Source: Lachnospiraceae bacterium (lineage in GTDB: Bacteria > Bacillota > Clostridia > Lachnospirales > Lachnospiraceae). From it: 64,000 nucleotides of DNA. The notes below the pieces were generated by a model, which was not told where the DNA came from, made no database searches, and saw nothing but the letters and a program-made list of their open reading frames with translations. Where the stretch lies: positions 124,001 to 188,000 of the forward strand of contig JAGAJL010000012.1 of NCBI GenBank assembly GCA_017626095.1, in the 5' to 3' direction. Position numbers and translations under genes: made by a program. Positions 1 to 64,000 of this stretch are shown in pieces. Each line of letters begins with the position of its first letter. Position 1 is the first letter of the stretch.

Positions 1-383
1 CTGTAAAAATTACAGAAGGACGAAGCAGAAATGCCGGTGTAACAGCATTTGTCGGTAGATTGTATACAGAGTGTCTTGGCAGAAGCTATGATGAAGGTGG
101 TCTGAACAACTGGTGTAATATTATTTGTGATAAAAAGTGGAGTGTCAATAAAGTTTCTACAGATGGTTTCTTCTTCTCCGAAGAATTTTTGGAGAAAAAT
201 ACGAGCAATGAAGAATATGTCAGAATCTTGTATGCAACCTTCCTTGGAAGAGAACCTGATAAAACCGGTTACGATATGTGGGTAGGTATTTTAAACAGAG
301 GTGAAAAATCCAGAAAAGAAGTACTGTATGGTTTTTCCAATTCAGACGAGTTTGGTAAAATAAAAGCTTCGTTTGGATTATAA
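1..383 (+). CDS. 3' end of a secreted DUF4214-repeat protein (partial)
   Basis: The reading frame is open from the window edge (first full codon at base 3) to TAA at 381-383, so the 5' end lies outside. The visible part holds two DUF4214-type repeats, starting FVGRLYTECLGRSYDEGGLNNW and YVRILYATFLGREPDKTGYDMW, each followed by a GFxxSxEF motif. It closely resembles the repeats of the proteins at 14017 and 62757, including the linker that begins with VKITEGR. By analogy it is probably the C-terminal surface-attachment part of an exported protein; its front domain cannot be seen. A hairpin with a T-rich tail follows 23 bases later, so the gene probably ends a transcript. DUF4214 has no settled function. 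Confidence 0.85.
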   Translation, partial: VKITEGRSRNAGVTAFVGRLYTECLGRSYDEGGLNNWCNIICDKKWSVNKVSTDGFFFSEEFLEKNTSNEEYVRILYATFLGREPDKTGYDMWVGILNRGEKSRKEVLYGFSNSDEFGKIKASFGL

Positions 384-405
384 AATTGAATCATGTGACA
401 GTGTT

Positions 406-446
406 AATCCATCCTTTGCAATATGCAGAGGATGGATTATTATTTT
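406..446 (+). terminator. Rho-independent terminator after the first DUF4214 gene
   Basis: Perfect 10-bp inverted repeat AATCCATCCT (406-415) and AGGATGGATT (429-438) with a 13-base loop, followed by the T-rich run ATTATTTTT. It starts 23 bases after the stop codon of the partial DUF4214 gene. Confidence 0.75.
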
Positions 447-456
447 TCTGGCCTGC

Positions 457-537
457 GACAATTCAACCTTATCCTACATTGCGACAATCCAAACTTGTCC
501 CACAATTGACAATTCCTTTCACCTGGCAATCGACAAT
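457..537 (+). repeat. Four degenerate GACAAT repeats at 24-26 base spacing
   Basis: GACAAT occurs at 457, 483, 508 and 532, usually as CGACAATTCC or CGACAATCC. The spacing steps are 26, 25 and 24 bases. The stretch has no convincing gene, although two short overlapping ORFs cross it. It lies between the terminator at 406 and the candidate promoter at 572, so it could be a binding array or simply a decayed tandem repeat. Confidence 0.5.
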
Positions 538-571
538 TCCCTGCTTCCAGCCACTACACGCCCCGCAATCG

Positions 572-600
572 TTGCATATTACTTGAAAAAATGGTAAAAT
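572..600 (+). promoter_or_regulatory. Candidate sigma-A promoter for the first glycan gene cluster
   Basis: TTGCAT (572-577), a 17-base spacer, and TAAAAT (595-600), 43 bases before the ATG at 643. The -10 box is close to consensus but the -35 is weak. Its place between a terminator and the first gene of a co-directional run supports it. Confidence 0.45.
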
Positions 601-642
601 CTATTTAATTATGCATAGAAATAAAAGTAGTAGGAAATTCAA

Positions 643-2001
643 ATGAGAGAACAATATAAACATTTATTAAATTTTTGTGCTAACTTTGTGATGCTGGCTT
701 TTCAGGGGGCTCTTTTTGCATTTATCTGGTACAGATATTATGCAACAGGAGGGTATTTATTTTATCGAAGAGGTCATTGGGCTGCCATTGGTATATATAT
801 GCTAATCGTTTTCTTTTTTACCAGGACATTCAACGGCTACAAGATAGGATATCTTCGGATTATGGATATCTGCCTTTCGCATATTCTGGCGATTTTGTTA
901 GGCGGCTTTGTTGGATATGTGGAAGTGTGTCTGATTAAAAGAGATTATGTGAGTCCGATTCCGATTTTGGTAATAAGTGTCATTGAGATTATTTTTGCCA
1001 TGTTTTGGGTTTATCAGGTTCGCCATCTTTATACTATTTTGTATCCGCCAAGGGATGTAATTTTTATCTACGGTGAATACGAACCGACAGATCTGATTCA
1101 AAAGTTTGGAAGCAGAGAAGACAAATACCACATTTGTGAAACCATCAGCTACAAGACTGATGAGGACAAGCTTTATGCGGAAATTGAACAATATCAGGCA
1201 GTTATGCTTTGCGATTTGCCTGCGGCTGAACGAAATAAAATATTGAAGTACTGTTATCGTAATAATATCCGGGTTTATGTGACACCAAAGATATCGGATA
1301 TTATTATGAATGGTGCAGATAATATTTTCCTGTTTGATACTCCTCTTTTGCTTTGCCGTAATCGGGGACTTTCCATCGAACAGCGCTTTTTAAAGCGTGT
1401 CATGGATATTATCATTTCACTTCTGGGAACGATTATTGCATCGCCATTTATGTTAATAATTGCAATTGCAATCAAACTATATGATGGCGGTCCCGTTTTA
1501 TATAAGCAGGAGCGTATTACCAGAGATGGCAAACCCTTTATGATTTACAAGTTTCGCAGTATGAGTACAGATTCAGAAGTCAAGGGCGCAAGACTTGCCA
1601 TGAAAAATGATAAGCGCGTTACACCGGTAGGAAAGATTATCCGCAACATTCATTTTGATGAGCTTCCTCAGCTTTTCAATATTTTAAAAGGTGAGATGTC
1701 AGTTGTTGGTCCTAGACCGGAACGCAAGGTAATTATGGATGAATATCAAAAAGAGCTGCCGGAATTTGATTTTCGAACCAAAGTCAAGGCCGGACTCACA
1801 GGATATGCACAGGTGTTTGGCAAATACAATACATCTCCATATGACAAGCTAAAGTTTGACATGCAGTATATTGAGAATTATTCGCTGGGATTAGATATTA
1901 AAATATTGATTTTGACTTTTAAGATTCTATTTCAGAAAGAAAATACAGAAGGTGTTGATGAAAGTCAGACGACAGCATTAAAAAACAATAATGAAAAGTA
2001 A
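643..2001 (+). CDS. Undecaprenyl-phosphate sugar-1-phosphate transferase (WcaJ/WbaP type)
   Basis: A 452-residue priming enzyme that would load the first sugar phosphate onto undecaprenyl phosphate at the inner face of the membrane. Residues 1-135 hold several hydrophobic helices. A soluble middle region follows, and from about residue 250 comes the bacterial sugar-transferase domain with its membrane helix (MDIIISLLG), the KFRSM motif (303-307), the DELPQ acidic pair (D339, E340) and GPRPE. The overall plan matches the long polyisoprenyl-phosphate hexose-1-phosphate transferases. It is the first gene of the glycosyltransferase run after the candidate promoter. A second enzyme of the same superfamily is at 53782. 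The sugar it transfers cannot be read from sequence. Confidence 0.92.
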   Translation: MREQYKHLLNFCANFVMLAFQGALFAFIWYRYYATGGYLFYRRGHWAAIGIYMLIVFFFTRTFNGYKIGYLRIMDICLSHILAILLGGFVGYVEVCLIKRDYVSPIPILVISVIEIIFAMFWVYQVRHLYTILYPPRDVIFIYGEYEPTDLIQKFGSREDKYHICETISYKTDEDKLYAEIEQYQAVMLCDLPAAERNKILKYCYRNNIRVYVTPKISDIIMNGADNIFLFDTPLLLCRNRGLSIEQRFLKRVMDIIISLLGTIIASPFMLIIAIAIKLYDGGPVLYKQERITRDGKPFMIYKFRSMSTDSEVKGARLAMKNDKRVTPVGKIIRNIHFDELPQLFNILKGEMSVVGPRPERKVIMDEYQKELPEFDFRTKVKAGLTGYAQVFGKYNTSPYDKLKFDMQYIENYSLGLDIKILILTFKILFQKENTEGVDESQTTALKNNNEK

Positions 2002-2060
2002 TGATGATAAGCATTAATGAAGAATATTGATGAAAAACATTAGCAGATGGGATATAGACC

Positions 2061-2819
2061 ATGATGAAAGAAATGGTAACGGTAATTATACCGGTATATA
2101 ATGCAGAGAAATATCTGGAACGAACGATTAAAAGTGTTTTGGCACAGACATATACCCGGTGGGAACTATTATTGGTAGATGATTGTTCAACAGATCACAG
2201 CAAAGAAATCATGCAAAGGTATACAGAGGAATATCACAATATCAGATGTTTTTATTGCGAGAAAAATGCGGGACCATCTCAAGCACGCAATTTGGGTATC
2301 GATAATGCACAGGGACAGTATATTGCATTTGTTGATTCGGATGATATATGGGTGCCGGAGAAATTGGAAAAACAAATAGCATTTCTTAAGAATAAAAATT
2401 GTGCTTTTACCTTTACATCATATGAATTTGCAGATGAAAACGCCATAAAAACGGGGATTGTGGCTCATGCGCCATCTGAGGTGTGTTACAAGGATTTGTT
2501 GAAAAGTTCCACAATTGCACCCAGCACCACCTTATTTGACAGAGAAAAGATAGAGGATCATCTGATTAAAATGCCACTTGGAGTATCCAGAGAAGATGCG
2601 GCGACTTGGATGAAGATTACCCGAAACGGATACAAAGCATACGGATTGGACGAAATTCTTACGATTTACTGCCGCCATAAGGGCGCTTATTCCGGTAACA
2701 AGATAAAAGCGATTATAGGAAAATGGCAGCTATATCATGACGTTGAACATTTTTCTGTATTAAAAAGCGCCTATTATGTGGTGGTGAATACCTGGGCTGC
2801 AGTGGTACGTCGTTTATAA
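2061..2819 (+). CDS. GT2-family glycosyltransferase
   Basis: A 252-residue cytoplasmic GT-A-fold enzyme. It opens with the standard GT2 start VTVIIPVYNAEKYLERTI, then VDDCSTD, NAGPSQARN and the metal/nucleotide-binding DSDD. The C-terminal part is short, and the last residues are hydrophobic and basic, which suggests peripheral membrane contact. There is a tandem ATG at 2061 and 2064; no strong ribosome site distinguishes them. It sits 59 bases after the priming transferase in a spacer that holds repeated GATGAA and CATTA words. It probably adds the second or a later sugar to the lipid-linked unit; donor and acceptor are unknown. Confidence 0.9.
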   Translation: MMKEMVTVIIPVYNAEKYLERTIKSVLAQTYTRWELLLVDDCSTDHSKEIMQRYTEEYHNIRCFYCEKNAGPSQARNLGIDNAQGQYIAFVDSDDIWVPEKLEKQIAFLKNKNCAFTFTSYEFADENAIKTGIVAHAPSEVCYKDLLKSSTIAPSTTLFDREKIEDHLIKMPLGVSREDAATWMKITRNGYKAYGLDEILTIYCRHKGAYSGNKIKAIIGKWQLYHDVEHFSVLKSAYYVVVNTWAAVVRRL

Positions 2820-2912
2820 AACAAAGAACCGACAATATTAATCAATAATTGAGCGAAATAAAAGAAATATTGACTATATTTATGAAATATAAAGCCAAAA
2901 CCGGAGAATGAT

Positions 2913-4115
2913 ATGAGACTAATGGTAGATGTCCGTACCATGGCAAGCCAGCCAAGTGGAGTGGGCATGTATGTGTATAATTTCATCAAAGAAGTACAGA
3001 AATGTTCCGATGTAGAACTCATCCTGATTTCCGATGTAGATGAAAGCTGTCAAATGCAGGAAATGAAACGCTCTGATGCGCGGATCATATTGTATGGAAA
3101 GCGTATATTCCGTAGCAAGGAAGTGTTTCGGTATTTTTCTTTTGTAAAAAAAGAAGTTTTAAGAGAGCAACCGGATTTGTTTTGGGAACCCAACAATCTT
3201 CTGCCGACGAATTTAAAAGGATTTAAAGGTAAGGTTATGCTAACTTTGCACGATGTCTTTCCCATTACGCATGCAAAGTATTTTAACCGCCTGTATCCGT
3301 TATATTTCCGCATTTTTTTGAAGTATTCCATCAGAAACAGTGATGTTTTGCTTTTTAACTCCGAGGAAACTCGAAAGAATGTTGAAAAATATGTGCCACT
3401 CGCAAAGGAAAAAGAAACATTTTTAACTTATGTTATTGTTCCTGATGGAACCACAGAAACTGTAAAAGACGATAAAACAGCTGATATTGTAGTAGATGAT
3501 AAAACGACAAATACTGCATCAGACAATAAAACGACAGATACTCTATCAGATAGTAAAATAGCAGAAAATAACGATTACTTTTTCTATATTGGTAATCTGG
3601 AAGGTAGAAAAGGCGTTGACCGGTTGTTAAAAGCCTATCAGCAATATTTTCTGCAAGGTGGAAAGAGAAAACTATATTTGGCCGGCGGAATTAAGGATGA
3701 CTATATCAGAGACTTAATTGTGCAAGTACAAAAAACAGTTGGGACCAATCTGATTTCGCTTGGTTATGTCGAGCAAGAGAAAAAAAAGCGTCTGATAAGG
3801 CAGGGAGGATGTTTTTTATTTCCTTCCAGAGCTGAGGGGTTTGGAATACCATTAATTGAGGTCATGCAGTTCAAAGTGCCGATTATCGCCAGTGATATGA
3901 GTATTTTTCGGGAGATTATCGGAGATTGTATCTATTATTATCAACAAGGCGCCGATGAAAAGGAAGAAATTGCAAATCTTGCAAAAGCTCTACAGCTTTT
4001 TGATAAAGGATGTATCAGGATTGATGAGCAACGCTATGAAAATGTGGTCGAAAAGTATTCGCCCGAAGTGCTTGGCAAAGCATTTATTCAATTTTTGAAT
4101 GTTTTCAATGAATGA
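2913..4115 (+). CDS. GT4-family glycosyltransferase with a repeat-filled linker
   Basis: A 400-residue GT-B-fold enzyme. The N-terminal domain starts MRLMVDVRTM with the glycine-rich SGVGMY loop; the C-terminal donor domain has YIGNLEGRKGVDRLL and the EGFGIPLIE (EX7E) motif. A GGAG ribosome site lies just before the ATG. Between the two domains (residues 178-221) is an unusual run of nine-residue repeats rich in Asp, Lys and Thr, where related enzymes have only a short linker. The catalytic motifs on both sides are intact, so the protein is probably still active. It belongs to the polysaccharide run between 643 and 9602. Confidence 0.9.
   Translation: MRLMVDVRTMASQPSGVGMYVYNFIKEVQKCSDVELILISDVDESCQMQEMKRSDARIILYGKRIFRSKEVFRYFSFVKKEVLREQPDLFWEPNNLLPTNLKGFKGKVMLTLHDVFPITHAKYFNRLYPLYFRIFLKYSIRNSDVLLFNSEETRKNVEKYVPLAKEKETFLTYVIVPDGTTETVKDDKTADIVVDDKTTNTASDNKTTDTLSDSKIAENNDYFFYIGNLEGRKGVDRLLKAYQQYFLQGGKRKLYLAGGIKDDYIRDLIVQVQKTVGTNLISLGYVEQEKKKRLIRQGGCFLFPSRAEGFGIPLIEVMQFKVPIIASDMSIFREIIGDCIYYYQQGADEKEEIANLAKALQLFDKGCIRIDEQRYENVVEKYSPEVLGKAFIQFLNVFNE
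3444..3575 (+). repeat. 27-bp tandem repeat inside a glycosyltransferase gene
   Basis: Four full 27-base units and a final 24-base unit, in frame, encode DGTTETVKD, DKTADIVVD, DKTTNTASD, NKTTDTLSD and SKIAENND. The copies differ by several bases, so this is not a very recent expansion. The length is a multiple of three, so unit gain or loss would keep the enzyme in frame. Confidence 0.8.
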
Positions 4116-4248
4116 TAAATAATGACCGAAAGAAATAAAAATGAGCAAACAGCAGATAAATGAAAGAACGAATATCAGAGCAAATAAAAGAGCTGATAAA
4201 ATACAAAAAAATGTAAACAAATAAAATATTAATTGTTAGGAGAAAACC

Positions 4249-5508
4249 ATGTCAGGAATGGTTTTTTGGCTGTCGGAGAAGTTGAGACCGGTTTTATTAA
4301 AAGTCTTCCCACAGACATTTTTGAAAAAAATAAAAAACAGGCTGGTAACCCGAAAAGCTGCACAGCTGAAAAAAGAAGGAATACAGCCATTTGATCAGGA
4401 TGCTTATGAGAAAGGCATCAATCTTGTTGGAGGAATCCGGACACAAAACGGACTGGGACAGAGCTGCCGGCTTGTGGCAGACATATTGGAACATACGGGA
4501 TGGGATTATACCATTTATGATTTTAGTGCCATCAAAAATATTCATAGAAATGATCACAGTTATGATGCAAAGGTTTCTAACACCTTGCCATACGGTATTA
4601 ATCTTTTGCATCTCAATCCATTTGAACTTCAGATGGCCCATCTGGAATTGGGAAATGAATTGTTAAATGGTCATTACAATATTGGGTATTGGTTGTACGA
4701 AATTGAAAAAATTCCGAACGACTGGATTCCCGGAATAGATCTTGTAGATGAAATATGGACACCTTCGGAATATATCAGTAACTGTTTTCGCAAGCTGACT
4801 GATAAACCGGTTTATACCAAAACTTATTGTGTGACAGCTCCGATTGACAAAACATATGACAGAGAATATTTTGGATTGCCAAGGAATCAGTTTTTGTACT
4901 TAATTATGTATGATTCCAACAGTACTTCTTCGCGAAAAAATCCGATGGGGGCCATAAAGGCTTTTAAAAAGGCGTATCCAAGTGAAGAAGAAAAAATCGG
5001 TCTGGTTATTAAGATCAACAATGGATCCAAAGAAGATGTTGCTTATCTAAAGCATGAGCTCAAAGGCTATGACAACATTCATTTTATTACCCGTATCATG
5101 GACAAGATAGAGGTCAATAGTCTGATTGCAGATGTTGATGTATTTGTATCTTTGCATAGGGCAGAAGGGTTTGGTCTGGTTATGGCGGAGGCAATGTTAA
5201 ATCAAACTGCCTGTGTTGCGACGAATTATTCCTCAAACACCGAATTTATGGATTCTGAATCTGCTTGCATGGTAGATTATCAACTGGTTGATCTGACAGG
5301 AGATACCGGTTTTTATCCCAAAGGAAGTAAATGGGCCGAGCCGGACTATGAACAGGCTGCCATGTATATGAGAAAACTATATGAAGATCCGGATTATTAC
5401 GATCAAATCGTTAAAAATGGTAAAGAAAAGATAGAGTATAAGATGCAGATGCAAAAGGTAAGTGCGGATTTTACTGACAGATTGGAGAGTATTTATGCAG
5501 CAGATTGA
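4249..5508 (+). CDS. GT4-family glycosyltransferase
   Basis: A 419-residue enzyme with a clear AGGAG site before ATG 4249. The first 50 residues are basic and partly hydrophobic (KLRPVLLKVFPQTFLKKIKNRL), suggesting membrane association. The body has the glycine-rich acceptor-side loop GGIRTQNGLGQSC, and the donor domain carries the EGFGLVMAE (EX7E) motif of GT4 retaining transferases. Its last 14 bases overlap the start of the small coiled-coil gene at 5495, so the two are probably translationally coupled. The spacer before it (4116-4248) is A-rich and repetitive, with no gene. Confidence 0.9.
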   Translation: MSGMVFWLSEKLRPVLLKVFPQTFLKKIKNRLVTRKAAQLKKEGIQPFDQDAYEKGINLVGGIRTQNGLGQSCRLVADILEHTGWDYTIYDFSAIKNIHRNDHSYDAKVSNTLPYGINLLHLNPFELQMAHLELGNELLNGHYNIGYWLYEIEKIPNDWIPGIDLVDEIWTPSEYISNCFRKLTDKPVYTKTYCVTAPIDKTYDREYFGLPRNQFLYLIMYDSNSTSSRKNPMGAIKAFKKAYPSEEEKIGLVIKINNGSKEDVAYLKHELKGYDNIHFITRIMDKIEVNSLIADVDVFVSLHRAEGFGLVMAEAMLNQTACVATNYSSNTEFMDSESACMVDYQLVDLTGDTGFYPKGSKWAEPDYEQAAMYMRKLYEDPDYYDQIVKNGKEKIEYKMQMQKVSADFTDRLESIYAAD

Positions 5509-5914
5509 TGTTGAACAGATTATGAGTGAAATCAGAGAAGAAATAAAAGAAAAGGGAATTTGTGAGGAGCCCATTCCGTTTCGGGATCCCTATGAAGAGG
5601 AATTGCCCTTTTCCATTCCGCAGCAATTCAGTAAAGAAGAATTATACAACGAGACAATTAATGCTATGGCATTGTATGATACTGCGATTCAGCCGATTAC
5701 GCAGGCGTCCGGTATTAAAGGACTGATCAAAAGAATACTCAATAAAATGGCGTTCTATTCCATGAATACACATATGATCAGTCAAAATACATTTAATATA
5801 GCGGTTGTCAATGCATTGCTGGAAGTCAATGCGTTAGCAGATGAAAACCGGAAGCTTGCCCAAAAAGTCGAAGAATTACAGGACGAAATAGAAATGCTAA
5901 AAAAGAAAATGTGA
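5495..5914 (+). CDS. Small helical coiled-coil protein paired with a GT4
   Basis: 139 residues. I start it at ATG 5495 because GGAGAG lies 5 bases upstream and because its paralogue at 18685 also starts with MQ-I. The N-terminus (MQQIDVEQIMSEIREEIKEKG) is a charged helix. A middle basic amphipathic segment, GIKGLIKRILNKMAF, matches GVKGLIRKLI in the paralogue, and the last 40 residues are a heptad-rich coiled coil (ENRKLAQKVEELQDEIEMLKKKM). Similar segments occur as N-terminal extensions on methyltransferases and glycosyltransferases of surface-glycan loci (family knowledge, recalled). It has no visible catalytic motif. A scaffold or membrane tether for the GT4 at 6028 is the simplest guess. 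Confidence 0.8.
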   Translation: MQQIDVEQIMSEIREEIKEKGICEEPIPFRDPYEEELPFSIPQQFSKEELYNETINAMALYDTAIQPITQASGIKGLIKRILNKMAFYSMNTHMISQNTFNIAVVNALLEVNALADENRKLAQKVEELQDEIEMLKKKM

Positions 5915-6027
5915 AAATAGAAAGACAGAAATAAAAAACGGAAACAGAAATACTGAAACAAAATCAGAAAAACAGAAACAGAACAACAAAAACAACAACA
6001 AAACAATCATAAAGCAGGACAGATAAC

Positions 6028-7110
6028 GTGAAAAGAAGAATAATCAGTATGCTGGCTGTGCTCTCGAAAGGAGATGCTGTCAGTAATGATGCGGTAGCAA
6101 TTCACAGACTATTAGAAGATGCCGGATATGAAACTGTTTTTTGCTCAGAGCGGGCTTATTATGAACCGACAGGGATAAAAGTCGTATCGGCCGCAGACCT
6201 AAGTTTTATATGTGAGAGCGATGTGGTTCTTTACCATCTTTCAACCGGTACGGATTTGAATTATCGTTTTGGCAGATTGAAATGCAAAAAAATAATCCGA
6301 TATCATAATATTACGCCACCCTTTTATTTTCAAAATTATACAACGTTAAAAGTGGCCAGTTCCATGGATGGATTATATGGTGCAAAATTTCTGGCAGATA
6401 AAGCTGACTACTGTATTTGTGTTTCGGATTACAATCGTCAGGATTTAGTCAGAATGAATTACCGGTGTCCGATGGATGTGATGCCGATTTTAATTGCATT
6501 TGATGACTATCAAAAGAAACCGGATGAAAAGGTTTTAAATGATATGAAAAATACGACAGATATCATTTTTACAGGGAGAATTGCACCCAATAAGCGTCAT
6601 GAAGATGTGATACAGGCATTTTATTACTATCAGAAATATTACAATGCAGATGCAAGATTGCATCTTGTTGGTAATCCGCTCGGAATGGAGCCATATTATC
6701 AAAAGTTGTTGGAATATGTAAAAAGGCTTGGGGTGAAAAACGTCCATTTCACAGGACATATTCCTTTTACGGAGATGTTGGCATACTATGCGGGAGCAAA
6801 TCTTTTGTTATGTATGAGTGACCATGAAGGATTTTGCGTTCCTTTGGTGGAAGCAATGTATTTTTCTGTTCCTATCTTAGCCAAGGATGCGGCGGCAGTT
6901 GGGGAGACGCTTGGCGGAAGCGGTATCTTATTAAAAGATAATAATCCATTAGAGGCAGCTGCGCTTATGAATCGTGTTTTGCAAGATGATAGTCTGAGAA
7001 ATACAATTATTCAAGAACAGCATGCGCGCCTGTCGGACTTTTCATCACAAAAGGTTCAAAAGCAGTGTCTGGAATTAATGGAAAAATTTCTCAGTCAACA
7101 AAAGCTGTAA
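6028..7110 (+). CDS. GT4-family glycosyltransferase (GDAVxND subfamily, copy 1)
   Basis: A 360-residue GT-B enzyme with a GTG start at 6028, supported because the paralogues at 15572 and 19134 begin at the same position relative to the KGDAVSND motif. Conserved blocks shared by all three copies are YHLSTGTDLNYRFGRLKCK, YHNITPP, the donor-side FTGRIAPNKRHEDVI, and DHEGFCVPLVEAM with the EX7E acids. It follows the small coiled-coil protein after a 113-base, T-poor, A-rich spacer of GAAACAGAAA-like words. It probably adds a sugar during assembly of the polymer handled by the ABC exporter at 16668; the specificity is unknown. Confidence 0.9.
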   Translation: MKRRIISMLAVLSKGDAVSNDAVAIHRLLEDAGYETVFCSERAYYEPTGIKVVSAADLSFICESDVVLYHLSTGTDLNYRFGRLKCKKIIRYHNITPPFYFQNYTTLKVASSMDGLYGAKFLADKADYCICVSDYNRQDLVRMNYRCPMDVMPILIAFDDYQKKPDEKVLNDMKNTTDIIFTGRIAPNKRHEDVIQAFYYYQKYYNADARLHLVGNPLGMEPYYQKLLEYVKRLGVKNVHFTGHIPFTEMLAYYAGANLLLCMSDHEGFCVPLVEAMYFSVPILAKDAAAVGETLGGSGILLKDNNPLEAAALMNRVLQDDSLRNTIIQEQHARLSDFSSQKVQKQCLELMEKFLSQQKL

Positions 7111-7153
7111 TTTATTGTAAAATATTTATTAGAAAAGAAATCAGATACAGATT

Positions 7154-8341
7154 ATGAAAAAAATTGGATTGGTTTGCCCCTGGTATGGAGAAAAAATTAC
7201 CGGAGGTGCAGAGGCAAATTTAAGAGGAATTGCGCACAATATGCAAAAGCGCGGAATAGAAGTTGAAGTGTTGACCACCTGTGTAAAGGATGCCAATTCA
7301 GACTTCAATGCCAATGTGCATCCACAAGGGTGTTCTGTAGAAGCCGGGATAACGGTACGACGTTTTCCATCAGATGTAAGTGATCTGGGTGCTTTTGTCT
7401 ATGTCAATCATAAGCTGTGTGGTGGACAAAAGGTTATCTCCTATGATGAAGAAAAGACTTTTGTAGAACAAAATATCAATAGTAAAGAACTATACAGATA
7501 TATCAGAGAACATGAAAAAGAGTATAGCGCGTTTTTATTTTCGCCCTATTTGTTTGGGACGACTTATTTTGGTGCACAGCAGGTTTTAAAGAAAGCAATA
7601 TTAATTCCGTGTTTTCATGATGAACCCTATGTATATCTGCGCAATTTCAGGAGAGTCTACAGTAAAGTTGCAGGAATGGCTTTTAATGCACAACCGGAGC
7701 AGTGGATTGCAGAGAAACTATATGATTTGCGCAATGTACATACGATGGTAACAGGTTGTGGTCTGGATACAAATCTACAATATGATGCACGGCGCTTTCG
7801 TACGAAATATCAGATAAATGATCCGTTTATTTTATATGCAGGGCGTAAAAATGCAGGAAAGAATGTCGATACACTGTTACATTATTTTTCGATTTATAAG
7901 AGAAAGGATACAAGGAAGCTCAAACTCGTATTGATTGGCGGTGGACAGATTGCCATTCCGCCGGAGATAAAAGATGATGTGATAGATTTGGGATTTGTAC
8001 CAATTCAGGATAAATATGATGCTTATGGGGCGGCAGAGTTATTGTGTCAGCCCAGTAAACATGAGAGTTTTTCGCTGGTCATCATGGAAAGCTGGTTATG
8101 TGACAGACCGGTACTGGTAAGCGGCGATTGTGCGGTGACCAAAAATTTTGCAGTGCAATCAGGCGGCGGACTATATTTTACCAATTATGGTGAGTTTGCG
8201 GGTGCATTGGATTATTATAAAGATCATCCTGATATGTCTGAAAAAATGGCTGCTGCCGGAAAGGCGTATGTAAAAGAAAATTTTGACTGGGACAGAGTGA
8301 TCGAGAAATATGTTACTCTAATTGAGGAAATTTCCGAATAA
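7154..8341 (+). CDS. GT4-family glycosyltransferase (tandem pair, first)
   Basis: 395 residues. It starts MKKIGLVCPWYGEKITGG, the usual GT4 acceptor-domain beginning, and has AGRKNAGKNVDTLL at the start of the donor domain, GFVPIQDKYDAY and PSKHESFSLVIME, which gives the EX7E pair. It is clearly homologous along its length to the next gene: both share GGxExxxxxxA, LTTC(V/A)KD, PCFHDEPYV/PTAHDEPFL and SGGGLYF/SGGGFYY blocks. They probably act in succession on the same polymer (inference). The ribosome site is weak. Confidence 0.9.
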   Translation: MKKIGLVCPWYGEKITGGAEANLRGIAHNMQKRGIEVEVLTTCVKDANSDFNANVHPQGCSVEAGITVRRFPSDVSDLGAFVYVNHKLCGGQKVISYDEEKTFVEQNINSKELYRYIREHEKEYSAFLFSPYLFGTTYFGAQQVLKKAILIPCFHDEPYVYLRNFRRVYSKVAGMAFNAQPEQWIAEKLYDLRNVHTMVTGCGLDTNLQYDARRFRTKYQINDPFILYAGRKNAGKNVDTLLHYFSIYKRKDTRKLKLVLIGGGQIAIPPEIKDDVIDLGFVPIQDKYDAYGAAELLCQPSKHESFSLVIMESWLCDRPVLVSGDCAVTKNFAVQSGGGLYFTNYGEFAGALDYYKDHPDMSEKMAAAGKAYVKENFDWDRVIEKYVTLIEEISE

Positions 8342-8350
8342 TGCATGATG

Positions 8351-8406
8351 GTATTGTTCGCAGTATTGTATTAATAGAGCAAAGTATTGCAAGAAGTATT
8401 GTATTG
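8351..8406 (+). repeat. GTATTG-rich repetitive spacer
   Basis: GTATTG occurs five times (8351, 8363, 8384, 8396, 8401) in a 79-base spacer between two glycosyltransferase genes. It looks like a slippage-generated filler rather than a known element. Confidence 0.55.
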
Positions 8407-8420
8407 AAAGAAGAAGTTAT

Positions 8421-9602
8421 ATGAAAAAAAGAAAAGTGGCTGTTGTTAATCAAAGATATGGTCTTGAGGTAAATGGCGGTTCAGAATATCATGCTATGAT
8501 TTTAGCACAACACCTGGCCGATTTTTGTGATGTAGAGATTATTACAACCTGTGCAAAAGATTACGATACATGGGAAAACTACTATGAGCCGGGAGAAGAT
8601 GTGGTAAATGGAATTAAAGTACACCGTTTTCCGGTTTTGAAGCAAAGAGAACAGAAACGTTTTCAAAAATGCGAGAAAATGCGGGTATATCTGCCGCATT
8701 TAACATATCGGATGGAGCAGAAATGGATTGATGAACAGGGACCGTATGCACCGGATGCGATTACCTATATCAGAGAGCATGCTGAGGAATATGACGTTTT
8801 TATCTTTGTGACATATCTTTATTATCTGACGGTTATGGGATTAAAAGAGGTTGCACAAAAGAGCATATTGATTCCGACAGCACATGATGAACCGTTTCTG
8901 AAAATGAAGCACTATAAGGAATTGTTTCAAGCGCCCAGAGGATATTTTTTTAATACAATCGAAGAACGGGATATGATATACCGGAAGTTTCATACAGAGC
9001 ATATCCCAAATGAGATTGGCGGTGTCGGCATTGAAGTGCCTGCAAATACAAATCCGGAAGGATTTAAGGAAAAATATCATTTGAAGGAATATATGATTTA
9101 TGTCGGAAGAATTGATTATGGCAAAAACTGTCATGTGTTGTTTGATTATTTTTCACGATATAAAGATAAACATCCGGGAGATCTTAAGCTTGTTTTGATG
9201 GGCAAAGAGATGATGGATGTTCCCGTGCGTGATGATATTCTGTCACTGGGATTTGTCAGTGAAGAAGAAAAATATGATGGTATGTCCGGAGCAGACTTTC
9301 TGATATTACCTTCCGAATTTGAAAGTATGTCCATTGTTGTATTGGATTCGCTTAAACTTGGTGTTCCGGTTTTGGTAAACGGAAAATGCACTGTGCTTAA
9401 GGCACACTGTGATAAGAGTGGTGGTGGTTTTTACTACTCAGACTATCAAGGTTTTGAAGAAGGAATTGATAAGCTTTTGGAATCGGCTCAAAAGCGCAAA
9501 GACATGGGAATGTCCGGAAAAACCTACGTCGATGAGTATTATCAGTGGGATGCAATCATGAAACGATTGCTAGGACTAATGAATCGTATTTTGGATACGT
9601 AA
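8421..9602 (+). CDS. GT4-family glycosyltransferase (tandem pair, second)
   Basis: 393 residues, paralogous to the gene at 7154. The start KVAVVNQRYGLEVNGGSEYH, the donor-domain opening YVGRIDYGKNCHVLF, GFVSEEEKYDGM and PSEFESMSIVVLDSL are visible. In the EX7E motif the second acid is Asp (ESMSIVVLD) rather than Glu, a conservative but notable change from its neighbour. It is the last enzyme of the first glycosyltransferase run; after it the locus switches to secreted proteins. Donor and acceptor are unknown. Confidence 0.9.
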   Translation: MKKRKVAVVNQRYGLEVNGGSEYHAMILAQHLADFCDVEIITTCAKDYDTWENYYEPGEDVVNGIKVHRFPVLKQREQKRFQKCEKMRVYLPHLTYRMEQKWIDEQGPYAPDAITYIREHAEEYDVFIFVTYLYYLTVMGLKEVAQKSILIPTAHDEPFLKMKHYKELFQAPRGYFFNTIEERDMIYRKFHTEHIPNEIGGVGIEVPANTNPEGFKEKYHLKEYMIYVGRIDYGKNCHVLFDYFSRYKDKHPGDLKLVLMGKEMMDVPVRDDILSLGFVSEEEKYDGMSGADFLILPSEFESMSIVVLDSLKLGVPVLVNGKCTVLKAHCDKSGGGFYYSDYQGFEEGIDKLLESAQKRKDMGMSGKTYVDEYYQWDAIMKRLLGLMNRILDT

Positions 9603-9648
9603 TGATTTGGAAACATTGTACATCTTGGAAAAAAGAGGAGTATACATT

Positions 9649-11841
9649 ATGAGAAAAAAAGGTTTTTTGGCTTTATTACTGGCAATGGCAATGTTTGTGG
9701 AATTGCCCTTGACTGCGGGAGCAACTACATTATCCCAAAATGATATAACAGCAAACAACTATGAAGCAAACAACAGAGAAAATAATGAAAAAGCGATAAA
9801 TCAGGAAGAAGAAAAAGCAGAAGTAAAAGCAGCGCTTTCGGATATTCTTTCTAAAAAAGATGTTTATGTTCTCTTGTATAATGCAGATGAATATGCATTG
9901 AGAAGTGCACCGGATGAAGAAGCCGAAAAAGGACAGAGTTTTCCCTGCGGTTCTCAGATGAGACTTTTGGATGTCGCATTCTCAGATGATGGAAATGTGT
10001 ATTTTATGGTAGAAGCGCATTTGTATGATGTTGCTTATACCGGATATGTCGAACAATCCTTCATTGTTACGCAGGATCCAGATTTTGTATCATGGAAGGA
10101 TGAAGAGCTTTCCAAGGTGGCAGGATGTCAACTGTTATTGGAAATCAGTAAAGAAGATTCCATCAAAGCAACCTTCCCCAGTGGATATTGGGATTATCTC
10201 ATTGCACTGAACAACAGACATTCAAACTGGACTTTCGTGCCCTATAATACCGGTCTTGATTGGAACACGGTATTAAATGAGGAACACGTTGGAGATCGGA
10301 GTCTGGTATATAAGACTGCCGATGACAGCTGGAAATCCAAAGAGGCAGGAGACTATGATCCGGTGACCGGTACTTATATCGGGAAAAGCGGTTCCAACTG
10401 GTACAGAGCTTCTTTAGAAGGAATTGCATATTGCATGAACCCATTGAATTATCTGAATGATAAAAATATCTTTGCCTTTGAGCAGTTGACATTCAATGGA
10501 GAATTGCAAAAGGTAGAAGGTGTGAAAGCCATCATTTCCAATACCTGGATGAAAGATAAGGCTTTAGAAGACGGATCCGGTGGTTTATATGCGGACGTAT
10601 TTATGGATGTCGGAAGACAGACAGGTGTTAGTCCTTACCATCTGGCCAGCAGGGTTGTGCAGGAGCAGGGAATCATGGGACAGGCACCGCTTATTTCCGG
10701 ATATGGCGGTGTTTATAACTATTTTAATGTGAAAGCAAGTGGAGGTACAGAAGAGGCAATATTGGCTACGGGAACTGCCTATGCACAGAGTCAGGGATGG
10801 ACTACCCGATATCTGTCGATTTTAGGTGGTGCGGAGAGATTAGGTGAAAGCTATATTACCAAAGGACAGGATAGCCTGTATGTACAAAAATATGATGTCG
10901 ACAGTTCCTATTATGGATTATACAGCCATCAGTATATGCAAAATATTCAGGCACCTATGACGGAGAGTACAAAAGTATATAGTGCATATAATAGCGTTGG
11001 TGCACTCGACAGTTCTTTTGTCTTTAAAATTCCGGTTTTTGACAATATGCCGGGAATTGGTGATAAACCACTTGGCGAAGCAACGGTTGATAAAGCAACA
11101 GCAGAAAGCTTCGTAAGACGTTTATACAAGGTTGTTTTGGATCGTGATGCTGATGAAAAAGGTTTAAATGACTGGATTAATGCGCTGACAAAAAAAGGAA
11201 AATGTGCAGGAGACTTGATTTATGGATTTTTCTATAGTGAAGAGATGTTAAACAAGAACTTAAGCGACTCGGAATTTTTAGACTATGCTTATCGCGCTAT
11301 TCTTGGCAGAGAAGCGGATGAACAGGGAAAAAATAACTGGCTTAAGGAAATGGAACTTGGGGCAACACGCGGAAGCATCATTAACGGATTTATCGGTTCA
11401 GATGAATTTACTTCCATGTGTAAGCAATATGGTATCAAAAGAGGCGATTTACCGCATTTGGAGCCTGCTGATAAAAATATAAAAAGAACGCAGTTTGTAG
11501 TACGTCTTTACCGGAATATTTTGGGAAGGGATGCAGATAAAATTGGGTTGAATACCTGGACAAAGGATTTGGCCAACGGAAAATCTGCCTGTAGTGTCAT
11601 TGAGGGATTTTTCTACAGTGAAGAATTCCAGAATGAGGGTTACAGTCCGGAAGAATTTGTTGAAATCCTGTACCAGACTATTCTGGGAAGAGGAAGTGAT
11701 CCTGCCGGAAAGGCCGACTGGGTAAAACAAATCAAATCAGGTGCAAGCAAAAGAGATATTCTTGCCGGATTTGTGTATTCGAATGAATTTGCCAAACTCT
11801 GTAAAGAATATGGCATAAAAGTAGGAGAGTTGTCACGATGA
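9649..11841 (+). CDS. Secreted GH73-type glucosaminidase with DUF4214 repeats
   Basis: 730 residues, started at ATG 9649 because AGAGGAG precedes it and the protein then begins with a clean signal peptide (MRKKGFLALLLAMAMF ... AGA). After a Glu/Asn-rich linker comes an SH3-like segment (about 60-140), then an endo-beta-N-acetylglucosaminidase domain (about 150-455) with the proposed catalytic E339 in SRVVQEQGIMG and the downstream YGGVYNYFNV block, as in LytD/GH73 family enzymes. It should cut peptidoglycan glycan strands outside the cell. The C-terminus has four DUF4214-type repeats (FVRRLYKVVLDRDADEKGLNDW and so on), presumably for surface retention. Its stop overlaps the next start (ATGA), so it is co-translated with the protease at 11838. 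Confidence 0.88.
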   Translation: MRKKGFLALLLAMAMFVELPLTAGATTLSQNDITANNYEANNRENNEKAINQEEEKAEVKAALSDILSKKDVYVLLYNADEYALRSAPDEEAEKGQSFPCGSQMRLLDVAFSDDGNVYFMVEAHLYDVAYTGYVEQSFIVTQDPDFVSWKDEELSKVAGCQLLLEISKEDSIKATFPSGYWDYLIALNNRHSNWTFVPYNTGLDWNTVLNEEHVGDRSLVYKTADDSWKSKEAGDYDPVTGTYIGKSGSNWYRASLEGIAYCMNPLNYLNDKNIFAFEQLTFNGELQKVEGVKAIISNTWMKDKALEDGSGGLYADVFMDVGRQTGVSPYHLASRVVQEQGIMGQAPLISGYGGVYNYFNVKASGGTEEAILATGTAYAQSQGWTTRYLSILGGAERLGESYITKGQDSLYVQKYDVDSSYYGLYSHQYMQNIQAPMTESTKVYSAYNSVGALDSSFVFKIPVFDNMPGIGDKPLGEATVDKATAESFVRRLYKVVLDRDADEKGLNDWINALTKKGKCAGDLIYGFFYSEEMLNKNLSDSEFLDYAYRAILGREADEQGKNNWLKEMELGATRGSIINGFIGSDEFTSMCKQYGIKRGDLPHLEPADKNIKRTQFVVRLYRNILGRDADKIGLNTWTKDLANGKSACSVIEGFFYSEEFQNEGYSPEEFVEILYQTILGRGSDPAGKADWVKQIKSGASKRDILAGFVYSNEFAKLCKEYGIKVGELSR

Positions 11842-13916
11842 AATTAACGGGACTTATACATAGAATAGGTTTTGGATTTATGGGAATCATCTTTGCATGT
11901 CTGATAAACAGTGATAATATATATGCAGAATGGCAACCACCATATGAAGATGGAGAACTGATTGTTGTTTTTGAAGAAGATGTTTCCAAAGAAGAAGCAG
12001 AAGAAATTCTGCAAACGGATGCCGGACAAAGTGATGAGTCAAAGGCAGGAAATGATGAAAAAATATTTGAATTAACGGCAGAAAGTGAAAATGGTATTAC
12101 ATATTCGGTTGTTAATTTAAATCAAATCAGTGAGAATACGCTTCCTGGTGATGTCATGGACGCAGTTGATTATTACAATGATTTGCCGGGAGTGGCATTT
12201 GCACAGCCCAATTACATCTATGAAATCGAAGAACCGGAAATGTATGCAGAAGCATCTGAGACAGTTGTTAATGATGCATTCATAGCAAAACAGTGGTACT
12301 GGGATTATCTTGAAATGAATCGCACCAGAGCCCTGTTAAAAAAAGCCGGTGCACAAAAAATTCGTGTGGCGGTGATTGATACCGGGGTCGACGTGACACA
12401 TCCGGATTTATCGGGAAGTCTGAATCTTGCTTATAGTGTCAATACCTGTTCCGAGACTTATACGGCTGTTACAACAGATAATGGCAGTACCTCGCACGGC
12501 ACGATGGTTGCCGGAATTATTGGGGCCAAAGCCGATAATGGGATTGGAGTTGCAGGAATTGCAAGTGATTATGCAGAGATATGTGCATTGCAGGTGCAGA
12601 ATCAGGGTGGAAGTATTACCACATCCAATGTGATTCGGGCTTTGCAGTATGCACGCGGTATCAATGCTAAAATTGTCAATATGAGTATGGGCATGTACGT
12701 AGAAGATCTTGCGTTAAAAGAGGCGTTGAAAACAACGAATGATGCCGGCATTTTAATCGTTTGCTCCGCAGGCAATAACGGAACGGATGCGGCACATTAT
12801 CCTTCCGGCTATGATTCGACCATTGGTGTTATTGCAACGGATCAAAACGGCCAAAAGTACAATTCATCTAATTATGGAACAGATAATTTTATTTCAGCAC
12901 CCGGAGTTAGCATTTACTCTACCAGCAAAAACGGACAGTACGCATCAGCAAACGGTTCCTCAATGGCTTCCGCAGTGTTATGCGGTGTTGCTGCCGATAT
13001 ATGGGCATGCAATCCTGCAATGACTGCGTCAGATGTGAAAAATATTCTTGCATCCACGGCAACAGATACCTATACAGCAGGTTTTGACGCATATTCCGGA
13101 TGGGGAATTGTCAATGCACTTTCGGCAATATCAAAAACGACAGGACTCTCTGATACCAATGAGGATACTTTCGAAGAACTGCCAAATACAACGGAAGGTT
13201 TTGTGGAAAGACTTTATCGTTATTGCCTTAATCGAAGCTCGGATGAAGAAGGTATGCGTACATGGTGTGGCGTGCTGAATAACAAAACAAAAAATGGTGC
13301 AGAAGTTGCCTATGGATTTTTGTTTAGTGATGAATTTATAGAAAAAAATCTGAGTGATGAAGAATATGTTGATATCCTCTATCGAACATTTTTAAATCGA
13401 AATGCCGACGCGGCAGGAAAGGCAGACTGGCTACGTGCACTTTCCGAAGGAATGTCCCGTTTGTATGTCATGAACGGATTTAGTGGTTCCAATGAATTTA
13501 AAGAAATTTGCAATAATTGCGGTTTCTCTGCCGGACAGATTCCCGTACGGGAAAACCGGGATAAAAATCAGGGCTATACAGCATTTGTGACTAGACTATA
13601 TCAACAGGCACTTGGCAGAGATTATGATATTCCGGGGCTAAATAATTGGACGGGCTTGCTAAACGATAGAAAGTGGAATGCATATCGGGTTGCGACCGAA
13701 GGCTTTTTCCATTCTCCTGAATTTTTAAATATGAGACTGAATAATGAAGAGTTTGTAAAAGTATTATATCGTACTTTTTTAGGTCGGGAATATGACGAGC
13801 GGGGACTTCGAGACTGGATAAACGCATTAAACAGTGGAAAAAGCAGAGATGAAGTTATCGCGGGATTTGCCAATTCCAAAGAATTTCGAGAGATTATGGC
13901 AAGCTACGGATTGTAA
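11838..13916 (+). CDS. Secreted subtilisin-like (S8) protease with DUF4214 repeats
   Basis: 692 residues. A signal peptide is followed by an inhibitor-like propeptide (about 35-130, ELIVVFEEDVSKEEAEEIL), the S8 domain with Asp181 (AVIDTGVDVTHPDL), His220 (SHGTMVAG) and Ser375 (NGSSMASA), then four DUF4214-type repeats from about residue 450. The catalytic triad is complete, so it is probably an active surface protease. The usual GTSMAxP motif reads GSSMASA, so the Pro is replaced. It overlaps the glucosaminidase gene by four bases. The last 55 residues are almost identical to those of the protein at 14017, while many third codon positions differ, so the repeat domain is conserved at protein level. 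Confidence 0.9.
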   Translation: MKLTGLIHRIGFGFMGIIFACLINSDNIYAEWQPPYEDGELIVVFEEDVSKEEAEEILQTDAGQSDESKAGNDEKIFELTAESENGITYSVVNLNQISENTLPGDVMDAVDYYNDLPGVAFAQPNYIYEIEEPEMYAEASETVVNDAFIAKQWYWDYLEMNRTRALLKKAGAQKIRVAVIDTGVDVTHPDLSGSLNLAYSVNTCSETYTAVTTDNGSTSHGTMVAGIIGAKADNGIGVAGIASDYAEICALQVQNQGGSITTSNVIRALQYARGINAKIVNMSMGMYVEDLALKEALKTTNDAGILIVCSAGNNGTDAAHYPSGYDSTIGVIATDQNGQKYNSSNYGTDNFISAPGVSIYSTSKNGQYASANGSSMASAVLCGVAADIWACNPAMTASDVKNILASTATDTYTAGFDAYSGWGIVNALSAISKTTGLSDTNEDTFEELPNTTEGFVERLYRYCLNRSSDEEGMRTWCGVLNNKTKNGAEVAYGFLFSDEFIEKNLSDEEYVDILYRTFLNRNADAAGKADWLRALSEGMSRLYVMNGFSGSNEFKEICNNCGFSAGQIPVRENRDKNQGYTAFVTRLYQQALGRDYDIPGLNNWTGLLNDRKWNAYRVATEGFFHSPEFLNMRLNNEEFVKVLYRTFLGREYDERGLRDWINALNSGKSRDEVIAGFANSKEFREIMASYGL

Positions 13917-13917
13917 G

Positions 13918-13995
13918 AGAAAATAGAATTTAGAGAAAATAGAATTTAGGGAAAATATAAAAAAGAACAATATAAAACAAAGGGAAAATATAAAA
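13918..13995 (+). repeat. Tandem and spaced short repeats between two DUF4214 genes
   Basis: AGAAAATAGAATTTAG occurs as two exact tandem copies (13918-13933, 13934-13949). GGGAAAATATAAAA occurs at 13949-13962 and again at 13982-13995. The 100-base spacer has no gene; a strong AAGGAG site for the next gene ends it. Confidence 0.7.
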
Positions 13996-14016
13996 TAAAG
14001 AAAAAGGAGAAGACGT

Positions 14017-15498
14017 ATGAGAAAACGACTAATTGGAACCATTTTTGCCTTGGCGATCGCAGTTGCAACCATGTCACTTCAAACGGTTTCTGTCGGTGCG
14101 ACAACCGTTTCTGACAGTATCGAAGCTGCAATCAAGGCAAGAACACAAGGAAGTAGCAACACAGTCACAGAGGAAGATAGCAATATATCTTCCGGTTTGC
14201 CGGAGGAGGTATTCTTTGCACCGGATGCAGAATTACCGGCAGACAGCATTATCACGGAAACCTTGGATACATCGCTTTTACCGGAGGCGACACCGACGGA
14301 GGAATCGGCATACAATGCCATGATTGCCATGAAAGCACAGTATCCGGAGGGTATGCCTTGGACTAATGCCAATCTTTATGAATGGAGGGGATACAATTAT
14401 CCCGGATACATTATTGGAATTGGCGGTGGATGTGCCGGATTTGCATTTATCTTAAGTGATGCGGCATTTGGTGATTTGCCGGCACGTTATGTGGATAATC
14501 CGACCTATGAGGATATCCGCGTAGGTGATATTCTGCGTGTTAACGATGATACCCATTCTGTCATCGTATTGGAAAAATATGTTGATCATGTTGTTTTGGC
14601 AGAGGGTAATTATAATTCTTCCATTCATTGGGGAAGAATCATGTCTAAAGAAGAGACCATGGAGACTTTGACCAATTTAACAACCAGATATCCGGTTGAT
14701 GCAGCACCGTCTAATCCGAAACCTGCAGATCCGGCCGGAGTCTATGATCCGGATAATGTAGATGTTGAAAAAATCGTAGATTTCGTATTACGTCTGTATA
14801 TAAAATGCCTCAATCGATTCCCTGATGAAGACGGATGGTATAACTGGTCTCTCCAGCTTGCTACAGGTGAGAAAAACGGTGTTGAAGTTGCATGGGGCTT
14901 CTTTGACAGTGATGAGATGAAGAATAACAATCTTTCGGATGAAGAATACATTGAAACATTATATGAAGTTATGATGGACAGAGGGTCCGATGCGGGCGGA
15001 ATGAATACCTGGAGTGATGCGCTTGCTAACGGTGTTTCCAGAAAATACGTATTCCGTGGATTTGCAGAATCAGATGAATTCACAAATATTTGCAAGGAAT
15101 ACGGCATTGTCAGAGGTAGCGTGAAGTTGACAGAAGGACGTGACCGCAATGAAGGCGCTACCCGATTTGTGGCAAGATTGTACAACAAAGCGCTTGGAAG
15201 AGGCTATGATGTAAAAGGAATGAATGACTGGTGTAATGCCATCTGCAACAAAGAGCACAGCGCTTATTATGTAGCGACAGAAGGTTTCCTTCATTCAAAG
15301 GAATTTTTAAATCAAAACCTGTCTAATGAGGAGTTTGTCAAAGTATTGTATCCGACATTTTTAGGACGTGAATACGATGAACCGGGACTTCGAGACTGGG
15401 TTAATGCTTTAAATAGCGGGAAATCCAGAGATGACGTCGTTGCAGGCTTTGCTAATTCCAAAGAGTTTCGGGAAATCATGGCAAGCTATGGCCTTTAA
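14017..15498 (+). CDS. Secreted CHAP/NlpC-like cysteine hydrolase with DUF4214 repeats
   Basis: 493 residues with an AAGGAG site. A signal peptide ends near VGA (residue 28), followed by an acidic Thr/Ser/Pro-rich linker, then a compact papain-like domain (about 95-220) with Cys139 in GIGGGCAGFAF, His180 in DDTHSVIV and the polar AEGNYN strand. This fits the Cys-His layout of CHAP/NlpC amidase or endopeptidase folds, probably acting on wall peptides. The family assignment is by motif layout only. Four DUF4214-type repeats follow from about residue 250. Together with the two preceding genes it makes a set of three exported hydrolases with the same C-terminal module. Confidence 0.82.
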   Translation: MRKRLIGTIFALAIAVATMSLQTVSVGATTVSDSIEAAIKARTQGSSNTVTEEDSNISSGLPEEVFFAPDAELPADSIITETLDTSLLPEATPTEESAYNAMIAMKAQYPEGMPWTNANLYEWRGYNYPGYIIGIGGGCAGFAFILSDAAFGDLPARYVDNPTYEDIRVGDILRVNDDTHSVIVLEKYVDHVVLAEGNYNSSIHWGRIMSKEETMETLTNLTTRYPVDAAPSNPKPADPAGVYDPDNVDVEKIVDFVLRLYIKCLNRFPDEDGWYNWSLQLATGEKNGVEVAWGFFDSDEMKNNNLSDEEYIETLYEVMMDRGSDAGGMNTWSDALANGVSRKYVFRGFAESDEFTNICKEYGIVRGSVKLTEGRDRNEGATRFVARLYNKALGRGYDVKGMNDWCNAICNKEHSAYYVATEGFLHSKEFLNQNLSNEEFVKVLYPTFLGREYDEPGLRDWVNALNSGKSRDDVVAGFANSKEFREIMASYGL

Positions 15499-15513
15499 TG
15501 AATAAATGAAAAC

Positions 15514-15556
15514 CGGTCACAATATGTTTTGATATCAATGGAACATATTGTGACCG
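15514..15556 (+). promoter_or_regulatory. Perfect 15-bp inverted repeat between DUF4214 gene and GT4
   Basis: CGGTCACAATATGTT (15514-15528) and its exact complement (15542-15556) flank a 13-base loop. No T-run follows on the + strand. It lies 15 bases after a stop codon and 15 bases before the next ATG, so it could be a factor-independent or processed RNA 3' end, or an operator for a dimeric regulator. Confidence 0.65.
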
Positions 15557-15571
15557 ATAAAAGGTAACAAT

Positions 15572-16642
15572 ATGAAAATAATCAATATGCTGCCAATCCT
15601 TTCTTTTGGGGATGCGGTTGGCAACGATGCATTGGCATTGCATCACAGTCTGCAACAGGCAGGCTATGCGTGTGAGCTGATGGCAGCTTATACGGCACCC
15701 AAAATTACGCAAAAGGAAACGGTGCGTTCAACCGATGATCTGAGTGATATCAAACCGGACGATATTGTCATTTATCATTTATCAACCGGGCATGAACTCA
15801 ATCTTCGGTTTGCCAAATTAAACTGTAAAAAAATCATAAGATATCATAATATTACACCGCCACACTTTTTCTGCGGCTATCATCACATCCTGTTAGAGAA
15901 TTGTCTGGATGCATACAATCAGGCAAGGATGATGGCAAAATGCGCAGATTTTTGTCTGGCGGATTCTGCGTATAATCGGGAAGAACTGATTCGGATGGGA
16001 TATCGATGTAACATCGAGGTGATGCCCATTCTCATTCCTTTTTCGGATTATGAAAAGGAACCGGATGCACAGGTCATGGAGCAGATGCAGGATGGAATGA
16101 CCAACATTCTATTTACCGGTCGTATCAATCCGAATAAAAGACAGGAAGACGTGATAGCTGCCTTTTGTGTCTATCAGAAGCAGTACAATCCCAATTCCCG
16201 GCTGATTTTAGTCGGTAATTATGAAGGGATGGAAAACTATTATGAGAGATTATTGGCATATGTCAAAGAAATCGGGGCAAACAATGTTCTGTTTTCCGGA
16301 CATATTAGCTTTCCGGCAATACTGGCTTATTATCGCAGCGCGGACTTGTTTTTGTGCATGAGTGATCACGAGGGCTTTTGCGTGCCGTTAGTAGAAGCGA
16401 TGTTTTTTGACATTCCCATTGTGGCAAAAAATACGACTGCCATCCCTTATACGCTTGGTGGAAGCGGATTTATGTTGGAAGATGAGAATCCTATGATTGC
16501 AGCGGCTCTCATGAACCGTGTCTTGACAGATGAGTGTTTGAAAAATAAGATAATAGATGGTCAGAGAGAAAGACTTTGTGACTTTGCACATGAAAAAATA
16601 GAAAAACAATTATTATCTTTGATTGAAGATTTTATCAAATAA
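15572..16642 (+). CDS. GT4-family glycosyltransferase (GDAVxND subfamily, copy 2)
   Basis: 356 residues. It shares the whole block order of the enzymes at 6028 and 19134: FGDAVGND near the start, YHLSTGHELNLRF, YHNITPP, FTGRINPNKRQEDVI, and DHEGFCVPLVEAM with the EX7E acids. Unlike the other two copies it is not preceded by a small coiled-coil gene but by a DUF4214 gene and a long inverted repeat. It is followed 25 bases later by the ABC exporter permease, so it probably contributes to the exported polymer. Confidence 0.9.
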   Translation: MKIINMLPILSFGDAVGNDALALHHSLQQAGYACELMAAYTAPKITQKETVRSTDDLSDIKPDDIVIYHLSTGHELNLRFAKLNCKKIIRYHNITPPHFFCGYHHILLENCLDAYNQARMMAKCADFCLADSAYNREELIRMGYRCNIEVMPILIPFSDYEKEPDAQVMEQMQDGMTNILFTGRINPNKRQEDVIAAFCVYQKQYNPNSRLILVGNYEGMENYYERLLAYVKEIGANNVLFSGHISFPAILAYYRSADLFLCMSDHEGFCVPLVEAMFFDIPIVAKNTTAIPYTLGGSGFMLEDENPMIAAALMNRVLTDECLKNKIIDGQRERLCDFAHEKIEKQLLSLIEDFIK

Positions 16643-16667
16643 AGAAAGAATAACAGGTTAAAGCGAC

Positions 16668-17444
16668 ATGAACACATTAAAAGAAATATGGGAATATCGT
16701 ACCATGATTGTCAATCTGGTAAGAAGAGATCTGAAAGGAAAATACAAAGGATCCGTATTGGGCTTTTTTTGGACCTTTTTGACACCACTTTTGCAGCTTA
16801 TCGTCTACACGTTGGTTTTTTCCGTTATCATGAGAGCCGGGGTAGAGGATTACTATTTGTTTTTGTTTGTGGCACTGATTCCATGGACTTACTTTGCTAA
16901 CTGCATATCAGTAGGCTCCGGCTGTATTATGAATCAAAAGAATCTGGTTGTGAAAATCTACTTCCCACGTGAAGTGTTGCCTATTTCCTATGTAGCGGCG
17001 CAGCTTGTCAACATGCTCTTAACCTTCATCGTTTTGATTGCCGTATTATTGGTATCCGGAAAAGGTATCAACCTCATGGTCTGGGGCTATCTTTTCATCA
17101 TTATCTTTGTGGAAACCATACTGGCTTTAGGGCTTACCCTATTCTTTTCTGCCATCACGGTTTTTTTACGGGATATGCAGTATTTATTAAGTATTGTCAT
17201 CATGGCATGGCAGTTTATGACCCCTGTCATGTATTCTGTGGATATGGTGCCCGAGCAGCTTCGTCCCCTGTTTTACTTAAACCCCATGACTCCGATTATT
17301 GTTGCCTATCGTGATATTTTTTACTACAAACAGGCACCGGAGCTATCCACCCTGTTATTGGGAATTGGAATGGGAGTCTTTTGTATGCTCTTAGGGGGAT
17401 TTGTATTTGAAAAATCGAAAAAAAGATTTGCGGAGGTTATGTAA
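16668..17444 (+). CDS. ABC-2 type polysaccharide exporter permease (Wzm/TagG type)
   Basis: 258 residues with about six membrane helices and the cytoplasmic start VRRDLKGKYKGSVLGFFW typical of ABC-2 exporters for O-antigen, teichoic acid and related glycans. A PREVLPISY segment lies between helices 2 and 3. It would move an undecaprenyl-linked polymer across the membrane together with the ATPase that follows; the stop and next start overlap (TAATG). Its presence argues for an ABC-transporter-dependent assembly route separate from the Wzx flippase at 29020. Confidence 0.93.
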   Translation: MNTLKEIWEYRTMIVNLVRRDLKGKYKGSVLGFFWTFLTPLLQLIVYTLVFSVIMRAGVEDYYLFLFVALIPWTYFANCISVGSGCIMNQKNLVVKIYFPREVLPISYVAAQLVNMLLTFIVLIAVLLVSGKGINLMVWGYLFIIIFVETILALGLTLFFSAITVFLRDMQYLLSIVIMAWQFMTPVMYSVDMVPEQLRPLFYLNPMTPIIVAYRDIFYYKQAPELSTLLLGIGMGVFCMLLGGFVFEKSKKRFAEVM

Positions 17445-18673
17445 TGGAAGAGCAAAATGCAATTGAGGTCAAAAACCTCCACAAAAGTTTTAAAGTATAT
17501 CTGGACCGCAGCTATAGCCTCAAAGATTTTCTGCTTCGCGGAAGCGGCCGCCGAAAAGAAGTGCGTCATGTCCTACAGGGAATTAACTTTTCTGTAAAAA
17601 AAGGTGAAGCAATCGGTCTTGTCGGACACAATGGATGTGGAAAGAGTACGACGCTTAAGCTTTTGACGCGTATCATGTATCCGGATCAGGGGACTATTGA
17701 GCTCAAAGGGCGCGTCTCAAGTCTGATTGAGCTGGGTGCCGGCTTTCATCCGGATATGAGCGGAAGAGAAAATATCTATATCAACGCCTCCATCTTTGGA
17801 TTAAAGAAAAAAGAAATTGATGAAAGACTGCAGAAAATCATTGACTTTTCGGAGCTGCAGGAATATATCGACAATCCGGTTCGCACCTATTCCTCCGGTA
17901 TGTATATGCGTCTGGCTTTTGCCGTTGCCATCAACGTGGATGCAGATGTTCTTTTGATTGATGAAATCCTTGCAGTTGGAGATGTGGCTTTCCAGGCAAA
18001 GTGCTTTACCAAACTGAATGAAATCAAACAACAGGGAACCACAATTGTCATTGTGTCCCATTCTTTGGATCAGATTGAACGTATCTGTGATAAATGCTAT
18101 TGGATACAGGATGGCAAAATCCGTGCAGAGGGCAATCCCCGTGAAGTTCACTCACAGTATCTGGAGTTTATGGCTAAGAGCAATATCCGTTGTGAGAGTG
18201 ATATGGACCGAAAGATTGACCGTCATTCAGGCAATCAGGAAGCGGTTGTGAAGGCGGTTCGCATGATCAATGAAAAAGGCGAGCTTACCGATACCTTTAC
18301 ACCGGGAGAAAACGTCCGGATTGAAATCGATTGTTTTGCCAGCCGCAAAATTGAGGATGCGGTTTTTGGCTTTGGCATCTTTTCTCTCGATAATCAGGAA
18401 ATCTATGGCACCAATACGCTGATTGACAAAATGCCTCTGGTAATCGAAGGAGATGTCACCGTGACCTGCCAGATTACCTGCCTGCCCCTAAAGCAGGGGA
18501 GCTACAAGCTGGATGTGGAGATTCATACCCCATTTGGATTTGACTATGACTACTGGCGGGATTATATGCGCTTCTATGTCAGAAGCACCAGCACAGAGGC
18601 AGGCGTGCTCCACATGGAACGGAAGTGGAATCATTTTCCTACGAAGTTGGACGGCGAAAAAGAGGAAGTTTAG
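17444..18673 (+). CDS. Polysaccharide ABC exporter ATPase with Wzt-like C-terminal domain
   Basis: 409 residues. The nucleotide-binding domain has Walker A GHNGCGKST (61-69), the signature YSSGMYMRLAF (G152 region) and Walker B LLIDE (D173, E174), then the H-loop VSHS. Residues from about 245 form an extra beta-rich domain resembling Wzt_C, which in O9a-type systems recognises a cap on the non-reducing end of the finished glycan. The extension suggests that export of this polymer depends on terminal modification, although no obvious capping methyltransferase or kinase is seen nearby. Forms a transporter with the permease at 16668. Confidence 0.93.
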   Translation: MEEQNAIEVKNLHKSFKVYLDRSYSLKDFLLRGSGRRKEVRHVLQGINFSVKKGEAIGLVGHNGCGKSTTLKLLTRIMYPDQGTIELKGRVSSLIELGAGFHPDMSGRENIYINASIFGLKKKEIDERLQKIIDFSELQEYIDNPVRTYSSGMYMRLAFAVAINVDADVLLIDEILAVGDVAFQAKCFTKLNEIKQQGTTIVIVSHSLDQIERICDKCYWIQDGKIRAEGNPREVHSQYLEFMAKSNIRCESDMDRKIDRHSGNQEAVVKAVRMINEKGELTDTFTPGENVRIEIDCFASRKIEDAVFGFGIFSLDNQEIYGTNTLIDKMPLVIEGDVTVTCQITCLPLKQGSYKLDVEIHTPFGFDYDYWRDYMRFYVRSTSTEAGVLHMERKWNHFPTKLDGEKEEV

Positions 18674-18684
18674 GAGCAGAAGTT

Positions 18685-19137
18685 ATGCAGGATATTCATT
18701 ATAACGAATTAATTGCACAAATTAATCAGGATATTGCAAAAAAGGGCGCGCTATCCTCACTTATGGATTTTGAGGATGTCAAACGGTTGAATATCTATTC
18801 TACGGCATACGAGGAAAGTCTTGCAGAAGAAGAGATCAAAGAGATGCATGAGCGCAGGGAGATTCCCGTGAGACCGGAATTTGAGGGCAATGCCCTGGTG
18901 CGCGGCGTAAAAGGACTGATCAGAAAGTTGATTACCGCTACGGTTATTCCCATGCAATTAGAGCAGAATGTGTGGAACAATAAAGTGGTAGACTTTTCCA
19001 AAATCTGCTTTGGGAAAATGCAGGAGGATACCGAGCGCATTCGTATTTTGGAAGAAAAGGTCGCAGAGCTTGAACAAAAGATACAGAAATTGGAAAACAG
19101 CAGGACAGAAAAAGCGGATGGGGAGGGTATGGTATGA
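18685..19137 (+). CDS. Small helical coiled-coil protein paired with a GT4 (copy 2)
   Basis: 150 residues, started at ATG 18685 after AGGAG (18672-18676); an upstream ATG in the same frame lies inside the ABC gene and lacks a site. The layout equals that of the protein at 5495: N-terminal charged helix (MQDIHYNELIAQINQDIAKKG), a variable middle, the amphipathic GVKGLIRKLI segment, and a C-terminal coiled coil (RIRILEEKVAELEQKIQKLE). It overlaps the next GT4 by four bases (ATGA), so co-translation is likely. No catalytic motif is seen; a tether or partner for that GT4 is inferred. Confidence 0.8.
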   Translation: MQDIHYNELIAQINQDIAKKGALSSLMDFEDVKRLNIYSTAYEESLAEEEIKEMHERREIPVRPEFEGNALVRGVKGLIRKLITATVIPMQLEQNVWNNKVVDFSKICFGKMQEDTERIRILEEKVAELEQKIQKLENSRTEKADGEGMV

Positions 19138-20201
19138 AAATCATTCAATTAGCTCCCGGAATTTCCTTTGGAGATGCTGTCGGTAATGATATGCTTGCCA
19201 TGAAACACATCCTGGATGAAATGGGAATCGAAAATGAAATCTATGCGGACTTTATTGATGAAAGACTTCCTGTGGGAACTGCCAAATCAGCAGAACAGCT
19301 TCCCAATCTATCCAAAGAAGACGCAGTCATCTATCACATGGCATCCGGTTCGCGATTAAACTTTATTTTTGGAAATCTCAAATGCAAGCGTGTGATGGTG
19401 TATCACAATATTACACCACCTGCATTCTTTGAGCATTATGATGAATATGCCTATGAACAGTGCTGTAAAGGATACGAGGAGTTACAGTGGTTAGCCGATA
19501 AGACAGACTATTGCCTGGCAGTATCCGAATATAACAAACAGGATTTAATCCGAATGGGATTTACCTGCCCAATTGATGTATTGCCAATCGTCATTCCCTT
19601 TGAAGATTATGATAAAGAGCCTGCAGAAAATATCCTGACAGAGTATCGGGACGGCTATACCAATATTTTGTTTGTCGGTCGTGTTGTGCCCAATAAAAAA
19701 CACGAGGATATCATCCGTGCTTTTGCATGTTACCGGGAGTATTACAATCCCAAATCCCGCCTGATCCTGATTGGTGCCAGCAGAAAGGGCAATAAATATA
19801 AAAATCGTTTAATTCGTTACATTCAGCAGGCGGAGATTAAAAATGTCGTATTTCCGGGACATATCAGCTTTAAAGAGATTCTGGCCTTTTACAAGGTGGC
19901 AGATGTCTTTTTGTGCGAGAGCGAGCATGAAGGCTTTTGTGTACCGCTTGTAGAAGCCATGTATTTAGGAACCCCGATTATTGCCTATGATGCGGCTGCG
20001 GTAGCAAGCACCTTACATGGGGCGGGTATCCTCATGGATACCAAGGATCCGATGATTACGGCCGGTATGATTGACAAACTGGTAAGAGATGAGGAATTAA
20101 AACAGACGGTATTAGACAATCAAAAAGAACGACTGGCAGATTTTACCTACGAAAAGATTGCGGCGCAATTTAAAGAGTTGTTGCGAGAACATGTTTTGTA
20201 G
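19134..20201 (+). CDS. GT4-family glycosyltransferase (GDAVxND subfamily, copy 3)
   Basis: 355 residues; start fixed by the ATGA overlap with the coiled-coil gene. Motifs match the paralogues at 6028 and 15572: SFGDAVGND, YHMASGSRLNFIFGNLKCK, YHNITPP, FVGRVVPNKKHEDII and SEHEGFCVPLVEAM. Three diverged copies in one locus suggest repeated or related linkages in the polymer. Confidence 0.9.
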   Translation: MKIIQLAPGISFGDAVGNDMLAMKHILDEMGIENEIYADFIDERLPVGTAKSAEQLPNLSKEDAVIYHMASGSRLNFIFGNLKCKRVMVYHNITPPAFFEHYDEYAYEQCCKGYEELQWLADKTDYCLAVSEYNKQDLIRMGFTCPIDVLPIVIPFEDYDKEPAENILTEYRDGYTNILFVGRVVPNKKHEDIIRAFACYREYYNPKSRLILIGASRKGNKYKNRLIRYIQQAEIKNVVFPGHISFKEILAFYKVADVFLCESEHEGFCVPLVEAMYLGTPIIAYDAAAVASTLHGAGILMDTKDPMITAGMIDKLVRDEELKQTVLDNQKERLADFTYEKIAAQFKELLREHVL

Positions 20202-20255
20202 AAATATTTTCAAAAAAACTACAAATAGTGGCTGGAAATAGAGGAACATTAGAAA

Positions 20256-21227
20256 ATGAGGCGTTGTATGAAAAAGCTTTCCCGGAAAACTAAAATAGTG
20301 AGAGTGATGATAATACTTATTATTACTATTATTATTGGTGTTTTGGCATTTGCGGGAAAACGTTTTTTGGCAACTGATAATAGCTATCAGGTTATTGATG
20401 AAACCGGTAATTATTTAATTGTAAAACCGAATTATGGTGAATATAAAGTGACTCAATTGGCATCTGTAACGGGTGAGCAGGCTATGATTTATATCATTTC
20501 GGATTGGCGTGGACATTTAATTATTGTTGATGGTGGCTGGAGTGAAGATGCAGAGCAGCTGCAGGAGATTATAACTGCCTTTGGAAATAAGGTTGATGTT
20601 TGGATTCTTACACATCCACATCCGGATCATATAGGTGCTTTTAACGAAATATATGAAAAAGGCACAATAGAGATAGATTCGATATATGCGATTCCGATGG
20701 ATTATTCAATGTACAAAGAGCGTGCGCAGTGGTGGGATGGTTTTGAAGTATATGAGAGATTTTTGGATTTAACATCCTCTGCTGAAAATGTTGAATATGT
20801 CATTGAAGGTGATCAAATAGATTTATTTGGTTTAAATATGAAGATACTACATAGTTTTGATAAAGATGAGATGAAAACAGATGGTGATATATGCAATAAT
20901 GGAGGAATGATATTTAAACTATCGGCGAAAGAAAATTCTATGCTATTTCTAGCGGATGTAGGTGGAGAAGCACGTGCTTCAACACTATTAGATAAGTATG
21001 GAGATGTACTCAAATCGGACTATGTGCAGATGGGACATCATGGAAATGGTGGAATGACAGAGGAAGTATATAGAGTTATCAATCCCAAAGCCGCTTTCTT
21101 TGATGCTCCACAAAGTTTGATGGATAATGAAGAGTTGGATGCGGCAAGAAAACAGACATTGATGGAAGATATAGGAGCTGATATTTTATACTATGCTACT
21201 GCGCCAAATTCTGTGACTTTGAAATAA
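20256..21227 (+). CDS. Membrane-anchored metallo-beta-lactamase-fold hydrolase
   Basis: 323 residues. One N-terminal hydrophobic helix (about 16-34) suggests a protein anchored with its domain outside. The MBL fold is shown by VDGG, the metal motif HPHPDH (H120, H122, D124, H125), LADVGGEA and MGHHGNGG. The arrangement resembles ComEC-like or phosphodiesterase-type MBL proteins more than beta-lactamases. A site GAGGAAC precedes ATG 20256; ATG 20268 is a possible alternative. The substrate is unknown; a phosphodiester or modified sugar of the surface glycan is possible. It is 46 bases before the membrane protein at 21274. Confidence 0.8.
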   Translation: MRRCMKKLSRKTKIVRVMIILIITIIIGVLAFAGKRFLATDNSYQVIDETGNYLIVKPNYGEYKVTQLASVTGEQAMIYIISDWRGHLIIVDGGWSEDAEQLQEIITAFGNKVDVWILTHPHPDHIGAFNEIYEKGTIEIDSIYAIPMDYSMYKERAQWWDGFEVYERFLDLTSSAENVEYVIEGDQIDLFGLNMKILHSFDKDEMKTDGDICNNGGMIFKLSAKENSMLFLADVGGEARASTLLDKYGDVLKSDYVQMGHHGNGGMTEEVYRVINPKAAFFDAPQSLMDNEELDAARKQTLMEDIGADILYYATAPNSVTLK

Positions 21228-21273
21228 TGAAGATTAAGTAAATGAAATCTGAAGATAATATAGGAGCAATAAG

Positions 21274-22911
21274 ATGAGTCAAATACAAGAGAGATTGAGT
21301 GAAAATAAGGTACCGCTTGTAATAGCGATTATACAATGGTTTGTAACCACTATTTTGCAGGTTGACCGGACCTTTTTTACTTATGATTCTGAGACTACAT
21401 TTTTCTTTATAATAAAATGCTTGTTTCTGTTATTGCTTATGGTTGCATGGTGCTTTGTTTTTATGGTTTATCGTAAAATTAAGGCACAGGATGCAAATTA
21501 TAAGCGGGGGGTACAAGTTTTTTTAGTCTATTTTTCAATCATGATGGTATTGTTGCTGATTTTATGGCCGGGAACCTGGTCATGGGATGATTTGTGGACT
21601 TTACATGATATTCAACATTATGATGATCTAAATGAATGGCAGCATATTATTACGGGAATTTATCATGATTTGATGCTGCAGATTCTTCCGTTTCCGGGGG
21701 GAGTAATTTTTCTTCAGAATGTTCTTGTCTCAATCTGTGTGGCATTCACTGTGACAAAATTAGAGAATACTTTTCATATTAGAAAATTGAAGAACACCAT
21801 CCCGGATATTTTATTAAAAATAGTGCCCTTCTTACTACCACCTGTATTGATGTATCAGTTTTCCGGTTATCGAATGGGATTATATGTTTATTTTGAACTT
21901 GTCATGTTAGTCATATTTATTGTGGCTGAACGAGAGAATAAAGAGTGGACATGGAGCTATACTTTGTTATTTTGCTTTTTGGTAGTTATTGTTGCTACAT
22001 GGAGGACAGAGTCATTTCTATATATTCCCTTCGCCTGTATCCTGCTATTTATGATGAATAAAAATATCCTTTCAACTAAGAGAAAATGTATTTGTGTTTT
22101 GATTGTGATTGTCGGATTCCTGGGTATCAATAAATGGCAAAATTATGAACTTGGCGATAGTAATTACCAAATAATTTCTTTGTTAAGACCTTGTGCAGAA
22201 TTAGTGAGAGTTGCCGATTATGAAGATAATGTTGAAGAATTTGCGGCAATCGATAAAGTGACCGATTTAGAAGTTATTTTCAATAATCCTACTATGAATG
22301 GAGAAACTCTTTACTGGAGTACCGGATGTGTGAGAACCCGAAATGATAATCCGGATGATGATTATACAAAAGAGGATTACCATAACTATTTGAAAGCATT
22401 TATCAAGCTTTCTTTAAAATATCCCAAAGTAGTTATTGCAGAGCGGTGGAATTTGTTTATTGGTGGTTCCGGAATATATGGCTCTTCGCCTATGATTATT
22501 AATTATTCAGCAAATCTGTTTGAAGAAAATGGAGGAAATGAAGTTGCAACGGAAATGTTATCAAGCGAACGAAATATAAACAGACCGGTGCTTAAAAATA
22601 TCAGAAGGGCAGTTATCAATATTTTTGGAGGAAAGAAAATAGACGGAACAGATATTGGGATTGTCCAACGTCTGATGTGGAATGCTATTATTCCGATGCT
22701 TTTCTTGGTTTATGCATGGATAGAACTATTAATTCGGAAAAAATGGTATCTATGGTTGGTTTGCTCTTCTTTGGTTGCAAAAATTCCTATTATTATTTTG
22801 ACACAGCCGTCGGCATGGTTGATGTATTTATTGTCATTTTACTTTTTGGGATATGTCTTTATTATTTATAAGGGTTTACTCGTTGAAGCTAAAGAAATGA
22901 GAGAATATTGA
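21274..22911 (+). CDS. Polytopic membrane protein (GT-C/DUF6020-like)
   Basis: 545 residues with about 11-12 predicted membrane helices and an AGGAG site. An extracytoplasmic loop after helix 3 has WPGTWSWDDLW, the acidic-motif position typical of GT-C glycosyltransferases that use polyprenyl-linked sugars. A large loop (about 290-440) follows before the final helices. The plan resembles the DUF6020 family (recalled, not searched). It could add a side-branch sugar outside the membrane. It is the last intact gene before the decayed region. Confidence 0.65.
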   Translation: MSQIQERLSENKVPLVIAIIQWFVTTILQVDRTFFTYDSETTFFFIIKCLFLLLLMVAWCFVFMVYRKIKAQDANYKRGVQVFLVYFSIMMVLLLILWPGTWSWDDLWTLHDIQHYDDLNEWQHIITGIYHDLMLQILPFPGGVIFLQNVLVSICVAFTVTKLENTFHIRKLKNTIPDILLKIVPFLLPPVLMYQFSGYRMGLYVYFELVMLVIFIVAERENKEWTWSYTLLFCFLVVIVATWRTESFLYIPFACILLFMMNKNILSTKRKCICVLIVIVGFLGINKWQNYELGDSNYQIISLLRPCAELVRVADYEDNVEEFAAIDKVTDLEVIFNNPTMNGETLYWSTGCVRTRNDNPDDDYTKEDYHNYLKAFIKLSLKYPKVVIAERWNLFIGGSGIYGSSPMIINYSANLFEENGGNEVATEMLSSERNINRPVLKNIRRAVINIFGGKKIDGTDIGIVQRLMWNAIIPMLFLVYAWIELLIRKKWYLWLVCSSLVAKIPIIILTQPSAWLMYLLSFYFLGYVFIIYKGLLVEAKEMREY

Positions 22912-23946
22912 AGTGAAAGATAATTCGACCAATAATAGAGTGAAGTTGGTTGATTAAAATTAATGTGAGAGTATCCACATTCTTTGATACAATGTTCCTA
23001 ATATAGTATTCGGGATGCTATTACCATTCACGATTCCTAATTTAGGGGGTGTAATAGTTGAAACCGAAGGCTTTCTAATCTCATGGCACAAAGCATTTTA
23101 TGATGACTACGATGAGCAAAAAGGAATGCAAAGGAGAGATGGAAACGAGGAGATGCGTTTGGTAGGTTGTTTTTACCTTTTGGTGCCGGAGGAAAAGAAT
23201 ATAATTTGTATATTCAAGTAATGTGTGATAGAATACTATTGATTTTGCTGACTTTTACTCCATTTTCTGTAAATCGGACCGTCGATATTGAGGCATACAT
23301 AGATACAGAGAAAAATATGAGGAGCCTTTTGAGATGGATACCGAAACTGATTTTAACAACAATTGAAGAGATGGCTTTGCAGATTCCGATTATGGTAGCA
23401 AGGATAGTTGGAATGATTACATTTCATTGGCGAAGACTTGTCTGGTAGATTCCTTCCCTATTCTTTCCGCCATACCTTATATGTACTATTTCTAATCATT
23501 CTGACCAATCCCCTCCCTAAAAGATTAGGTTTGTGAAGCTAGTTTAAGGGTGAATTAGAAGATGGAGTAAAAGACACTGGGGGATGAAGGGGAGAAAAGA
23601 AGAATGCCCAGAAATGGGCAGAATAAGAAAAAACAAACCACCAACCAAGCGATAAGAAAAACAACCCAACTCCACAACACAAGAAAAAACCAAAACACAT
23701 CAAACAAGATGCGGGAGAAAAGAAGAAAAGCTGGGTATCGTCACTTTTGGGCCTGTTCATCCGCCAACCCAGAGCATTAGGAGACAACCTCTCTCCGTGA
23801 ACCGAAAACACCAATAAAAGTTACAGAAAACAGAAGAAAACCACAAAATAGACATAAAAACAACACCAAGGGAGACGGCGGGAAATAGGTAGATGAGGTT
23901 GATGGTGGGGTAGTGTTAAGGATTGCCGGAAGTTAAGGTAGATATT
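22912..23946 (+). other. Gene-poor decayed region with a strand-skewed segment
   Basis: About 1 kb with no convincing gene. Short ORFs at 23015 and 23167 lack ribosome sites and recognisable motifs. From about 23590 to 23860 the + strand is very T-poor and rich in A and C. A small perfect hairpin, TGCCCA-GAAA-TGGGCA (23605-23620), lies at its start. The minus-strand ORF here is low-complexity Phe/Ser and I do not accept it. The region separates the ABC-exporter part of the locus from the 24.8-42.9 kb block, so it may be an old integration scar or a structured RNA. Confidence 0.55.
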
Positions 23947-24774
23947 ATGGCAGCAGACGAAGAGAAAGGCAATAGTATGTGTACTGAATTAAAAGATCAA
24001 TCGAATGAAATTGTTAGCACAACTGATTTGGTTAACGTATTTCACACAGTTTGTGGCATTGCTGAAGATGGGATAGATGCAGTAAAAGAATTCCTTGAAA
24101 GTGATAAAGTACAGACTGCAATTGACTATGCCAAAGTAATAGACGAGACAGCTGAAAATGGATTAAAAGTTTATGTTGCCATCCGAAAACTAGTAGACTT
24201 ACCATAGAAGCTTTACCTCAGAAAATTTGATAGGTACATGAAAGGTGTAGCAGATATTCCGGTTGAAAAAGGTAAGCATATTTAAAGCTTGTGAATAGAG
24301 AGAAATTTAATAAGGAATCTGTATATACTTTTGAAGTTATTAACAGGATTGAAGATTTAGAAAAGAAAGACATATTAGTTCGCTTTCTCGAATTGAAAAT
24401 GGATGGAGTTATTACGGATGCAGAATATAGAAGAATGATGATAATGACGGCATCCAAAATGAAAGAAGATTTGGATTATTTAAGACGAAATATTACTAAT
24501 GCTTCCTTTGAAATTAAATCTGTTCAGGAAGAAGGCCTCCTTTTTATCAGGGTGGATAATTTATGAGGGAATGATATGGGGAACAGCCGAAAATGAAAGT
24601 GGAAATCTGTACAGATATACAGCAGTGGCTAAACGGTACTGTGAGATAGTATTTGGCGTAATTGCATTTGGAGATAGATTGAATGGAACGATTAAATTTA
24701 CTCCTGCAGAAGCAGATAAAAATGATATAAAGAATATTTTTGTTGAAAACGAGACTATTCACTTTGATAGATAA
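23947..24774 (+). pseudogene. Disrupted gene of unknown family (one stop, two frameshifts)
   Basis: Three successive ORFs read as one protein. Frame 1 from ATG 23947 runs to a TAG at 24205-24207, then continues in the same frame (KLYLRKFDRYMKGV). Near 24275-24285 the sense shifts to the frame of the ORF at 24291 (LKLVNREKFNKESVY ...). Near 24535 it shifts back to frame 1 (LSGWIIYEGMIWG ...) and ends at 24774. The composite is about 275 residues, helical, and resembles hypothetical bacterial proteins with an IP-KLYLRKFxR segment followed by a LDYLR segment (recalled). Function unknown. Confidence 0.6.
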
Positions 24775-24797
24775 AAAGCAAGGAGAAGAAGGGGAGA

Positions 24798-25259
24798 ATG
24801 GACAAGAAAATAAAAGTTTGCCTTGTAGGTTCATCTGGCGGGCATCTCACACATTTATATATGTTGAAGCCTTTCTGGCGGGATAAGGATAGATTTTGGG
24901 TTACCTTTGATAAGGAAGATGCTCGTTCTCTGCTTAAAGGAGAAAAGATGTATTCCGTCTATTATCCTTCAAACCGTTCCATCAAAGCCCTTCTTATCAA
25001 TACATGGAGAGCATTGAAAATCCTGCCTAAAGAGAAGCCAAATCTCATTATCAGCTCCGGAGCTGCGCCTGCAATTCCGTTTTTTTGGATTGGTAAGCTG
25101 ATGGGCGCTAAAACTATTTACATTGAAGTGTTCGATAGAATTGATGCTTCCACAATTGCAGGAAAACTCTGCTATCCAGTGGCAGATAAGTTCATTGTGG
25201 AATGGGAAGAAATGAAGAAAGTGTACCCGAAGGCTGTTAACTTAGGAAGTATTTTTTAA
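24798..25259 (+). CDS. Alg14-like subunit of a split UDP-sugar transferase (PssD/Cps14F type)
   Basis: 153 residues after a strong AAGGGGAG site. LVGSSGGHLTHLYML at the start, a hydrophobic membrane-association segment, ISSGAAPAIPFFW and IYIEVFDR are the hallmarks of the Alg14/PssD membrane subunit, which recruits the catalytic Alg13-like partner to the lipid acceptor. The partner follows 31 bases later at 25291. Together they would add the second sugar to a lipid-linked first sugar. This gene opens the block with the different sequence style. Confidence 0.92.
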   Translation: MDKKIKVCLVGSSGGHLTHLYMLKPFWRDKDRFWVTFDKEDARSLLKGEKMYSVYYPSNRSIKALLINTWRALKILPKEKPNLIISSGAAPAIPFFWIGKLMGAKTIYIEVFDRIDASTIAGKLCYPVADKFIVEWEEMKKVYPKAVNLGSIF

Positions 25260-25290
25260 GTTGTGTGGTTTGTGAGGGGAGGAAGAATAA

Positions 25291-25785
25291 GTGATTTTTG
25301 TTACAGTAGGAACACATGAGCAACAGTTTAATAGGCTTGTTGAGTATATGGATAAATGGGCAGCAGACCATGATGAAAAAGTAGTTATGCAAACTGGATA
25401 CTCTACATATGAACCAAAGCACTGTGAGTGGGACAAGCTTTTCCCATACGAGAAGATGGTTGAGATGGTAGAAGAGTCAAGAATAGTAATCACTCATGGC
25501 GGCCCATCAAGTTTTATTATGCCACTACAGATTGGGAAGACACCGCTTGTTGTGCCTAGACAATATAAATATAACGAGCACGTTAACGACCACCAGGTGA
25601 AGTTTTGTAAAGAAGTAGAAAGCAGAATGGGAACTATTGTTGTTGTTGAGGATATAGAGAAGCTTGGTGGAGTCATAGATAGCTATGATGAAATCAAAAA
25701 GGAAGGAAAGAACACGAGCAATAACGAAAAGTTCTGTGAAGAACTTGATTGCATTGTTGATGAGATGTTTGAGGGGAAGAAGTAA
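25291..25785 (+). CDS. Alg13-like catalytic subunit of a split UDP-sugar transferase (PssE/Cps14G type)
   Basis: 164 residues with a GTG start at 25291 after GAGGGGAGGAAG. MIFVTVGTHEQQFNRLVEYM and THGGPSSFIMPLQIGKTP, followed by PRQYKYNEHVNDHQ, are the GT28 C-terminal donor-binding motifs (UDP-sugar site). It works with the Alg14-like protein at 24798. Such pairs commonly make a beta-1,4 linkage in capsule repeat units (family knowledge). Confidence 0.92.
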   Translation: MIFVTVGTHEQQFNRLVEYMDKWAADHDEKVVMQTGYSTYEPKHCEWDKLFPYEKMVEMVEESRIVITHGGPSSFIMPLQIGKTPLVVPRQYKYNEHVNDHQVKFCKEVESRMGTIVVVEDIEKLGGVIDSYDEIKKEGKNTSNNEKFCEELDCIVDEMFEGKK

Positions 25786-25897
25786 GATATGATAAAGAAT
25801 GTTGTATTAAATAAAGCATTAAAGAATAGTTCTTTTTAAGTTGATTTATAGTGGGAATAGGTTATAGAATGGCTTTTCTGCCGGGGAGTATTTAAAG

Positions 25898-26632
25898 ATG
25901 AAAGTATCCGTAATATGTGTATTTAATAATGAACAACAATTAGAACAACAACTTAAGTCATCTCTAATTACGCAAAACATAAAATATGAATTCATAGCCG
26001 TTAATAACATTGAAAATACTTTTTCGTCAGCGGCACAAGCATTAAATTTTGGAGCAGAAAAATCAAATGGAGACGTGCTTGTGTTTGCTCATCAAGACAT
26101 ATTCTTAAAAACCCCTTATGAATTAGAAAAACTATCTTGTATTGTATATGAATGCCCTACTGGGACAATTATAGGAACACAAGGGGTAAGAGAACCAAGT
26201 AGGCTTTATTATACAAATTTAACTTCTGGGGATAATTATAATCCAGACTTTATAAGTAAATTTGATGAAAAATTATACGAGGTTTCTTGTGTGGATGAAG
26301 GCATGTTTGCGATGAAGAAAGAAACTTGGGAGAATCATAATTTTGATGAAGTTTTGTGTGATAATTGGCACTTGTATTGTGTTGAGGCGTGTTTAAATGC
26401 AAGAAAAAATGGTCATAAGGTATATGTTTATCCAATTCAAATTCATCATTTTAGTAAGGGTACAATTTCACTAGAATATATGAAAAATCTAAAACGATTG
26501 TGCGAGGTATACAGAAGAGACTTTAAATACATTTGGACGACTTGTTATAAAGTGAGGACAAATTGGATATATATTAACGCTCTTGTTGCAGCATGGGTTA
26601 TAAATAGATTTGCAAGGAGAAATTTACATTAA
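25898..26632 (+). CDS. GT2-like glycosyltransferase (StrF/Glyco_tranf_2_5 type)
   Basis: 244 residues. It starts MKVSVICVFNNEQQLEQQL, with LVFAHQDIFLKTPYE as the acidic donor-site segment and a VDEGMFAMKKETW block, and then ICHHFSKG-like histidines (IHHFSKGTIS) of the StrF-type subfamily. A C-terminal hydrophobic stretch follows. The 112-base spacer before it holds an AT-only hairpin (AAAGAA/TTCTTT) and a weak promoter-like TTGATT box, neither convincing. Probably a cytoplasmic transferase building the island's repeat unit. Confidence 0.78.
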   Translation: MKVSVICVFNNEQQLEQQLKSSLITQNIKYEFIAVNNIENTFSSAAQALNFGAEKSNGDVLVFAHQDIFLKTPYELEKLSCIVYECPTGTIIGTQGVREPSRLYYTNLTSGDNYNPDFISKFDEKLYEVSCVDEGMFAMKKETWENHNFDEVLCDNWHLYCVEACLNARKNGHKVYVYPIQIHHFSKGTISLEYMKNLKRLCEVYRRDFKYIWTTCYKVRTNWIYINALVAAWVINRFARRNLH

Positions 26633-26646
26633 TTAATGAGGTGTCT

Positions 26647-27909
26647 ATGAAAACTAAAACGGGGTCAAAAAAAAGTATTAGTTTTTTGTTGGGTGTATGT
26701 TCAACATTACAACTATTAACAATAGCGGGGATTAATGCATTCTCCATTATAGCGTTGATTTATGTTCTGTTTAAAATTCTTAGTACGAGAAGATTGCCAA
26801 TAGATAGAAAATCATTATTAATTATATTGTCATTACTTTTGTCGTTGATAAGTAATATTTTTATTTCAAATAGGTTATTACCTAATGCCGATCAATGGAA
26901 GGTAAGTTGTATTAAATCATCTGCTATTTTTGTTATTATTGTTTTATCGTATGTTTATATGAAGCATGAAAATGATACTGTCCTGAAAAATTTTTTTCGT
27001 GGCGTGTATTATTCGTGTTTAATTCAGTTAGGTTGGGGATATTTTCAGTTTATTATGTACTCGCTGCTTTCAATTGATATTAACCAACTAATATTTGTTG
27101 AGTGGTTACATATTTTTGATGTTTTTGAATCATTCAATACTAGAGGCCATTTTAATGTTACAGGATTAAATACTAATGCTGGTGTGCTAGCCCCAATCTT
27201 ACTATATCTTTTTTTTACTACCAAGAAAGAACTGATTAAAGTAATGGCTTTATTATTATTATTTATTTCAGGTAACTCCACTAATATGATTTGTGGTTTA
27301 TTGGTGTTGGCTATATTTGCTGTTAGCTTAGCACAAAAGAAAAATAGAATAAATAAACATAAACTAATTATGTTCAGTATTATTTTTTTATTATTCATAG
27401 TTTTGATAATGTTCCATCAAGATATTGTTGATCGTATATTGGTTATATATAAATCCTTATTAGACAGATTGAATTCAATAAGAACCTTAAATTGGACTGA
27501 AGGAAGCACATTTGTTCATTATAGATATTATAGTAGTTTTCCTACAATTATTGCATCCATTGGAGTGCTGAGGGTACTATTTGGGTTTGGATTTAAGTGC
27601 GGTGGAGCACCATTTGTCATCTTCTATAATCAATATCCTGATACAATATACGGCACTGAATCCGATCCGATTTCATTTTTATATGGATTAGGCATCTTTG
27701 GTTTGGTTATATTTTACTCAATATTGATAAAAATTGTAATGAACGGTAGGAAAATAGACAAAGCATATGCTATATATTTATCGATTATTTGCATAGGTGG
27801 AATTTTCTATAGTTTACAAATGAACTGGTTAATATTAATAGAATTGTTATTTACAGAAACTATAAGACGGAAAATGAAAATGAGTAAGTTAGTGGAGAAA
27901 ACAAAATGA
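26647..27909 (+). CDS. Wzy-like polysaccharide polymerase
   Basis: 420 residues from ATG 26647, chosen because TGAGG lies six bases upstream; a GTG at 26641 is in frame but too close to it. About 11 hydrophobic helices span the protein, with a large extracytoplasmic loop (about 280-345) carrying HYRYYSSFP and GFGFKCGG, as is usual for O-antigen polymerases, where sequence conservation is low. It overlaps the WbsX-like gene by ATGA and is close to the Wzx flippase, so it should polymerise the island's lipid-linked repeat units outside the membrane. Confidence 0.8.
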   Translation: MKTKTGSKKSISFLLGVCSTLQLLTIAGINAFSIIALIYVLFKILSTRRLPIDRKSLLIILSLLLSLISNIFISNRLLPNADQWKVSCIKSSAIFVIIVLSYVYMKHENDTVLKNFFRGVYYSCLIQLGWGYFQFIMYSLLSIDINQLIFVEWLHIFDVFESFNTRGHFNVTGLNTNAGVLAPILLYLFFTTKKELIKVMALLLLFISGNSTNMICGLLVLAIFAVSLAQKKNRINKHKLIMFSIIFLLFIVLIMFHQDIVDRILVIYKSLLDRLNSIRTLNWTEGSTFVHYRYYSSFPTIIASIGVLRVLFGFGFKCGGAPFVIFYNQYPDTIYGTESDPISFLYGLGIFGLVIFYSILIKIVMNGRKIDKAYAIYLSIICIGGIFYSLQMNWLILIELLFTETIRRKMKMSKLVEKTK

Positions 27910-29030
27910 AAAGAAAAACAAAAGTATTAGCATATTATCTCCCGGCATTTCACCGCATTAAGGAAAATGATGAATGGTATGGAGAGAATTTTACGGAATG
28001 GGATAACACAAAAAAAGCTGTTCCTTTATTTAAAAATCATAATCAGCCAAGGATTCCTATGGATTATTATGACTTGAGTAATATTGATACCGTAAAATGG
28101 CAGAATTCAATTGCTAGGCAACATGGTATTGATGGTTTTGTGTATTATCACTATTGGTTTAATCCTGACGGTCGCATGGTATTAGAACGTCCTGCTGAAG
28201 AAATGAATAGTAAATTGCGTGTAGAAGAAAAGATTGATTATTGTTTTTGTTGGGCTAACCAAGAATGGCGTAAAACATGGCATGAAGGAAGAGGGACGAC
28301 TTCGGAACTTCTTATTGAACAGATATATGGATGTGAAGAAGATTGGGATGCTCATTTAGAATATCTGCTTAAATTCTTTAGTGATGAAAAATATATAAAA
28401 GTAAATAATGCTCCAATGTTTCTAATTTTAAGACCTGAGGATATACCGAATTATGAAGAAATGTATGCATATTGGAACAGTTGGGCAAAGAAAAAAGGGT
28501 TTAATGGAATATATTTTGTTAGAATGCGAAATTCACATAGAGTAGATAAACTATCTATCAAGTGCAATGCTATTGTTGATTTTGAACCTAATTATACTAT
28601 AAACACCTCATATACAGTGGCATTAAAGCATTTTTGGCGATTAAAGACTTTTTTATTTTGGCATTTATCAAGATGGGAGTTTTATCCGAATTTGATTAAA
28701 AATAAAGTTAATTATGTTTCTTTTAACCGTACGATGAAGGAAAAGACAAATAGAAACATTAAAGAAACTTATTATTTGAGCTGTTTCGTTGATTGGGATA
28801 ACTCTCCTCGAAAGGGTAAAAGAGGGACGATTTTTACAAAATCCTCTCCAAAAGAATTCGAGAAAGAATTTGATTATTATTATTCAGAGTCTTTAAAAAA
28901 TGGAAATGATTATTTATTCTGCTTTGCTTGGAATGAATGGGGTGAAGGGGGGTATTTAGAGCCAGATACAAAGTATGGATATTCAAAATTAGAAGCAGTG
29001 AAAAGAGTAAAGGAAAAATATGAGGAATGA
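27906..29030 (+). CDS. WbsX-like (GH99-related) glycan-cluster protein
   Basis: 374 residues. AYYLPAFHRIKENDEWYGENFTEW, GFVYYHYWF, ANQEWRKTWH and CFAWNEWGEGGYLEPD are the conserved blocks of the WbsX family (PF14307, GH99-like), often annotated as lipopolysaccharide-biosynthesis transferases. Whether these proteins transfer or hydrolyse sugars is unsettled. No signal peptide is present, so it acts in the cytoplasm. Start and stop overlap both neighbours, so it is part of a tightly coupled operon with the polymerase and flippase. Confidence 0.9.
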   Translation: MKRKTKVLAYYLPAFHRIKENDEWYGENFTEWDNTKKAVPLFKNHNQPRIPMDYYDLSNIDTVKWQNSIARQHGIDGFVYYHYWFNPDGRMVLERPAEEMNSKLRVEEKIDYCFCWANQEWRKTWHEGRGTTSELLIEQIYGCEEDWDAHLEYLLKFFSDEKYIKVNNAPMFLILRPEDIPNYEEMYAYWNSWAKKKGFNGIYFVRMRNSHRVDKLSIKCNAIVDFEPNYTINTSYTVALKHFWRLKTFLFWHLSRWEFYPNLIKNKVNYVSFNRTMKEKTNRNIKETYYLSCFVDWDNSPRKGKRGTIFTKSSPKEFEKEFDYYYSESLKNGNDYLFCFAWNEWGEGGYLEPDTKYGYSKLEAVKRVKEKYEE

Positions 29031-30495
29031 GATTGGAAGTAACGATAATAACAATACTATAAAAAAAAATACATTTTACAATCTAATCAAAACTATCTCT
29101 ACTGTTTTGTTCCCGTTGATAATATTTCCATATACATCTAGAGTTCTGGGGCCAGAAAATCTTGGTAAAGTTAATTTTGCAAATTCCATTGTGAGCTATA
29201 TTTCATTATTAGCATCGTTTGGAATAAGTACATATGCCGTAAGGGAATGTGCAAAAGTAAAATCGGATAAAAGGGAACTATCAAGAGTAGGAAGTCAATT
29301 ATTCACCATTAATATTGTTTCAACCGTTATTGCATACATAGTATTACTAATTTGTTTTATGATAAGTTCAAAACTGAAAGAAGAATATTTCTTAATTTTA
29401 TTGTTGAGCTTTCCGGTTTTTTTTCAGACTTTAGGTGCTGATTGGATAAATACTGCAATGGAGGATTTGAAATTTGTATCTTTACGAACTATGCTTTTTC
29501 AACTCATTAGCATAATTGCTGTTTTTCTTTTTGTTAGAGACGCAAAAGATTATTTCTTATTCGCAGTTATTTCGGCAGGTGCTTCAATAGGTGCCAATTG
29601 CTTAAATATATATCATAGAAAAAAGTATTGTTGCCTAAAAATTGTAAAGGAATGCAATGTTAAGCAACGCATTAAGCCAATTATTTTTTTGTTTGCCCTT
29701 ACTTTATCTCAAACTATATTTTTAAATGTGGATACCACTATGATTGGTTTTTTTCATGGAGATATTGAAGTGGGATTTTATAGTGTAGCTGTAAAAATAT
29801 ATAATTTAGCAAGTACGCTTATATCTGCTATAACTATTGTTGTAATCCCTCAATTATCATTATTATCATCGGTAAATCAGAATGAATCTATTGAAAAAGT
29901 ACAGAGATATGCCCTTAATTATATTCTTACTCTTGGCATTCCAATAGTTGTGGGAATAAACATTTTAACCCCTGGTATAATCCACATCATTTCAGGACCA
30001 GATTATTATCAAGCAGTTTCACCATTAAGAATACTATCGATCGCTTTGCTTCTTGTTATGCTCGGCGGCGCATTTATTGGTAATGTGGTTTTGATACCTA
30101 ATGGAAATGAAAAAATATTTATGTTTGCGACTGTTATTGCAACAATACTAAATTGTATATTGAATTATTGCTTGATTCCCAAGTATGGAATTATTGCTGC
30201 TGCATACACAACTGTGATTTCAGAGGCTATAATTCTTTTAATTACATTTTTTAAAGGGAGAGAATATATTAAAATTAAAAGTATATATAAATGTTTTGTT
30301 CTTCCAATTGTTGGTGCTGTTCCGTTCGTGCTTATATCATGGATTTTGTCTAGATATGTTCAAAATATTTTTATCCATACCGTTGTTACTATTGTTGTAT
30401 GTTGTATAGAGTATATAATTGTTGAATTATTAGTAAAAAATGAATTTATTTCTGAATACATTATAAGTGTTAGTAAAGAAAGGAGGAACAGGTAG
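29020..30495 (+). CDS. Wzx-type repeat-unit flippase
   Basis: 491 residues with about 12-14 membrane helices. The start NTFYNLIKTISTVLFPLIIF, PYTSRVLGPENLGKVNFA, FGISTYAVRECA and LGADWINTAME are the typical polysaccharide flippase blocks of the MOP/MATE-like superfamily. It overlaps the preceding gene by 11 bases and has an AAAGGA site. It would move undecaprenyl-linked repeat units outward for the polymerase at 26647. Confidence 0.95.
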   Translation: MRNEIGSNDNNNTIKKNTFYNLIKTISTVLFPLIIFPYTSRVLGPENLGKVNFANSIVSYISLLASFGISTYAVRECAKVKSDKRELSRVGSQLFTINIVSTVIAYIVLLICFMISSKLKEEYFLILLLSFPVFFQTLGADWINTAMEDLKFVSLRTMLFQLISIIAVFLFVRDAKDYFLFAVISAGASIGANCLNIYHRKKYCCLKIVKECNVKQRIKPIIFLFALTLSQTIFLNVDTTMIGFFHGDIEVGFYSVAVKIYNLASTLISAITIVVIPQLSLLSSVNQNESIEKVQRYALNYILTLGIPIVVGINILTPGIIHIISGPDYYQAVSPLRILSIALLLVMLGGAFIGNVVLIPNGNEKIFMFATVIATILNCILNYCLIPKYGIIAAAYTTVISEAIILLITFFKGREYIKIKSIYKCFVLPIVGAVPFVLISWILSRYVQNIFIHTVVTIVVCCIEYIIVELLVKNEFISEYIISVSKERRNR

Positions 30496-30496
30496 G

Positions 30497-31381
30497 ATGA
30501 GTATTGACATATTTGTGGTTACACATAAAAAGTATAAGTTACCTCACCTTAACATATACAAACCAATTGTGGCGGGAGCCTTTGAGTATGATATGGATTT
30601 GTTTCCTAAGAACTATCTTAAAGATGATGTGGGTGATAATATATCGCATTTACATGATCTTTATTCAGAATATACAGTGACTTATTGGGCTTGGAAAAAC
30701 TCGAAAGCAGATATTATAGGAATCAATCATTATAGACGGTATTTTATCAAAGGTGGATGGTTTAACTATTTTTTATGTTTGTTTAATCCTTCAAAATTAC
30801 TAGATAAATTTGTATTAAATGAAAAAGATATAAATACTCTCTTCGAAGAACATTATCAGTGTATTATGCCAAAAAAACAGTGGCGTGTGAATAGAACAGT
30901 AAGAGAAGAGTTTCTTTCTGCAAATTCAGCTGAACTGTTAAATACTGTAGAAAAAGTAATTGATAGATTTACTCCAGAGTATTCGCCATATTTTACAAAG
31001 GTTTTTGATTCAACTGAAAATTATCAAAAGTGTATTTGTGTAATGACAAAAGAGTATTTTGATAAATATTCGAATTGGATTTTTGACATTTTTGAAGAAT
31101 TAAAAAAAACTGGTTTCAATGGAAGTAACAGAGAATTTGCTTTTTTAGGAGAAAGATTAATAAATGTTTGGGTTGAATATCAAAAAAACGAATGCAAATT
31201 ACTGGTGAAAGAGTGCTTCTTTATAAATACTGAGTTTCCTATGTTTGCCGTGTTTAAGAACCATACAGAACTAATTATCCCAAGATGGATAAAGTTTTTT
31301 TTGCGTATAGTATCTAAATTGGGAATAGAGATAGTGATTGGGAATGGTAATTGCAAAATACAAAGGAGGACATATAAATGA
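30497..31381 (+). CDS. DUF4422 glycan-cluster protein, probable glycosyltransferase
   Basis: 294 residues, started at ATG 30497 after AAAGGAGGAAC; an in-frame upstream start lies inside the flippase gene. MSIDIFVVTHKKYKLP, NISHLHDLYSEYTVTYWAWKN and IGINHYRRYF are DUF4422 (PF14393) hallmarks; the family is found in capsule clusters and is generally taken to be glycosyltransferases. No membrane helix is evident. It overlaps rfbF by ATGA. Confidence 0.88.
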   Translation: MSIDIFVVTHKKYKLPHLNIYKPIVAGAFEYDMDLFPKNYLKDDVGDNISHLHDLYSEYTVTYWAWKNSKADIIGINHYRRYFIKGGWFNYFLCLFNPSKLLDKFVLNEKDINTLFEEHYQCIMPKKQWRVNRTVREEFLSANSAELLNTVEKVIDRFTPEYSPYFTKVFDSTENYQKCICVMTKEYFDKYSNWIFDIFEELKKTGFNGSNREFAFLGERLINVWVEYQKNECKLLVKECFFINTEFPMFAVFKNHTELIIPRWIKFFLRIVSKLGIEIVIGNGNCKIQRRTYK

Positions 31382-32160
31382 AAGTAGTTATATTAGCAGG
31401 AGGATTCGGGACAAGGATTTCCGAAGAATCTGTATTTAAACCAAAGCCAATGATCGAAATAGGTGGAATGCCTATTCTCTGGCATATAATGAAAACTTAT
31501 TCTTATTACGGTTTCAATGAATTTATCATTTGTGCTGGATATAAGCAGCATGTGATTAAAGAATGGTTTGCCGATTATTTCCTTCACACTTCTGATATTA
31601 CATTCGACTATACAAATGGTAACAATGAAATGATTGTTCATAGCAAGCATGTTGAACCATGGAAGGTTACTGTCGTGAATACTGGCTTAAATACACAAAC
31701 AGGTGGTCGTGTTAAACGTATCAGAGACCATGTTGGTGATGAAGACTTTATGCTCACATACGGTGATGCAGTTGGAGATATAAACATAAAAGAATTAGTG
31801 GATTTTCACCATAAACATGGAAAAATCGGTACGATGTCAATGTATAACTTTGGCCAGAACAAAGGTGTTGTTGAAGTTGGAAAAGATGGAGTAATTGATG
31901 TGTTCAGAGAGAAGTCTGACACAGACGGAGATTTAATAAACATTGGATTTATGGTATTCAAACCTGAAATCTTCAATTACATTGAGGGCGATACGACACC
32001 TTTTGAAAAAGAACCTTTGGCTAATTTGGTGAAGGATAAAGAATTAGTAGGATATATTCACAAGGGATATTGGCAGTGTATGGATACATTACGTGAAAAG
32101 CAGCAAATAGAGAAACTGTGGGAATCTGGTAATGCTCCTTGGAAACTATGGGAGGACTGA
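31378..32160 (+). CDS. rfbF: Glucose-1-phosphate cytidylyltransferase
   Basis: 260 residues, full length for the family. The nucleotide-binding start VILAGGFGTRISEESVFKPKPM with its Arg and Lys, GGMPILWHIMK, YGDAVGDI (metal Asp) and WQCMDTLREKQQIE match RfbF/DdhA, which makes CDP-glucose from glucose-1-phosphate and CTP. It is the first step of the CDP-3,6-dideoxyhexose pathway and is followed two bases later by the dehydratase. Confidence 0.96.
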   Translation: MKVVILAGGFGTRISEESVFKPKPMIEIGGMPILWHIMKTYSYYGFNEFIICAGYKQHVIKEWFADYFLHTSDITFDYTNGNNEMIVHSKHVEPWKVTVVNTGLNTQTGGRVKRIRDHVGDEDFMLTYGDAVGDINIKELVDFHHKHGKIGTMSMYNFGQNKGVVEVGKDGVIDVFREKSDTDGDLINIGFMVFKPEIFNYIEGDTTPFEKEPLANLVKDKELVGYIHKGYWQCMDTLREKQQIEKLWESGNAPWKLWED

Positions 32161-32161
32161 T

Positions 32162-33226
32162 ATGTTGGATTTTTATAAAGGTAAAAAAGTATTAGTTACT
32201 GGACATACCGGCTTCAAGGGTTCTTGGCTTTGCAGGATTCTGGTAAACGCTGGAGCAGAAGTTACCGGTTATTCTCTTAATCCACCTACCAACCCATCTC
32301 TTTTCGAGATTGCTGGGTTAGAAGATAAGATGAACAGTGTCACAGGGGATATAAGAGACTATGAGCATCTTTATCGCACCTGTGAAGATGTGCAACCCGA
32401 GATTGTTTTCCATCTTGCTGCACAGCCAATAGTGCGTGACAGCTATAAAGAACCCAAATACACATATGAAACAAATGTAATGGGTACAGTTAATCTCTTG
32501 GAATGTGTTCGTCACTTTCCATGTGTAAAGTCTGTACTTAATGTCACAACCGATAAGGTATACCACAACAATGAGTGGTGCTGGGGATATAGAGAGGATG
32601 AACCTCTTGATGGATATGATCCATACTCTAATTCCAAATCATGTTCTGAATTAGTTACACACAGCTATAAAAGTAGCTTTTTTGATGCAAAAGACATCGC
32701 TGTTTCTACTGCAAGAGCTGGAAATGTTATCGGTGGAGGAGACTTTGCCAATGACCGCATCGTCCCAGATTGCGTAAGGGCGATGAAGGATGGAAAGGTT
32801 ATTGGAGTTAGAAATCCATATTCTACACGCCCATACCAGCACGTTTTGGAACCGTTGGCGGTCTATCTGACAATAGCTCAGAGGCAATATGAGGACCACT
32901 CATACCAAGGCTATTACAATGTCGGTCCTGATGACTGTGACTGTGTTACAACAGGTGATTTGGTTGACCTTTTCTGCAAACACTGGGGAGAAGATGCTAA
33001 ATGGGACAATCAGGCAGAAGAAAATGCACCTCATGAGGCAAACTTCCTAAAGCTTGATTGTAGCAAAATCAAGTCAGTATTCGGTTGGAAGCCTAGATGG
33101 CATATGGAAGAGTGTATGGATAAGGTGTGTGAATTCTCTAAAGTATGGTTAGCTGGTGGGGATATTCCTGCCGAAATGGATAAAGAGATTAAAGAATTTT
33201 TTGATGGAGGGAAATATAATGGCTAA
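32162..33226 (+). CDS. rfbG: CDP-glucose 4,6-dehydratase
   Basis: 354 residues, started at ATG 32162 with GGAGG just upstream. The extended SDR fold is shown by the NAD loop GHTGFKGSWL, HLAAQPIVRDSYKEP, NVTTDKVYHN and the catalytic YSNSK. It converts CDP-glucose to CDP-4-keto-6-deoxyglucose. It overlaps the rfbH start by eight bases. Confidence 0.96.
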   Translation: MLDFYKGKKVLVTGHTGFKGSWLCRILVNAGAEVTGYSLNPPTNPSLFEIAGLEDKMNSVTGDIRDYEHLYRTCEDVQPEIVFHLAAQPIVRDSYKEPKYTYETNVMGTVNLLECVRHFPCVKSVLNVTTDKVYHNNEWCWGYREDEPLDGYDPYSNSKSCSELVTHSYKSSFFDAKDIAVSTARAGNVIGGGDFANDRIVPDCVRAMKDGKVIGVRNPYSTRPYQHVLEPLAVYLTIAQRQYEDHSYQGYYNVGPDDCDCVTTGDLVDLFCKHWGEDAKWDNQAEENAPHEANFLKLDCSKIKSVFGWKPRWHMEECMDKVCEFSKVWLAGGDIPAEMDKEIKEFFDGGKYNG

Positions 33227-34574
33227 ATGGAAAAATGAAGCAGAAGCTAGAGAAGAGATTAAATCGCTTGTTGGCGAGTTCTATAAAGAGTTTAAGGAAC
33301 CTGTAGAATCAAAGGAAAACTTTAAACCAGGAGATCGTATCAGCTATGCATCTCGTGTATATGACGAAAAAGAAATGCAGTCTTTAACTGATGCAATGCT
33401 GGACTTCTGGCTTACAACTGGTAGATTTTCTAAAGAATTTGAAAAGAACTTTGCTGAATGGATTGGAGTGAAGTATGCTCATCTTGTGAATAGCGGTTCT
33501 TCTGCTAATTTGATTGCTTTTTCTGCCTTAACCGCTCCTGAGCTTGGCGATAGACAGATTAAAAAGGGTGATGAGGTTATTACTGTTGCCTGTGGCTTCC
33601 CAACTACTATTAACCCGATTATCCAGTATGGTGCTGTTCCAGTATTCCTTGATGTAACTGTTCCTCAGTACAACATTGATGTTGAACAGCTGGAAGCTGC
33701 ATATACAGAAAAGACCAAAGCTGTTATGATTGCTCACACTCTCGGTAATCCTTTTGATTTAAAGGCAGTCAAGGAATTCTGTGATAAGCATAATTTGTGG
33801 CTTGTTGAAGATAATTGTGACGCATTAGGTTCTAAATATACTATTGATGGTGTAACCAAGTATACAGGAACATGGGGTGATATTGGCACTTCATCTTTCT
33901 ATCCTCCTCATCATATGACTATGGGTGAAGGTGGAGCTGTATATACAAACAATCCTCTACTTAACCGTCTTATTCTTTCTTACCGTGACTGGGGAAGAGA
34001 TTGCATCTGCGTGTCTGGACAGGATAACCTTTGTGGTCATAGATGGGATGGACAATTTGGAGAGTTGCCAGTAGGCTATGATCACAAATATACTTATTCT
34101 CACTTTGGCTACAATCTGAAGGTGACTGATCTTCAGGCAGCAGTTGGTGTTGAGCAGCTCAAGAAGTTCCCTTCATTCATCGAAAGAAGAAAGCACAACT
34201 GGGCTAGACTTCATGCAGCACTTGAGGATATTCAGGACAAGATTATTCTTCCTGAACCTGCAGAAAACTCTGATCCTTCCTGGTTTGGTTTCCTGATTTC
34301 TGTTCGTCCTGAGACTGGACTTAATAGAAATGATGTAACGAAGTATATTGAAAGCAAGAATGTACAGACTAGACTTCTTTTCTCAGGAAACATTGTTAAG
34401 CAGCCTTGCTTTAATGAGATCAGAGGAACAGATGCATACAGAGTGGTAGGTAATCTGGAAAACAGCGATTTTGTTGTAAACAATACATTCTGGGTAGGTG
34501 TATACCCTGGAATGACCGATACAATGATTGATTACATGGCTCAGGTTATTAAGGAAGCTGTGGGAAACAAATGA
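33219..34574 (+). CDS. rfbH: CDP-4-keto-6-deoxyglucose 3-dehydratase (E1)
   Basis: 451 residues from ATG 33219 (GGAGGG upstream). An aminotransferase-fold PLP enzyme in which the usual catalytic Lys is replaced by His in YPPHHMTMGEGG, the E1/DdhC hallmark for C-3 deoxygenation. The [2Fe-2S] cysteines are visible as a Cys in EDNCDALG and, about 61 residues later, CIC then a Cys seven residues on (C-X-C-X7-C). E1 needs an electron-delivering reductase (DdhD/RfbI, E3), but none is seen in the window. Confidence 0.95.
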   Translation: MAKWKNEAEAREEIKSLVGEFYKEFKEPVESKENFKPGDRISYASRVYDEKEMQSLTDAMLDFWLTTGRFSKEFEKNFAEWIGVKYAHLVNSGSSANLIAFSALTAPELGDRQIKKGDEVITVACGFPTTINPIIQYGAVPVFLDVTVPQYNIDVEQLEAAYTEKTKAVMIAHTLGNPFDLKAVKEFCDKHNLWLVEDNCDALGSKYTIDGVTKYTGTWGDIGTSSFYPPHHMTMGEGGAVYTNNPLLNRLILSYRDWGRDCICVSGQDNLCGHRWDGQFGELPVGYDHKYTYSHFGYNLKVTDLQAAVGVEQLKKFPSFIERRKHNWARLHAALEDIQDKIILPEPAENSDPSWFGFLISVRPETGLNRNDVTKYIESKNVQTRLLFSGNIVKQPCFNEIRGTDAYRVVGNLENSDFVVNNTFWVGVYPGMTDTMIDYMAQVIKEAVGNK

Positions 34575-35485
34575 GAAAAGCAATAGTTACAGGAGCAAAT
34601 GGTTTTATAGGAACAGCACTTTGCAGAGAACTTTCTAATCAAGGAATATCTGTAATTGCTGTAGTGAGAAATGTAGAAGAGAATATATCTAATATTGAAA
34701 ATCTTAGTGGATTAAGGGTTGTATACTCTGATTTATCTGAATTTAAAAATTTACATGAAAAGATTTCGGATAGAGATGTAGATGTTCTCTACCATTTGGC
34801 CTGGGTAGGAAGTGCAGGCCCATTAAGAGGAAATGCCGAAGTGCAGTTCAACAATATTAGATATACTTGCGATACTGTAAAAGCGTGTTCAAAGATGAAT
34901 TGCAAACGTTTTGTTTTTGCTTCGAGTATCATGGAATATGAAATCGAGGCTATAATGGCAACAGATGCGACACCTGGCCTTAATACTTTGTATTCAAGTG
35001 CCAAAGTTTCAGCAGATTATTTGGCAAGAACAATTGCTGGGTCTTTAGGAGTAGATTATATAAGAGCTGTAATAAGTAATATATATGGTCCAGGTGAATT
35101 GAGTCCAAGACTTGTAAATACAAGCATAAGAAAATTATTGAATGGCGAACATTGTGCTTTTTCTGCCGGTGAGCAAACTTACGATTTTATCTATATAGAC
35201 GATGCGGCAAAAACATTTGTGGCAATAGGAGAAAAAGGTATTGCTAACCGTACTTATTATATTGGTAGTCAGAATCCAAAGCCTTTGAAAGAATTCTTAT
35301 GTGAACTTCGAGATCAGGTCGATCCAAATATTGGAATTGGGCTTGGCGAAATTCCTTTCAATGGTGTTTCATTAACATATAACGAGTTCAATGTTCATGC
35401 AGTGAAAGAGGATACAGGATTCGTACCTACAGTGTCTTTTGCGGAGGGAATTAGAAGCACAATAAAATGGATTAAGGAGAACTAA
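34571..35485 (+). CDS. SDR-family sugar-nucleotide reductase, probably CDP-3,6-dideoxyhexose 4-reductase
   Basis: 304 residues, overlapping rfbH by ATGA. GANGFIGTALC is the NAD(P) loop; FASSIMEY and YSSAK give the SDR Ser and the Tyr/Lys pair; YDFIYIDDAAK is typical of extended SDRs. By position after rfbF, rfbG and rfbH it should reduce the 4-keto group of the CDP-3,6-dideoxy sugar, like AscF, RfbJ or Prt. Which stereoisomer it makes cannot be read from sequence; the RmlC-like gene next door favours an ascarylose-type outcome. Confidence 0.82.
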   Translation: MRKAIVTGANGFIGTALCRELSNQGISVIAVVRNVEENISNIENLSGLRVVYSDLSEFKNLHEKISDRDVDVLYHLAWVGSAGPLRGNAEVQFNNIRYTCDTVKACSKMNCKRFVFASSIMEYEIEAIMATDATPGLNTLYSSAKVSADYLARTIAGSLGVDYIRAVISNIYGPGELSPRLVNTSIRKLLNGEHCAFSAGEQTYDFIYIDDAAKTFVAIGEKGIANRTYYIGSQNPKPLKEFLCELRDQVDPNIGIGLGEIPFNGVSLTYNEFNVHAVKEDTGFVPTVSFAEGIRSTIKWIKEN

Positions 35486-35488
35486 GTT

Positions 35489-36052
35489 ATGTCGAATTTT
35501 TCATTTACAAAGCTTCAGCTAGAAGGAGCATATCTAATTGAGTATTTCTCAGCAGGCGACAATAGAGGTGGTTTCTCTAAATCTTTTGAAAAGGATATTT
35601 ATAAAGAGGCAGGAATAGATTTTTCTTTAAATGAAACTTTTATTTCTGTTTCAGCTAAAAATGTTATTCGTGGACTACATTTCCAAACCAGAAATCCTCA
35701 GGCAAAATTGGTTAGTGTACCAAAGGGAAAAGTTTATGATGTCATTGTGGATTTACGACCTGAGAGCCCTACTTTTAAGAAGTGGGAAGGATATGAATTG
35801 AGCGATCAGAACCATAAGGCACTGTATGTTCCTAGAGGGTTTGCACATGGATTTGTTTCACTTGAAGATGGGACATTGATGATGTATCAGTGCGATGGAG
35901 CCTATGATATGGAAACAGATACAGGCATCAGGTTTGATGATCCTGATATCGGAATTGAATGGCCTGTAGATTTAAAAGAAACAATTCATTCTACAAGGGA
36001 TCTTGGTCTACAAAGTTTTGCAGAATATGTGATTTCTGTAAGGGATTGCTGA
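35489..36052 (+). CDS. RmlC-like sugar-nucleotide 3,5-(or 5-)epimerase
   Basis: 187 residues, the usual RmlC size. NVIRGLHFQ (catalytic His), QAKLVSVPKGKVYDVIVDLRPESPTF, VPRGFAHGF and DDPDIGIEWP are the cupin-fold family blocks. It follows the SDR by three bases. In this position it can be an AscE-type CDP-sugar C5-epimerase; alternatively it is RmlC proper, serving dTDP-rhamnose with rfbD at 46992. No rmlA or rmlB is present in the window. Confidence 0.88.
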   Translation: MSNFSFTKLQLEGAYLIEYFSAGDNRGGFSKSFEKDIYKEAGIDFSLNETFISVSAKNVIRGLHFQTRNPQAKLVSVPKGKVYDVIVDLRPESPTFKKWEGYELSDQNHKALYVPRGFAHGFVSLEDGTLMMYQCDGAYDMETDTGIRFDDPDIGIEWPVDLKETIHSTRDLGLQSFAEYVISVRDC

Positions 36053-36194
36053 TAAAAATATTTTCTATTTTTTTCGTGGATTTGTTAGTGTATTTTGAAG
36101 TCAATTAATTGAATGGTTGTGATAAAGGATATAGGAATATGTTTTCTATATTTAGTGATGAGAATTAAGTCGGTAACAGGAGAGTGTAAGTGAT

Positions 36195-37352
36195 ATGTTG
36201 AAAAATGTGTTTATTAAACGAACACTAAAGAGAACGGTATTTCCGCTTTTAACATTGGTAAATAAAATTGTTCCTAAGGATGATAAGATAATTTTTCTTT
36301 ACTCGGCAAATAAGGGGGTACAACATAATTTGATTCCGCTTAAAGAGTATTTATTAAATAATAAATTTGACAGAAAGTATAGAATAATTTGTGGCGTTGA
36401 ATCACTTTCTTATGTAGATAGCTTTAATGATGGAGCAAGCTATATCGGTAAATATAAATCTATTTTTTTGTTTATGCGGGCGGGCCATGTGTTTTATACA
36501 ACTGGTCAAATACCTATTAAGCCTGCAAAAAATCAAATTGTAATACATTTGGACCATGGAACAACGAGTATTAAAACAGGAAATCTTCTCACAAATATCA
36601 ATAATGGAGATGACTTTTATTTCACGTATTATACAGTACCATCAGAAATATATATACCTGTTGTAAAAAAAGAGTTCTTGTGTGAGGATAAAAACATAGT
36701 AATTAATGGTGAGCCAGTAATGGATATTTTGCACGATGAAAAAAAGCATTACACATTTGACAATAAGAAGAAATATGGATTATGGGCTCCAACTTTTAGA
36801 CAATCTGACTATTTGGGATATGATGATTCGTCGCAAGAAGATTTGTTACCTATGTTTAAGGAATCAGACTACGAAGAATTAAATTCAATTTTGCAAAAGA
36901 ACGACGTTGACCTAACAGTTAAACTTCATCCATTACAAAACCTAAATGGCCATAAAATGTTAAATTTTAGTAATTTACACATATATTCGGATGATGATTT
37001 TAAGTCTTTAGGATACGAATTATATAAATATATGAGGCAGATGGATTTTCTTATTGGAGATTACTCTTCTGTTTATCTAGAATACTTAGTTTTAGATAGG
37101 CCGATTGCGTTTGCAATTCCTGATTTGGAGGAATATTCGGAAAAAAGAGGGTTTATTTTTGATAATATTGAGCAGTATATGCCGGGTGAAAAACTATATA
37201 AAAAAGATGATTTGTATAAATTTGTAATGGATATAGCAAGCAATAAGGACACATATGCAGAATTACGAAGAGAATTATGTAGCAAGATTCATCATTATAA
37301 TGATGGTCAAAACTGTAAGCGTTGTTTAGAAATTAGCAATATATATTTATAA
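36195..37352 (+). CDS. CDP-glycerol/ribitol-type polyol-phosphate transferase (TagB/TagF family)
   Basis: 385 residues. HLDHGTTSIKTG, WAPTFR, VKLHP and LIGDYSSVYLEYL are the catalytic-region blocks of the CDP-glycerol glycerophosphotransferase family, with the basic, membrane-binding N-terminus (KNVFIKRTLKRTV). It would transfer an alditol phosphate, or another CDP-linked group, onto the glycan. No CDP-glycerol synthase is seen here. A 142-base spacer without a gene precedes it; GGAGAG sits just before its ATG. Confidence 0.88.
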   Translation: MLKNVFIKRTLKRTVFPLLTLVNKIVPKDDKIIFLYSANKGVQHNLIPLKEYLLNNKFDRKYRIICGVESLSYVDSFNDGASYIGKYKSIFLFMRAGHVFYTTGQIPIKPAKNQIVIHLDHGTTSIKTGNLLTNINNGDDFYFTYYTVPSEIYIPVVKKEFLCEDKNIVINGEPVMDILHDEKKHYTFDNKKKYGLWAPTFRQSDYLGYDDSSQEDLLPMFKESDYEELNSILQKNDVDLTVKLHPLQNLNGHKMLNFSNLHIYSDDDFKSLGYELYKYMRQMDFLIGDYSSVYLEYLVLDRPIAFAIPDLEEYSEKRGFIFDNIEQYMPGEKLYKKDDLYKFVMDIASNKDTYAELRRELCSKIHHYNDGQNCKRCLEISNIYL

Positions 37353-37370
37353 AATAAAAAGAGTTAGATT

Positions 37371-38300
37371 ATGAAGAAAGTAAATGTTTTGTTATCAACA
37401 TACAATGGTATGCCATATTTAAAAGAACAATTAGATAGTCTAATTGCTCAATCATATAAATGTATTGATGTTTATTTACACGATGATGGTTCTACAGATG
37501 CAACATACAGTATTTTACAAAATTACATTGGAAAAAATTATGATGGTGTAAGATTCATTTATGTTGATTTGGATAAAGGATTGGGGTATCCAAGTTGTTT
37601 TATCAATATGCTAAAGGTTTGTCAGAACGCAGACTATTATGCTTTTTGCGATCAAGATGACGTTTGGCACCCAGATAAAATCGAAAGAGCGGTAAGTTAT
37701 TTGGAGCAAACTGACACAACGCCTAAATTATATTATAGTGCAGTTAATTATTGTGATAAAGACCTGAATTTTGTTCGATATTCTCGATATGCTGATAAAG
37801 GTGCTGGATGTAAAGAAAAGGATATATATTCGATGTTGCTGGGCGGAGAGGCGATGGGCATGACTTTCTGCTTTGACAATAAGGCCAAGGATTTATTGGT
37901 TGAATCAACCGAATTTACGGACCAATTTAAGGATATGTTTCTAAAAATATGTTGTGCTTCATGCGGAATTGTACTATACGATTCAGTGCCTGGAGCAGAA
38001 TATAGACGTCATGAAAAGGCAGTGACAAATAATACAAATCCTTCTGGAGCTTTAAATCGATATATAAGTGAAGCAAAGAATGTTTTTTTTCAGAATGATA
38101 ATTATGATCATATAAGACTCATCATTAATTATTTGTTAAATACAAAAGAACTTTTAGTTAATGAGAAAAAATATTTGGAATTATTTTCTAGTGTGAGCCC
38201 ATTAAAACAAATAAAAAAGATATTATATCCGAGAAGGTATAGAAAATTTATTTTAGATGAAATTGGTTATAGATTTGTGATGTTAATAGGAAAAATATGA
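37371..38300 (+). CDS. GT2-family glycosyltransferase (rhamnosyltransferase-like)
   Basis: 309 residues. VNVLLSTYNGMPYLKEQLDSL, LHDDGSTD, FCDQDDVWHPDKIE and GGEAMGMTFCFD match GT2 enzymes of the alpha/beta-rhamnosyltransferase type. It starts 19 bases after the TagF-like gene. Its stop overlaps the ATG of a truncated ORF (ATGA), indicating that a longer operon once continued here. Confidence 0.9.
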   Translation: MKKVNVLLSTYNGMPYLKEQLDSLIAQSYKCIDVYLHDDGSTDATYSILQNYIGKNYDGVRFIYVDLDKGLGYPSCFINMLKVCQNADYYAFCDQDDVWHPDKIERAVSYLEQTDTTPKLYYSAVNYCDKDLNFVRYSRYADKGAGCKEKDIYSMLLGGEAMGMTFCFDNKAKDLLVESTEFTDQFKDMFLKICCASCGIVLYDSVPGAEYRRHEKAVTNNTNPSGALNRYISEAKNVFFQNDNYDHIRLIINYLLNTKELLVNEKKYLELFSSVSPLKQIKKILYPRRYRKFILDEIGYRFVMLIGKI

Positions 38301-38446
38301 GGTATCGTATGATGTTGCACAAATTTATTTTTTTAATAAAAAGGACACAGTTCTTACCTGTTGGTAAAATTAAGTTACCACACAAAACATACATAGGATG
38401 GGAATTCAGTATTAATGTTTGTTTTTCGCACGATTGCGTCATGTAG
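38297..38446 (+). pseudogene. Truncated gene coupled to the GT2
   Basis: A 49-codon ORF starts at ATG 38297 inside the GT2 stop (ATGA) and ends at TAG 38444-38446. The protein begins MRYRMMLHKFIFLIKR and has LPVGKIKLPHKTYIGWEF, which looks like the start of a longer glycan-cluster protein, perhaps an acyltransferase (guess). The downstream sequence has no continuation, so it is probably the stub of a deleted gene. Confidence 0.5.
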
Positions 38447-38640
38447 CAAGTAGCGATGGGGCTCCAAAAGATAATTAAATATGGAGTATTTATTCTCGAT
38501 GGTTTTCTCTGAGAAAGAGGAGATCACAACAAGCCAAACAGTAACTTTAAAATTGCAAATAGATAAGGTTCGTTTTCCGCCGGCGCTATGCTACCAGCAC
38601 GTCCATCCACCACTAAGAGCAAGCTCTGTGCACGGCACTC

Positions 38641-38669
38641 TTGACAGCGGAAGTGTTGTGATATAACAT
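38641..38669 (+). promoter_or_regulatory. Candidate sigma-A promoter for the choline module
   Basis: Perfect -35 TTGACA (38641-38646), a 17-base spacer, and TAACAT (38664-38669). Transcription would start near 38676 and give a leader of about 110 bases before ATG 38787. Confidence 0.6.
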
Positions 38670-38718
38670 AGTTGTAACAGCATTATTGTTAGTATCAAAT
38701 ATGATTAAAAATTGGATT

Positions 38719-38744
38719 ACCCGTGGTATAAAACCCCGGGTTTT
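38719..38744 (+). terminator. Hairpin with short T-run in the leader of the choline module (terminator or attenuator)
   Basis: ACCCGTGGT (38719-38727) pairs with ACCCCGGGT (38733-38741) with one mismatch and a five-base loop, followed by TTTTC. It lies downstream of the candidate promoter and 42 bases before the ATG, so it may attenuate transcription rather than end an upstream unit. Confidence 0.5.
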
Positions 38745-38786
38745 CAAAAAACAATATGTTCACGAAATTAAAGAAAGGAAATGTTC

Positions 38787-40544
38787 ATGAATAAACAAGT
38801 ATCAGATATTTTAAATGCACTTCTGTTAGAACCTTTCATAAATCAAAGAATTCTATCAGAAGTATCTGGACATTCACTTGGTGTTGTGAATCGTTCATTG
38901 AAGAATTTAATCAAGGAAGGTTATGTGGACGAACATATCCGTCCAACTGAAAAAGCAAAATTAAAGAGCAAAACCAACTCCCCCCAAAACGCAATTATCC
39001 TTGCTGCGGGATTTGGGATGAGAATGGTGCCTATCAACACCCAAACTCCTAAGGCATTGATGGAGGTGAATGGCGAGACGCTCATTGAACGCACTATTGA
39101 ACAGCTTCATGAGGTTGGAGTAAAAAACATCTATGTTGTTGTCGGCTATATGAAGGACCAGTTTGAGTATCTCATAGATGAATATGGAGTCGAGCTTATT
39201 GTAAATGAGGAATATGCAGAAAAGAATAATCTTCATTCTCTTCATCTAGCATCTTCCCATCTTTCAAACACTTATATTATTCCATGCGACATCTGGTGTG
39301 ACAGAAATCCATTCCACCGGAATGAACTATATTCCTGGTACATGGTTAGCGATCTGGTTGATAATGAGAGTACTGTACGGGTGAATAGAAAAATGGAACT
39401 TGTCACCAGCAACCAAGGTGGAAATCAGATGGTGGGCATCGCGTATCTGGTGGAGGAGCAGAGTAGAATTGTAAGAGAACGACTGGAGAAACTGGATTGC
39501 GATAAGAACTATGATTGTTCCTTCTGGGAAGAAACTCTGGTAGATAAAGATAGGATGATTGTTCAGGCAAGAGTGGTACACGCCTCTGATGTTGTGGAGA
39601 TTAATACATATGAACAACTTAGGGAGCTAGATGAGGAATCAAACCATCTGAAGTCTGATGCCATCTCCATCATTGCTGATGTATTGAAGGTAAGCGATAA
39701 AGAAGTAATTGATATTGAAGTACTGAAAAAGGGAATGACGAATCGTTCCTTTTTATTTACCTGCCGAAATAAGAAATACATTATGCGTATTCCAGGGGAA
39801 GGTACTGATCAGTTGATCAACAGAAAGGAAGAATCTCAGGTATATCAGGTTATCAAGGATAGAGGAATCTGTGATGACATCGTGTATATCAATCCTAGTA
39901 ATGGGTATAAGATTACTTCTTATCTGGAAGGTGCAAGAGTCTGCAATCCTGAAATTGAAGATGATTTGAAGAAATGTATGACAAAACTAAAGGAATTTCA
40001 TTCTCTTGGATTGAAAGTTGACCATACATTTGACATCTTTGGCCAGATGGAGTTTTACGAAATTCTGTGGGGAGACTCACCTTCAATATATCGTGATTAC
40101 AAGAAGACAAAGGAAAACGTTCTGTCTTTGAAGAAAATAATTGATGGAATGGATAAAGGATGGTGTCTGACTCATATCGATGCGGTTCCAGATAACTTCC
40201 TCTTTGTTGAACAGGATGGTAAGGAAGAGATAAGACTCATCGACTGGGAATATGCAGGTATGCAGGACCCACATGTTGATATTGCGATGTTCTGTATCTA
40301 TTCCATTTATGATAGAAAAGAGATAGACAAGTTAATCGATATCTACTTTGAAGGAAATTGCAGTAGAGATGTTAGGATAAAGATTTATTGCTACATTGCA
40401 GCGTGTGGTCTTCTTTGGAGCAATTGGTGTGAGTATAAGCGAAATCTTGGTGTGGAATTTGGTGAGTATTCTCTACGTCAATACCGATACGCGAAGGACT
40501 ATTACAAGATAGTAATGGAGGAGTTGAGAAATGAAAGTAGATAA
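38787..40544 (+). CDS. LicC-LicA fusion: choline-phosphate cytidylyltransferase plus choline kinase, with N-terminal winged helix
   Basis: 585 residues. ATG 38787 is preferred to 38781 because GAAAGGA is then seven bases upstream. Residues 1-60 look like a winged-helix DNA-binding segment (ILNALLLEPFINQRILSEVS ... VNRSLKNLIKEGYVDE). Residues about 67-285 are a nucleotidyltransferase (IILAAGFGMRM, TPKALMEV). From about 295 to the end is a choline/aminoglycoside kinase fold with the Brenner motif HIDAVPDNF and IDWEYAG. It should phosphorylate choline and then make CDP-choline for decorating the glycan. The wing suggests self- or operon regulation. Overlaps the next gene by 14 bases. Confidence 0.88.
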   Translation: MNKQVSDILNALLLEPFINQRILSEVSGHSLGVVNRSLKNLIKEGYVDEHIRPTEKAKLKSKTNSPQNAIILAAGFGMRMVPINTQTPKALMEVNGETLIERTIEQLHEVGVKNIYVVVGYMKDQFEYLIDEYGVELIVNEEYAEKNNLHSLHLASSHLSNTYIIPCDIWCDRNPFHRNELYSWYMVSDLVDNESTVRVNRKMELVTSNQGGNQMVGIAYLVEEQSRIVRERLEKLDCDKNYDCSFWEETLVDKDRMIVQARVVHASDVVEINTYEQLRELDEESNHLKSDAISIIADVLKVSDKEVIDIEVLKKGMTNRSFLFTCRNKKYIMRIPGEGTDQLINRKEESQVYQVIKDRGICDDIVYINPSNGYKITSYLEGARVCNPEIEDDLKKCMTKLKEFHSLGLKVDHTFDIFGQMEFYEILWGDSPSIYRDYKKTKENVLSLKKIIDGMDKGWCLTHIDAVPDNFLFVEQDGKEEIRLIDWEYAGMQDPHVDIAMFCIYSIYDRKEIDKLIDIYFEGNCSRDVRIKIYCYIAACGLLWSNWCEYKRNLGVEFGEYSLRQYRYAKDYYKIVMEELRNESR

Positions 40545-41391
40545 TGCAATCATCATGGCCGCAGGAACAGCCAGCAGGTTTGCTCCACTGTCTTATGAAA
40601 AACCAAAGGCACTGATTGAAGTAAAAAGAGAAGTGCTGGTTGAAAGACAGATCAGGCAACTGAGAGAAGCTGGTATTGAGGAGGTTGTTGTAGTTACTGG
40701 CTATAAAGCAGAGCAGTTTGAATATTTGAAAGACAAATATGGTGTTGTACTTATCAACAATCCAGACTATCTGACCAGAAACAACAACTCCAGCATATAT
40801 GCAGCAAGAGAATACATAAAGAATAGCTATATCTGCTCATCTGATAACTATTTCCTGGATAATCCTTTTGAAAGTGAAGTCGACGAATCCTACTATGCTG
40901 CGGTCTATATGGAAGGAGAGACTGGAGAATGGTGCATCTCGGAAGAAGATGGATTGATTAAGGATGTAAAGGTTGGGGGACGAGATTCATGGGTAATGCT
41001 GGGGCATGTCTTCTGGTCTAAGTCGTTTTCATGCTCTTTCCTTCACATTTTAGAAGATGAGTATGAATGGCCGGAAACGGCGGATAAGTTATGGGAGTCT
41101 ATCTACATTGAACATATCAATGAGCTCCCAATGAAAATTAGGAAGTACCCAGCTGATTTCATATTTGAATTTGACACACTCGATGAGTTACGAGAATTTG
41201 ATGATAGCTATATAAACAATACCAGATCGGGGATACTGACAAAGATAGCTGGAGAACTAGGGGTAGAAGAAAAAGACATTGTGAAGGTTAAAGCCTATAA
41301 GGATGAAAATAATGCCGCTGCCGGTTTTACCTTCGAGACGGGAAAGAAGTACAAGTATTATTACAAAACAGAGACGATGGAGGAACTGTAA
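40531..41391 (+). CDS. licC: LicC-like CTP:phosphocholine cytidylyltransferase with a vestigial kinase start
   Basis: 286 residues after a GGAGG site. IIMAAGTASRFAPLSYEKPKALIEV, VVVTGYKAEQFEYL and SSDNYFLDNPF are the nucleotidyltransferase blocks. The last 50 residues (SGILTKIAGELGVEEKDIVKV ...) align with the linker and first strands of the kinase part of the preceding protein (SDAISIIADVLKVSDKEVIDI ...), but the kinase core is absent. It therefore looks like a shortened copy of the fusion. It may activate the same or a related amino-alcohol phosphate. Confidence 0.85.
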   Translation: MKVDNAIIMAAGTASRFAPLSYEKPKALIEVKREVLVERQIRQLREAGIEEVVVVTGYKAEQFEYLKDKYGVVLINNPDYLTRNNNSSIYAAREYIKNSYICSSDNYFLDNPFESEVDESYYAAVYMEGETGEWCISEEDGLIKDVKVGGRDSWVMLGHVFWSKSFSCSFLHILEDEYEWPETADKLWESIYIEHINELPMKIRKYPADFIFEFDTLDELREFDDSYINNTRSGILTKIAGELGVEEKDIVKVKAYKDENNAAAGFTFETGKKYKYYYKTETMEEL

Positions 41392-41393
41392 TT

Positions 41394-42914
41394 ATGAACA
41401 AGTTGAAAAGTAATAGAATTGATTGGATGATAACGTTGGCACCGTTCATTCTCATAATGGCTTTGGCGGGTGTATTATTTATTTTCCCAGAGCAATCAAA
41501 TGATATTATTGGCCAGATTAGATTTTTCTTTGGAGATACCCTTGGTATTTACTATCTTATTATTGGTCTTGGTGTATTGCTGGTTTCTATATTTTTGTCC
41601 TTTTCAAAGTATGGCGATGTTGTTCTTGGTGAGCCTAATGAAAAGCCAAAGTATTCATTCTTTGCGTGGGGAAGCATGATGTTCACCTGTGGGCTTGCAG
41701 CGGATATTCTTTTCTATTCATTCGCGGAGTGGACAATGTATGCAACCAATCCGCATATCGCAGAACTCGGCTCGATTGCTGATTGGGCAGGAGTTTTTCC
41801 TCTGTTTCACTGGAGTTTTATTCCATGGGCATTTTATCTAGTTCTTGCTGTGGTATTTGGTTTCATGCTCCATGTTAGAAAGAGAAATCGTCAAAGATAT
41901 TCAGAGGCTTGCCGTCCTGTGATTGGTAAACATGCAGATGGTATTCTTGGAAGAATAATTGATTTGTTTGCATTATTTGCTCTTCTTGCAGGGACTGCCA
42001 CAACCTTTAGCGTAGCCACACCGCTTATGGCAGCAATCATCGTGGATTTATTTGGTCTTACCATCAGCCGCACAGTAATTACGATTGTAATTCTCCTGGT
42101 TACCTGCGCCGTATATACATATGCAGTTCTTCATGGATTTAAAGGAATCAGTTTCCTTGCAAAAGCCTGCATATATTTGTTCTTTGGTTTATTGTTAGTA
42201 GTTTTGCTTATTGGTGGACAGGGTAGATTTATCATAGAGAATGGCTTTCAAAGTCTCGGAAAGATGGTCCAGAATTTTGTTGAATTAAGTACCTACACAG
42301 ACCCGACAAGAGCAAATAATTTCCCTCAAGATTGGACAATTTATTACTGGGCATATTGGATGGTATGGTGTATTGCAGCACCGTTCTTTATCGGTAACAT
42401 TTCAAGAGGAAGAACAATTAAACAGACCATTCTTGGCGGTTACATTTTTGGTGTTGGTTCCACAATTGTAAGCTTTGTGATTCTTGGAAACTATGGTTTA
42501 GGTTTACAGGTTAGTGGTGGAGCTGACTTTATCGCTCAGTATGCAGCTGATGGTGATTTGTATGGTTTGATTCTTAGTATTATTAATACAATGCCTGCAT
42601 CTAAGATTATCCTCGTGATTACAATACTTTGTATGATTGCATTCTATGCAACTTCATTTGACTCTATTGCTTATACAGCTGCGTGCTATAGCTATAAGCG
42701 GTTAGGAGAGAACGAACATCCTCACAAGATGATCGAACTTTTGTGGTGTATCCTTCTTATTGTGCTTCCAATTGCATTGGTGTTCTCAGAGAGTTCTATG
42801 AACAACATTCAGAGTGTAAGCATAATTTCAGCATTCCCGATTGGCATTATTATGATAATAATGATATGGGGATTTATTAAGGATATTAAGAAATACGAGG
42901 AGGAAAAGAAATAA
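41394..42914 (+). CDS. BCCT-family transporter, probably choline uptake
   Basis: 506 residues with about 12 membrane helices, starting three bases after the licC-like gene. FAWGSMMFTCGLAADILFY is in the place of the BCCT glycine-rich motif, and WTIYYWAYWMVWC followed by FIGNISRGRTI matches the BCCT signature helix 8 with its aromatic box. In phosphocholine loci a transporter (LicB or BetT/BCCT type) supplies choline to LicA. Its position directly after the two Lic genes supports choline as substrate (inference). It is the last intact gene before the IS66/IS21 region. Confidence 0.88.
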   Translation: MNKLKSNRIDWMITLAPFILIMALAGVLFIFPEQSNDIIGQIRFFFGDTLGIYYLIIGLGVLLVSIFLSFSKYGDVVLGEPNEKPKYSFFAWGSMMFTCGLAADILFYSFAEWTMYATNPHIAELGSIADWAGVFPLFHWSFIPWAFYLVLAVVFGFMLHVRKRNRQRYSEACRPVIGKHADGILGRIIDLFALFALLAGTATTFSVATPLMAAIIVDLFGLTISRTVITIVILLVTCAVYTYAVLHGFKGISFLAKACIYLFFGLLLVVLLIGGQGRFIIENGFQSLGKMVQNFVELSTYTDPTRANNFPQDWTIYYWAYWMVWCIAAPFFIGNISRGRTIKQTILGGYIFGVGSTIVSFVILGNYGLGLQVSGGADFIAQYAADGDLYGLILSIINTMPASKIILVITILCMIAFYATSFDSIAYTAACYSYKRLGENEHPHKMIELLWCILLIVLPIALVFSESSMNNIQSVSIISAFPIGIIMIIMIWGFIKDIKKYEEEKK

Positions 42915-43022
42915 GATAGAATGGAAAGATGGCATCAATCATCTGATTTTCAATCTTATTTTCAAGAAACTTTGCCAATTATTCAAACAAGCTCTAACCG
43001 TTTTATTTATCATGAATAGAAT

Positions 43023-43086
43023 GCCCGCGTGTACCACAGAGAGCACCCTGTTGTTTTATGGAGTGCAACCTGCGGCCTGCGCGGGC
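43023..43086. repeat. GC-rich inverted repeat beside the IS66 end
   Basis: GCCCGCG (43023-43029) and CGCGGGC (43080-43086) are exact complements enclosing 50 bases that contain further short pairings. It ends six bases before the IS66 terminal sequence at 43092. Origin unknown; perhaps the target of the IS66 insertion or part of another element. Confidence 0.45.
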
Positions 43087-43091
43087 TATGT

Positions 43092-43190
43092 GTAAGCGTC
43101 AAAAACCATACGCCTGACGCTAAAATATACGCCGCTGGTTTATGAGCGGCGTGGTTTCCTGCATTCTTTCGGAAGACTTTCTGACCATGG
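43092..43190 (-). mobile_element. IS66 remnant, 3' end of tnpC and terminal repeat
   Basis: GTAAGCGTCAA at 43092 is the typical IS66-family terminal sequence. On the minus strand, 43190 to 43140 reads PWSESLPKECRKPRRS and a stop, the C-terminus of an IS66 transposase. The rest of the same gene lies at 46685-46822, beyond the inserted IS21 element. Joining the two at the duplicated CATGG restores one continuous reading frame (LMP followed by WSESLP). Confidence 0.85.
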
Positions 43191-43385
43191 TGTTGATTTA
43201 TAATTAAAACTGACCCGGGATTCACGAGGAAAATTGACCCACCTATAAGTGGCAATGAGTAAGTAATCCCATTTCTGATATACACTGTACCTTGAAAATT
43301 TAACACATAGAATTGACCCACCTCTTTGTGAAATATAAAATCTTTTTCGTATGCCCAGAGCGTACGGAAAGGAGACGAAAAAGAG

Positions 43386-44900
43386 GTGAAAGATTTGGAA
43401 GACTGGGCAGCTGTGCACAGAGTGTACAAGCAGACAAAATCAAAAAGAGCAACAGCCAGAATCCTTGGTATTTCCCGGAATACGGTAAAAAAGCTTTTGG
43501 AAAAGAAAGAAGCACCCGGGTATCACAGAACCATTTATCATTCTAAGATTGATCCTTATAAGGAGCAGATTATAGAATGGCGGTGTGAACCCTATGAGTT
43601 CAATGGAACCCGGATCTTCAGGGAATTAAAAGCCAAAGGCTATAACGGAAGTATCGGACCGGTTTACCGGTTCTTAAAAAGGGTAGATGAGGATATCGGT
43701 GACAGTATTAGCAAAAAAGCGACTGTAAGGCATGAAAGCCCACCCGGAGATCAGGCACAGTTCGATTGGACTGAATATCAGGTTGTTGTAGGAAACAGAT
43801 ACAGGACAGTATACTGCTTCGCTCTCATTTTGGCGGCATCAAGAAAGAAGGCTGTTTGTTTTTCACTAAGAGAAGATGCTGATGCGATTTATGAAGCTGT
43901 ACAGGATTTGTTTGATGAGCTTGGAGGGGTCACACTTGAACTTCTGATAGACAACCCTAAAGCTCTTGTAATAGAAAACAATCCTAAAAGTGAGGATGAA
44001 ATCAGATATAATCCTCATGCATTGCTTATGGCAGCCAACCTTGGTACAGAGCTGAATGCATGTCCCTGTTATTGGCCACGCAAAAAAGGCAAGGTAGAAA
44101 ATCCATTTACCTATATCGAGCAACAGTTTATCAAGGGCAACCGCTTTGAAAGTATGGAAGAACTGAACCGCCGGGGAAAAGATTTTGTAAACGACTGGTG
44201 CAATGAAGTGCACGGCACCACAAAGCGTGTGCCGAATGATTTCTATCTGATTGAGGAGAAGGCATTATTACAGCCACTTCCGACCAGTCATTATTACCGG
44301 AAGAAAACTGTGGAGAGAAAAATAAGTCCTGACAGTTATCTTTGCTTTGACGGAAATAAGTATAGTGTTCCTGTGAAATATGCAACCAGGAAAGTTCATG
44401 TGCGCCTTGTTTATGGTTATAAAATTAAAGTCTATGATGCAAAGGAGAGCTTCATTATGGATATCGAGGCATTTGATGGGAAGCACAACACTCATACAGT
44501 AGAAGCGCATTATGATGCCATTGCGAAGAAGGTCCCGACATCTATTCCTCAGATAAGACGTGATTTTACAACCAGATTCAGTAATGGTGTCCGTTATCTG
44601 GAAGCTGCCGGAAGAAAGTTTGACCAGCCAACGCATTACGCGAGAAAAATCATGGAGCTTCAGGAACTGTACGATGATAAAGTGCTGGATGCATTCATAG
44701 GTCTGTGCGTAGATGAGGATAAGATGGATATAAAGTCTTTCCGCTCCATGCTTCGTGAATACAACAATGGCACCAGAACACTTGATGAACCGATAAGACA
44801 GAAAAGTATTTCGGAGAATGATACGGCTTTCTCCCTTACCAGAGACTGCAGTTACTACGAGGAATACGGAAGGGAGGCTGCAAATGCAACTGACAGCTGA
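43386..44900 (+). CDS. istA: IS21-family transposase IstA
   Basis: 504 residues from GTG 43386, with GGAAAGGAG upstream. An N-terminal helix-turn-helix (KSKRATARILGISRNTVKKLL) is followed by an rve/DDE integrase core: QFDWTEYQV, IDNPKALV and the glutamate in KKGKVENPF. A C-terminal beta-barrel segment (KYSVPVKYATRKVHVRLVYG) follows. All catalytic acids are present, so the element may be active. The stop overlaps istB by 17 bases. Confidence 0.95.
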   Translation: MKDLEDWAAVHRVYKQTKSKRATARILGISRNTVKKLLEKKEAPGYHRTIYHSKIDPYKEQIIEWRCEPYEFNGTRIFRELKAKGYNGSIGPVYRFLKRVDEDIGDSISKKATVRHESPPGDQAQFDWTEYQVVVGNRYRTVYCFALILAASRKKAVCFSLREDADAIYEAVQDLFDELGGVTLELLIDNPKALVIENNPKSEDEIRYNPHALLMAANLGTELNACPCYWPRKKGKVENPFTYIEQQFIKGNRFESMEELNRRGKDFVNDWCNEVHGTTKRVPNDFYLIEEKALLQPLPTSHYYRKKTVERKISPDSYLCFDGNKYSVPVKYATRKVHVRLVYGYKIKVYDAKESFIMDIEAFDGKHNTHTVEAHYDAIAKKVPTSIPQIRRDFTTRFSNGVRYLEAAGRKFDQPTHYARKIMELQELYDDKVLDAFIGLCVDEDKMDIKSFRSMLREYNNGTRTLDEPIRQKSISENDTAFSLTRDCSYYEEYGREAANATDS

Positions 44901-45672
44901 AAAGGCGGCTTATATTGAGGAGAAACTTAAGCAGTTCAAACTTGTGGATATGCGTCAGCAGTATTCTGACATAATAAGGGAAGCAGAAAGCAGTTCCATG
45001 GATTATCTTGAATTCTTTATGAGACTGATAAATGCAGAGGATGAAGGTAAAAACAACAGAAGAACAGAAAAACTGCTTGCCAATGCTGGCTTTGATCTGC
45101 CGTCAACACTGGATGACATTGATTACAGCTTTAATCCGTCATTAGATAAGGCAAAGATAGATGATCTGGCTAAACTGCACTTTATACAGACCCATGAGAA
45201 CATCATCATTATTGGTCCTCCCGGTGTCGGCAAGAGTATGATAGCAACAGGGATTGGCAGAAATGCCTGTGATGCCGGATATAAAGTCCTGTTTGTAAAT
45301 GCAAAGGAACTGATTGATCATATGTATGATGAAATGCTTGCAGGAAGATTACAGGAAATGCTCACAAAACTGAATAAAATAGACCTTCTGATTATAGATG
45401 AGCTGTCCTACATAAAAATGGACAAAGAAAGAGAGAGCCTGTTTTTCCAGATCATTCGCCAAAGATACGAAAAAAGCTCCCTCATTATCACGACCAACCT
45501 GCCAATGGGCAGATGGGATGAACTATTTACCGGACAGCTTGCGGCAACAGCCATACTCGACCGGTTATTGCATCACTGCCACTTAATCAGTATAACGGGT
45601 GACAGCTATCGTGTCAAAGGGTCAAAACAGAGTGTTAAAAAGGAAAAGGTACAAAGAAATGAAAACAGATAA
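44884..45672 (+). CDS. istB: IS21-family ATP-binding helper IstB
   Basis: 262 residues from ATG 44884 after GGAAGGGAGG. AAA+ ATPase with Walker A GPPGVGKSM, Walker B LLIIDELSY and the arginine-finger region TTNLPMGRW. IstB dimers select the target and activate IstA (family knowledge). It overlaps the third gene by 14 bases. Confidence 0.96.
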   Translation: MQLTAEKAAYIEEKLKQFKLVDMRQQYSDIIREAESSSMDYLEFFMRLINAEDEGKNNRRTEKLLANAGFDLPSTLDDIDYSFNPSLDKAKIDDLAKLHFIQTHENIIIIGPPGVGKSMIATGIGRNACDAGYKVLFVNAKELIDHMYDEMLAGRLQEMLTKLNKIDLLIIDELSYIKMDKERESLFFQIIRQRYEKSSLIITTNLPMGRWDELFTGQLAATAILDRLLHHCHLISITGDSYRVKGSKQSVKKEKVQRNENR

Positions 45673-46123
45673 GAAACAGATTTTTCCGGAAAAGGAATTA
45701 ATTGAATATGAAAAAGTGACAACCATGACTGCAGAAGAACAGGCGGCACTTCGCTTCTGGATTGCTGAAGGCAACAGTGTACATGAGAATGCTTCAATGG
45801 GTGTGGATGAAACAGGTGAGACATTGGATTTTCTTGAGGTATACAGAATGGAAGAAGAAATCCGGCAGGATCTCGAAAAACTGTCACCTACAGAAAAGGA
45901 TAAATATATTGCCCGTCTGAAAGGCGAATATACTGTTGAAATCCTTCTGGAGGATATACAGGCATTACATTTCAAACTGAATGCATATGAACGTATCCTG
46001 AAGAAACATCATCTGTTGGATGAAGCCGAAAAACTTATGGATGATTGGAAAAACCAGGCTGTTGTTTTGCCGGAAATCGATGATAATGAAGAACTCCCTT
46101 TTCAGGGAAGGAGGCTGTCATGA
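45659..46123 (+). CDS. Third IS21-element gene, unknown function
   Basis: 154 residues, started at ATG 45659 after AGGAAAAGG; the in-frame upstream start lies deep in istB. It is acidic and helical with a probable C-terminal coiled-coil stretch (IQALHFKLNAYERILKKHHLLDEAEKLMDDW). No known motif was recognised. Overlapping starts with istB and the next gene make it an operon member of the element rather than a chance ORF. It may regulate transposition. Confidence 0.75.
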   Translation: MKTDKKQIFPEKELIEYEKVTTMTAEEQAALRFWIAEGNSVHENASMGVDETGETLDFLEVYRMEEEIRQDLEKLSPTEKDKYIARLKGEYTVEILLEDIQALHFKLNAYERILKKHHLLDEAEKLMDDWKNQAVVLPEIDDNEELPFQGRRLS

Positions 46124-46560
46124 TAAAAATAAATAATCAGGAACTGCGGCTTCTTGCAGAAAAGTATAATTCCGATGGAAAACAGGCAATGTATGTTTAT
46201 TTGAGGGAAGAATACGGAATACATAATCCAACCTGTATATTCAAGAGAATGAAAAAGCACCCGGAACTGGGATATCATCCGGAAACAGACAGATTTCTGT
46301 TTGATGAGAATTCCGCTGAGAGTGAGGATAAGGTATTCATGACAATCGATGAACTGTGTGCCTCAAATAAAAAAGTGAAAGAAAGTCCGGTTGAACAACA
46401 GCCTGACAAAAGTAAAGAAATGGAAAAACTGATACAGGAACTGATTGGAGACAGACTTCTGGAAATAAGCAGATACATTTCCATAAACTCCATTTCAAAG
46501 ACAATGATTATTGACAAAACATCTCTGACAAGAGATGGATATCAGGTGACTACGCACTAG
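46120..46560 (+). CDS. Fourth IS21-element gene, unknown, possible DNA-binding
   Basis: 146 residues, coupled by an ATGA overlap. The N-terminal part (ELRLLAEKYNSDGKQAMYVYLREEYGIHNPTCIFKRMKKHP) has the look of a helix-turn-helix. The middle is polar and the end ISINSISKTMIIDKTSLTRDGYQV is short and basic. It ends exactly before the inner right-end repeat (46563), so it fits neatly inside the element. Function unknown. Confidence 0.75.
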   Translation: MIKINNQELRLLAEKYNSDGKQAMYVYLREEYGIHNPTCIFKRMKKHPELGYHPETDRFLFDENSAESEDKVFMTIDELCASNKKVKESPVEQQPDKSKEMEKLIQELIGDRLLEISRYISINSISKTMIIDKTSLTRDGYQVTTH

Positions 46561-46684
46561 CAGAGGTGGGTCAAATCACAGTGTAAAAATCAGAAATAAT
46601 AAAAAAACTGACCCATACCCGAAAAACATTGGGGTGGGTCAGATTTAAACGAAAAAGTGGGTCAATTTTACTTGACATTCCACA

Positions 46685-46822
46685 CATGGCATTAAGTAAT
46701 CCAGCTCTGCAGGATCTATATTTCCTTTTTCGTCACAGTGTTTTGGTAACTCTGTGAGTATATATCTGAAATAATAATACGGACGAAGATGATTCAGCTT
46801 TGCGGTTTCCGAAATACAACTG
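46685..46822 (-). pseudogene. IS66 transposase (tnpC) fragment, split by IS21 and truncated
   Basis: On the minus strand the sequence reads SCISETAKLNHLRPYYYFRY ... PAELDYLMP, the conserved C-terminal region of IS66 TnpC. Upstream homology stops near 46822, so the 5' part of the gene was deleted earlier. The remaining 16 codons and stop are at 43140-43190. Confidence 0.85.
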
Positions 46823-46930
46823 ACTGAGCCCGTCCGTAACAAGGACACCCTTGTAGTTGGATATTCCGTTTGAATATTACACTCTTTTCAGAGATTCAGA
46901 GTACCTAAATCCGAAAATCCAGTTTGGTAA

Positions 46931-46959
46931 TTGATTTTAATTTGGATACTTGTTAAACT
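46931..46959 (+). promoter_or_regulatory. Candidate promoter for the rfbD operon
   Basis: TTGATT (46931-46936), 17-base spacer, TAAACT (46954-46959), 33 bases before ATG 46992. Since insertion sequences lie upstream, the following genes need their own promoter. Moderate match only. Confidence 0.4.
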
Positions 46960-46991
46960 AGATAAATAAGTAAAATATGGAGTATCAGATT

Positions 46992-47906
46992 ATGAAACTA
47001 TTTGTAACCGGTGTCAATGGTCAGCTCGGCCATGACGTAATGAATGAATTGAAAAAAAGAGGATATGAAGGGATTGGAAGTGATATTACTTCAGAGTATG
47101 GCGGTGCAGCAGATGGGACTGCTGTTACGACTATGCCTTATGTTCAGATGGATATTACCGATGCGGATGCGGTAAAAAGAGTAATTATGGATATCGCACC
47201 GGACGCTGTCATCCACTGTGCTGCCTGGACGGCTGTGGATTTAGCAGAAGATGAAGATAAAGTGGATAAAGTGCGTGCCATTAATGCGACCGGCACACAG
47301 AATATTGCCGATGTCTGCAAAGCCTTGGATTGCAAGATGACCTATATCAGTACAGACTATGTATTCGATGGTCAGGGGACAGAGCCTTGGAAACCGGATT
47401 GCAAAGATTATGCACCGCTTAATGTATACGGACAGACCAAGCTTGAGGGTGAATTGGCAGTTGCCAATACCTTGGACAAGTACTTTATCGTCCGGATTGC
47501 CTGGGTATTTGGCTTAAATGGCAAGAACTTTATCAAGATCATGTTAAATGTCGGAAAGAGCCATGATACGGTACGCGTGGTATGTGATCAGATTGGTACG
47601 CCCACCTATACCTATGATTTGGCAAGACTCTTAGTGGATATGAATGAAACCGAAAAGTATGGCTATTATCATGCAACCAATGAAGGCGGATATATCAGCT
47701 GGTATGATTTCACGGTTGAGATTTATAAACAGGCCGGTATGGATACCACAGTGCTTCCGGTCACGACGAAAGAGTATGGCTTATCCAAAGCTGCCAGACC
47801 TTTTAATAGTCGGTTAGATAAGTCCAAGCTGGTTGAGGCAGGCTTTACTCCGCTTCCGACCTGGCAGGATGCATTGGGAAGATATTTAAAAGAGATTGCG
47901 GAATGA
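46992..47906 (+). CDS. rfbD: dTDP-4-dehydrorhamnose reductase
   Basis: 304 residues from ATG 46992 (GGAG ten bases upstream). The SDR fold with VTGVNGQLGHDVM, CAAWTAVDLAEDE, STDYVFDGQG and the catalytic YGQTK matches RmlD, which reduces dTDP-4-keto-L-rhamnose to dTDP-L-rhamnose. The other rml genes are not adjacent; only an RmlC-like gene is in the island. It probably belonged to the original locus before the island arrived. Confidence 0.95.
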   Translation: MKLFVTGVNGQLGHDVMNELKKRGYEGIGSDITSEYGGAADGTAVTTMPYVQMDITDADAVKRVIMDIAPDAVIHCAAWTAVDLAEDEDKVDKVRAINATGTQNIADVCKALDCKMTYISTDYVFDGQGTEPWKPDCKDYAPLNVYGQTKLEGELAVANTLDKYFIVRIAWVFGLNGKNFIKIMLNVGKSHDTVRVVCDQIGTPTYTYDLARLLVDMNETEKYGYYHATNEGGYISWYDFTVEIYKQAGMDTTVLPVTTKEYGLSKAARPFNSRLDKSKLVEAGFTPLPTWQDALGRYLKEIAE

Positions 47907-47929
47907 TCAGATTGCAATGAGGAATAAGG

Positions 47930-48922
47930 ATGCGTAAAAATTATAAAGATTATAAATACCAAATTTTTTCTTATGCAATACTTGTAGTGACATTTGCCAT
48001 CTTAGTTTTATTCATGCACGCCCGATTGGATTATTTGCTGGGAGCAGATGAATCGAGTGAGCTGTTGCTTGGTAAGCTGCTGGCAGAGGAAAACCATGTT
48101 TTGTCGCAGAATTGGTATTATTCTACCGAACTTCGCTTTTTAAATACGCAACTTATTTATGCGTTATGCTTCAAATTATTTAGCAATTGGCATGTGGTTC
48201 GTGTGGTAGCGTCGGCAATTTTATATCTGATTATGCTAATCAGCTATTATTATTTGTGCAGACAGTTAAAACGTCAAAAGTATTTTGCCATAACAGCAAG
48301 CATTTTATTGCTTCCGTTTTCAGCAGAATACTTTATTGTCGTATTAAAGGGATTGTATTATATTCCGCATATATCGATCTCATTTCTTTCGGTAGGCCTG
48401 GGTTATTGTATGGCGATTCCAATCTGTTTGTTAAATCTGTTATATGGGCCATGGAAAAAGCAATTTCGGATTCTGCTTTCTGTCATTTTGCTGGGAAGTA
48501 TCCAGTTCGTCGGAAATGTGCATTTGATTGCCCAATTAAACGAAGATGACAATAAAGAATTGAGAGCTGCCATTGCTTTTCTGAAGCAGGAAGGATATAC
48601 ACAAGGGTATTCGACCTACTGGAAAGGAAACCTGACCACAGAATTGTCCGGCGGAGACATAGAAATGTGGATTATGTGTGACGATGCGGCTGGTGCGGGA
48701 ATTGCAGAAGTACAAGATGTGCATACCGTTTTTTGCTGGTTGCAGAACAAATCACATGATAATAATTTCCCAAAAGGCAAGCAATTTATTATGCTGACAA
48801 GAGATGAATATAGTCGATGCAACTGGCAGGACAAGTTGTTGTTGGAAAATGCGGATTATCTGTCGGATGAATTGGTGATATTTGGATTTGACAGTGAAGA
48901 AGAGCTTGAAGGTTCATTTTGA
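47930..48922 (+). CDS. Membrane protein, internally shortened paralogue of the protein at 50928
   Basis: 330 residues. N-terminal helix, the acidic-motif region (GADESSELLLGKLLAEEN), NTQLIYALCFKLFSNWHVVR and EYFIVVLKGLYYIPH, and the C-terminal domain (GYTQGYSTYWKGNLTTELSGG, RDEYSRCNWQD) match the 524-residue protein at 50928. About 190 middle residues, with several helices, are missing after FLSVGLG. The frame is kept. It may be a non-functional deletion form or an altered GT-C-like enzyme. It follows rfbD by 23 bases. Confidence 0.7.
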   Translation: MRKNYKDYKYQIFSYAILVVTFAILVLFMHARLDYLLGADESSELLLGKLLAEENHVLSQNWYYSTELRFLNTQLIYALCFKLFSNWHVVRVVASAILYLIMLISYYYLCRQLKRQKYFAITASILLLPFSAEYFIVVLKGLYYIPHISISFLSVGLGYCMAIPICLLNLLYGPWKKQFRILLSVILLGSIQFVGNVHLIAQLNEDDNKELRAAIAFLKQEGYTQGYSTYWKGNLTTELSGGDIEMWIMCDDAAGAGIAEVQDVHTVFCWLQNKSHDNNFPKGKQFIMLTRDEYSRCNWQDKLLLENADYLSDELVIFGFDSEEELEGSF

Positions 48923-48954
48923 GGATAGATGGAATGAAAGGTGTTTGAGGTGAT

Positions 48955-48979
48955 CTGTGCTTACAAACAATAAGCACAG
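48955..48979 (+). promoter_or_regulatory. Inverted repeat before the sulfatase start
   Basis: CTGTGCTTA (48955-48963) and its exact complement (48971-48979) with a seven-base loop. No T-run follows. It ends 15 bases before ATG 48995 and covers the place where a ribosome site would be expected, so it could affect translation of the next gene. Confidence 0.5.
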
Positions 48980-48994
48980 AAAGATAAGAAAAAC

Positions 48995-50926
48995 ATGTTA
49001 GTCAAAAGAATTCATAAAAAAAGAAATCAAATAATTTCAACGGTTCTGAGCGTTTTGCTTTTTTTATTGGCGATGCTTTTATATTCTGCTTGCAGATGGG
49101 TAAAGATGACTTTCAATGTTGGTTTGAGTGCCATCATTAATACCATCTTTTCATCGCTAAAAGGGACAGGATCCGGGATCGTGTCATCTGCAGTGGAATA
49201 CTGCCTGCCTTATGTGTTTGTGGCTTTGCTGATTTCATTGGATGTCTGTATATGGAACAATCGGGAAAATATGGGGAAAAAGCAAAAGGTGCTGACAGTA
49301 CTTTTGCCGCTTGCCGGTTTTTTGAGTGTGATTGGTGCCGTTATTTATGTACAGAGTTCGTATGATATGATTGGTTATTTGACCAATAAAAATCAGGAGA
49401 CGAGTCTATATGCTCAAAATTACGTAGATCCGCGTTCGGTAGCAATCGCAGATGACGGACAGCATAGAAATTTGATTTATATCTATGTGGAAAGTATGGA
49501 AAATACATATGCAGATATCGAAAGCGGCGGAAAACAGGAAGTGAATTACATGCCCAATCTGACAAAACTGGCACAGGAGAATGTATCCTTTTCAGCAACA
49601 GATAAATTGGGTGGCTTTTTATCAACAGATGGTTCCGGCTGGACCATGGGAGCGCTCTTTACGATGACGTCAGGTGTTCCCTTTGCATTTCCGGTAGGAA
49701 ATAATGACATGGATAAACAGGAATATTTTGCCTCCGGGATTTACAATCTGGGGGATTTTTTAAAGGATCAGGGATATACGCAGGAATTTATGTGTGGTTC
49801 TGATGCAGATTTCGCCGGAAGAAAGAACTATCTGATACAGCATGGGGATTATCGCATCTTTGATCTGAATACGGCAAGGCAAAAGGGTTATGTTCCTGAA
49901 GATTATTTTGTCTGGTGGGGCGTGGAAGATTATCGGCTCTTTGATATGGCAAAGGATGAGATTACGGCTTTGGCGCAAAGCAAGCAACCCTTCAACTTTA
50001 CCATGTTGACGGTGGATTTACACCACATAGGTGGATATGTATGTGACAGATGCCCGGATGCCTATACGGAGTCCACGGCCAATGTGGTTTCCTGCACAGA
50101 TCGCCTTGTTTATGAGTTTGTGGATTGGTGTCAGAAGCAGGATTTTTATGAAAATACGACGATTGTGATTACCGGAGATCATCCGCGGATGGACAATTGT
50201 CTTGTAGATGGTGTCGCATACAATGATCGTATGGTATATAATTGTTACATCAACAGTGACAAAGAGCCGAATGTGATGTATGGACGTACTTCCACATCCA
50301 TGGATGTATTTCCGACTGTATTATCGGCTATGGGCTATGAGATAGAAGGGCATCGACTGGGCCTTGGAACAGATTTATTTTCGGGTAAAGAAACTTTGGT
50401 AGAACAGATGGGAATCGATGCATTAAATGCAAAGCTGATGAAATCGTCAAAGTTTTATATGGAAAATTTTGCGCCGGAGCTGCTTCATCTGATAGAAGAT
50501 GCCTTTACTTCGTTAAACACCGTGTATTTTTTTGGAGAGGAATATAATGCAGACGAATATATTACAGAAGGAATTTCGGTTCCGTTAGGACACGGTTCCT
50601 GGGTAATAGGAGAGCCGTTGACATTGGACATTCCGGTTGATACAAAAGCAGATCAGGTAAATATACGGTTGCATGTACAGGAGACATTCCGGGGATTGGA
50701 ACAATCCTATGTGGCAATACAGGACGGGCAAGAGATTGCAACGGGAGTAGTACAGGGAAATGCGATAGCGGATTTTACGGTTACGGTTAAGGATGGCCAT
50801 TGTGTGTTTTCACTTTTCTTTCCGGATGCGGTATCGCCACACGATTTGGATGAGACCAATGAGGATATGACAAGATATTCTTTGTTGATGAAGACGATTA
50901 CGGTAACAGAAGATGGAGATAGATAG
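48995..50926 (+). CDS. LTA-synthase/OpgB-like sulfatase-fold phosphoglycerol transferase
   Basis: 643 residues. About three to four N-terminal membrane helices are followed by an extracellular alkaline-phosphatase-fold domain: YVESMENTY (metal Glu), GSGWTMGALFTM with the probable nucleophile Thr217, DLHHIGG, and TGDHPRMDN (metal Asp/His). Proteins of this type move phosphoglycerol from phosphatidylglycerol to teichoic acid or glucans. A C-terminal beta-rich region (about 510-640) is extra and may bind carbohydrate. It lies between the two paralogous membrane proteins and overlaps the second region of translation start, suggesting shared expression. Confidence 0.88.
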   Translation: MLVKRIHKKRNQIISTVLSVLLFLLAMLLYSACRWVKMTFNVGLSAIINTIFSSLKGTGSGIVSSAVEYCLPYVFVALLISLDVCIWNNRENMGKKQKVLTVLLPLAGFLSVIGAVIYVQSSYDMIGYLTNKNQETSLYAQNYVDPRSVAIADDGQHRNLIYIYVESMENTYADIESGGKQEVNYMPNLTKLAQENVSFSATDKLGGFLSTDGSGWTMGALFTMTSGVPFAFPVGNNDMDKQEYFASGIYNLGDFLKDQGYTQEFMCGSDADFAGRKNYLIQHGDYRIFDLNTARQKGYVPEDYFVWWGVEDYRLFDMAKDEITALAQSKQPFNFTMLTVDLHHIGGYVCDRCPDAYTESTANVVSCTDRLVYEFVDWCQKQDFYENTTIVITGDHPRMDNCLVDGVAYNDRMVYNCYINSDKEPNVMYGRTSTSMDVFPTVLSAMGYEIEGHRLGLGTDLFSGKETLVEQMGIDALNAKLMKSSKFYMENFAPELLHLIEDAFTSLNTVYFFGEEYNADEYITEGISVPLGHGSWVIGEPLTLDIPVDTKADQVNIRLHVQETFRGLEQSYVAIQDGQEIATGVVQGNAIADFTVTVKDGHCVFSLFFPDAVSPHDLDETNEDMTRYSLLMKTITVTEDGDR

Positions 50927-50927
50927 C

Positions 50928-52502
50928 ATGAATAGTAAGAGCGATAAGAATGCTAAGATATTTCAATTAATTTCCTGGGCATTGCTCGTGGTTTCTTTTA
51001 TAGTATTGCTGTGTTTTTTGAATGCTCGAATCGATTTTTTGATGTCCTCAGATGAATCTAGCGAATTGATATTAGGCAATATTCTGGCAAAAGAAAATCG
51101 GATAGTGACACCCAACTGGTTTTATTCTACAGAGTTGAGGGTTTTAAATACACAGTTAATCTATGCATTGTGCTTTAAATTGTTTTCCGACTGGCATATG
51201 GTGCGCATGGTTTCTACGACAATAGGGTATGTGCTTTTATTGTTATGTTACTATTTTTTGTGCAGACAGTTACATTGTCAGAAATATTTTGCGGTTTCTG
51301 CAGTCGCATTGCTTGTACCGTTTTCCGAAGAGTATTTTATTGTAGTATTGAGAGGATTGTACTATATTCCACATATCTGTATTTCCTTTTTAATAATGGG
51401 ATTATTATTCCTGTTTTTGCATGCTGATAAAATACAAAAAAAGATTCTTGCAATCGGTCCGGCTGTTCTTTTGGCTTTTTTATCCTGCTTGGGTGGTGTG
51501 CGACAGCTGGTGATTTTGTTTATTCCGTTAGTGATGTTGCCCTTATGGGAGATGCTATGGATCCTGTTAAAAAAACAGGATTTGAAAAAAATGCCGGAGT
51601 TGATAAGGCCCGATACTTATAGGTTGCTTATTTTTTCATTGAGCTGTCTTTTAAGTGGTATCCTTGGATATGTAATAAACGATACAATTCTTAGTAAATA
51701 CTATGATTTTATCAGCTTTAGTGGTATTTCCTTTACAAATTTTGACATAGCAAAGCTTGGTCAGATTATTGCAGGACTGCTTCGGGATTATGGTTTCCCC
51801 AAGGGACTGGTCTTTTCGAAATCCTTGATTCCATTTGTGGTGTGTGCATTATTGTTTGCTTTTACCGTGGATGGAATTTGCTATGCGATCAGAAACCGGG
51901 AAAAGATTTCCTATGAGTACTACATCATTGTTTGCTTTTTCATATGGAACATAGTCGCATTCGTGGGATTGTATTTGTTTTCGGATGCCCCTTATGCCGA
52001 CCGCTACAATATACCCATCATCATCTGGAGTATCCCGATTGGTATGCTGTCCATGGTTTCCGGCAGATGGAGGCCACAGATGCAGGCTCTCTTTGCTACG
52101 TTGCTTGTCATCGGTCTGATGCTAACAGGTACAATATTCCTTTCCGAACAGATGCAAAATGAAGAGAATAAAGAGTTGATGCAGATAACATCTCAGTTAT
52201 GTGAGAAAGGATATACAAATGGCTATGCGACCTATTGGAGAGGCAATCTGATAACGGAGCTGTCAGATGGTCAGATTGATATGTGGGTATGGTGTGACAA
52301 TCATATCGAAGAGGTAACAGATATCCATACCGTGCGGAAATGGCTGCAGAAAAAGGAGCATACTCTCATTCAGCCCGTTGGCAGGCAATTTATATTACTG
52401 ACAAGGGATGAATACAATCGTTGCAACTGGCAGGATTGGTTATTGTTGGAAGAGGCGGAATATTGTTCCGATTCGTATGTCGTATTCGGATTTGACAGAT
52501 AA
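50928..52502 (+). CDS. Polytopic GT-C-like membrane protein (full-length paralogue)
   Basis: 524 residues. I use ATG 50928, one base after the sulfatase stop, with GGAGAT upstream; ATG 50913 is an alternative that overlaps the stop. About ten helices, with SSDESSELILGNILAKEN in the first outer loop (acidic pair as in GT-C enzymes) and a C-terminal soluble domain (RGNLITELSDGQIDMW, RDEYNRCNWQD). The protein at 47930 is its shortened copy. It may add sugars or polyol groups at the outer membrane face. Confidence 0.75.
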   Translation: MNSKSDKNAKIFQLISWALLVVSFIVLLCFLNARIDFLMSSDESSELILGNILAKENRIVTPNWFYSTELRVLNTQLIYALCFKLFSDWHMVRMVSTTIGYVLLLLCYYFLCRQLHCQKYFAVSAVALLVPFSEEYFIVVLRGLYYIPHICISFLIMGLLFLFLHADKIQKKILAIGPAVLLAFLSCLGGVRQLVILFIPLVMLPLWEMLWILLKKQDLKKMPELIRPDTYRLLIFSLSCLLSGILGYVINDTILSKYYDFISFSGISFTNFDIAKLGQIIAGLLRDYGFPKGLVFSKSLIPFVVCALLFAFTVDGICYAIRNREKISYEYYIIVCFFIWNIVAFVGLYLFSDAPYADRYNIPIIIWSIPIGMLSMVSGRWRPQMQALFATLLVIGLMLTGTIFLSEQMQNEENKELMQITSQLCEKGYTNGYATYWRGNLITELSDGQIDMWVWCDNHIEEVTDIHTVRKWLQKKEHTLIQPVGRQFILLTRDEYNRCNWQDWLLLEEAEYCSDSYVVFGFDR

Positions 52503-52597
52503 TTGCACAACCGATATACTATTGATAGATTTTGCGTATACTATAATTACGCTGATATGCTTTTTGACTTAATGATTTAAGAAATGAGGATAGATAA

Positions 52598-53647
52598 ATG
52601 GCAAAAGTTGCTTTAATTACCGGTATCACCGGTCAGGATGGTTCTTATCTGGCAGAGCTGTTATTAGAAAAGGGCTATGAAGTACATGGTATTACACGCC
52701 GGGCTTCCATATCCAATACGTCGAGGATTGATCATCTGCTTGCGGACAATGCGATTACACTCCATGATGGGGATTTGAGCGATTCGTCCTCTATCATTCG
52801 TATTATTGGAGAGACACAGCCGGATGAAATCTACAATCTTGCGGCTCAGTCCCATGTACAGGTTTCCTTTGATGTGCCGGAGTATTCCGGAGAAGTGGAT
52901 GCAATCGGTGTATTGCGTATCTTAGAGGCAGTTCGCGTCTTAGGTCTTACGAAAAAGACAAAGGTTTATCAGGCATCGACCTCAGAGCTCTATGGCAAGG
53001 TAGAAGAGGTGCCGCAAAATGAAGACACCCCATTCCATCCTTATAGTCCTTATGCAGTAGCCAAGCAGTATGGCTTTTGGATTACCAAGGAATATAGAGA
53101 AGCTTATGACATGTTTGCCGTAAACGGTATTTTATTCAATCATGAATCAGAGCGTCGCGGTGAAAACTTCGTGACGCGCAAGATTACACTGGCAGCAGGA
53201 CGGATTGCAGAAGGCTTACAGGATCATTTAGAGCTCGGTAATCTGGATTCTAAGCGTGACTGGGGTTATGCCAGGGATTATGTGGAGTGTATGTGGCTGA
53301 TTATGCAACAGGATGTGCCGGAGGATTTTGTCATTGCTACCGGAGAGCAGCATACCGTCAGAGATTTTACACAGAAAGCATTTGCCGCCAATGGCATTAC
53401 TCTCAGGTGGGAAGGAAGCGGCATCGATGAAAAAGGCTATGATGTAGCTACCGGCAAGCTGTTGGTGTGTGTGAATCCGCAGTGGTTCCGCCCGACGGAT
53501 GTGGACAATCTTTGGGGAGATCCCACTAAAGCCCGCACGGTTCTTGGATGGAATCCGCAAAAGACGAGCTATGAGGAATTGGTCCGTATCATGGCAGAGC
53601 ATGACAGAGCGCTTGCCATAAAGGAAAAAGCAATGAAGAATGCATAA
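52598..53647 (+). CDS. gmd: GDP-mannose 4,6-dehydratase
   Basis: 349 residues. [27 protein letters not shown] is the NADP loop, [12 protein letters not shown], and YSPYAVAK gives the catalytic Tyr/Lys; [17 protein letters not shown] is the GMD signature. It makes GDP-4-keto-6-deoxymannose, precursor of GDP-fucose, rhamnose or perosamine. No second-step enzyme (fcl, rmd or per) is seen here. A terminator follows 6 bases after the stop. Confidence 0.96.
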
Positions 53648-53652
53648 GACAC

Positions 53653-53687
53653 AACGGTTTGTTGAAAAGGGCAACAAACCGTTTTTT
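53653..53687 (+). terminator. Rho-independent terminator after gmd
   Basis: Perfect 12-bp stem AACGGTTTGTTG (53653-53664)/CAACAAACCGTT (53672-53683) with a seven-base loop, then TTTTTT (to 53687). Confidence 0.93.
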
Positions 53688-53718
53688 GCGACTGTGCGAT
53701 GTCGACAAAAAATGGTAT

Positions 53719-53747
53719 TTGACACATCTGTTAGAAACTTGTAGAAT
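53719..53747 (+). promoter_or_regulatory. Sigma-A promoter for the second assembly operon
   Basis: Perfect -35 TTGACA (53719-53724), a 17-base spacer, and TAGAAT (53742-53747). Predicted start near 53754, 28 bases before ATG 53782. Directly follows the terminator, so it separates two transcription units. Confidence 0.85.
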
Positions 53748-53781
53748 AAAGACAAATGTGTATTTTCACGGAGTGGGGAAA

Positions 53782-55197
53782 ATGTATCAGAAGCGTAGGA
53801 CCATACAGGATTTTTTGATTCTGTCAGTGGATTTAATCAGTATATTTTTAAGTCTTTCCCTTGCATTCTATATCCGGTATCACCATTTTATTCGGACTGA
53901 CAGTGGGATTGATCAGAGGCATGTTTTGGGATATATCCTGATACTCAATGTTTTTGTTGCCTTTTTAATGGACAATTACCACCATTTTTTTATGCGCAAA
54001 ATGTTAGGAGAGTTCCGTGCAGTCTTGCAGGTCAATGTTATTTTGTGCCTGACGGCGCTGGCACTGTTTTTTGTACTACACATCTCGGACGATATCTCCA
54101 GACTGGTGATTGGTTATACCTTTGCGATTAATGTCTTTTTGGACTGGATATTACGATGTATCCTCAAAAAATATATGTTGAGTGACCGCCGCAGAGAGCA
54201 GCATAGTAGTAAGGTGTTGCTGGTGTCTGATACCGCAAGAGCAGAAGAGGTCATCAAGAATATCCGGGATTATAATGACTTATTTCATCATCTGATAGGG
54301 ATTGCATTGATTGATGAGACTACGGTGGATGCGATTGGGGATTTACCGGTAGTGGCACATACGGACGATTTGATGGACTATTGCATCCACCATGATGTGG
54401 ATGAGGTGATGTTTATCAGCTCTCATCTGCGTGATATCCCGGATTGGGAATCCTGGATTCGCGAGCTTGTAGAGATGGGTGCCAAGGTGGATGTCAACAT
54501 CGACATCTTTGATGCGGATGTCTTGGGAAAGCGGACGCTGGACCGGGTCGGGAAATATGCCGTAGCATCCTTTGCGCGCAACATGTTTTCCAATCGGGAG
54601 CTGTTTATCAAAAGATCGATGGATATTGTTGGCAGTCTGGTTGGTATGGTGATTTTAGCTATCGCAACCATTTTTGTCGCACCTGTCATTAAGCTGACAT
54701 CGCCGGGACCGGTCTTTTTTGGACAGACTCGCGTTGGCAAGAATGGACGCAAATTCACGTTTTATAAATTCCGCTCCATGTATCAGGATGCAGAAGAACG
54801 CAAAAAAGAACTGATGGCACAAAATGAAGTGGACGGTCTGATGTTTAAGATGAAAGAAGACCCCCGGATTACCAAGGTTGGAAAGTTTCTGCGAAAGACC
54901 AGTATCGATGAGTTGCCCCAGTTTTGGAATATTTTAAAGGGTGATATGAGTCTGGTGGGTACGAGACCGCCGACGGTAGATGAATTTGAGCAATACGAAG
55001 CCAAGCACAAATGCCGTCTGAGTATGACACCGGGGCTGACGGGACTTTGGCAGATTAGTGGTCGGAGTGAGATTAAAGACTTTGAAGAAGTAGTGAAACT
55101 CGATATGCAGTATATTGACAATTGGTCAATCTGGCTGGATATCAAGATATTACTAAAAACAATCGTAGCCGTATTTACGGGACGCGGTTCAAGATAA
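53782..55197 (+). CDS. Undecaprenyl-phosphate sugar-1-phosphate transferase (second priming enzyme)
   Basis: 471 residues from ATG 53782 (GGAG eight bases upstream, and downstream of the promoter; the longer upstream frame would start inside the terminator). Four to five N-terminal helices, a CoA_binding_3-like Rossmann domain (about 140-245, KVLLVSDTARAEEV), then the bacterial sugar-transferase domain with MDIVGSLVGM, KFRSM, SIDELPQFWNIL (D376, E377), and the VGTRPP motif. It begins a unit with the Wzz-like and polymerase-like genes, so it probably starts a different polymer from the enzyme at 643. Confidence 0.95.
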   Translation: MYQKRRTIQDFLILSVDLISIFLSLSLAFYIRYHHFIRTDSGIDQRHVLGYILILNVFVAFLMDNYHHFFMRKMLGEFRAVLQVNVILCLTALALFFVLHISDDISRLVIGYTFAINVFLDWILRCILKKYMLSDRRREQHSSKVLLVSDTARAEEVIKNIRDYNDLFHHLIGIALIDETTVDAIGDLPVVAHTDDLMDYCIHHDVDEVMFISSHLRDIPDWESWIRELVEMGAKVDVNIDIFDADVLGKRTLDRVGKYAVASFARNMFSNRELFIKRSMDIVGSLVGMVILAIATIFVAPVIKLTSPGPVFFGQTRVGKNGRKFTFYKFRSMYQDAEERKKELMAQNEVDGLMFKMKEDPRITKVGKFLRKTSIDELPQFWNILKGDMSLVGTRPPTVDEFEQYEAKHKCRLSMTPGLTGLWQISGRSEIKDFEEVVKLDMQYIDNWSIWLDIKILLKTIVAVFTGRGSR

Positions 55198-55209
55198 AGG
55201 AGACACAGG

Positions 55210-56580
55210 ATGAATCAGGAAATCGAAAGAGAAATTGATATTAAGGATGCATTTTTTTATTTGCTTTACCATTGGAGAAGCTTTCTTATTGCCGGTCTCT
55301 TGGGATTACTGCTTTTGGCAGGCTTTAAGTATCTTTCCTTTGACGCAACTCCGGTTAGTGAAGTTTCAGAAGAACAGGAAGCCTATGACAGAGAAGTAAA
55401 GGTTTATGAACTCAATAAAGAGAATTATGATGCACAGGCCGAGTTGTATCAAAAGCAACTGATGGATTTGCAGGCATATCTTGAAGCTTCGGTATTGATG
55501 CAGATTGATCCGATGCAGGAGCATTATGCGAGTGCAGAGCTTTATATTGAGGTTCCGGTTGAGGAGCTGGAGAAGATTCCGGAGTCTGCCAATTTGGAGA
55601 TTACCGATCAGGTGATTGGAGCCTATGATAATTTCATTGCCAAGGGAATTGATTTGACGGATATTGCTGACAAACATAATGTCAAAGAAAGCTATTTAAA
55701 GGAATTGATTTCTGTTGATGCTAACTATACGGCCAATATGATCAATATGGAAGTGATTGCACCGGATAAAGAGCTGGCTTTAGAAGTTTACAACGAAGTC
55801 ATCAGACAGGCTAAGGCGCAGACCACTCAGATTACCGAGAATATCAGGGTACACGAGATTGCCGTGATCAATGAGATTACCGGCGTACGGGCAGATAGCG
55901 ATTTAATGGATCAGATTAAGGGGGTTAACAATCAGATCAATTCTCTGCAATCTTCCTTAACGGGCGTCATGACCAGTATTGAAAATCTGGAAGAGCCAAA
56001 AGAACTGGAGCAGGCCGTAGTTGCTACACATGTTTCCAAAAAGGATTTGGTAAAATTTGGACTGATCGGATTGATTTTGGGTGTCTTTGTTTTGGCAGCT
56101 ATTTATGCATGTATCTATCTTTTCTCCGGTGTGCTTGCCACAGAGAGTGAACTGAAGGATGTCTTTGGCTGCTTCCCGTTGGGAACATTTGCGCCGAAGT
56201 ATAAAAAGCAGGGATTTTTGGATAAATGGCTGTATAAGCTTGCGGGTGTGGAAAGACGACCGGATGATATGATTGCTAACCGGATTGCTCAAAATATTAC
56301 CAGCCTTGCAAAAGAGGGGCAGACGATTTTATTGACAGGAACGGTTTCCGATGAAATGTTAGCCGATACTTTGTCAATACTAAAGGATAAGGTATCCAAT
56401 GTCAATCTGACAGTCAGTGGATGCTTTACGGAAGATGCATCTGCGATTGGCATGATTATGCAGGCGGATTCGGTAATCGTAGTCGAAAGCAGAAGAGTCA
56501 GCAAATTTGCACAGGTGCAAAAACTTTTAGAAACGATTGTCAACATGGACAAGCCGCTTATGGGTTATATTATGTATTAA
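55210..56580 (+). CDS. Wzz/CpsC-like chain-length protein with a degenerate kinase-like tail
   Basis: 456 residues. Helix 1 at about 23-44, a large extracellular coiled-coil region (about 50-275), helix 2 (about 280-305), then a cytoplasmic domain. The tail (EGQTILLTGTVSDEMLADTL ... ADSVIVVESRRVSKFAQVQK ... MGYIMY) has the shape of a BY-kinase/CpsD Rossmann domain but lacks a Walker A lysine and a tyrosine-rich end. It should set the polymer length with the polymerase at 56603. A GGAGA site precedes it. Confidence 0.88.
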   Translation: MNQEIEREIDIKDAFFYLLYHWRSFLIAGLLGLLLLAGFKYLSFDATPVSEVSEEQEAYDREVKVYELNKENYDAQAELYQKQLMDLQAYLEASVLMQIDPMQEHYASAELYIEVPVEELEKIPESANLEITDQVIGAYDNFIAKGIDLTDIADKHNVKESYLKELISVDANYTANMINMEVIAPDKELALEVYNEVIRQAKAQTTQITENIRVHEIAVINEITGVRADSDLMDQIKGVNNQINSLQSSLTGVMTSIENLEEPKELEQAVVATHVSKKDLVKFGLIGLILGVFVLAAIYACIYLFSGVLATESELKDVFGCFPLGTFAPKYKKQGFLDKWLYKLAGVERRPDDMIANRIAQNITSLAKEGQTILLTGTVSDEMLADTLSILKDKVSNVNLTVSGCFTEDASAIGMIMQADSVIVVESRRVSKFAQVQKLLETIVNMDKPLMGYIMY

Positions 56581-56602
56581 AGATAGTTGCAGGAGTTAGA
56601 AT

Positions 56603-58870
56603 ATGTTGTCTGAAAATAGGGTATCTCTCTCAAGGGTCATAAATGTGATTTGTTTTATTGCCGTTGGGATGTATTCTGTTTTTGGCAACATGACTGCGTC
56701 GATTTATCAATTGGTTTTACCGCACAACATCGAGATTTATTTTGCAATCGTCTTTGGAATAGTGGCGGTTTTTAGACTGTTTGTCTCTAAACTATACAAA
56801 GAGTATAGATTTTGGATGGCAGTCTTTTTTTCTGCCTGCTGTATGACGGTCTTTTTCGTGACAGGCTATACCTTTTTGCCGGTGTTGGCATTTCTTGCTT
56901 TGGCAGTTGTTAAAATGCCGGCACAGACGGTGTACAGGGTCGTATTTTGGACACAGCTGTTATCCCTGTTGGTCATGGTCATTGGGGTTCAGACCAATGT
57001 GATTGAAGACTTAATCTATATAACGGATACGGATGGGCTGCGACATTCTTTTGGTATCAATTATCCGACGGATTTTGCGGCTCATATCGTGTTTGTTGTT
57101 TTTCTCGCCTATGTAGTGTTTTCGGGGATTTCCAATCTGTGGTTTGTTGGGATCGTACTTTTTGCATTTTGGATTTCTTATTACTACTGTTCAGCGAAGT
57201 GTTCCACCATTCTCTTACTTTTGTTTCTCTTACTGTTACTTTTGGAAATGCTGTATGCAAAACTGCAGAAGTATCGTCCGGTGAAATGGATGGATTGCGT
57301 GGTAGCTTATGGAAAATGTATTGCCATGCCCGCTTTATGCATACTGTCAATCACTATTGCATGGATATACAATGGACAGGAATATCTGAACCGGTTAAAT
57401 AGCTTTTTGACTAGCCGTATTGTTGTCGGGCATAGTGCTCTGATGGATTTGGGAATGACATCATTTGGACAGACCTTTGATATGCTTGGAAACGGCGGCT
57501 CTTTGGGATATAAATGGGGGTATTATTTTATTGACAATTCCTATATCCTGATTGCGGTCCGCTACGGTGTGGTTTTGCTGTTTTTGATTAACATCTTTTA
57601 TGTTTTAACCATGCTTCGCTGTAAAAAGCACTCTCTTCGCCGTTTGATGAATGTGCTGTTTTTGATTGCCATTCAGGCTGTCATCGAGCATCACATGATA
57701 GAGGTATGGCTGAATATCTTTTTGGTAAGCTTTTTACTTGAGGATACAGATAGAAAGATACCGGATATACAAAAAAGTAGCGTAAATAGCGAAAAATCAA
57801 ATGCTTCCGCAAAAAGAATACGATATTTGGGCGTTGGAATGGGGACAGTCTTGTTAGCAGGCCTACTGATATGGAGTGTGGAACTCTTGTTTACGATCAT
57901 GCGTAGTTTTGTGAAAATGACAGGACTGGATGGCGCAGGTAATCACAATGTGTTTGTGCTCTGTTGTATGTTAGGGATTACTGTGTTTGCCATATTAATA
58001 AGGGCATTATATAAGCTTCTTTGCTCGGTATGGTGGGGAGAGAAACCGAGAAAAATCTATGGTTTCATTGTACTTGCCTCTGTTTTGTTATTTGTTTTTT
58101 TGATGGCGGGAATGTATGGAAGGGTTTTAAAGAGCACACCCCAATACGATGCGGCCCTGGTGGAAGAAAGGGAGGTCCTTCAGGCACTGATACAACAAGA
58201 GGAATTTCAGGGGAAAATCTATGTTTCGGATGTGCCGATGATTTACAGACATTTTTTTGGCGATATACAAAAGACGTTGTTTACGCCGGAGCTGCTGGAT
58301 TTTCAGGAAGATGTCGTCTTTATTATTCCCAATGATATGGAAAACAGGGTATTGTTATATGATGGATATGAATATGTTCAAATCAGTAGTCTGCATGGCA
58401 TCTATACCAATAGTGACACGGCAAAGGCAGTTTTAGCAAAGCTTGGGTATGAAACGACGGATTATTTCAATTACCGGAGACATTATACGACAGAAGAAAT
58501 GGTAAGATATAATCCGGATATGATTGTGGACGAAGATGGCAAGGTGTTGGTAAGACCCTGGCTGCCTTTGGCTTTTGGACCTTATGATAGGATATATCAA
58601 GGTGTGATCAATCTGAATGTGGATTTAACATTGTACGATTGGATGGATGATGGTAGGGTGTTGGCAGAAATCCGCGTCCGTTCAGCATTCGATTTGGAAT
58701 GGCTTAGTATTGATATTACATCCGCTGATCTGGATGAGAACGGCAGATATTTTTTTAATGCGGATATCAATATATGGGAAAATATCGATGATTTGCAGAT
58801 TACAATTTATCCCAAGGATAAAGCACAGGTTAAGATCAATGATTTGAGTTATCAGAAGGTAAAATACTGA
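56603..58870 (+). CDS. Wzy-like polymerase fused to an extracytoplasmic C-terminal domain
   Basis: 755 residues with GGAG before the ATG. The first about 390 residues have ten or so helices, with RHSFGINYPTDFAAH in an outer loop and GGSLGYKWGYYFIDNSYILIAVRYGV near the end, a typical polymerase/ligase layout. A second group of three helices (about 410-525) leads to a soluble C-terminal domain (about 530-755) with a beta-rich end, normally absent in Wzy. It comes right after the chain-length gene, as a cognate polymerase should. The role of the tail is unknown. Confidence 0.75.
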   Translation: MLSENRVSLSRVINVICFIAVGMYSVFGNMTASIYQLVLPHNIEIYFAIVFGIVAVFRLFVSKLYKEYRFWMAVFFSACCMTVFFVTGYTFLPVLAFLALAVVKMPAQTVYRVVFWTQLLSLLVMVIGVQTNVIEDLIYITDTDGLRHSFGINYPTDFAAHIVFVVFLAYVVFSGISNLWFVGIVLFAFWISYYYCSAKCSTILLLLFLLLLLLEMLYAKLQKYRPVKWMDCVVAYGKCIAMPALCILSITIAWIYNGQEYLNRLNSFLTSRIVVGHSALMDLGMTSFGQTFDMLGNGGSLGYKWGYYFIDNSYILIAVRYGVVLLFLINIFYVLTMLRCKKHSLRRLMNVLFLIAIQAVIEHHMIEVWLNIFLVSFLLEDTDRKIPDIQKSSVNSEKSNASAKRIRYLGVGMGTVLLAGLLIWSVELLFTIMRSFVKMTGLDGAGNHNVFVLCCMLGITVFAILIRALYKLLCSVWWGEKPRKIYGFIVLASVLLFVFLMAGMYGRVLKSTPQYDAALVEEREVLQALIQQEEFQGKIYVSDVPMIYRHFFGDIQKTLFTPELLDFQEDVVFIIPNDMENRVLLYDGYEYVQISSLHGIYTNSDTAKAVLAKLGYETTDYFNYRRHYTTEEMVRYNPDMIVDEDGKVLVRPWLPLAFGPYDRIYQGVINLNVDLTLYDWMDDGRVLAEIRVRSAFDLEWLSIDITSADLDENGRYFFNADINIWENIDDLQITIYPKDKAQVKINDLSYQKVKY

Positions 58871-58875
58871 TAAAT

Positions 58876-60966
58876 ATGAGAGAAAGAACCGATATGATGA
58901 AGATGTTTGATAATAAAAGACCGGATAAAAAGATAGTTATAAAAGTAGTCATGGTATTGGCTTTTATTTTGCTGGTCAATATCTTTGTATTTGGCAATCT
59001 GTCTGTCATGGTCCCCGGTAAATACACAGAAAAAACCATGGATTTAGCAGTGTTTGGTGATGAATGCACCAACGTGACTTTCAAACCGGATGGTTCGGTC
59101 TTTGTGGCAAAAGAAGGCGGATGTTATGAGTTGGAAAATATTGACTGTGAGACCAAAACAATCTCGCTGGTACTTGATACGGAGAGTAAAGAGGTTTTAA
59201 CCGGTGAAATATTGACAACGACAGATGGCTATGCCTATTTTGACTCGAAGGATCAGACCTTTGAATTTAACTCACAATATGGAAGTATCAATAAGGCACT
59301 GATTAGTCAGGGAAAACTTCGCAGTATGAAGATTACGATTCCGGAAAGCGAAACGGGAGTATCTATCAGAGAGATTACGTTCAATAAAAAACAGCCTTTT
59401 TCTTTTAATTATGTGACATTTATAATTATGTGCATAGTGTCCTTTTTATTTCTGTATGCGTCGCAAAAGGGGCTGACGGACATAAAAATGGATTTGTCGG
59501 ATAAGAGGCAAAAGATGGTTTTGCTTTTGGGTATGCTGCTGGCTGTCTGGATGGCGCTGTTTTTGTGTATAGTATCAAACCGGACGGAGGATTCACTGTT
59601 ATATGATTATGAAGAAGGAAAGACAGAGGATATGCCTCTGCAGCAGATGATGCTGTTTGATGCCCTCCGGCATGGTTCCGTGCGTCTGAATCTGGAAGTG
59701 AATCCGGACTATCTGCTGATGGACAATCTCTATGATAATTCCGAGAGACGTTTTAAGGAGTATGAGCATCCGTGGGATGTGGCATTCTATAATGGAAGCT
59801 ATTATAGTTATTTTGGCTCTTTGCCGATTGTTGTGTTTTATGAATTATTTTATATTTTGACGGGATATCTGCCGGGCGTGAATCTGCAGATGTTTCTGTT
59901 TATGGTATTTGGGATTATAGGATTCTTTGCGGCAACAAGTCAGTTGATCCGGTATTTTGGATTAAAACCGTCCCTGTTTTTTTATATTCTTGGAAACTGG
60001 GCACTGATGGCAGCCTCCTTCTTTTTTATTATTTCAAGCAGTACAGAGGTGTATACCATTTCCATTATATTGGGAATCGGCAGCCTTTTATGGGGAATTG
60101 CGCTGGGGTATAAAGCGGTGATGTGCGAAAATAAAAAAAGAAGAATGCTCTTTTACATATTGTGTGGTGTTGCACTGGTTATGACGGTTGCACTAAGACC
60201 ACCGGTATTGCTGATGCTTTTGGCTTTTATTCAGCCTCCTTTTATCAAAGTGCTTTCAAATCCGGATTTAACCGTGAAAAACAAGCTTCATGATGTACTT
60301 TCGTTTGCGGTTCCGGTTTTACTTGGTGCAGTTGTCCTGATGTTTTATAATGATATCCGGTTCGATTCGCCGTTTGAATTTGGTGCCAGATATCAGCTGA
60401 CCGTCAGTGATGTGCGATACAATAAAATGACATGGGATCTGAATAATATATTGGCAGCATTGTACAATTACGGCTTTAAGGGGCTGGATGTAAAGTCCCG
60501 TTTTCCATTTTTATTTTATCGGTCAGACTGGGACTATGTGTTTGGTAAGTATATCTATCAGGAATGTACGATGGGAGTGTTTGCTTTTCCGTATAATCTG
60601 CTTGCCTTTGGTATTTTTGCATGTTCCGGCAAGGCCAAAAAGAAAGACTTGTCCATTATGACAAAATGCGTATTTGCAGCATCGGTATTTTTGCTTTTGT
60701 TTGATTTTGGCATGGGTGGTCTGGTCGGTAGGTATGCCGGCGATTTTGCAATCGGTTTTTCGATTTGTGCTTTTCTGGTTATGGTATATTGTGATGACGC
60801 AGGGATGCTTAGGAATAAGAAAGTTCGCAATATCGTAGTGGCAATCATAGTAGCCACTTTGCTGATGGGATTTTTACTGTTGTTTAGCAATGACCCGATC
60901 AAATATCAGATTCGCAATGAAAATCCCAATATCTATTTGTTTTTTGCAAATTTATTCGATATATAG
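58876..60966 (+). CDS. Large GT-C-like membrane protein with extracytoplasmic N-terminal domain
   Basis: 696 residues. One helix (about 24-44), a beta-rich outer domain (about 50-175), then about 10 helices. LRHGSVRLNLEVNPDYLLMDNLYDN, EYEHPWDVAFYNGSYYSYFG and RPPVLLMLLAF are visible; the acidic loop residues fit membrane glycosyltransferases that use polyprenyl-phosphate sugars. ATG 58876 has a poor site; ATG 58894 after GAGAGAAAG is an alternative. Function not assigned. Confidence 0.65.
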   Translation: MRERTDMMKMFDNKRPDKKIVIKVVMVLAFILLVNIFVFGNLSVMVPGKYTEKTMDLAVFGDECTNVTFKPDGSVFVAKEGGCYELENIDCETKTISLVLDTESKEVLTGEILTTTDGYAYFDSKDQTFEFNSQYGSINKALISQGKLRSMKITIPESETGVSIREITFNKKQPFSFNYVTFIIMCIVSFLFLYASQKGLTDIKMDLSDKRQKMVLLLGMLLAVWMALFLCIVSNRTEDSLLYDYEEGKTEDMPLQQMMLFDALRHGSVRLNLEVNPDYLLMDNLYDNSERRFKEYEHPWDVAFYNGSYYSYFGSLPIVVFYELFYILTGYLPGVNLQMFLFMVFGIIGFFAATSQLIRYFGLKPSLFFYILGNWALMAASFFFIISSSTEVYTISIILGIGSLLWGIALGYKAVMCENKKRRMLFYILCGVALVMTVALRPPVLLMLLAFIQPPFIKVLSNPDLTVKNKLHDVLSFAVPVLLGAVVLMFYNDIRFDSPFEFGARYQLTVSDVRYNKMTWDLNNILAALYNYGFKGLDVKSRFPFLFYRSDWDYVFGKYIYQECTMGVFAFPYNLLAFGIFACSGKAKKKDLSIMTKCVFAASVFLLLFDFGMGGLVGRYAGDFAIGFSICAFLVMVYCDDAGMLRNKKVRNIVVAIIVATLLMGFLLLFSNDPIKYQIRNENPNIYLFFANLFDI

Positions 60967-60972
60967 TATAAT
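60944..60972 (+). promoter_or_regulatory. Possible internal promoter at the end of the 58876 gene
   Basis: TTGCAA (60944-60949), 17-base spacer, perfect TATAAT (60967-60972). A start near 60979 would leave almost no leader before ATG 60982. Chance occurrence in AT-rich DNA is possible. Confidence 0.35.
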
Positions 60973-60981
60973 GTGAGTGGT

Positions 60982-62682
60982 ATGGAAAAGAAGAAGATTG
61001 ACAGGGATTTTATAAAAAAAATATTACCAATTACTGTTTTACTTTTTTGCGAATACTTTTTCTTTCGCAACATTTTGACAACGGATTTGCTGTTTGGAGA
61101 TGATGGGGACGGAAAATTATGTACTTTGATTACGGAGCATTGGTATCAGGTATTAAAGGGTCAAAAAAGTTTTGACACGCTTGGAATCTTTTATCCGCTT
61201 CAGGGAACCATTGCCTATTCTGATATGATGCTGGGATATGCTCCTATATACTGTGTTTTACGTGCACTTCATTTTAATATGTTCTTTTCTTTTAAATGGA
61301 CTTTGATTTTATATCATGTATTTGGTGCACTGACCATGTATGGTATGCTGCATCGCGGTCTGAAGGTTCGGAGAGAATGGGCTGTGATAGGGACGATTTC
61401 TTTTAGCATTTCGAGTGGTTATGCCATGATGCTGTTGCATACCCAGCTTGTGATTATTTCACTTGTACCACTGATGCTGTGGTTTATGATTGGATTTGTA
61501 GATGCACTTTATAAGGGAAATCGGCTGAGAAAAAATATATGTGCTCTGGCAGCTGTTTTTATGATGGGCGTATTGATGTATACAGGCTGGTATGTCGCAT
61601 TTTTTGCCATTCTGTTTACTTTGTTTTTTGTCATCTGTTATTGTGCGGTTTCGCTGTGCGGCAAAAAGGGTGTCTTTATAAATCAGGTGAAAGATTTTTT
61701 TTATAAAATTGGTTGGGACATCCTTTTGTATATCGTTTTTGCCCTTTTGATTATCGTGCCGTTTCTGATGCTTTATATTCCGGTCCTGAATCTGAATGGC
61801 GGCAGGGTTTATGAGGGGATTACATGTTTTATTCCACAGTTTGTTGATCTGATTAACGTAACACCCTACAATCTCTGCATGGGATGGATATTTAATGCAT
61901 TGCATTTGGGAGATCGTTCACTGACAAGTGAGGTATGGCAGGGGTATTCACTGATTACATGGTTATTGTTTCTTGTATTGTCAATATGTGGGTTGCAAAA
62001 GCTGCAAAAGAAAAGTGAAGTCCGGATTCTATCTTTTTCCGTACTTTTGGCAGTGCTGTTTAGTATCATATTTACCGTTCAGATTGGTGAAGAAGGTTTT
62101 TCTTTGTGGTACTGGATTTATAAATTGATTCCGGGTGCCACATCTATTCGTGCGGTGGGACGGTATCTGTTCTTTTTGTTGGTACCGGTATCGATTCTGA
62201 TTGCGGTATTTGGAAGCAGATGCAGCGATGCATGGATGGCTAAGATGACAGAAAAATATAGAGATCATAAGGTTGTTATAGCCGGATACGGGATTGCTGT
62301 TTTAGTGCTGTTTACCCTGGTATTTACAGGAAGTATTATGCAGGATGGCGTGATGGCAAGATGGTCCGAGGCAGATGAACTGCAGGTTTTAAGCGAAGTG
62401 CCGCCACCACCGTCGGATTGTGAATCCTTCTTTGTCATGGATAATGGTCAGGCGGAGTATAGTAGGTCTTATTACAATCTGCAGGCCATGGCAATTGCCG
62501 CAAAGTATTCTTTGGGTACGCTGAATGGTTATACCGGTGTTTTCCCGGATGGAAGCGATGGTTTGGTCAATATTTTTGCAGATGATTATCTGGGGAACGT
62601 GAGCAGATGGATCCGTAAAATGGAAATAAAAAATGTTTACGCATACAATCTGACCACACATGTCTGGACAAAAGTATATTAA
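60982..62682 (+). CDS. YfhO/GT-C-like polytopic membrane protein
   Basis: 566 residues from ATG 60982; a GTG at 60973 is in frame but would lie upstream of the predicted transcription start. About 11 helices. The first outer loop has LLFGDDGDGKLCTLITEHWYQVL (acidic pair), and further on MYTGWYVAFFA and GATSIRAVGRYLFFLLVP resemble YfhO-like proteins implicated in glycosylating surface polymers. The C-terminal 130 residues are soluble and outside. Probably modifies the polysaccharide with lipid-linked sugars (inference). Confidence 0.7.
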   Translation: MEKKKIDRDFIKKILPITVLLFCEYFFFRNILTTDLLFGDDGDGKLCTLITEHWYQVLKGQKSFDTLGIFYPLQGTIAYSDMMLGYAPIYCVLRALHFNMFFSFKWTLILYHVFGALTMYGMLHRGLKVRREWAVIGTISFSISSGYAMMLLHTQLVIISLVPLMLWFMIGFVDALYKGNRLRKNICALAAVFMMGVLMYTGWYVAFFAILFTLFFVICYCAVSLCGKKGVFINQVKDFFYKIGWDILLYIVFALLIIVPFLMLYIPVLNLNGGRVYEGITCFIPQFVDLINVTPYNLCMGWIFNALHLGDRSLTSEVWQGYSLITWLLFLVLSICGLQKLQKKSEVRILSFSVLLAVLFSIIFTVQIGEEGFSLWYWIYKLIPGATSIRAVGRYLFFLLVPVSILIAVFGSRCSDAWMAKMTEKYRDHKVVIAGYGIAVLVLFTLVFTGSIMQDGVMARWSEADELQVLSEVPPPPSDCESFFVMDNGQAEYSRSYYNLQAMAIAAKYSLGTLNGYTGVFPDGSDGLVNIFADDYLGNVSRWIRKMEIKNVYAYNLTTHVWTKVY

Positions 62683-62756
62683 TGGTTCGTTTGATTGTAT
62701 CTTAGAATGTATATTCATAGGATATTGTGAGATTAATAAGGAGGATGAAAGTAGTA

Positions 62757-64000
62757 TGAAGAAAAAGTTGCTGGCTGCTTTGGCAGTAGGAATTGGTTTG
62801 GTGTGCGGGATGGTTTCCGTGCCCGCAAGCGCAGAGGAGATAACAGAGGATGGTTATGTCATCGTCTCGCCGGAAGAATTGGATGAAGGCCTGGTATCAG
62901 GCAATGAGATTTTAGAGACGGAAAGCACAAAGCTTACGAAAGAGGAAACATTTTTTTCAGTAAGAGATATTCGTGCTGTTGGAAACCGTCGTGATTTTGA
63001 TGTGACCAACGGCAAACAGAAAATTGTTCTTTATGGTGGAATTCCCAGTTGTACCTACACCACAAAAACGATGCAGAATCTGTATTCGATTTATCAATAT
63101 CTGGATCCGCAAAAGGTAGAATTTTTCTGTTTTGATATGGGTAGTAATTGCACGCTCAACGTTCAGCAATATTTAGAACAGGCAGGGATGTCAACAGATG
63201 TCTTTGTGGGTTCCCGCAATGAAATAGATGGCGCATATAATATGTTTTTCAAAATTTTCAGTGCAGGAAAGAGCATGGGTGTGATTGATCCGGATACTTC
63301 TTCCTATCGGATGCCGCTGATTGCTTATATCGACGGACAGGGTAATATTCTTAGTGTTACAACGGACTCTCAGTCCTTGGAGAGTTTGTTGGATAAAGTG
63401 TCAGCCTGTGATATGCGATTGATCGGTACTCCCAGAAATGGTGTGAAGAATGCGACAATTGAAGCAAGATTTTCTCATATCAGAGTACAGAATTTTGTAA
63501 ATCGTCTTTACAATATTGCTTTAGAGCGTGGCGCAGAGGAAGCCGGATTAAATAACTGGGTACAACAGTTAGAAAGTGGAAAAGCCAACGGTGCCAATGT
63601 AGCCTATGGATTTTTCTTTAGTGAAGAGTATAAGGAAAAGAATGTATCCAATTCGATTTTTGTTGAGACGCTTTACATGGTCATGATGGACAGACCGTCG
63701 GATGCTACAGGAAAGAAGACCTGGGTTGATTTGCTTGATAACGGTATTTCCAGAGAATATGTATTCAAAGGTTTTTCCGAATCCGAAGAATTTACAAAGA
63801 TTTGTGAAAGCTATGGTATCAATAGGGGAAGTGTCAAGCTGACTCAGGGCAGAGACCGCAATGAAGGTGCAACTCGTTTTGTGGCAAGATTGTATCGCAA
63901 TGTTTTGGGACGTGAATATGATGTGCCGGGTCTGAATACATGGTGTAATACTATTTGTGATAAGAAGCAAAGTGTTGAGTATGTTTCTACCGTGGGCTTT
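62757..64000 (+). CDS. Secreted thioredoxin-like protein with DUF4214 repeats (3' cut)
   Basis: The frame is open to the window end (414 codons seen). GGAGG precedes ATG 62757. A signal peptide (MKKKLLAALAVGIGLVCGM ... ASA) is followed by an acidic linker and a domain (about 80-230) with a thioredoxin-like order: KIVLYGGIPSCTYTTKTMQNL, VEFFCFDMGSN, and MPLIAYIDGQGNI with the cis-Pro-like MP. Only one Cys stands in the usual CxxC place, so redox activity is doubtful. From about residue 245 there are at least three DUF4214-type repeats; the linker KLTQGRDRNEGATRFVARLY matches the protein at 14017. The end lies outside the window. Confidence 0.8.

Follow-up and report, generated by a model that had tools for sequence, protein, structure and literature searches.

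A four-repeat DUF4214 module as a candidate surface-attachment module for the polymer of one Wzm/Wzt cassette in Lachnospiraceae

Analysis of a 64,000-nt stretch of Lachnospiraceae DNA (the window) led us to propose, with a probability of about 0.6, that the four-repeat DUF4214 module (PF13946) is a non-covalent surface-attachment module binding the polymer of a particular "type A" Wzm/Wzt system, whose conserved cassette occupies window positions 643–20201. Module architecture, signal-like protein starts, co-occurrence and linkage with this cassette, and DUF4214 on cassette proteins lacking a signal-like start were all read from sequences; from these we infer the polymer as ligand and the consequent retention on the cell. 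Co-occurrence with the genes of one polymer, together with attachment of the module to an enzyme of the same cluster, suggests that DUF4214 may hold proteins on the cell via that polymer. A preliminary description of the window had regarded the repeat as a docking module for the glycan made by the surrounding genes. That proposal is narrowed here to one Wzm/Wzt system (16668–18673), co-occurring and linked with DUF4214 in several genera, and is extended to cassette proteins without a signal-like start; its picture of a self-contained locus did not hold, and a glycan made by the variable central genes became an unlikely target.

The five exported DUF4214-repeat proteins originally described in the window were confirmed, all scoring far above the PF13946 cut-off. 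They comprised the C-terminal part of an exported DUF5722 + DUF4214 protein (1–383, +; gene start at C18:122185, upstream of the window), an exported GH73-like glucosaminidase (9607–11841, +; C-terminal module at about 11077–11817), an exported S8 protease (11838–13916, +; module at about 13185–13913), an exported protein at 14017–15498 (+; module at about 14752–15495) and another at 62660–64000 (+), which carries the module C-terminally and continues to C18:188210, just beyond the window. Position 383 is a true protein end (+), whereas 9649, 11838, 14017 and 62757, earlier listed as ends, fall on gene starts or close to them. The C-terminal module consisted of four repeats over ~245 aa in these five proteins and in one just upstream, an amidase + DUF4214 protein (L031:15836-18043) ending ~2 kb before the window. 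Pfam E-values for the 9607, 11838, 14017 and 62660 proteins ranged from 7.5e-34 to 5.5e-58. Eight pieces scanned scored 116–197 bits (cut-off 23.2 bits) and the truncated DUF5722 piece 90 bits, each of seven complete proteins had four DUF4214 matches, and the Pfam scan gave no DUF4214 match in an LRR piece that is a separate part of a split gene. A whole-genome search found nine DUF4214 proteins, eight with four matches and the DUF5722 protein with three; six of them clustered within 68 kb (C18:119836-188210) and three lay elsewhere. To call the repeats near-identical was too strong, since the ~250-aa modules of the nine proteins shared 37–62% identity; the 11838 and 14017 proteins were almost the same over their final ~55 aa. 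No tRNA and no Rfam family at gathering score was detected in the window.

The front ends of these proteins are varied. The S8 protease domain was confirmed (Pfam E 5.9e-46), and the glucosaminidase assignment of the 9607 protein stood on a PDB sequence search (autolysin E and bifunctional autolysin, E 6e-7 to 8e-7) with no Pfam match. Pfam assigned DUF5722 to the front of the protein ending at 383, while the CHAP/NlpC-like (14017) and thioredoxin-like (62660) labels found no support in Pfam and PDB sequence searches. Among 60 proteins scanned from the wider set (59 of 141 distinct DUF4214 proteins plus one glycosyltransferase fusion; 25 of 51 front-end families listed), the module accompanied unrelated front ends, wall enzymes among them: Amidase_3, YkuD, GH25, VanY, S8 and transglutaminase-like domains. 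Among 113 complete ORFs, near-copies from one genome included, the module was C-terminal in 87, N-terminal in 23 and internal in 3, and a crude rule recognised a signal-like hydrophobic start in 108. DUF4214 is thus a terminal module common to exported proteins with varied fronts, as is characteristic of non-covalent wall modules such as SLH (PF00395), choline-binding (PF01473) and ChW (PF07538) repeats. None of the 141 proteins combined an LPXTG-like motif with a hydrophobic tail (motif without such a tail in 2), and two window proteins outside that set had no such motif, in agreement with the earlier remark that no sortase motif shows in the visible parts of the five proteins; the covalent-anchor test (LPXTG with tail, C-terminal membrane segment) used pattern and hydropathy rules only. 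A lipobox-like motif was present in 7/141. Profile searches of the window's genome gave one sortase-family match, no SLH match and no choline-binding repeat. A tree of 130 modules showed clustering by genome beyond shuffled expectation (54 changes versus a shuffled mean of 88.6), absent in the window's genus, which we took as duplication within genomes and not as evidence on the ligand.

The type-A cassette opens with an initiating undecaprenyl-phosphate sugar transferase (643–2001, +), identified by NCBIfam EPS_sugtrans (332.5 bits, cut-off 295.6) and by synteny; a DUF4214 gene directly adjoined its homologues in six genomes. Glycosyltransferase genes starting at 2061, 2913, 4249, 6028, 7154 and 8421 follow (2061–9602, +), syntenic across genera and 92–99% identical to those of a sister species. 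Between them lies a small protein with an IDVEQIMSEIR-type start (5462–5914, +), and cassette proteins of similar start in other genomes combine a methyltransferase with a DUF4214 match. Downstream are a GT4-type glycosyltransferase (15572–16642, +; one of three similar paralogues, with 6028 and 19134), the polymer-exporter permease Wzm1 (16668–17444, +), the exporter ATPase Wzt1 (17444–18673, +), a second small protein (18625–19137, +; by synteny) and a further GT4-type enzyme (19134–20201, +), 45% identical to the glycosyltransferase half of a GT-DUF4214 fusion in genome G068. Wzm1 was assigned by synteny, its matches to Wzm/KpsM models being weak and below their cut-offs. Wzt1 has a Wzt_C domain (PF14524) after its ATPase, one of two Wzt_C matches in the genome; this "type A" carbohydrate-binding domain (18191–18670) falls in a clade separate from the Wzt2 type. 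Sugar supply is represented by GDP-mannose 4,6-dehydratase (52598–53647, +; NCBIfam gmd 524 bits, cut-off 415). In the sister species Wzm1 and Wzt1 are 100% and 99% identical and the DUF4214 proteins 93–99% identical, and the serotype-like genes differ: within the sister stretches fetched, no close counterpart was found for either half of a serotype-like cassette, the first (24798–31381, +) with glycosyltransferases and Wzy/Wzx-like genes by eye and the second (36195–46560, +) with choline-type genes and an IS21-like element by eye.

Presence of DUF4214 tracked this Wzt subtype among 299 genomes of the same family. Generic Wzt_C was a weak partner (11/13 versus 169/286, p 0.08), and we therefore searched for the Wzt subtype with the C-terminal domain of Wzt1 as query. 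Of 13 genomes with strong DUF4214 (best E < 1e-18), 10 had type-A Wzt_C, versus 12/286 others (p 1.2e-10), with the threshold put post hoc in an observed gap (51.4 versus 45.5 bits) and the DUF4214-negative G066 just below it. Removal of the window's genus left type A in 8/11 strong genomes (p 1.4e-8), and a second test adding five weak genomes outside the 13 (G016, G024, G112, G239, G252) gave 12/18 versus 10/281 (p 1.2e-11). All 11 multi-copy genomes (at least 15 matches, with at most 18 scored per genome in the family search) had the window's Wzm/Wzt subtype, versus 12/288 others, where G068, which has no Wzt_C match, was counted from its syntenic cassette. Several results weigh against the polymer reading or leave it unaided: 12 type-A genomes of the 299 had no strong DUF4214, and neither G015 nor G294, with just 3 and 2 DUF4214 matches respectively, had a type-A cassette. 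A class-level survey of 311 genomes, some also in the family set, yielded three multi-copy genomes, too few and mixed: the window's genome and G553 (47.8 bits, counted as type A on account of its syntenic cassette) were type A, and G524, a 1.5-Mb single-contig genome from outside the family, gave numerous divergent matches to DUF4214 but none to type-A Wzt. The genomes are related, with DUF4214 amounting to 6 changes on the rpoB tree, and in an independent-pairs test, underpowered with only 4–6 pairs, the association was not significant. Neither sortase (present in 38 of 40 picked genomes) nor SLH (5/13 versus 10/27 in the same 40) differed as partner or opposite of DUF4214. Choline-binding-rich genomes (at least 6 matches, with at most 29 scored per genome) numbered 0/13 among strong-DUF4214 genomes versus 72/286 others (p 0.043), so that an exclusion that had seemed strong in the 40 picked genomes was modest over all 299.

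Physical linkage accompanied co-occurrence. A DUF4214 gene lay in or near the type-A cassette in 10/11 multi-copy genomes, spanning several genera, and any DUF4214 gene was present in 2/20 control windows. Five cassettes further encoded a DUF4214-matching protein with no signal-like start: a 623-aa GT4-DUF4214 fusion in G068, one methyltransferase each in G024 (28.3 bits) and G016 (20.9 bits, under the cut-off), and small proteins in G106 (31.3 bits) and G216 (24.4 bits). Methyltransferases adjoin Wzt1 in several species, as expected for capped polymers. Cassette GH25 enzymes bear DUF4214 in G067 and G289, and near the cassette of the DUF4214-negative G104 lies a GH25 with nine ChW repeats. 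Linkage did not extend to the scattered DUF4214 genes of copy-rich genomes, contrary to the expectation that glycan genes would be enriched around DUF4214 genes in general. Glycan genes, recognised by BLAST against 67 proteins of the window region after removal of Wzt hits of <35% identity, made up 1/261 around 20 sites and 1/349 in 20 controls from five copy-rich genomes, with sites taken one per contig, cassette contigs excluded apart from G106 C11, where some 108 kb separated the site from the cassette, and controls placed at half of the site coordinate except both G106 controls, which were off this rule. Seven further sites, outside the 20, had six glycan-like genes in G068, seven in G289 and none in the other five. 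Because scattered sites were no richer in glycan genes than controls, and with three of the nine proteins of the window's genome encoded elsewhere, the locus cannot be called self-contained.

These scattered genes without glycan neighbours fit, as do the wall enzymes among the many front ends and the possession of DUF4214 without a type-A match by G524, G015 and G294, an alternative in which the module anchors proteins to peptidoglycan or another general wall component and the linkage reflects mere grouping of envelope genes. We judge this alternative unlikely, as it predicts neither that 11 multi-copy genomes should share one uncommon Wzt subtype nor that a cassette glycosyltransferase and methyltransferases should carry DUF4214. 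Rather improbable, in our estimate, is a protein-protein module akin to phycobilisome linkers, whose repeats would attach to one another or to a scaffold protein, forming a surface protein layer outside and an enzyme complex inside the cell. The linker similarity does allow a protein partner: PBS_linker_poly similarity appeared in 8/60 proteins at E ≤ 1e-3, and the glycosyltransferase fusion exceeded the PF00427 cut-off (32.7 versus 28.7 bits), while the similarity in window proteins remained below it (23.3 bits in the 9607 protein). PDB searches gave no significant relative of the module, the sole profile match being a phycobilisome linker at a non-significant E of 1.6. To our knowledge the DUF4214 proteins here have no phycobilisome context, and their cellular place differs from that of the linkers. 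In favour of a protein partner is the reported idea of an S-layer-anchored DUF4214 enzyme in Ca. Dechloromonas occultata (PMC11970703). It is difficult, however, to imagine one protein partner available both inside the cell and at its surface, other than DUF4214 itself. A third alternative, in which DUF4214 recognises the strain-specific glycan encoded by the variable middle (24798–46560), is suggested by location in the same locus but is highly improbable: those genes lack a close counterpart in the sister locus, the DUF4214 proteins of the two species share 93–99% identity, and across genera it is the conserved cassette with which DUF4214 co-occurs.

According to the preferred polymer-binding reading, synthesis of the polymer would begin on undecaprenyl phosphate, and the glycosyltransferases would lengthen the chain in the cytosol. 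In several species methyltransferases probably cap it or otherwise modify it. Before export the polymer would be recognised by the carbohydrate-binding domain of Wzt, and exported wall enzymes and other proteins would bind it through their DUF4214 modules. In some species DUF4214 on cytosolic cassette enzymes would handle the growing polymer, and in copy-rich species the many exported DUF4214 proteins would dock on the finished polymer outside. More tentatively, DUF4214 may be a two-compartment reader of one polymer: in the cytosol it would let glycosyltransferases and cap methyltransferases hold the growing chain ahead of Wzm/Wzt export, and outside, on many exported proteins, it would recognise that chain as a docking address.

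The window proteins are plain members of PF13946, whose Pfam title gives no function; what is added is the tie to a Wzm/Wzt cassette and the occurrence on exported proteins as well as on some that are apparently not exported. Like SLH, choline-binding and ChW modules, DUF4214 forms terminal repeats on numerous exported enzymes, and GH25 enzymes bear DUF4214 in two genomes and ChW repeats in another, yet these belong to different profile families, and DUF4214 is found in addition on apparently non-exported cassette proteins. As in Wzm/Wzt O-antigen exporters with a carbohydrate-binding domain (PMC9445017), Wzt1 has such a domain and methyltransferases stand beside it in several species; unlike them, Wzt1 belongs to a separate clade, in Lachnospiraceae-type bacteria. 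DUF4214 has already been suggested as a surface-anchoring domain of predicted surface proteins in segmented filamentous bacteria (PMC12780176); the passage concerned names no ligand, and a candidate ligand is proposed here.

The question touched, in our judgement, is how gut Clostridia hold surface enzymes without sortase motifs or SLH domains, a question also raised in print for segmented filamentous bacteria. If the two-compartment reading is true, the cassette would produce the cell's glycan as well as its code for docking proteins, and DUF4214 would represent a new family of glycan-binding domains. If the polymer is indeed the ligand, the module would provide a binding probe for an uncharacterised polymer, and a predicted ligand for a domain of unknown function, together with linked loci, makes the retention question directly testable.

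A profile search of the window's genome returned 35 matches to DUF4214 (PF13946) in nine proteins, six of which were clustered within C18:119836-188210, on the contig holding the window. The cluster comprised a protein with an amidase domain (L031:15836-18043), one with DUF5722 ending at window position 383, and four at 9607, 11838, 14017 and 62660; the remaining three lay away from it, at C18:~303k and on contigs C44 and C1. All seven complete proteins scanned carried four matches each, forming a module of ~245 aa, and the nine modules shared 37-62% pairwise identity. Coordinates given as protein ends in the preliminary description were mostly gene starts; the S8 and GH73-like front ends that it named were supported, and the searches run lent none to the CHAP-like and thioredoxin-like ones. 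One LRR and DUF4214 gene (L033:5610-7764) reads as two ORFs and corresponds to one longer ORF in the sister genome (L045:10903-12987).

Among 113 complete DUF4214 ORFs in the collected loci, a count that takes in near-copies, the module sat at the C-terminus in 87, at the N-terminus in 23 and inside the protein in 3; a hydrophobic signal-like stretch, as judged by a crude rule, opened 108 of the 113. None of 141 distinct DUF4214 proteins ended in a hydrophobic stretch or carried an LPXTG motif followed by such a tail; a bare LPXTG-type motif occurred in two and a lipobox-like motif in seven. Pfam scanning of 60 proteins (59 of the 141 plus a glycosyltransferase fusion from genome G068) gave 51 families, and the 25 listed include CAP, Amidase_3, BspA-type LRR, Big_2, transglutaminase-like, YkuD, S8, deacetylase, GH25, VanY and others. 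As read from sequence, this architecture is that of a non-covalent attachment module, and DUF4214 probably attaches proteins to the surface. A report on segmented filamentous bacteria (PMC12780176) already names it a likely surface-anchoring domain; our literature search found the term DUF4214 and did not find PF13946 as a term. Exported proteins with an N-terminal two-repeat DUF4214 were also seen in Actinomycetota metagenome bins (L098-L100, L102), that of L099 having a polysaccharide deacetylase domain.

DUF4214 was detected at E ≤ 1e-3 in 18 of 299 same-family genomes, strongly (best E below 1e-18) in 13. Generic Wzt_C was widespread (180/299). With the C-terminal domain of Wzt1 (17444-18673) as query, 22 of the 299 genomes scored at least 51 bits ("type A"), one scored 45.5 and the rest at most 40. 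Type A was present in 10 of the 13 strong-DUF4214 genomes versus 12 of 286 others (p 1.2e-10), and in 8 of 11 once the window's genus was removed (p 1.4e-8), genomes being treated as independent in both tests. G068 has a syntenic cassette (the conserved Wzm/Wzt polymer genes, 643-20201 in the window), whose ATPase is 65% identical to Wzt1, just 266 aa long and devoid of Wzt_C; counting this genome in, the cassette occurred in 11/11 multi-copy genomes (15 or more DUF4214 matches) versus 12/288. The exceptions lacking type A were G015 (three DUF4214 matches), with a Wzt of the Wzt2 type, and G294 (two matches). Type-A proteins formed a clade separate from the Wzt2 type (27 versus 3 rows of the Wzt tree). 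DUF4214 required six changes when mapped on a 27-genome rpoB tree, and an underpowered independent-pairs test was not significant. One glycan region holds two different Wzm/Wzt exporters (window 16668-18673 and L032:3129-5238), their Wzt proteins falling in separate clades.

The cassette was broadly syntenic between genera, with an initiating transferase, glycosyltransferases, Wzm1, Wzt1, a small protein and GT4-type enzymes. In six genomes (G000, G086, G067, G289, G291, G110) a DUF4214 gene directly adjoined that of the initiating transferase, and in four more (G053, G106, G068, and G169, ~11 kb from Wzt1) one lay at another position within or close to the cassette; the cassette contig of G216, a 14-kb stub, held no exported DUF4214 gene. 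Linkage was therefore found in 10/11 multi-copy genomes, as against any DUF4214 gene in 2/20 control windows (own genus left out, 8/9 linked; binomial p 8e-8 at a 10% base rate). Wzm1/Wzt1-type genes accompanied DUF4214 in 6 of 52 named loci (L055, L056, L059, L060, L075, L095), a non-random sample chosen by similarity to window modules in which L055 (G086) and L095 (G053) had already been counted. In G053, G553 and G534, Wzm1 has genes for a GDP-mannose dehydratase and a reductase-like protein as neighbours, which suggests that the polymer may contain a 6-deoxy-mannose-type sugar; NCBIfam matches of the reductase-like protein were all below cut-off. Choline-binding-rich genomes (at least six PF01473 matches) numbered 0/13 among strong-DUF4214 genomes versus 72/286 others (p 0.043). 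GH25 enzymes gave a single instance of a module swap: in G067 and G289 DUF4214 is attached to the GH25 adjoining the cassette; in the DUF4214-negative G104, a GH25 with nine ChW repeats (L148:175-2670) lies ~6 kb from Wzm1, near a type-A cassette.

Five cassette proteins matching DUF4214 had no signal-like start by the crude rule: a 623-aa G068 protein joining a GT4-type enzyme (45% identical to that at window 19134) to repeats at 375-606, methyltransferases encoded directly after Wzt1 in G024 (one match, 28.3 bits) and G016 (one match, 20.9 bits, below cut-off), and small proteins of G106 (31.3 bits) and G216 (24.4 bits, start unsure). Methyltransferases without DUF4214 adjoin Wzt1 in G067, G169, G283, G164 and G110, and a Wzt carbohydrate-binding domain is described in PMC9445017 as recognising an O antigen's methylated cap. 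The polymer would be the simplest ligand common to these non-signal proteins and the exported ones. In other genomes, relatives of the small cassette proteins at 5462-5914 and 18625-19137 have D-V-E-K-I-M-E-E-I-R as their opening motif. G024, G016 and G339 encode proteins that begin in a similar way and run on into a methyltransferase; such a start is possibly an assembly tag of a cytosolic complex.

The proposal of a self-contained locus of a polymer plus its decorating enzymes was not borne out. The neighbourhoods of 20 DUF4214 sites, taken one to a contig from G067, G110, G169 and G053 and from two contigs of G106, held one glycan-like gene (similar to window-region ones) among 261 other genes, versus 1/349 in 20 control windows; the predicted excess was thus absent at these sites, and the near-equal counts indicate that DUF4214 genes are largely scattered in copy-rich genomes. 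Two of seven further sites had glycan-like neighbours (six genes in G068, seven in G289).

In a class-level survey of 311 genomes, three were multi-copy: the window's, G553 and G524. G553 reached 47.8 bits to the type-A query and has a syntenic cassette, the closest DUF4214 gene seen being ~40 kb off. G524, which we take to be rat SFB, is one contig of 1,515,556 bases with many divergent DUF4214 matches (stretches L271-L274 examined) and nothing that matched the type-A Wzt query; its DUF4214 proteins may use another ligand.

As rivals to the polymer, the ligand could be peptidoglycan, or DUF4214 could be a protein-protein module, a role suggested by its similarity to the phycobilisome linker. 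A serotype-specific glycan is unlikely, since the six clustered DUF4214 proteins are 93-99% identical between the window's genome and the sister species G086 (Wzm1/Wzt1 100/99%, Wzm2/Wzt2 100/99.8%), whereas the stretches of the sister genome that were compared hold no close counterpart of the serotype-like genes of the variable cassette (24798-31381 and 36195-46560). That variable cassette includes, named by eye and likewise without close sister counterparts, choline-type genes (38781-42914; a nucleotidyltransferase-kinase fusion, a second nucleotidyltransferase and a BCCT-family transporter that scored 402 bits, just under the cut-off of 407.6), which suggest a phosphocholine-like decoration in the window's strain, and an IS21-like istA/istB pair (43386-45672). 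The polymer exported by type-A Wzm/Wzt is the best-supported candidate ligand, and we put at roughly 0.6 the probability that DUF4214 proteins attach through it.
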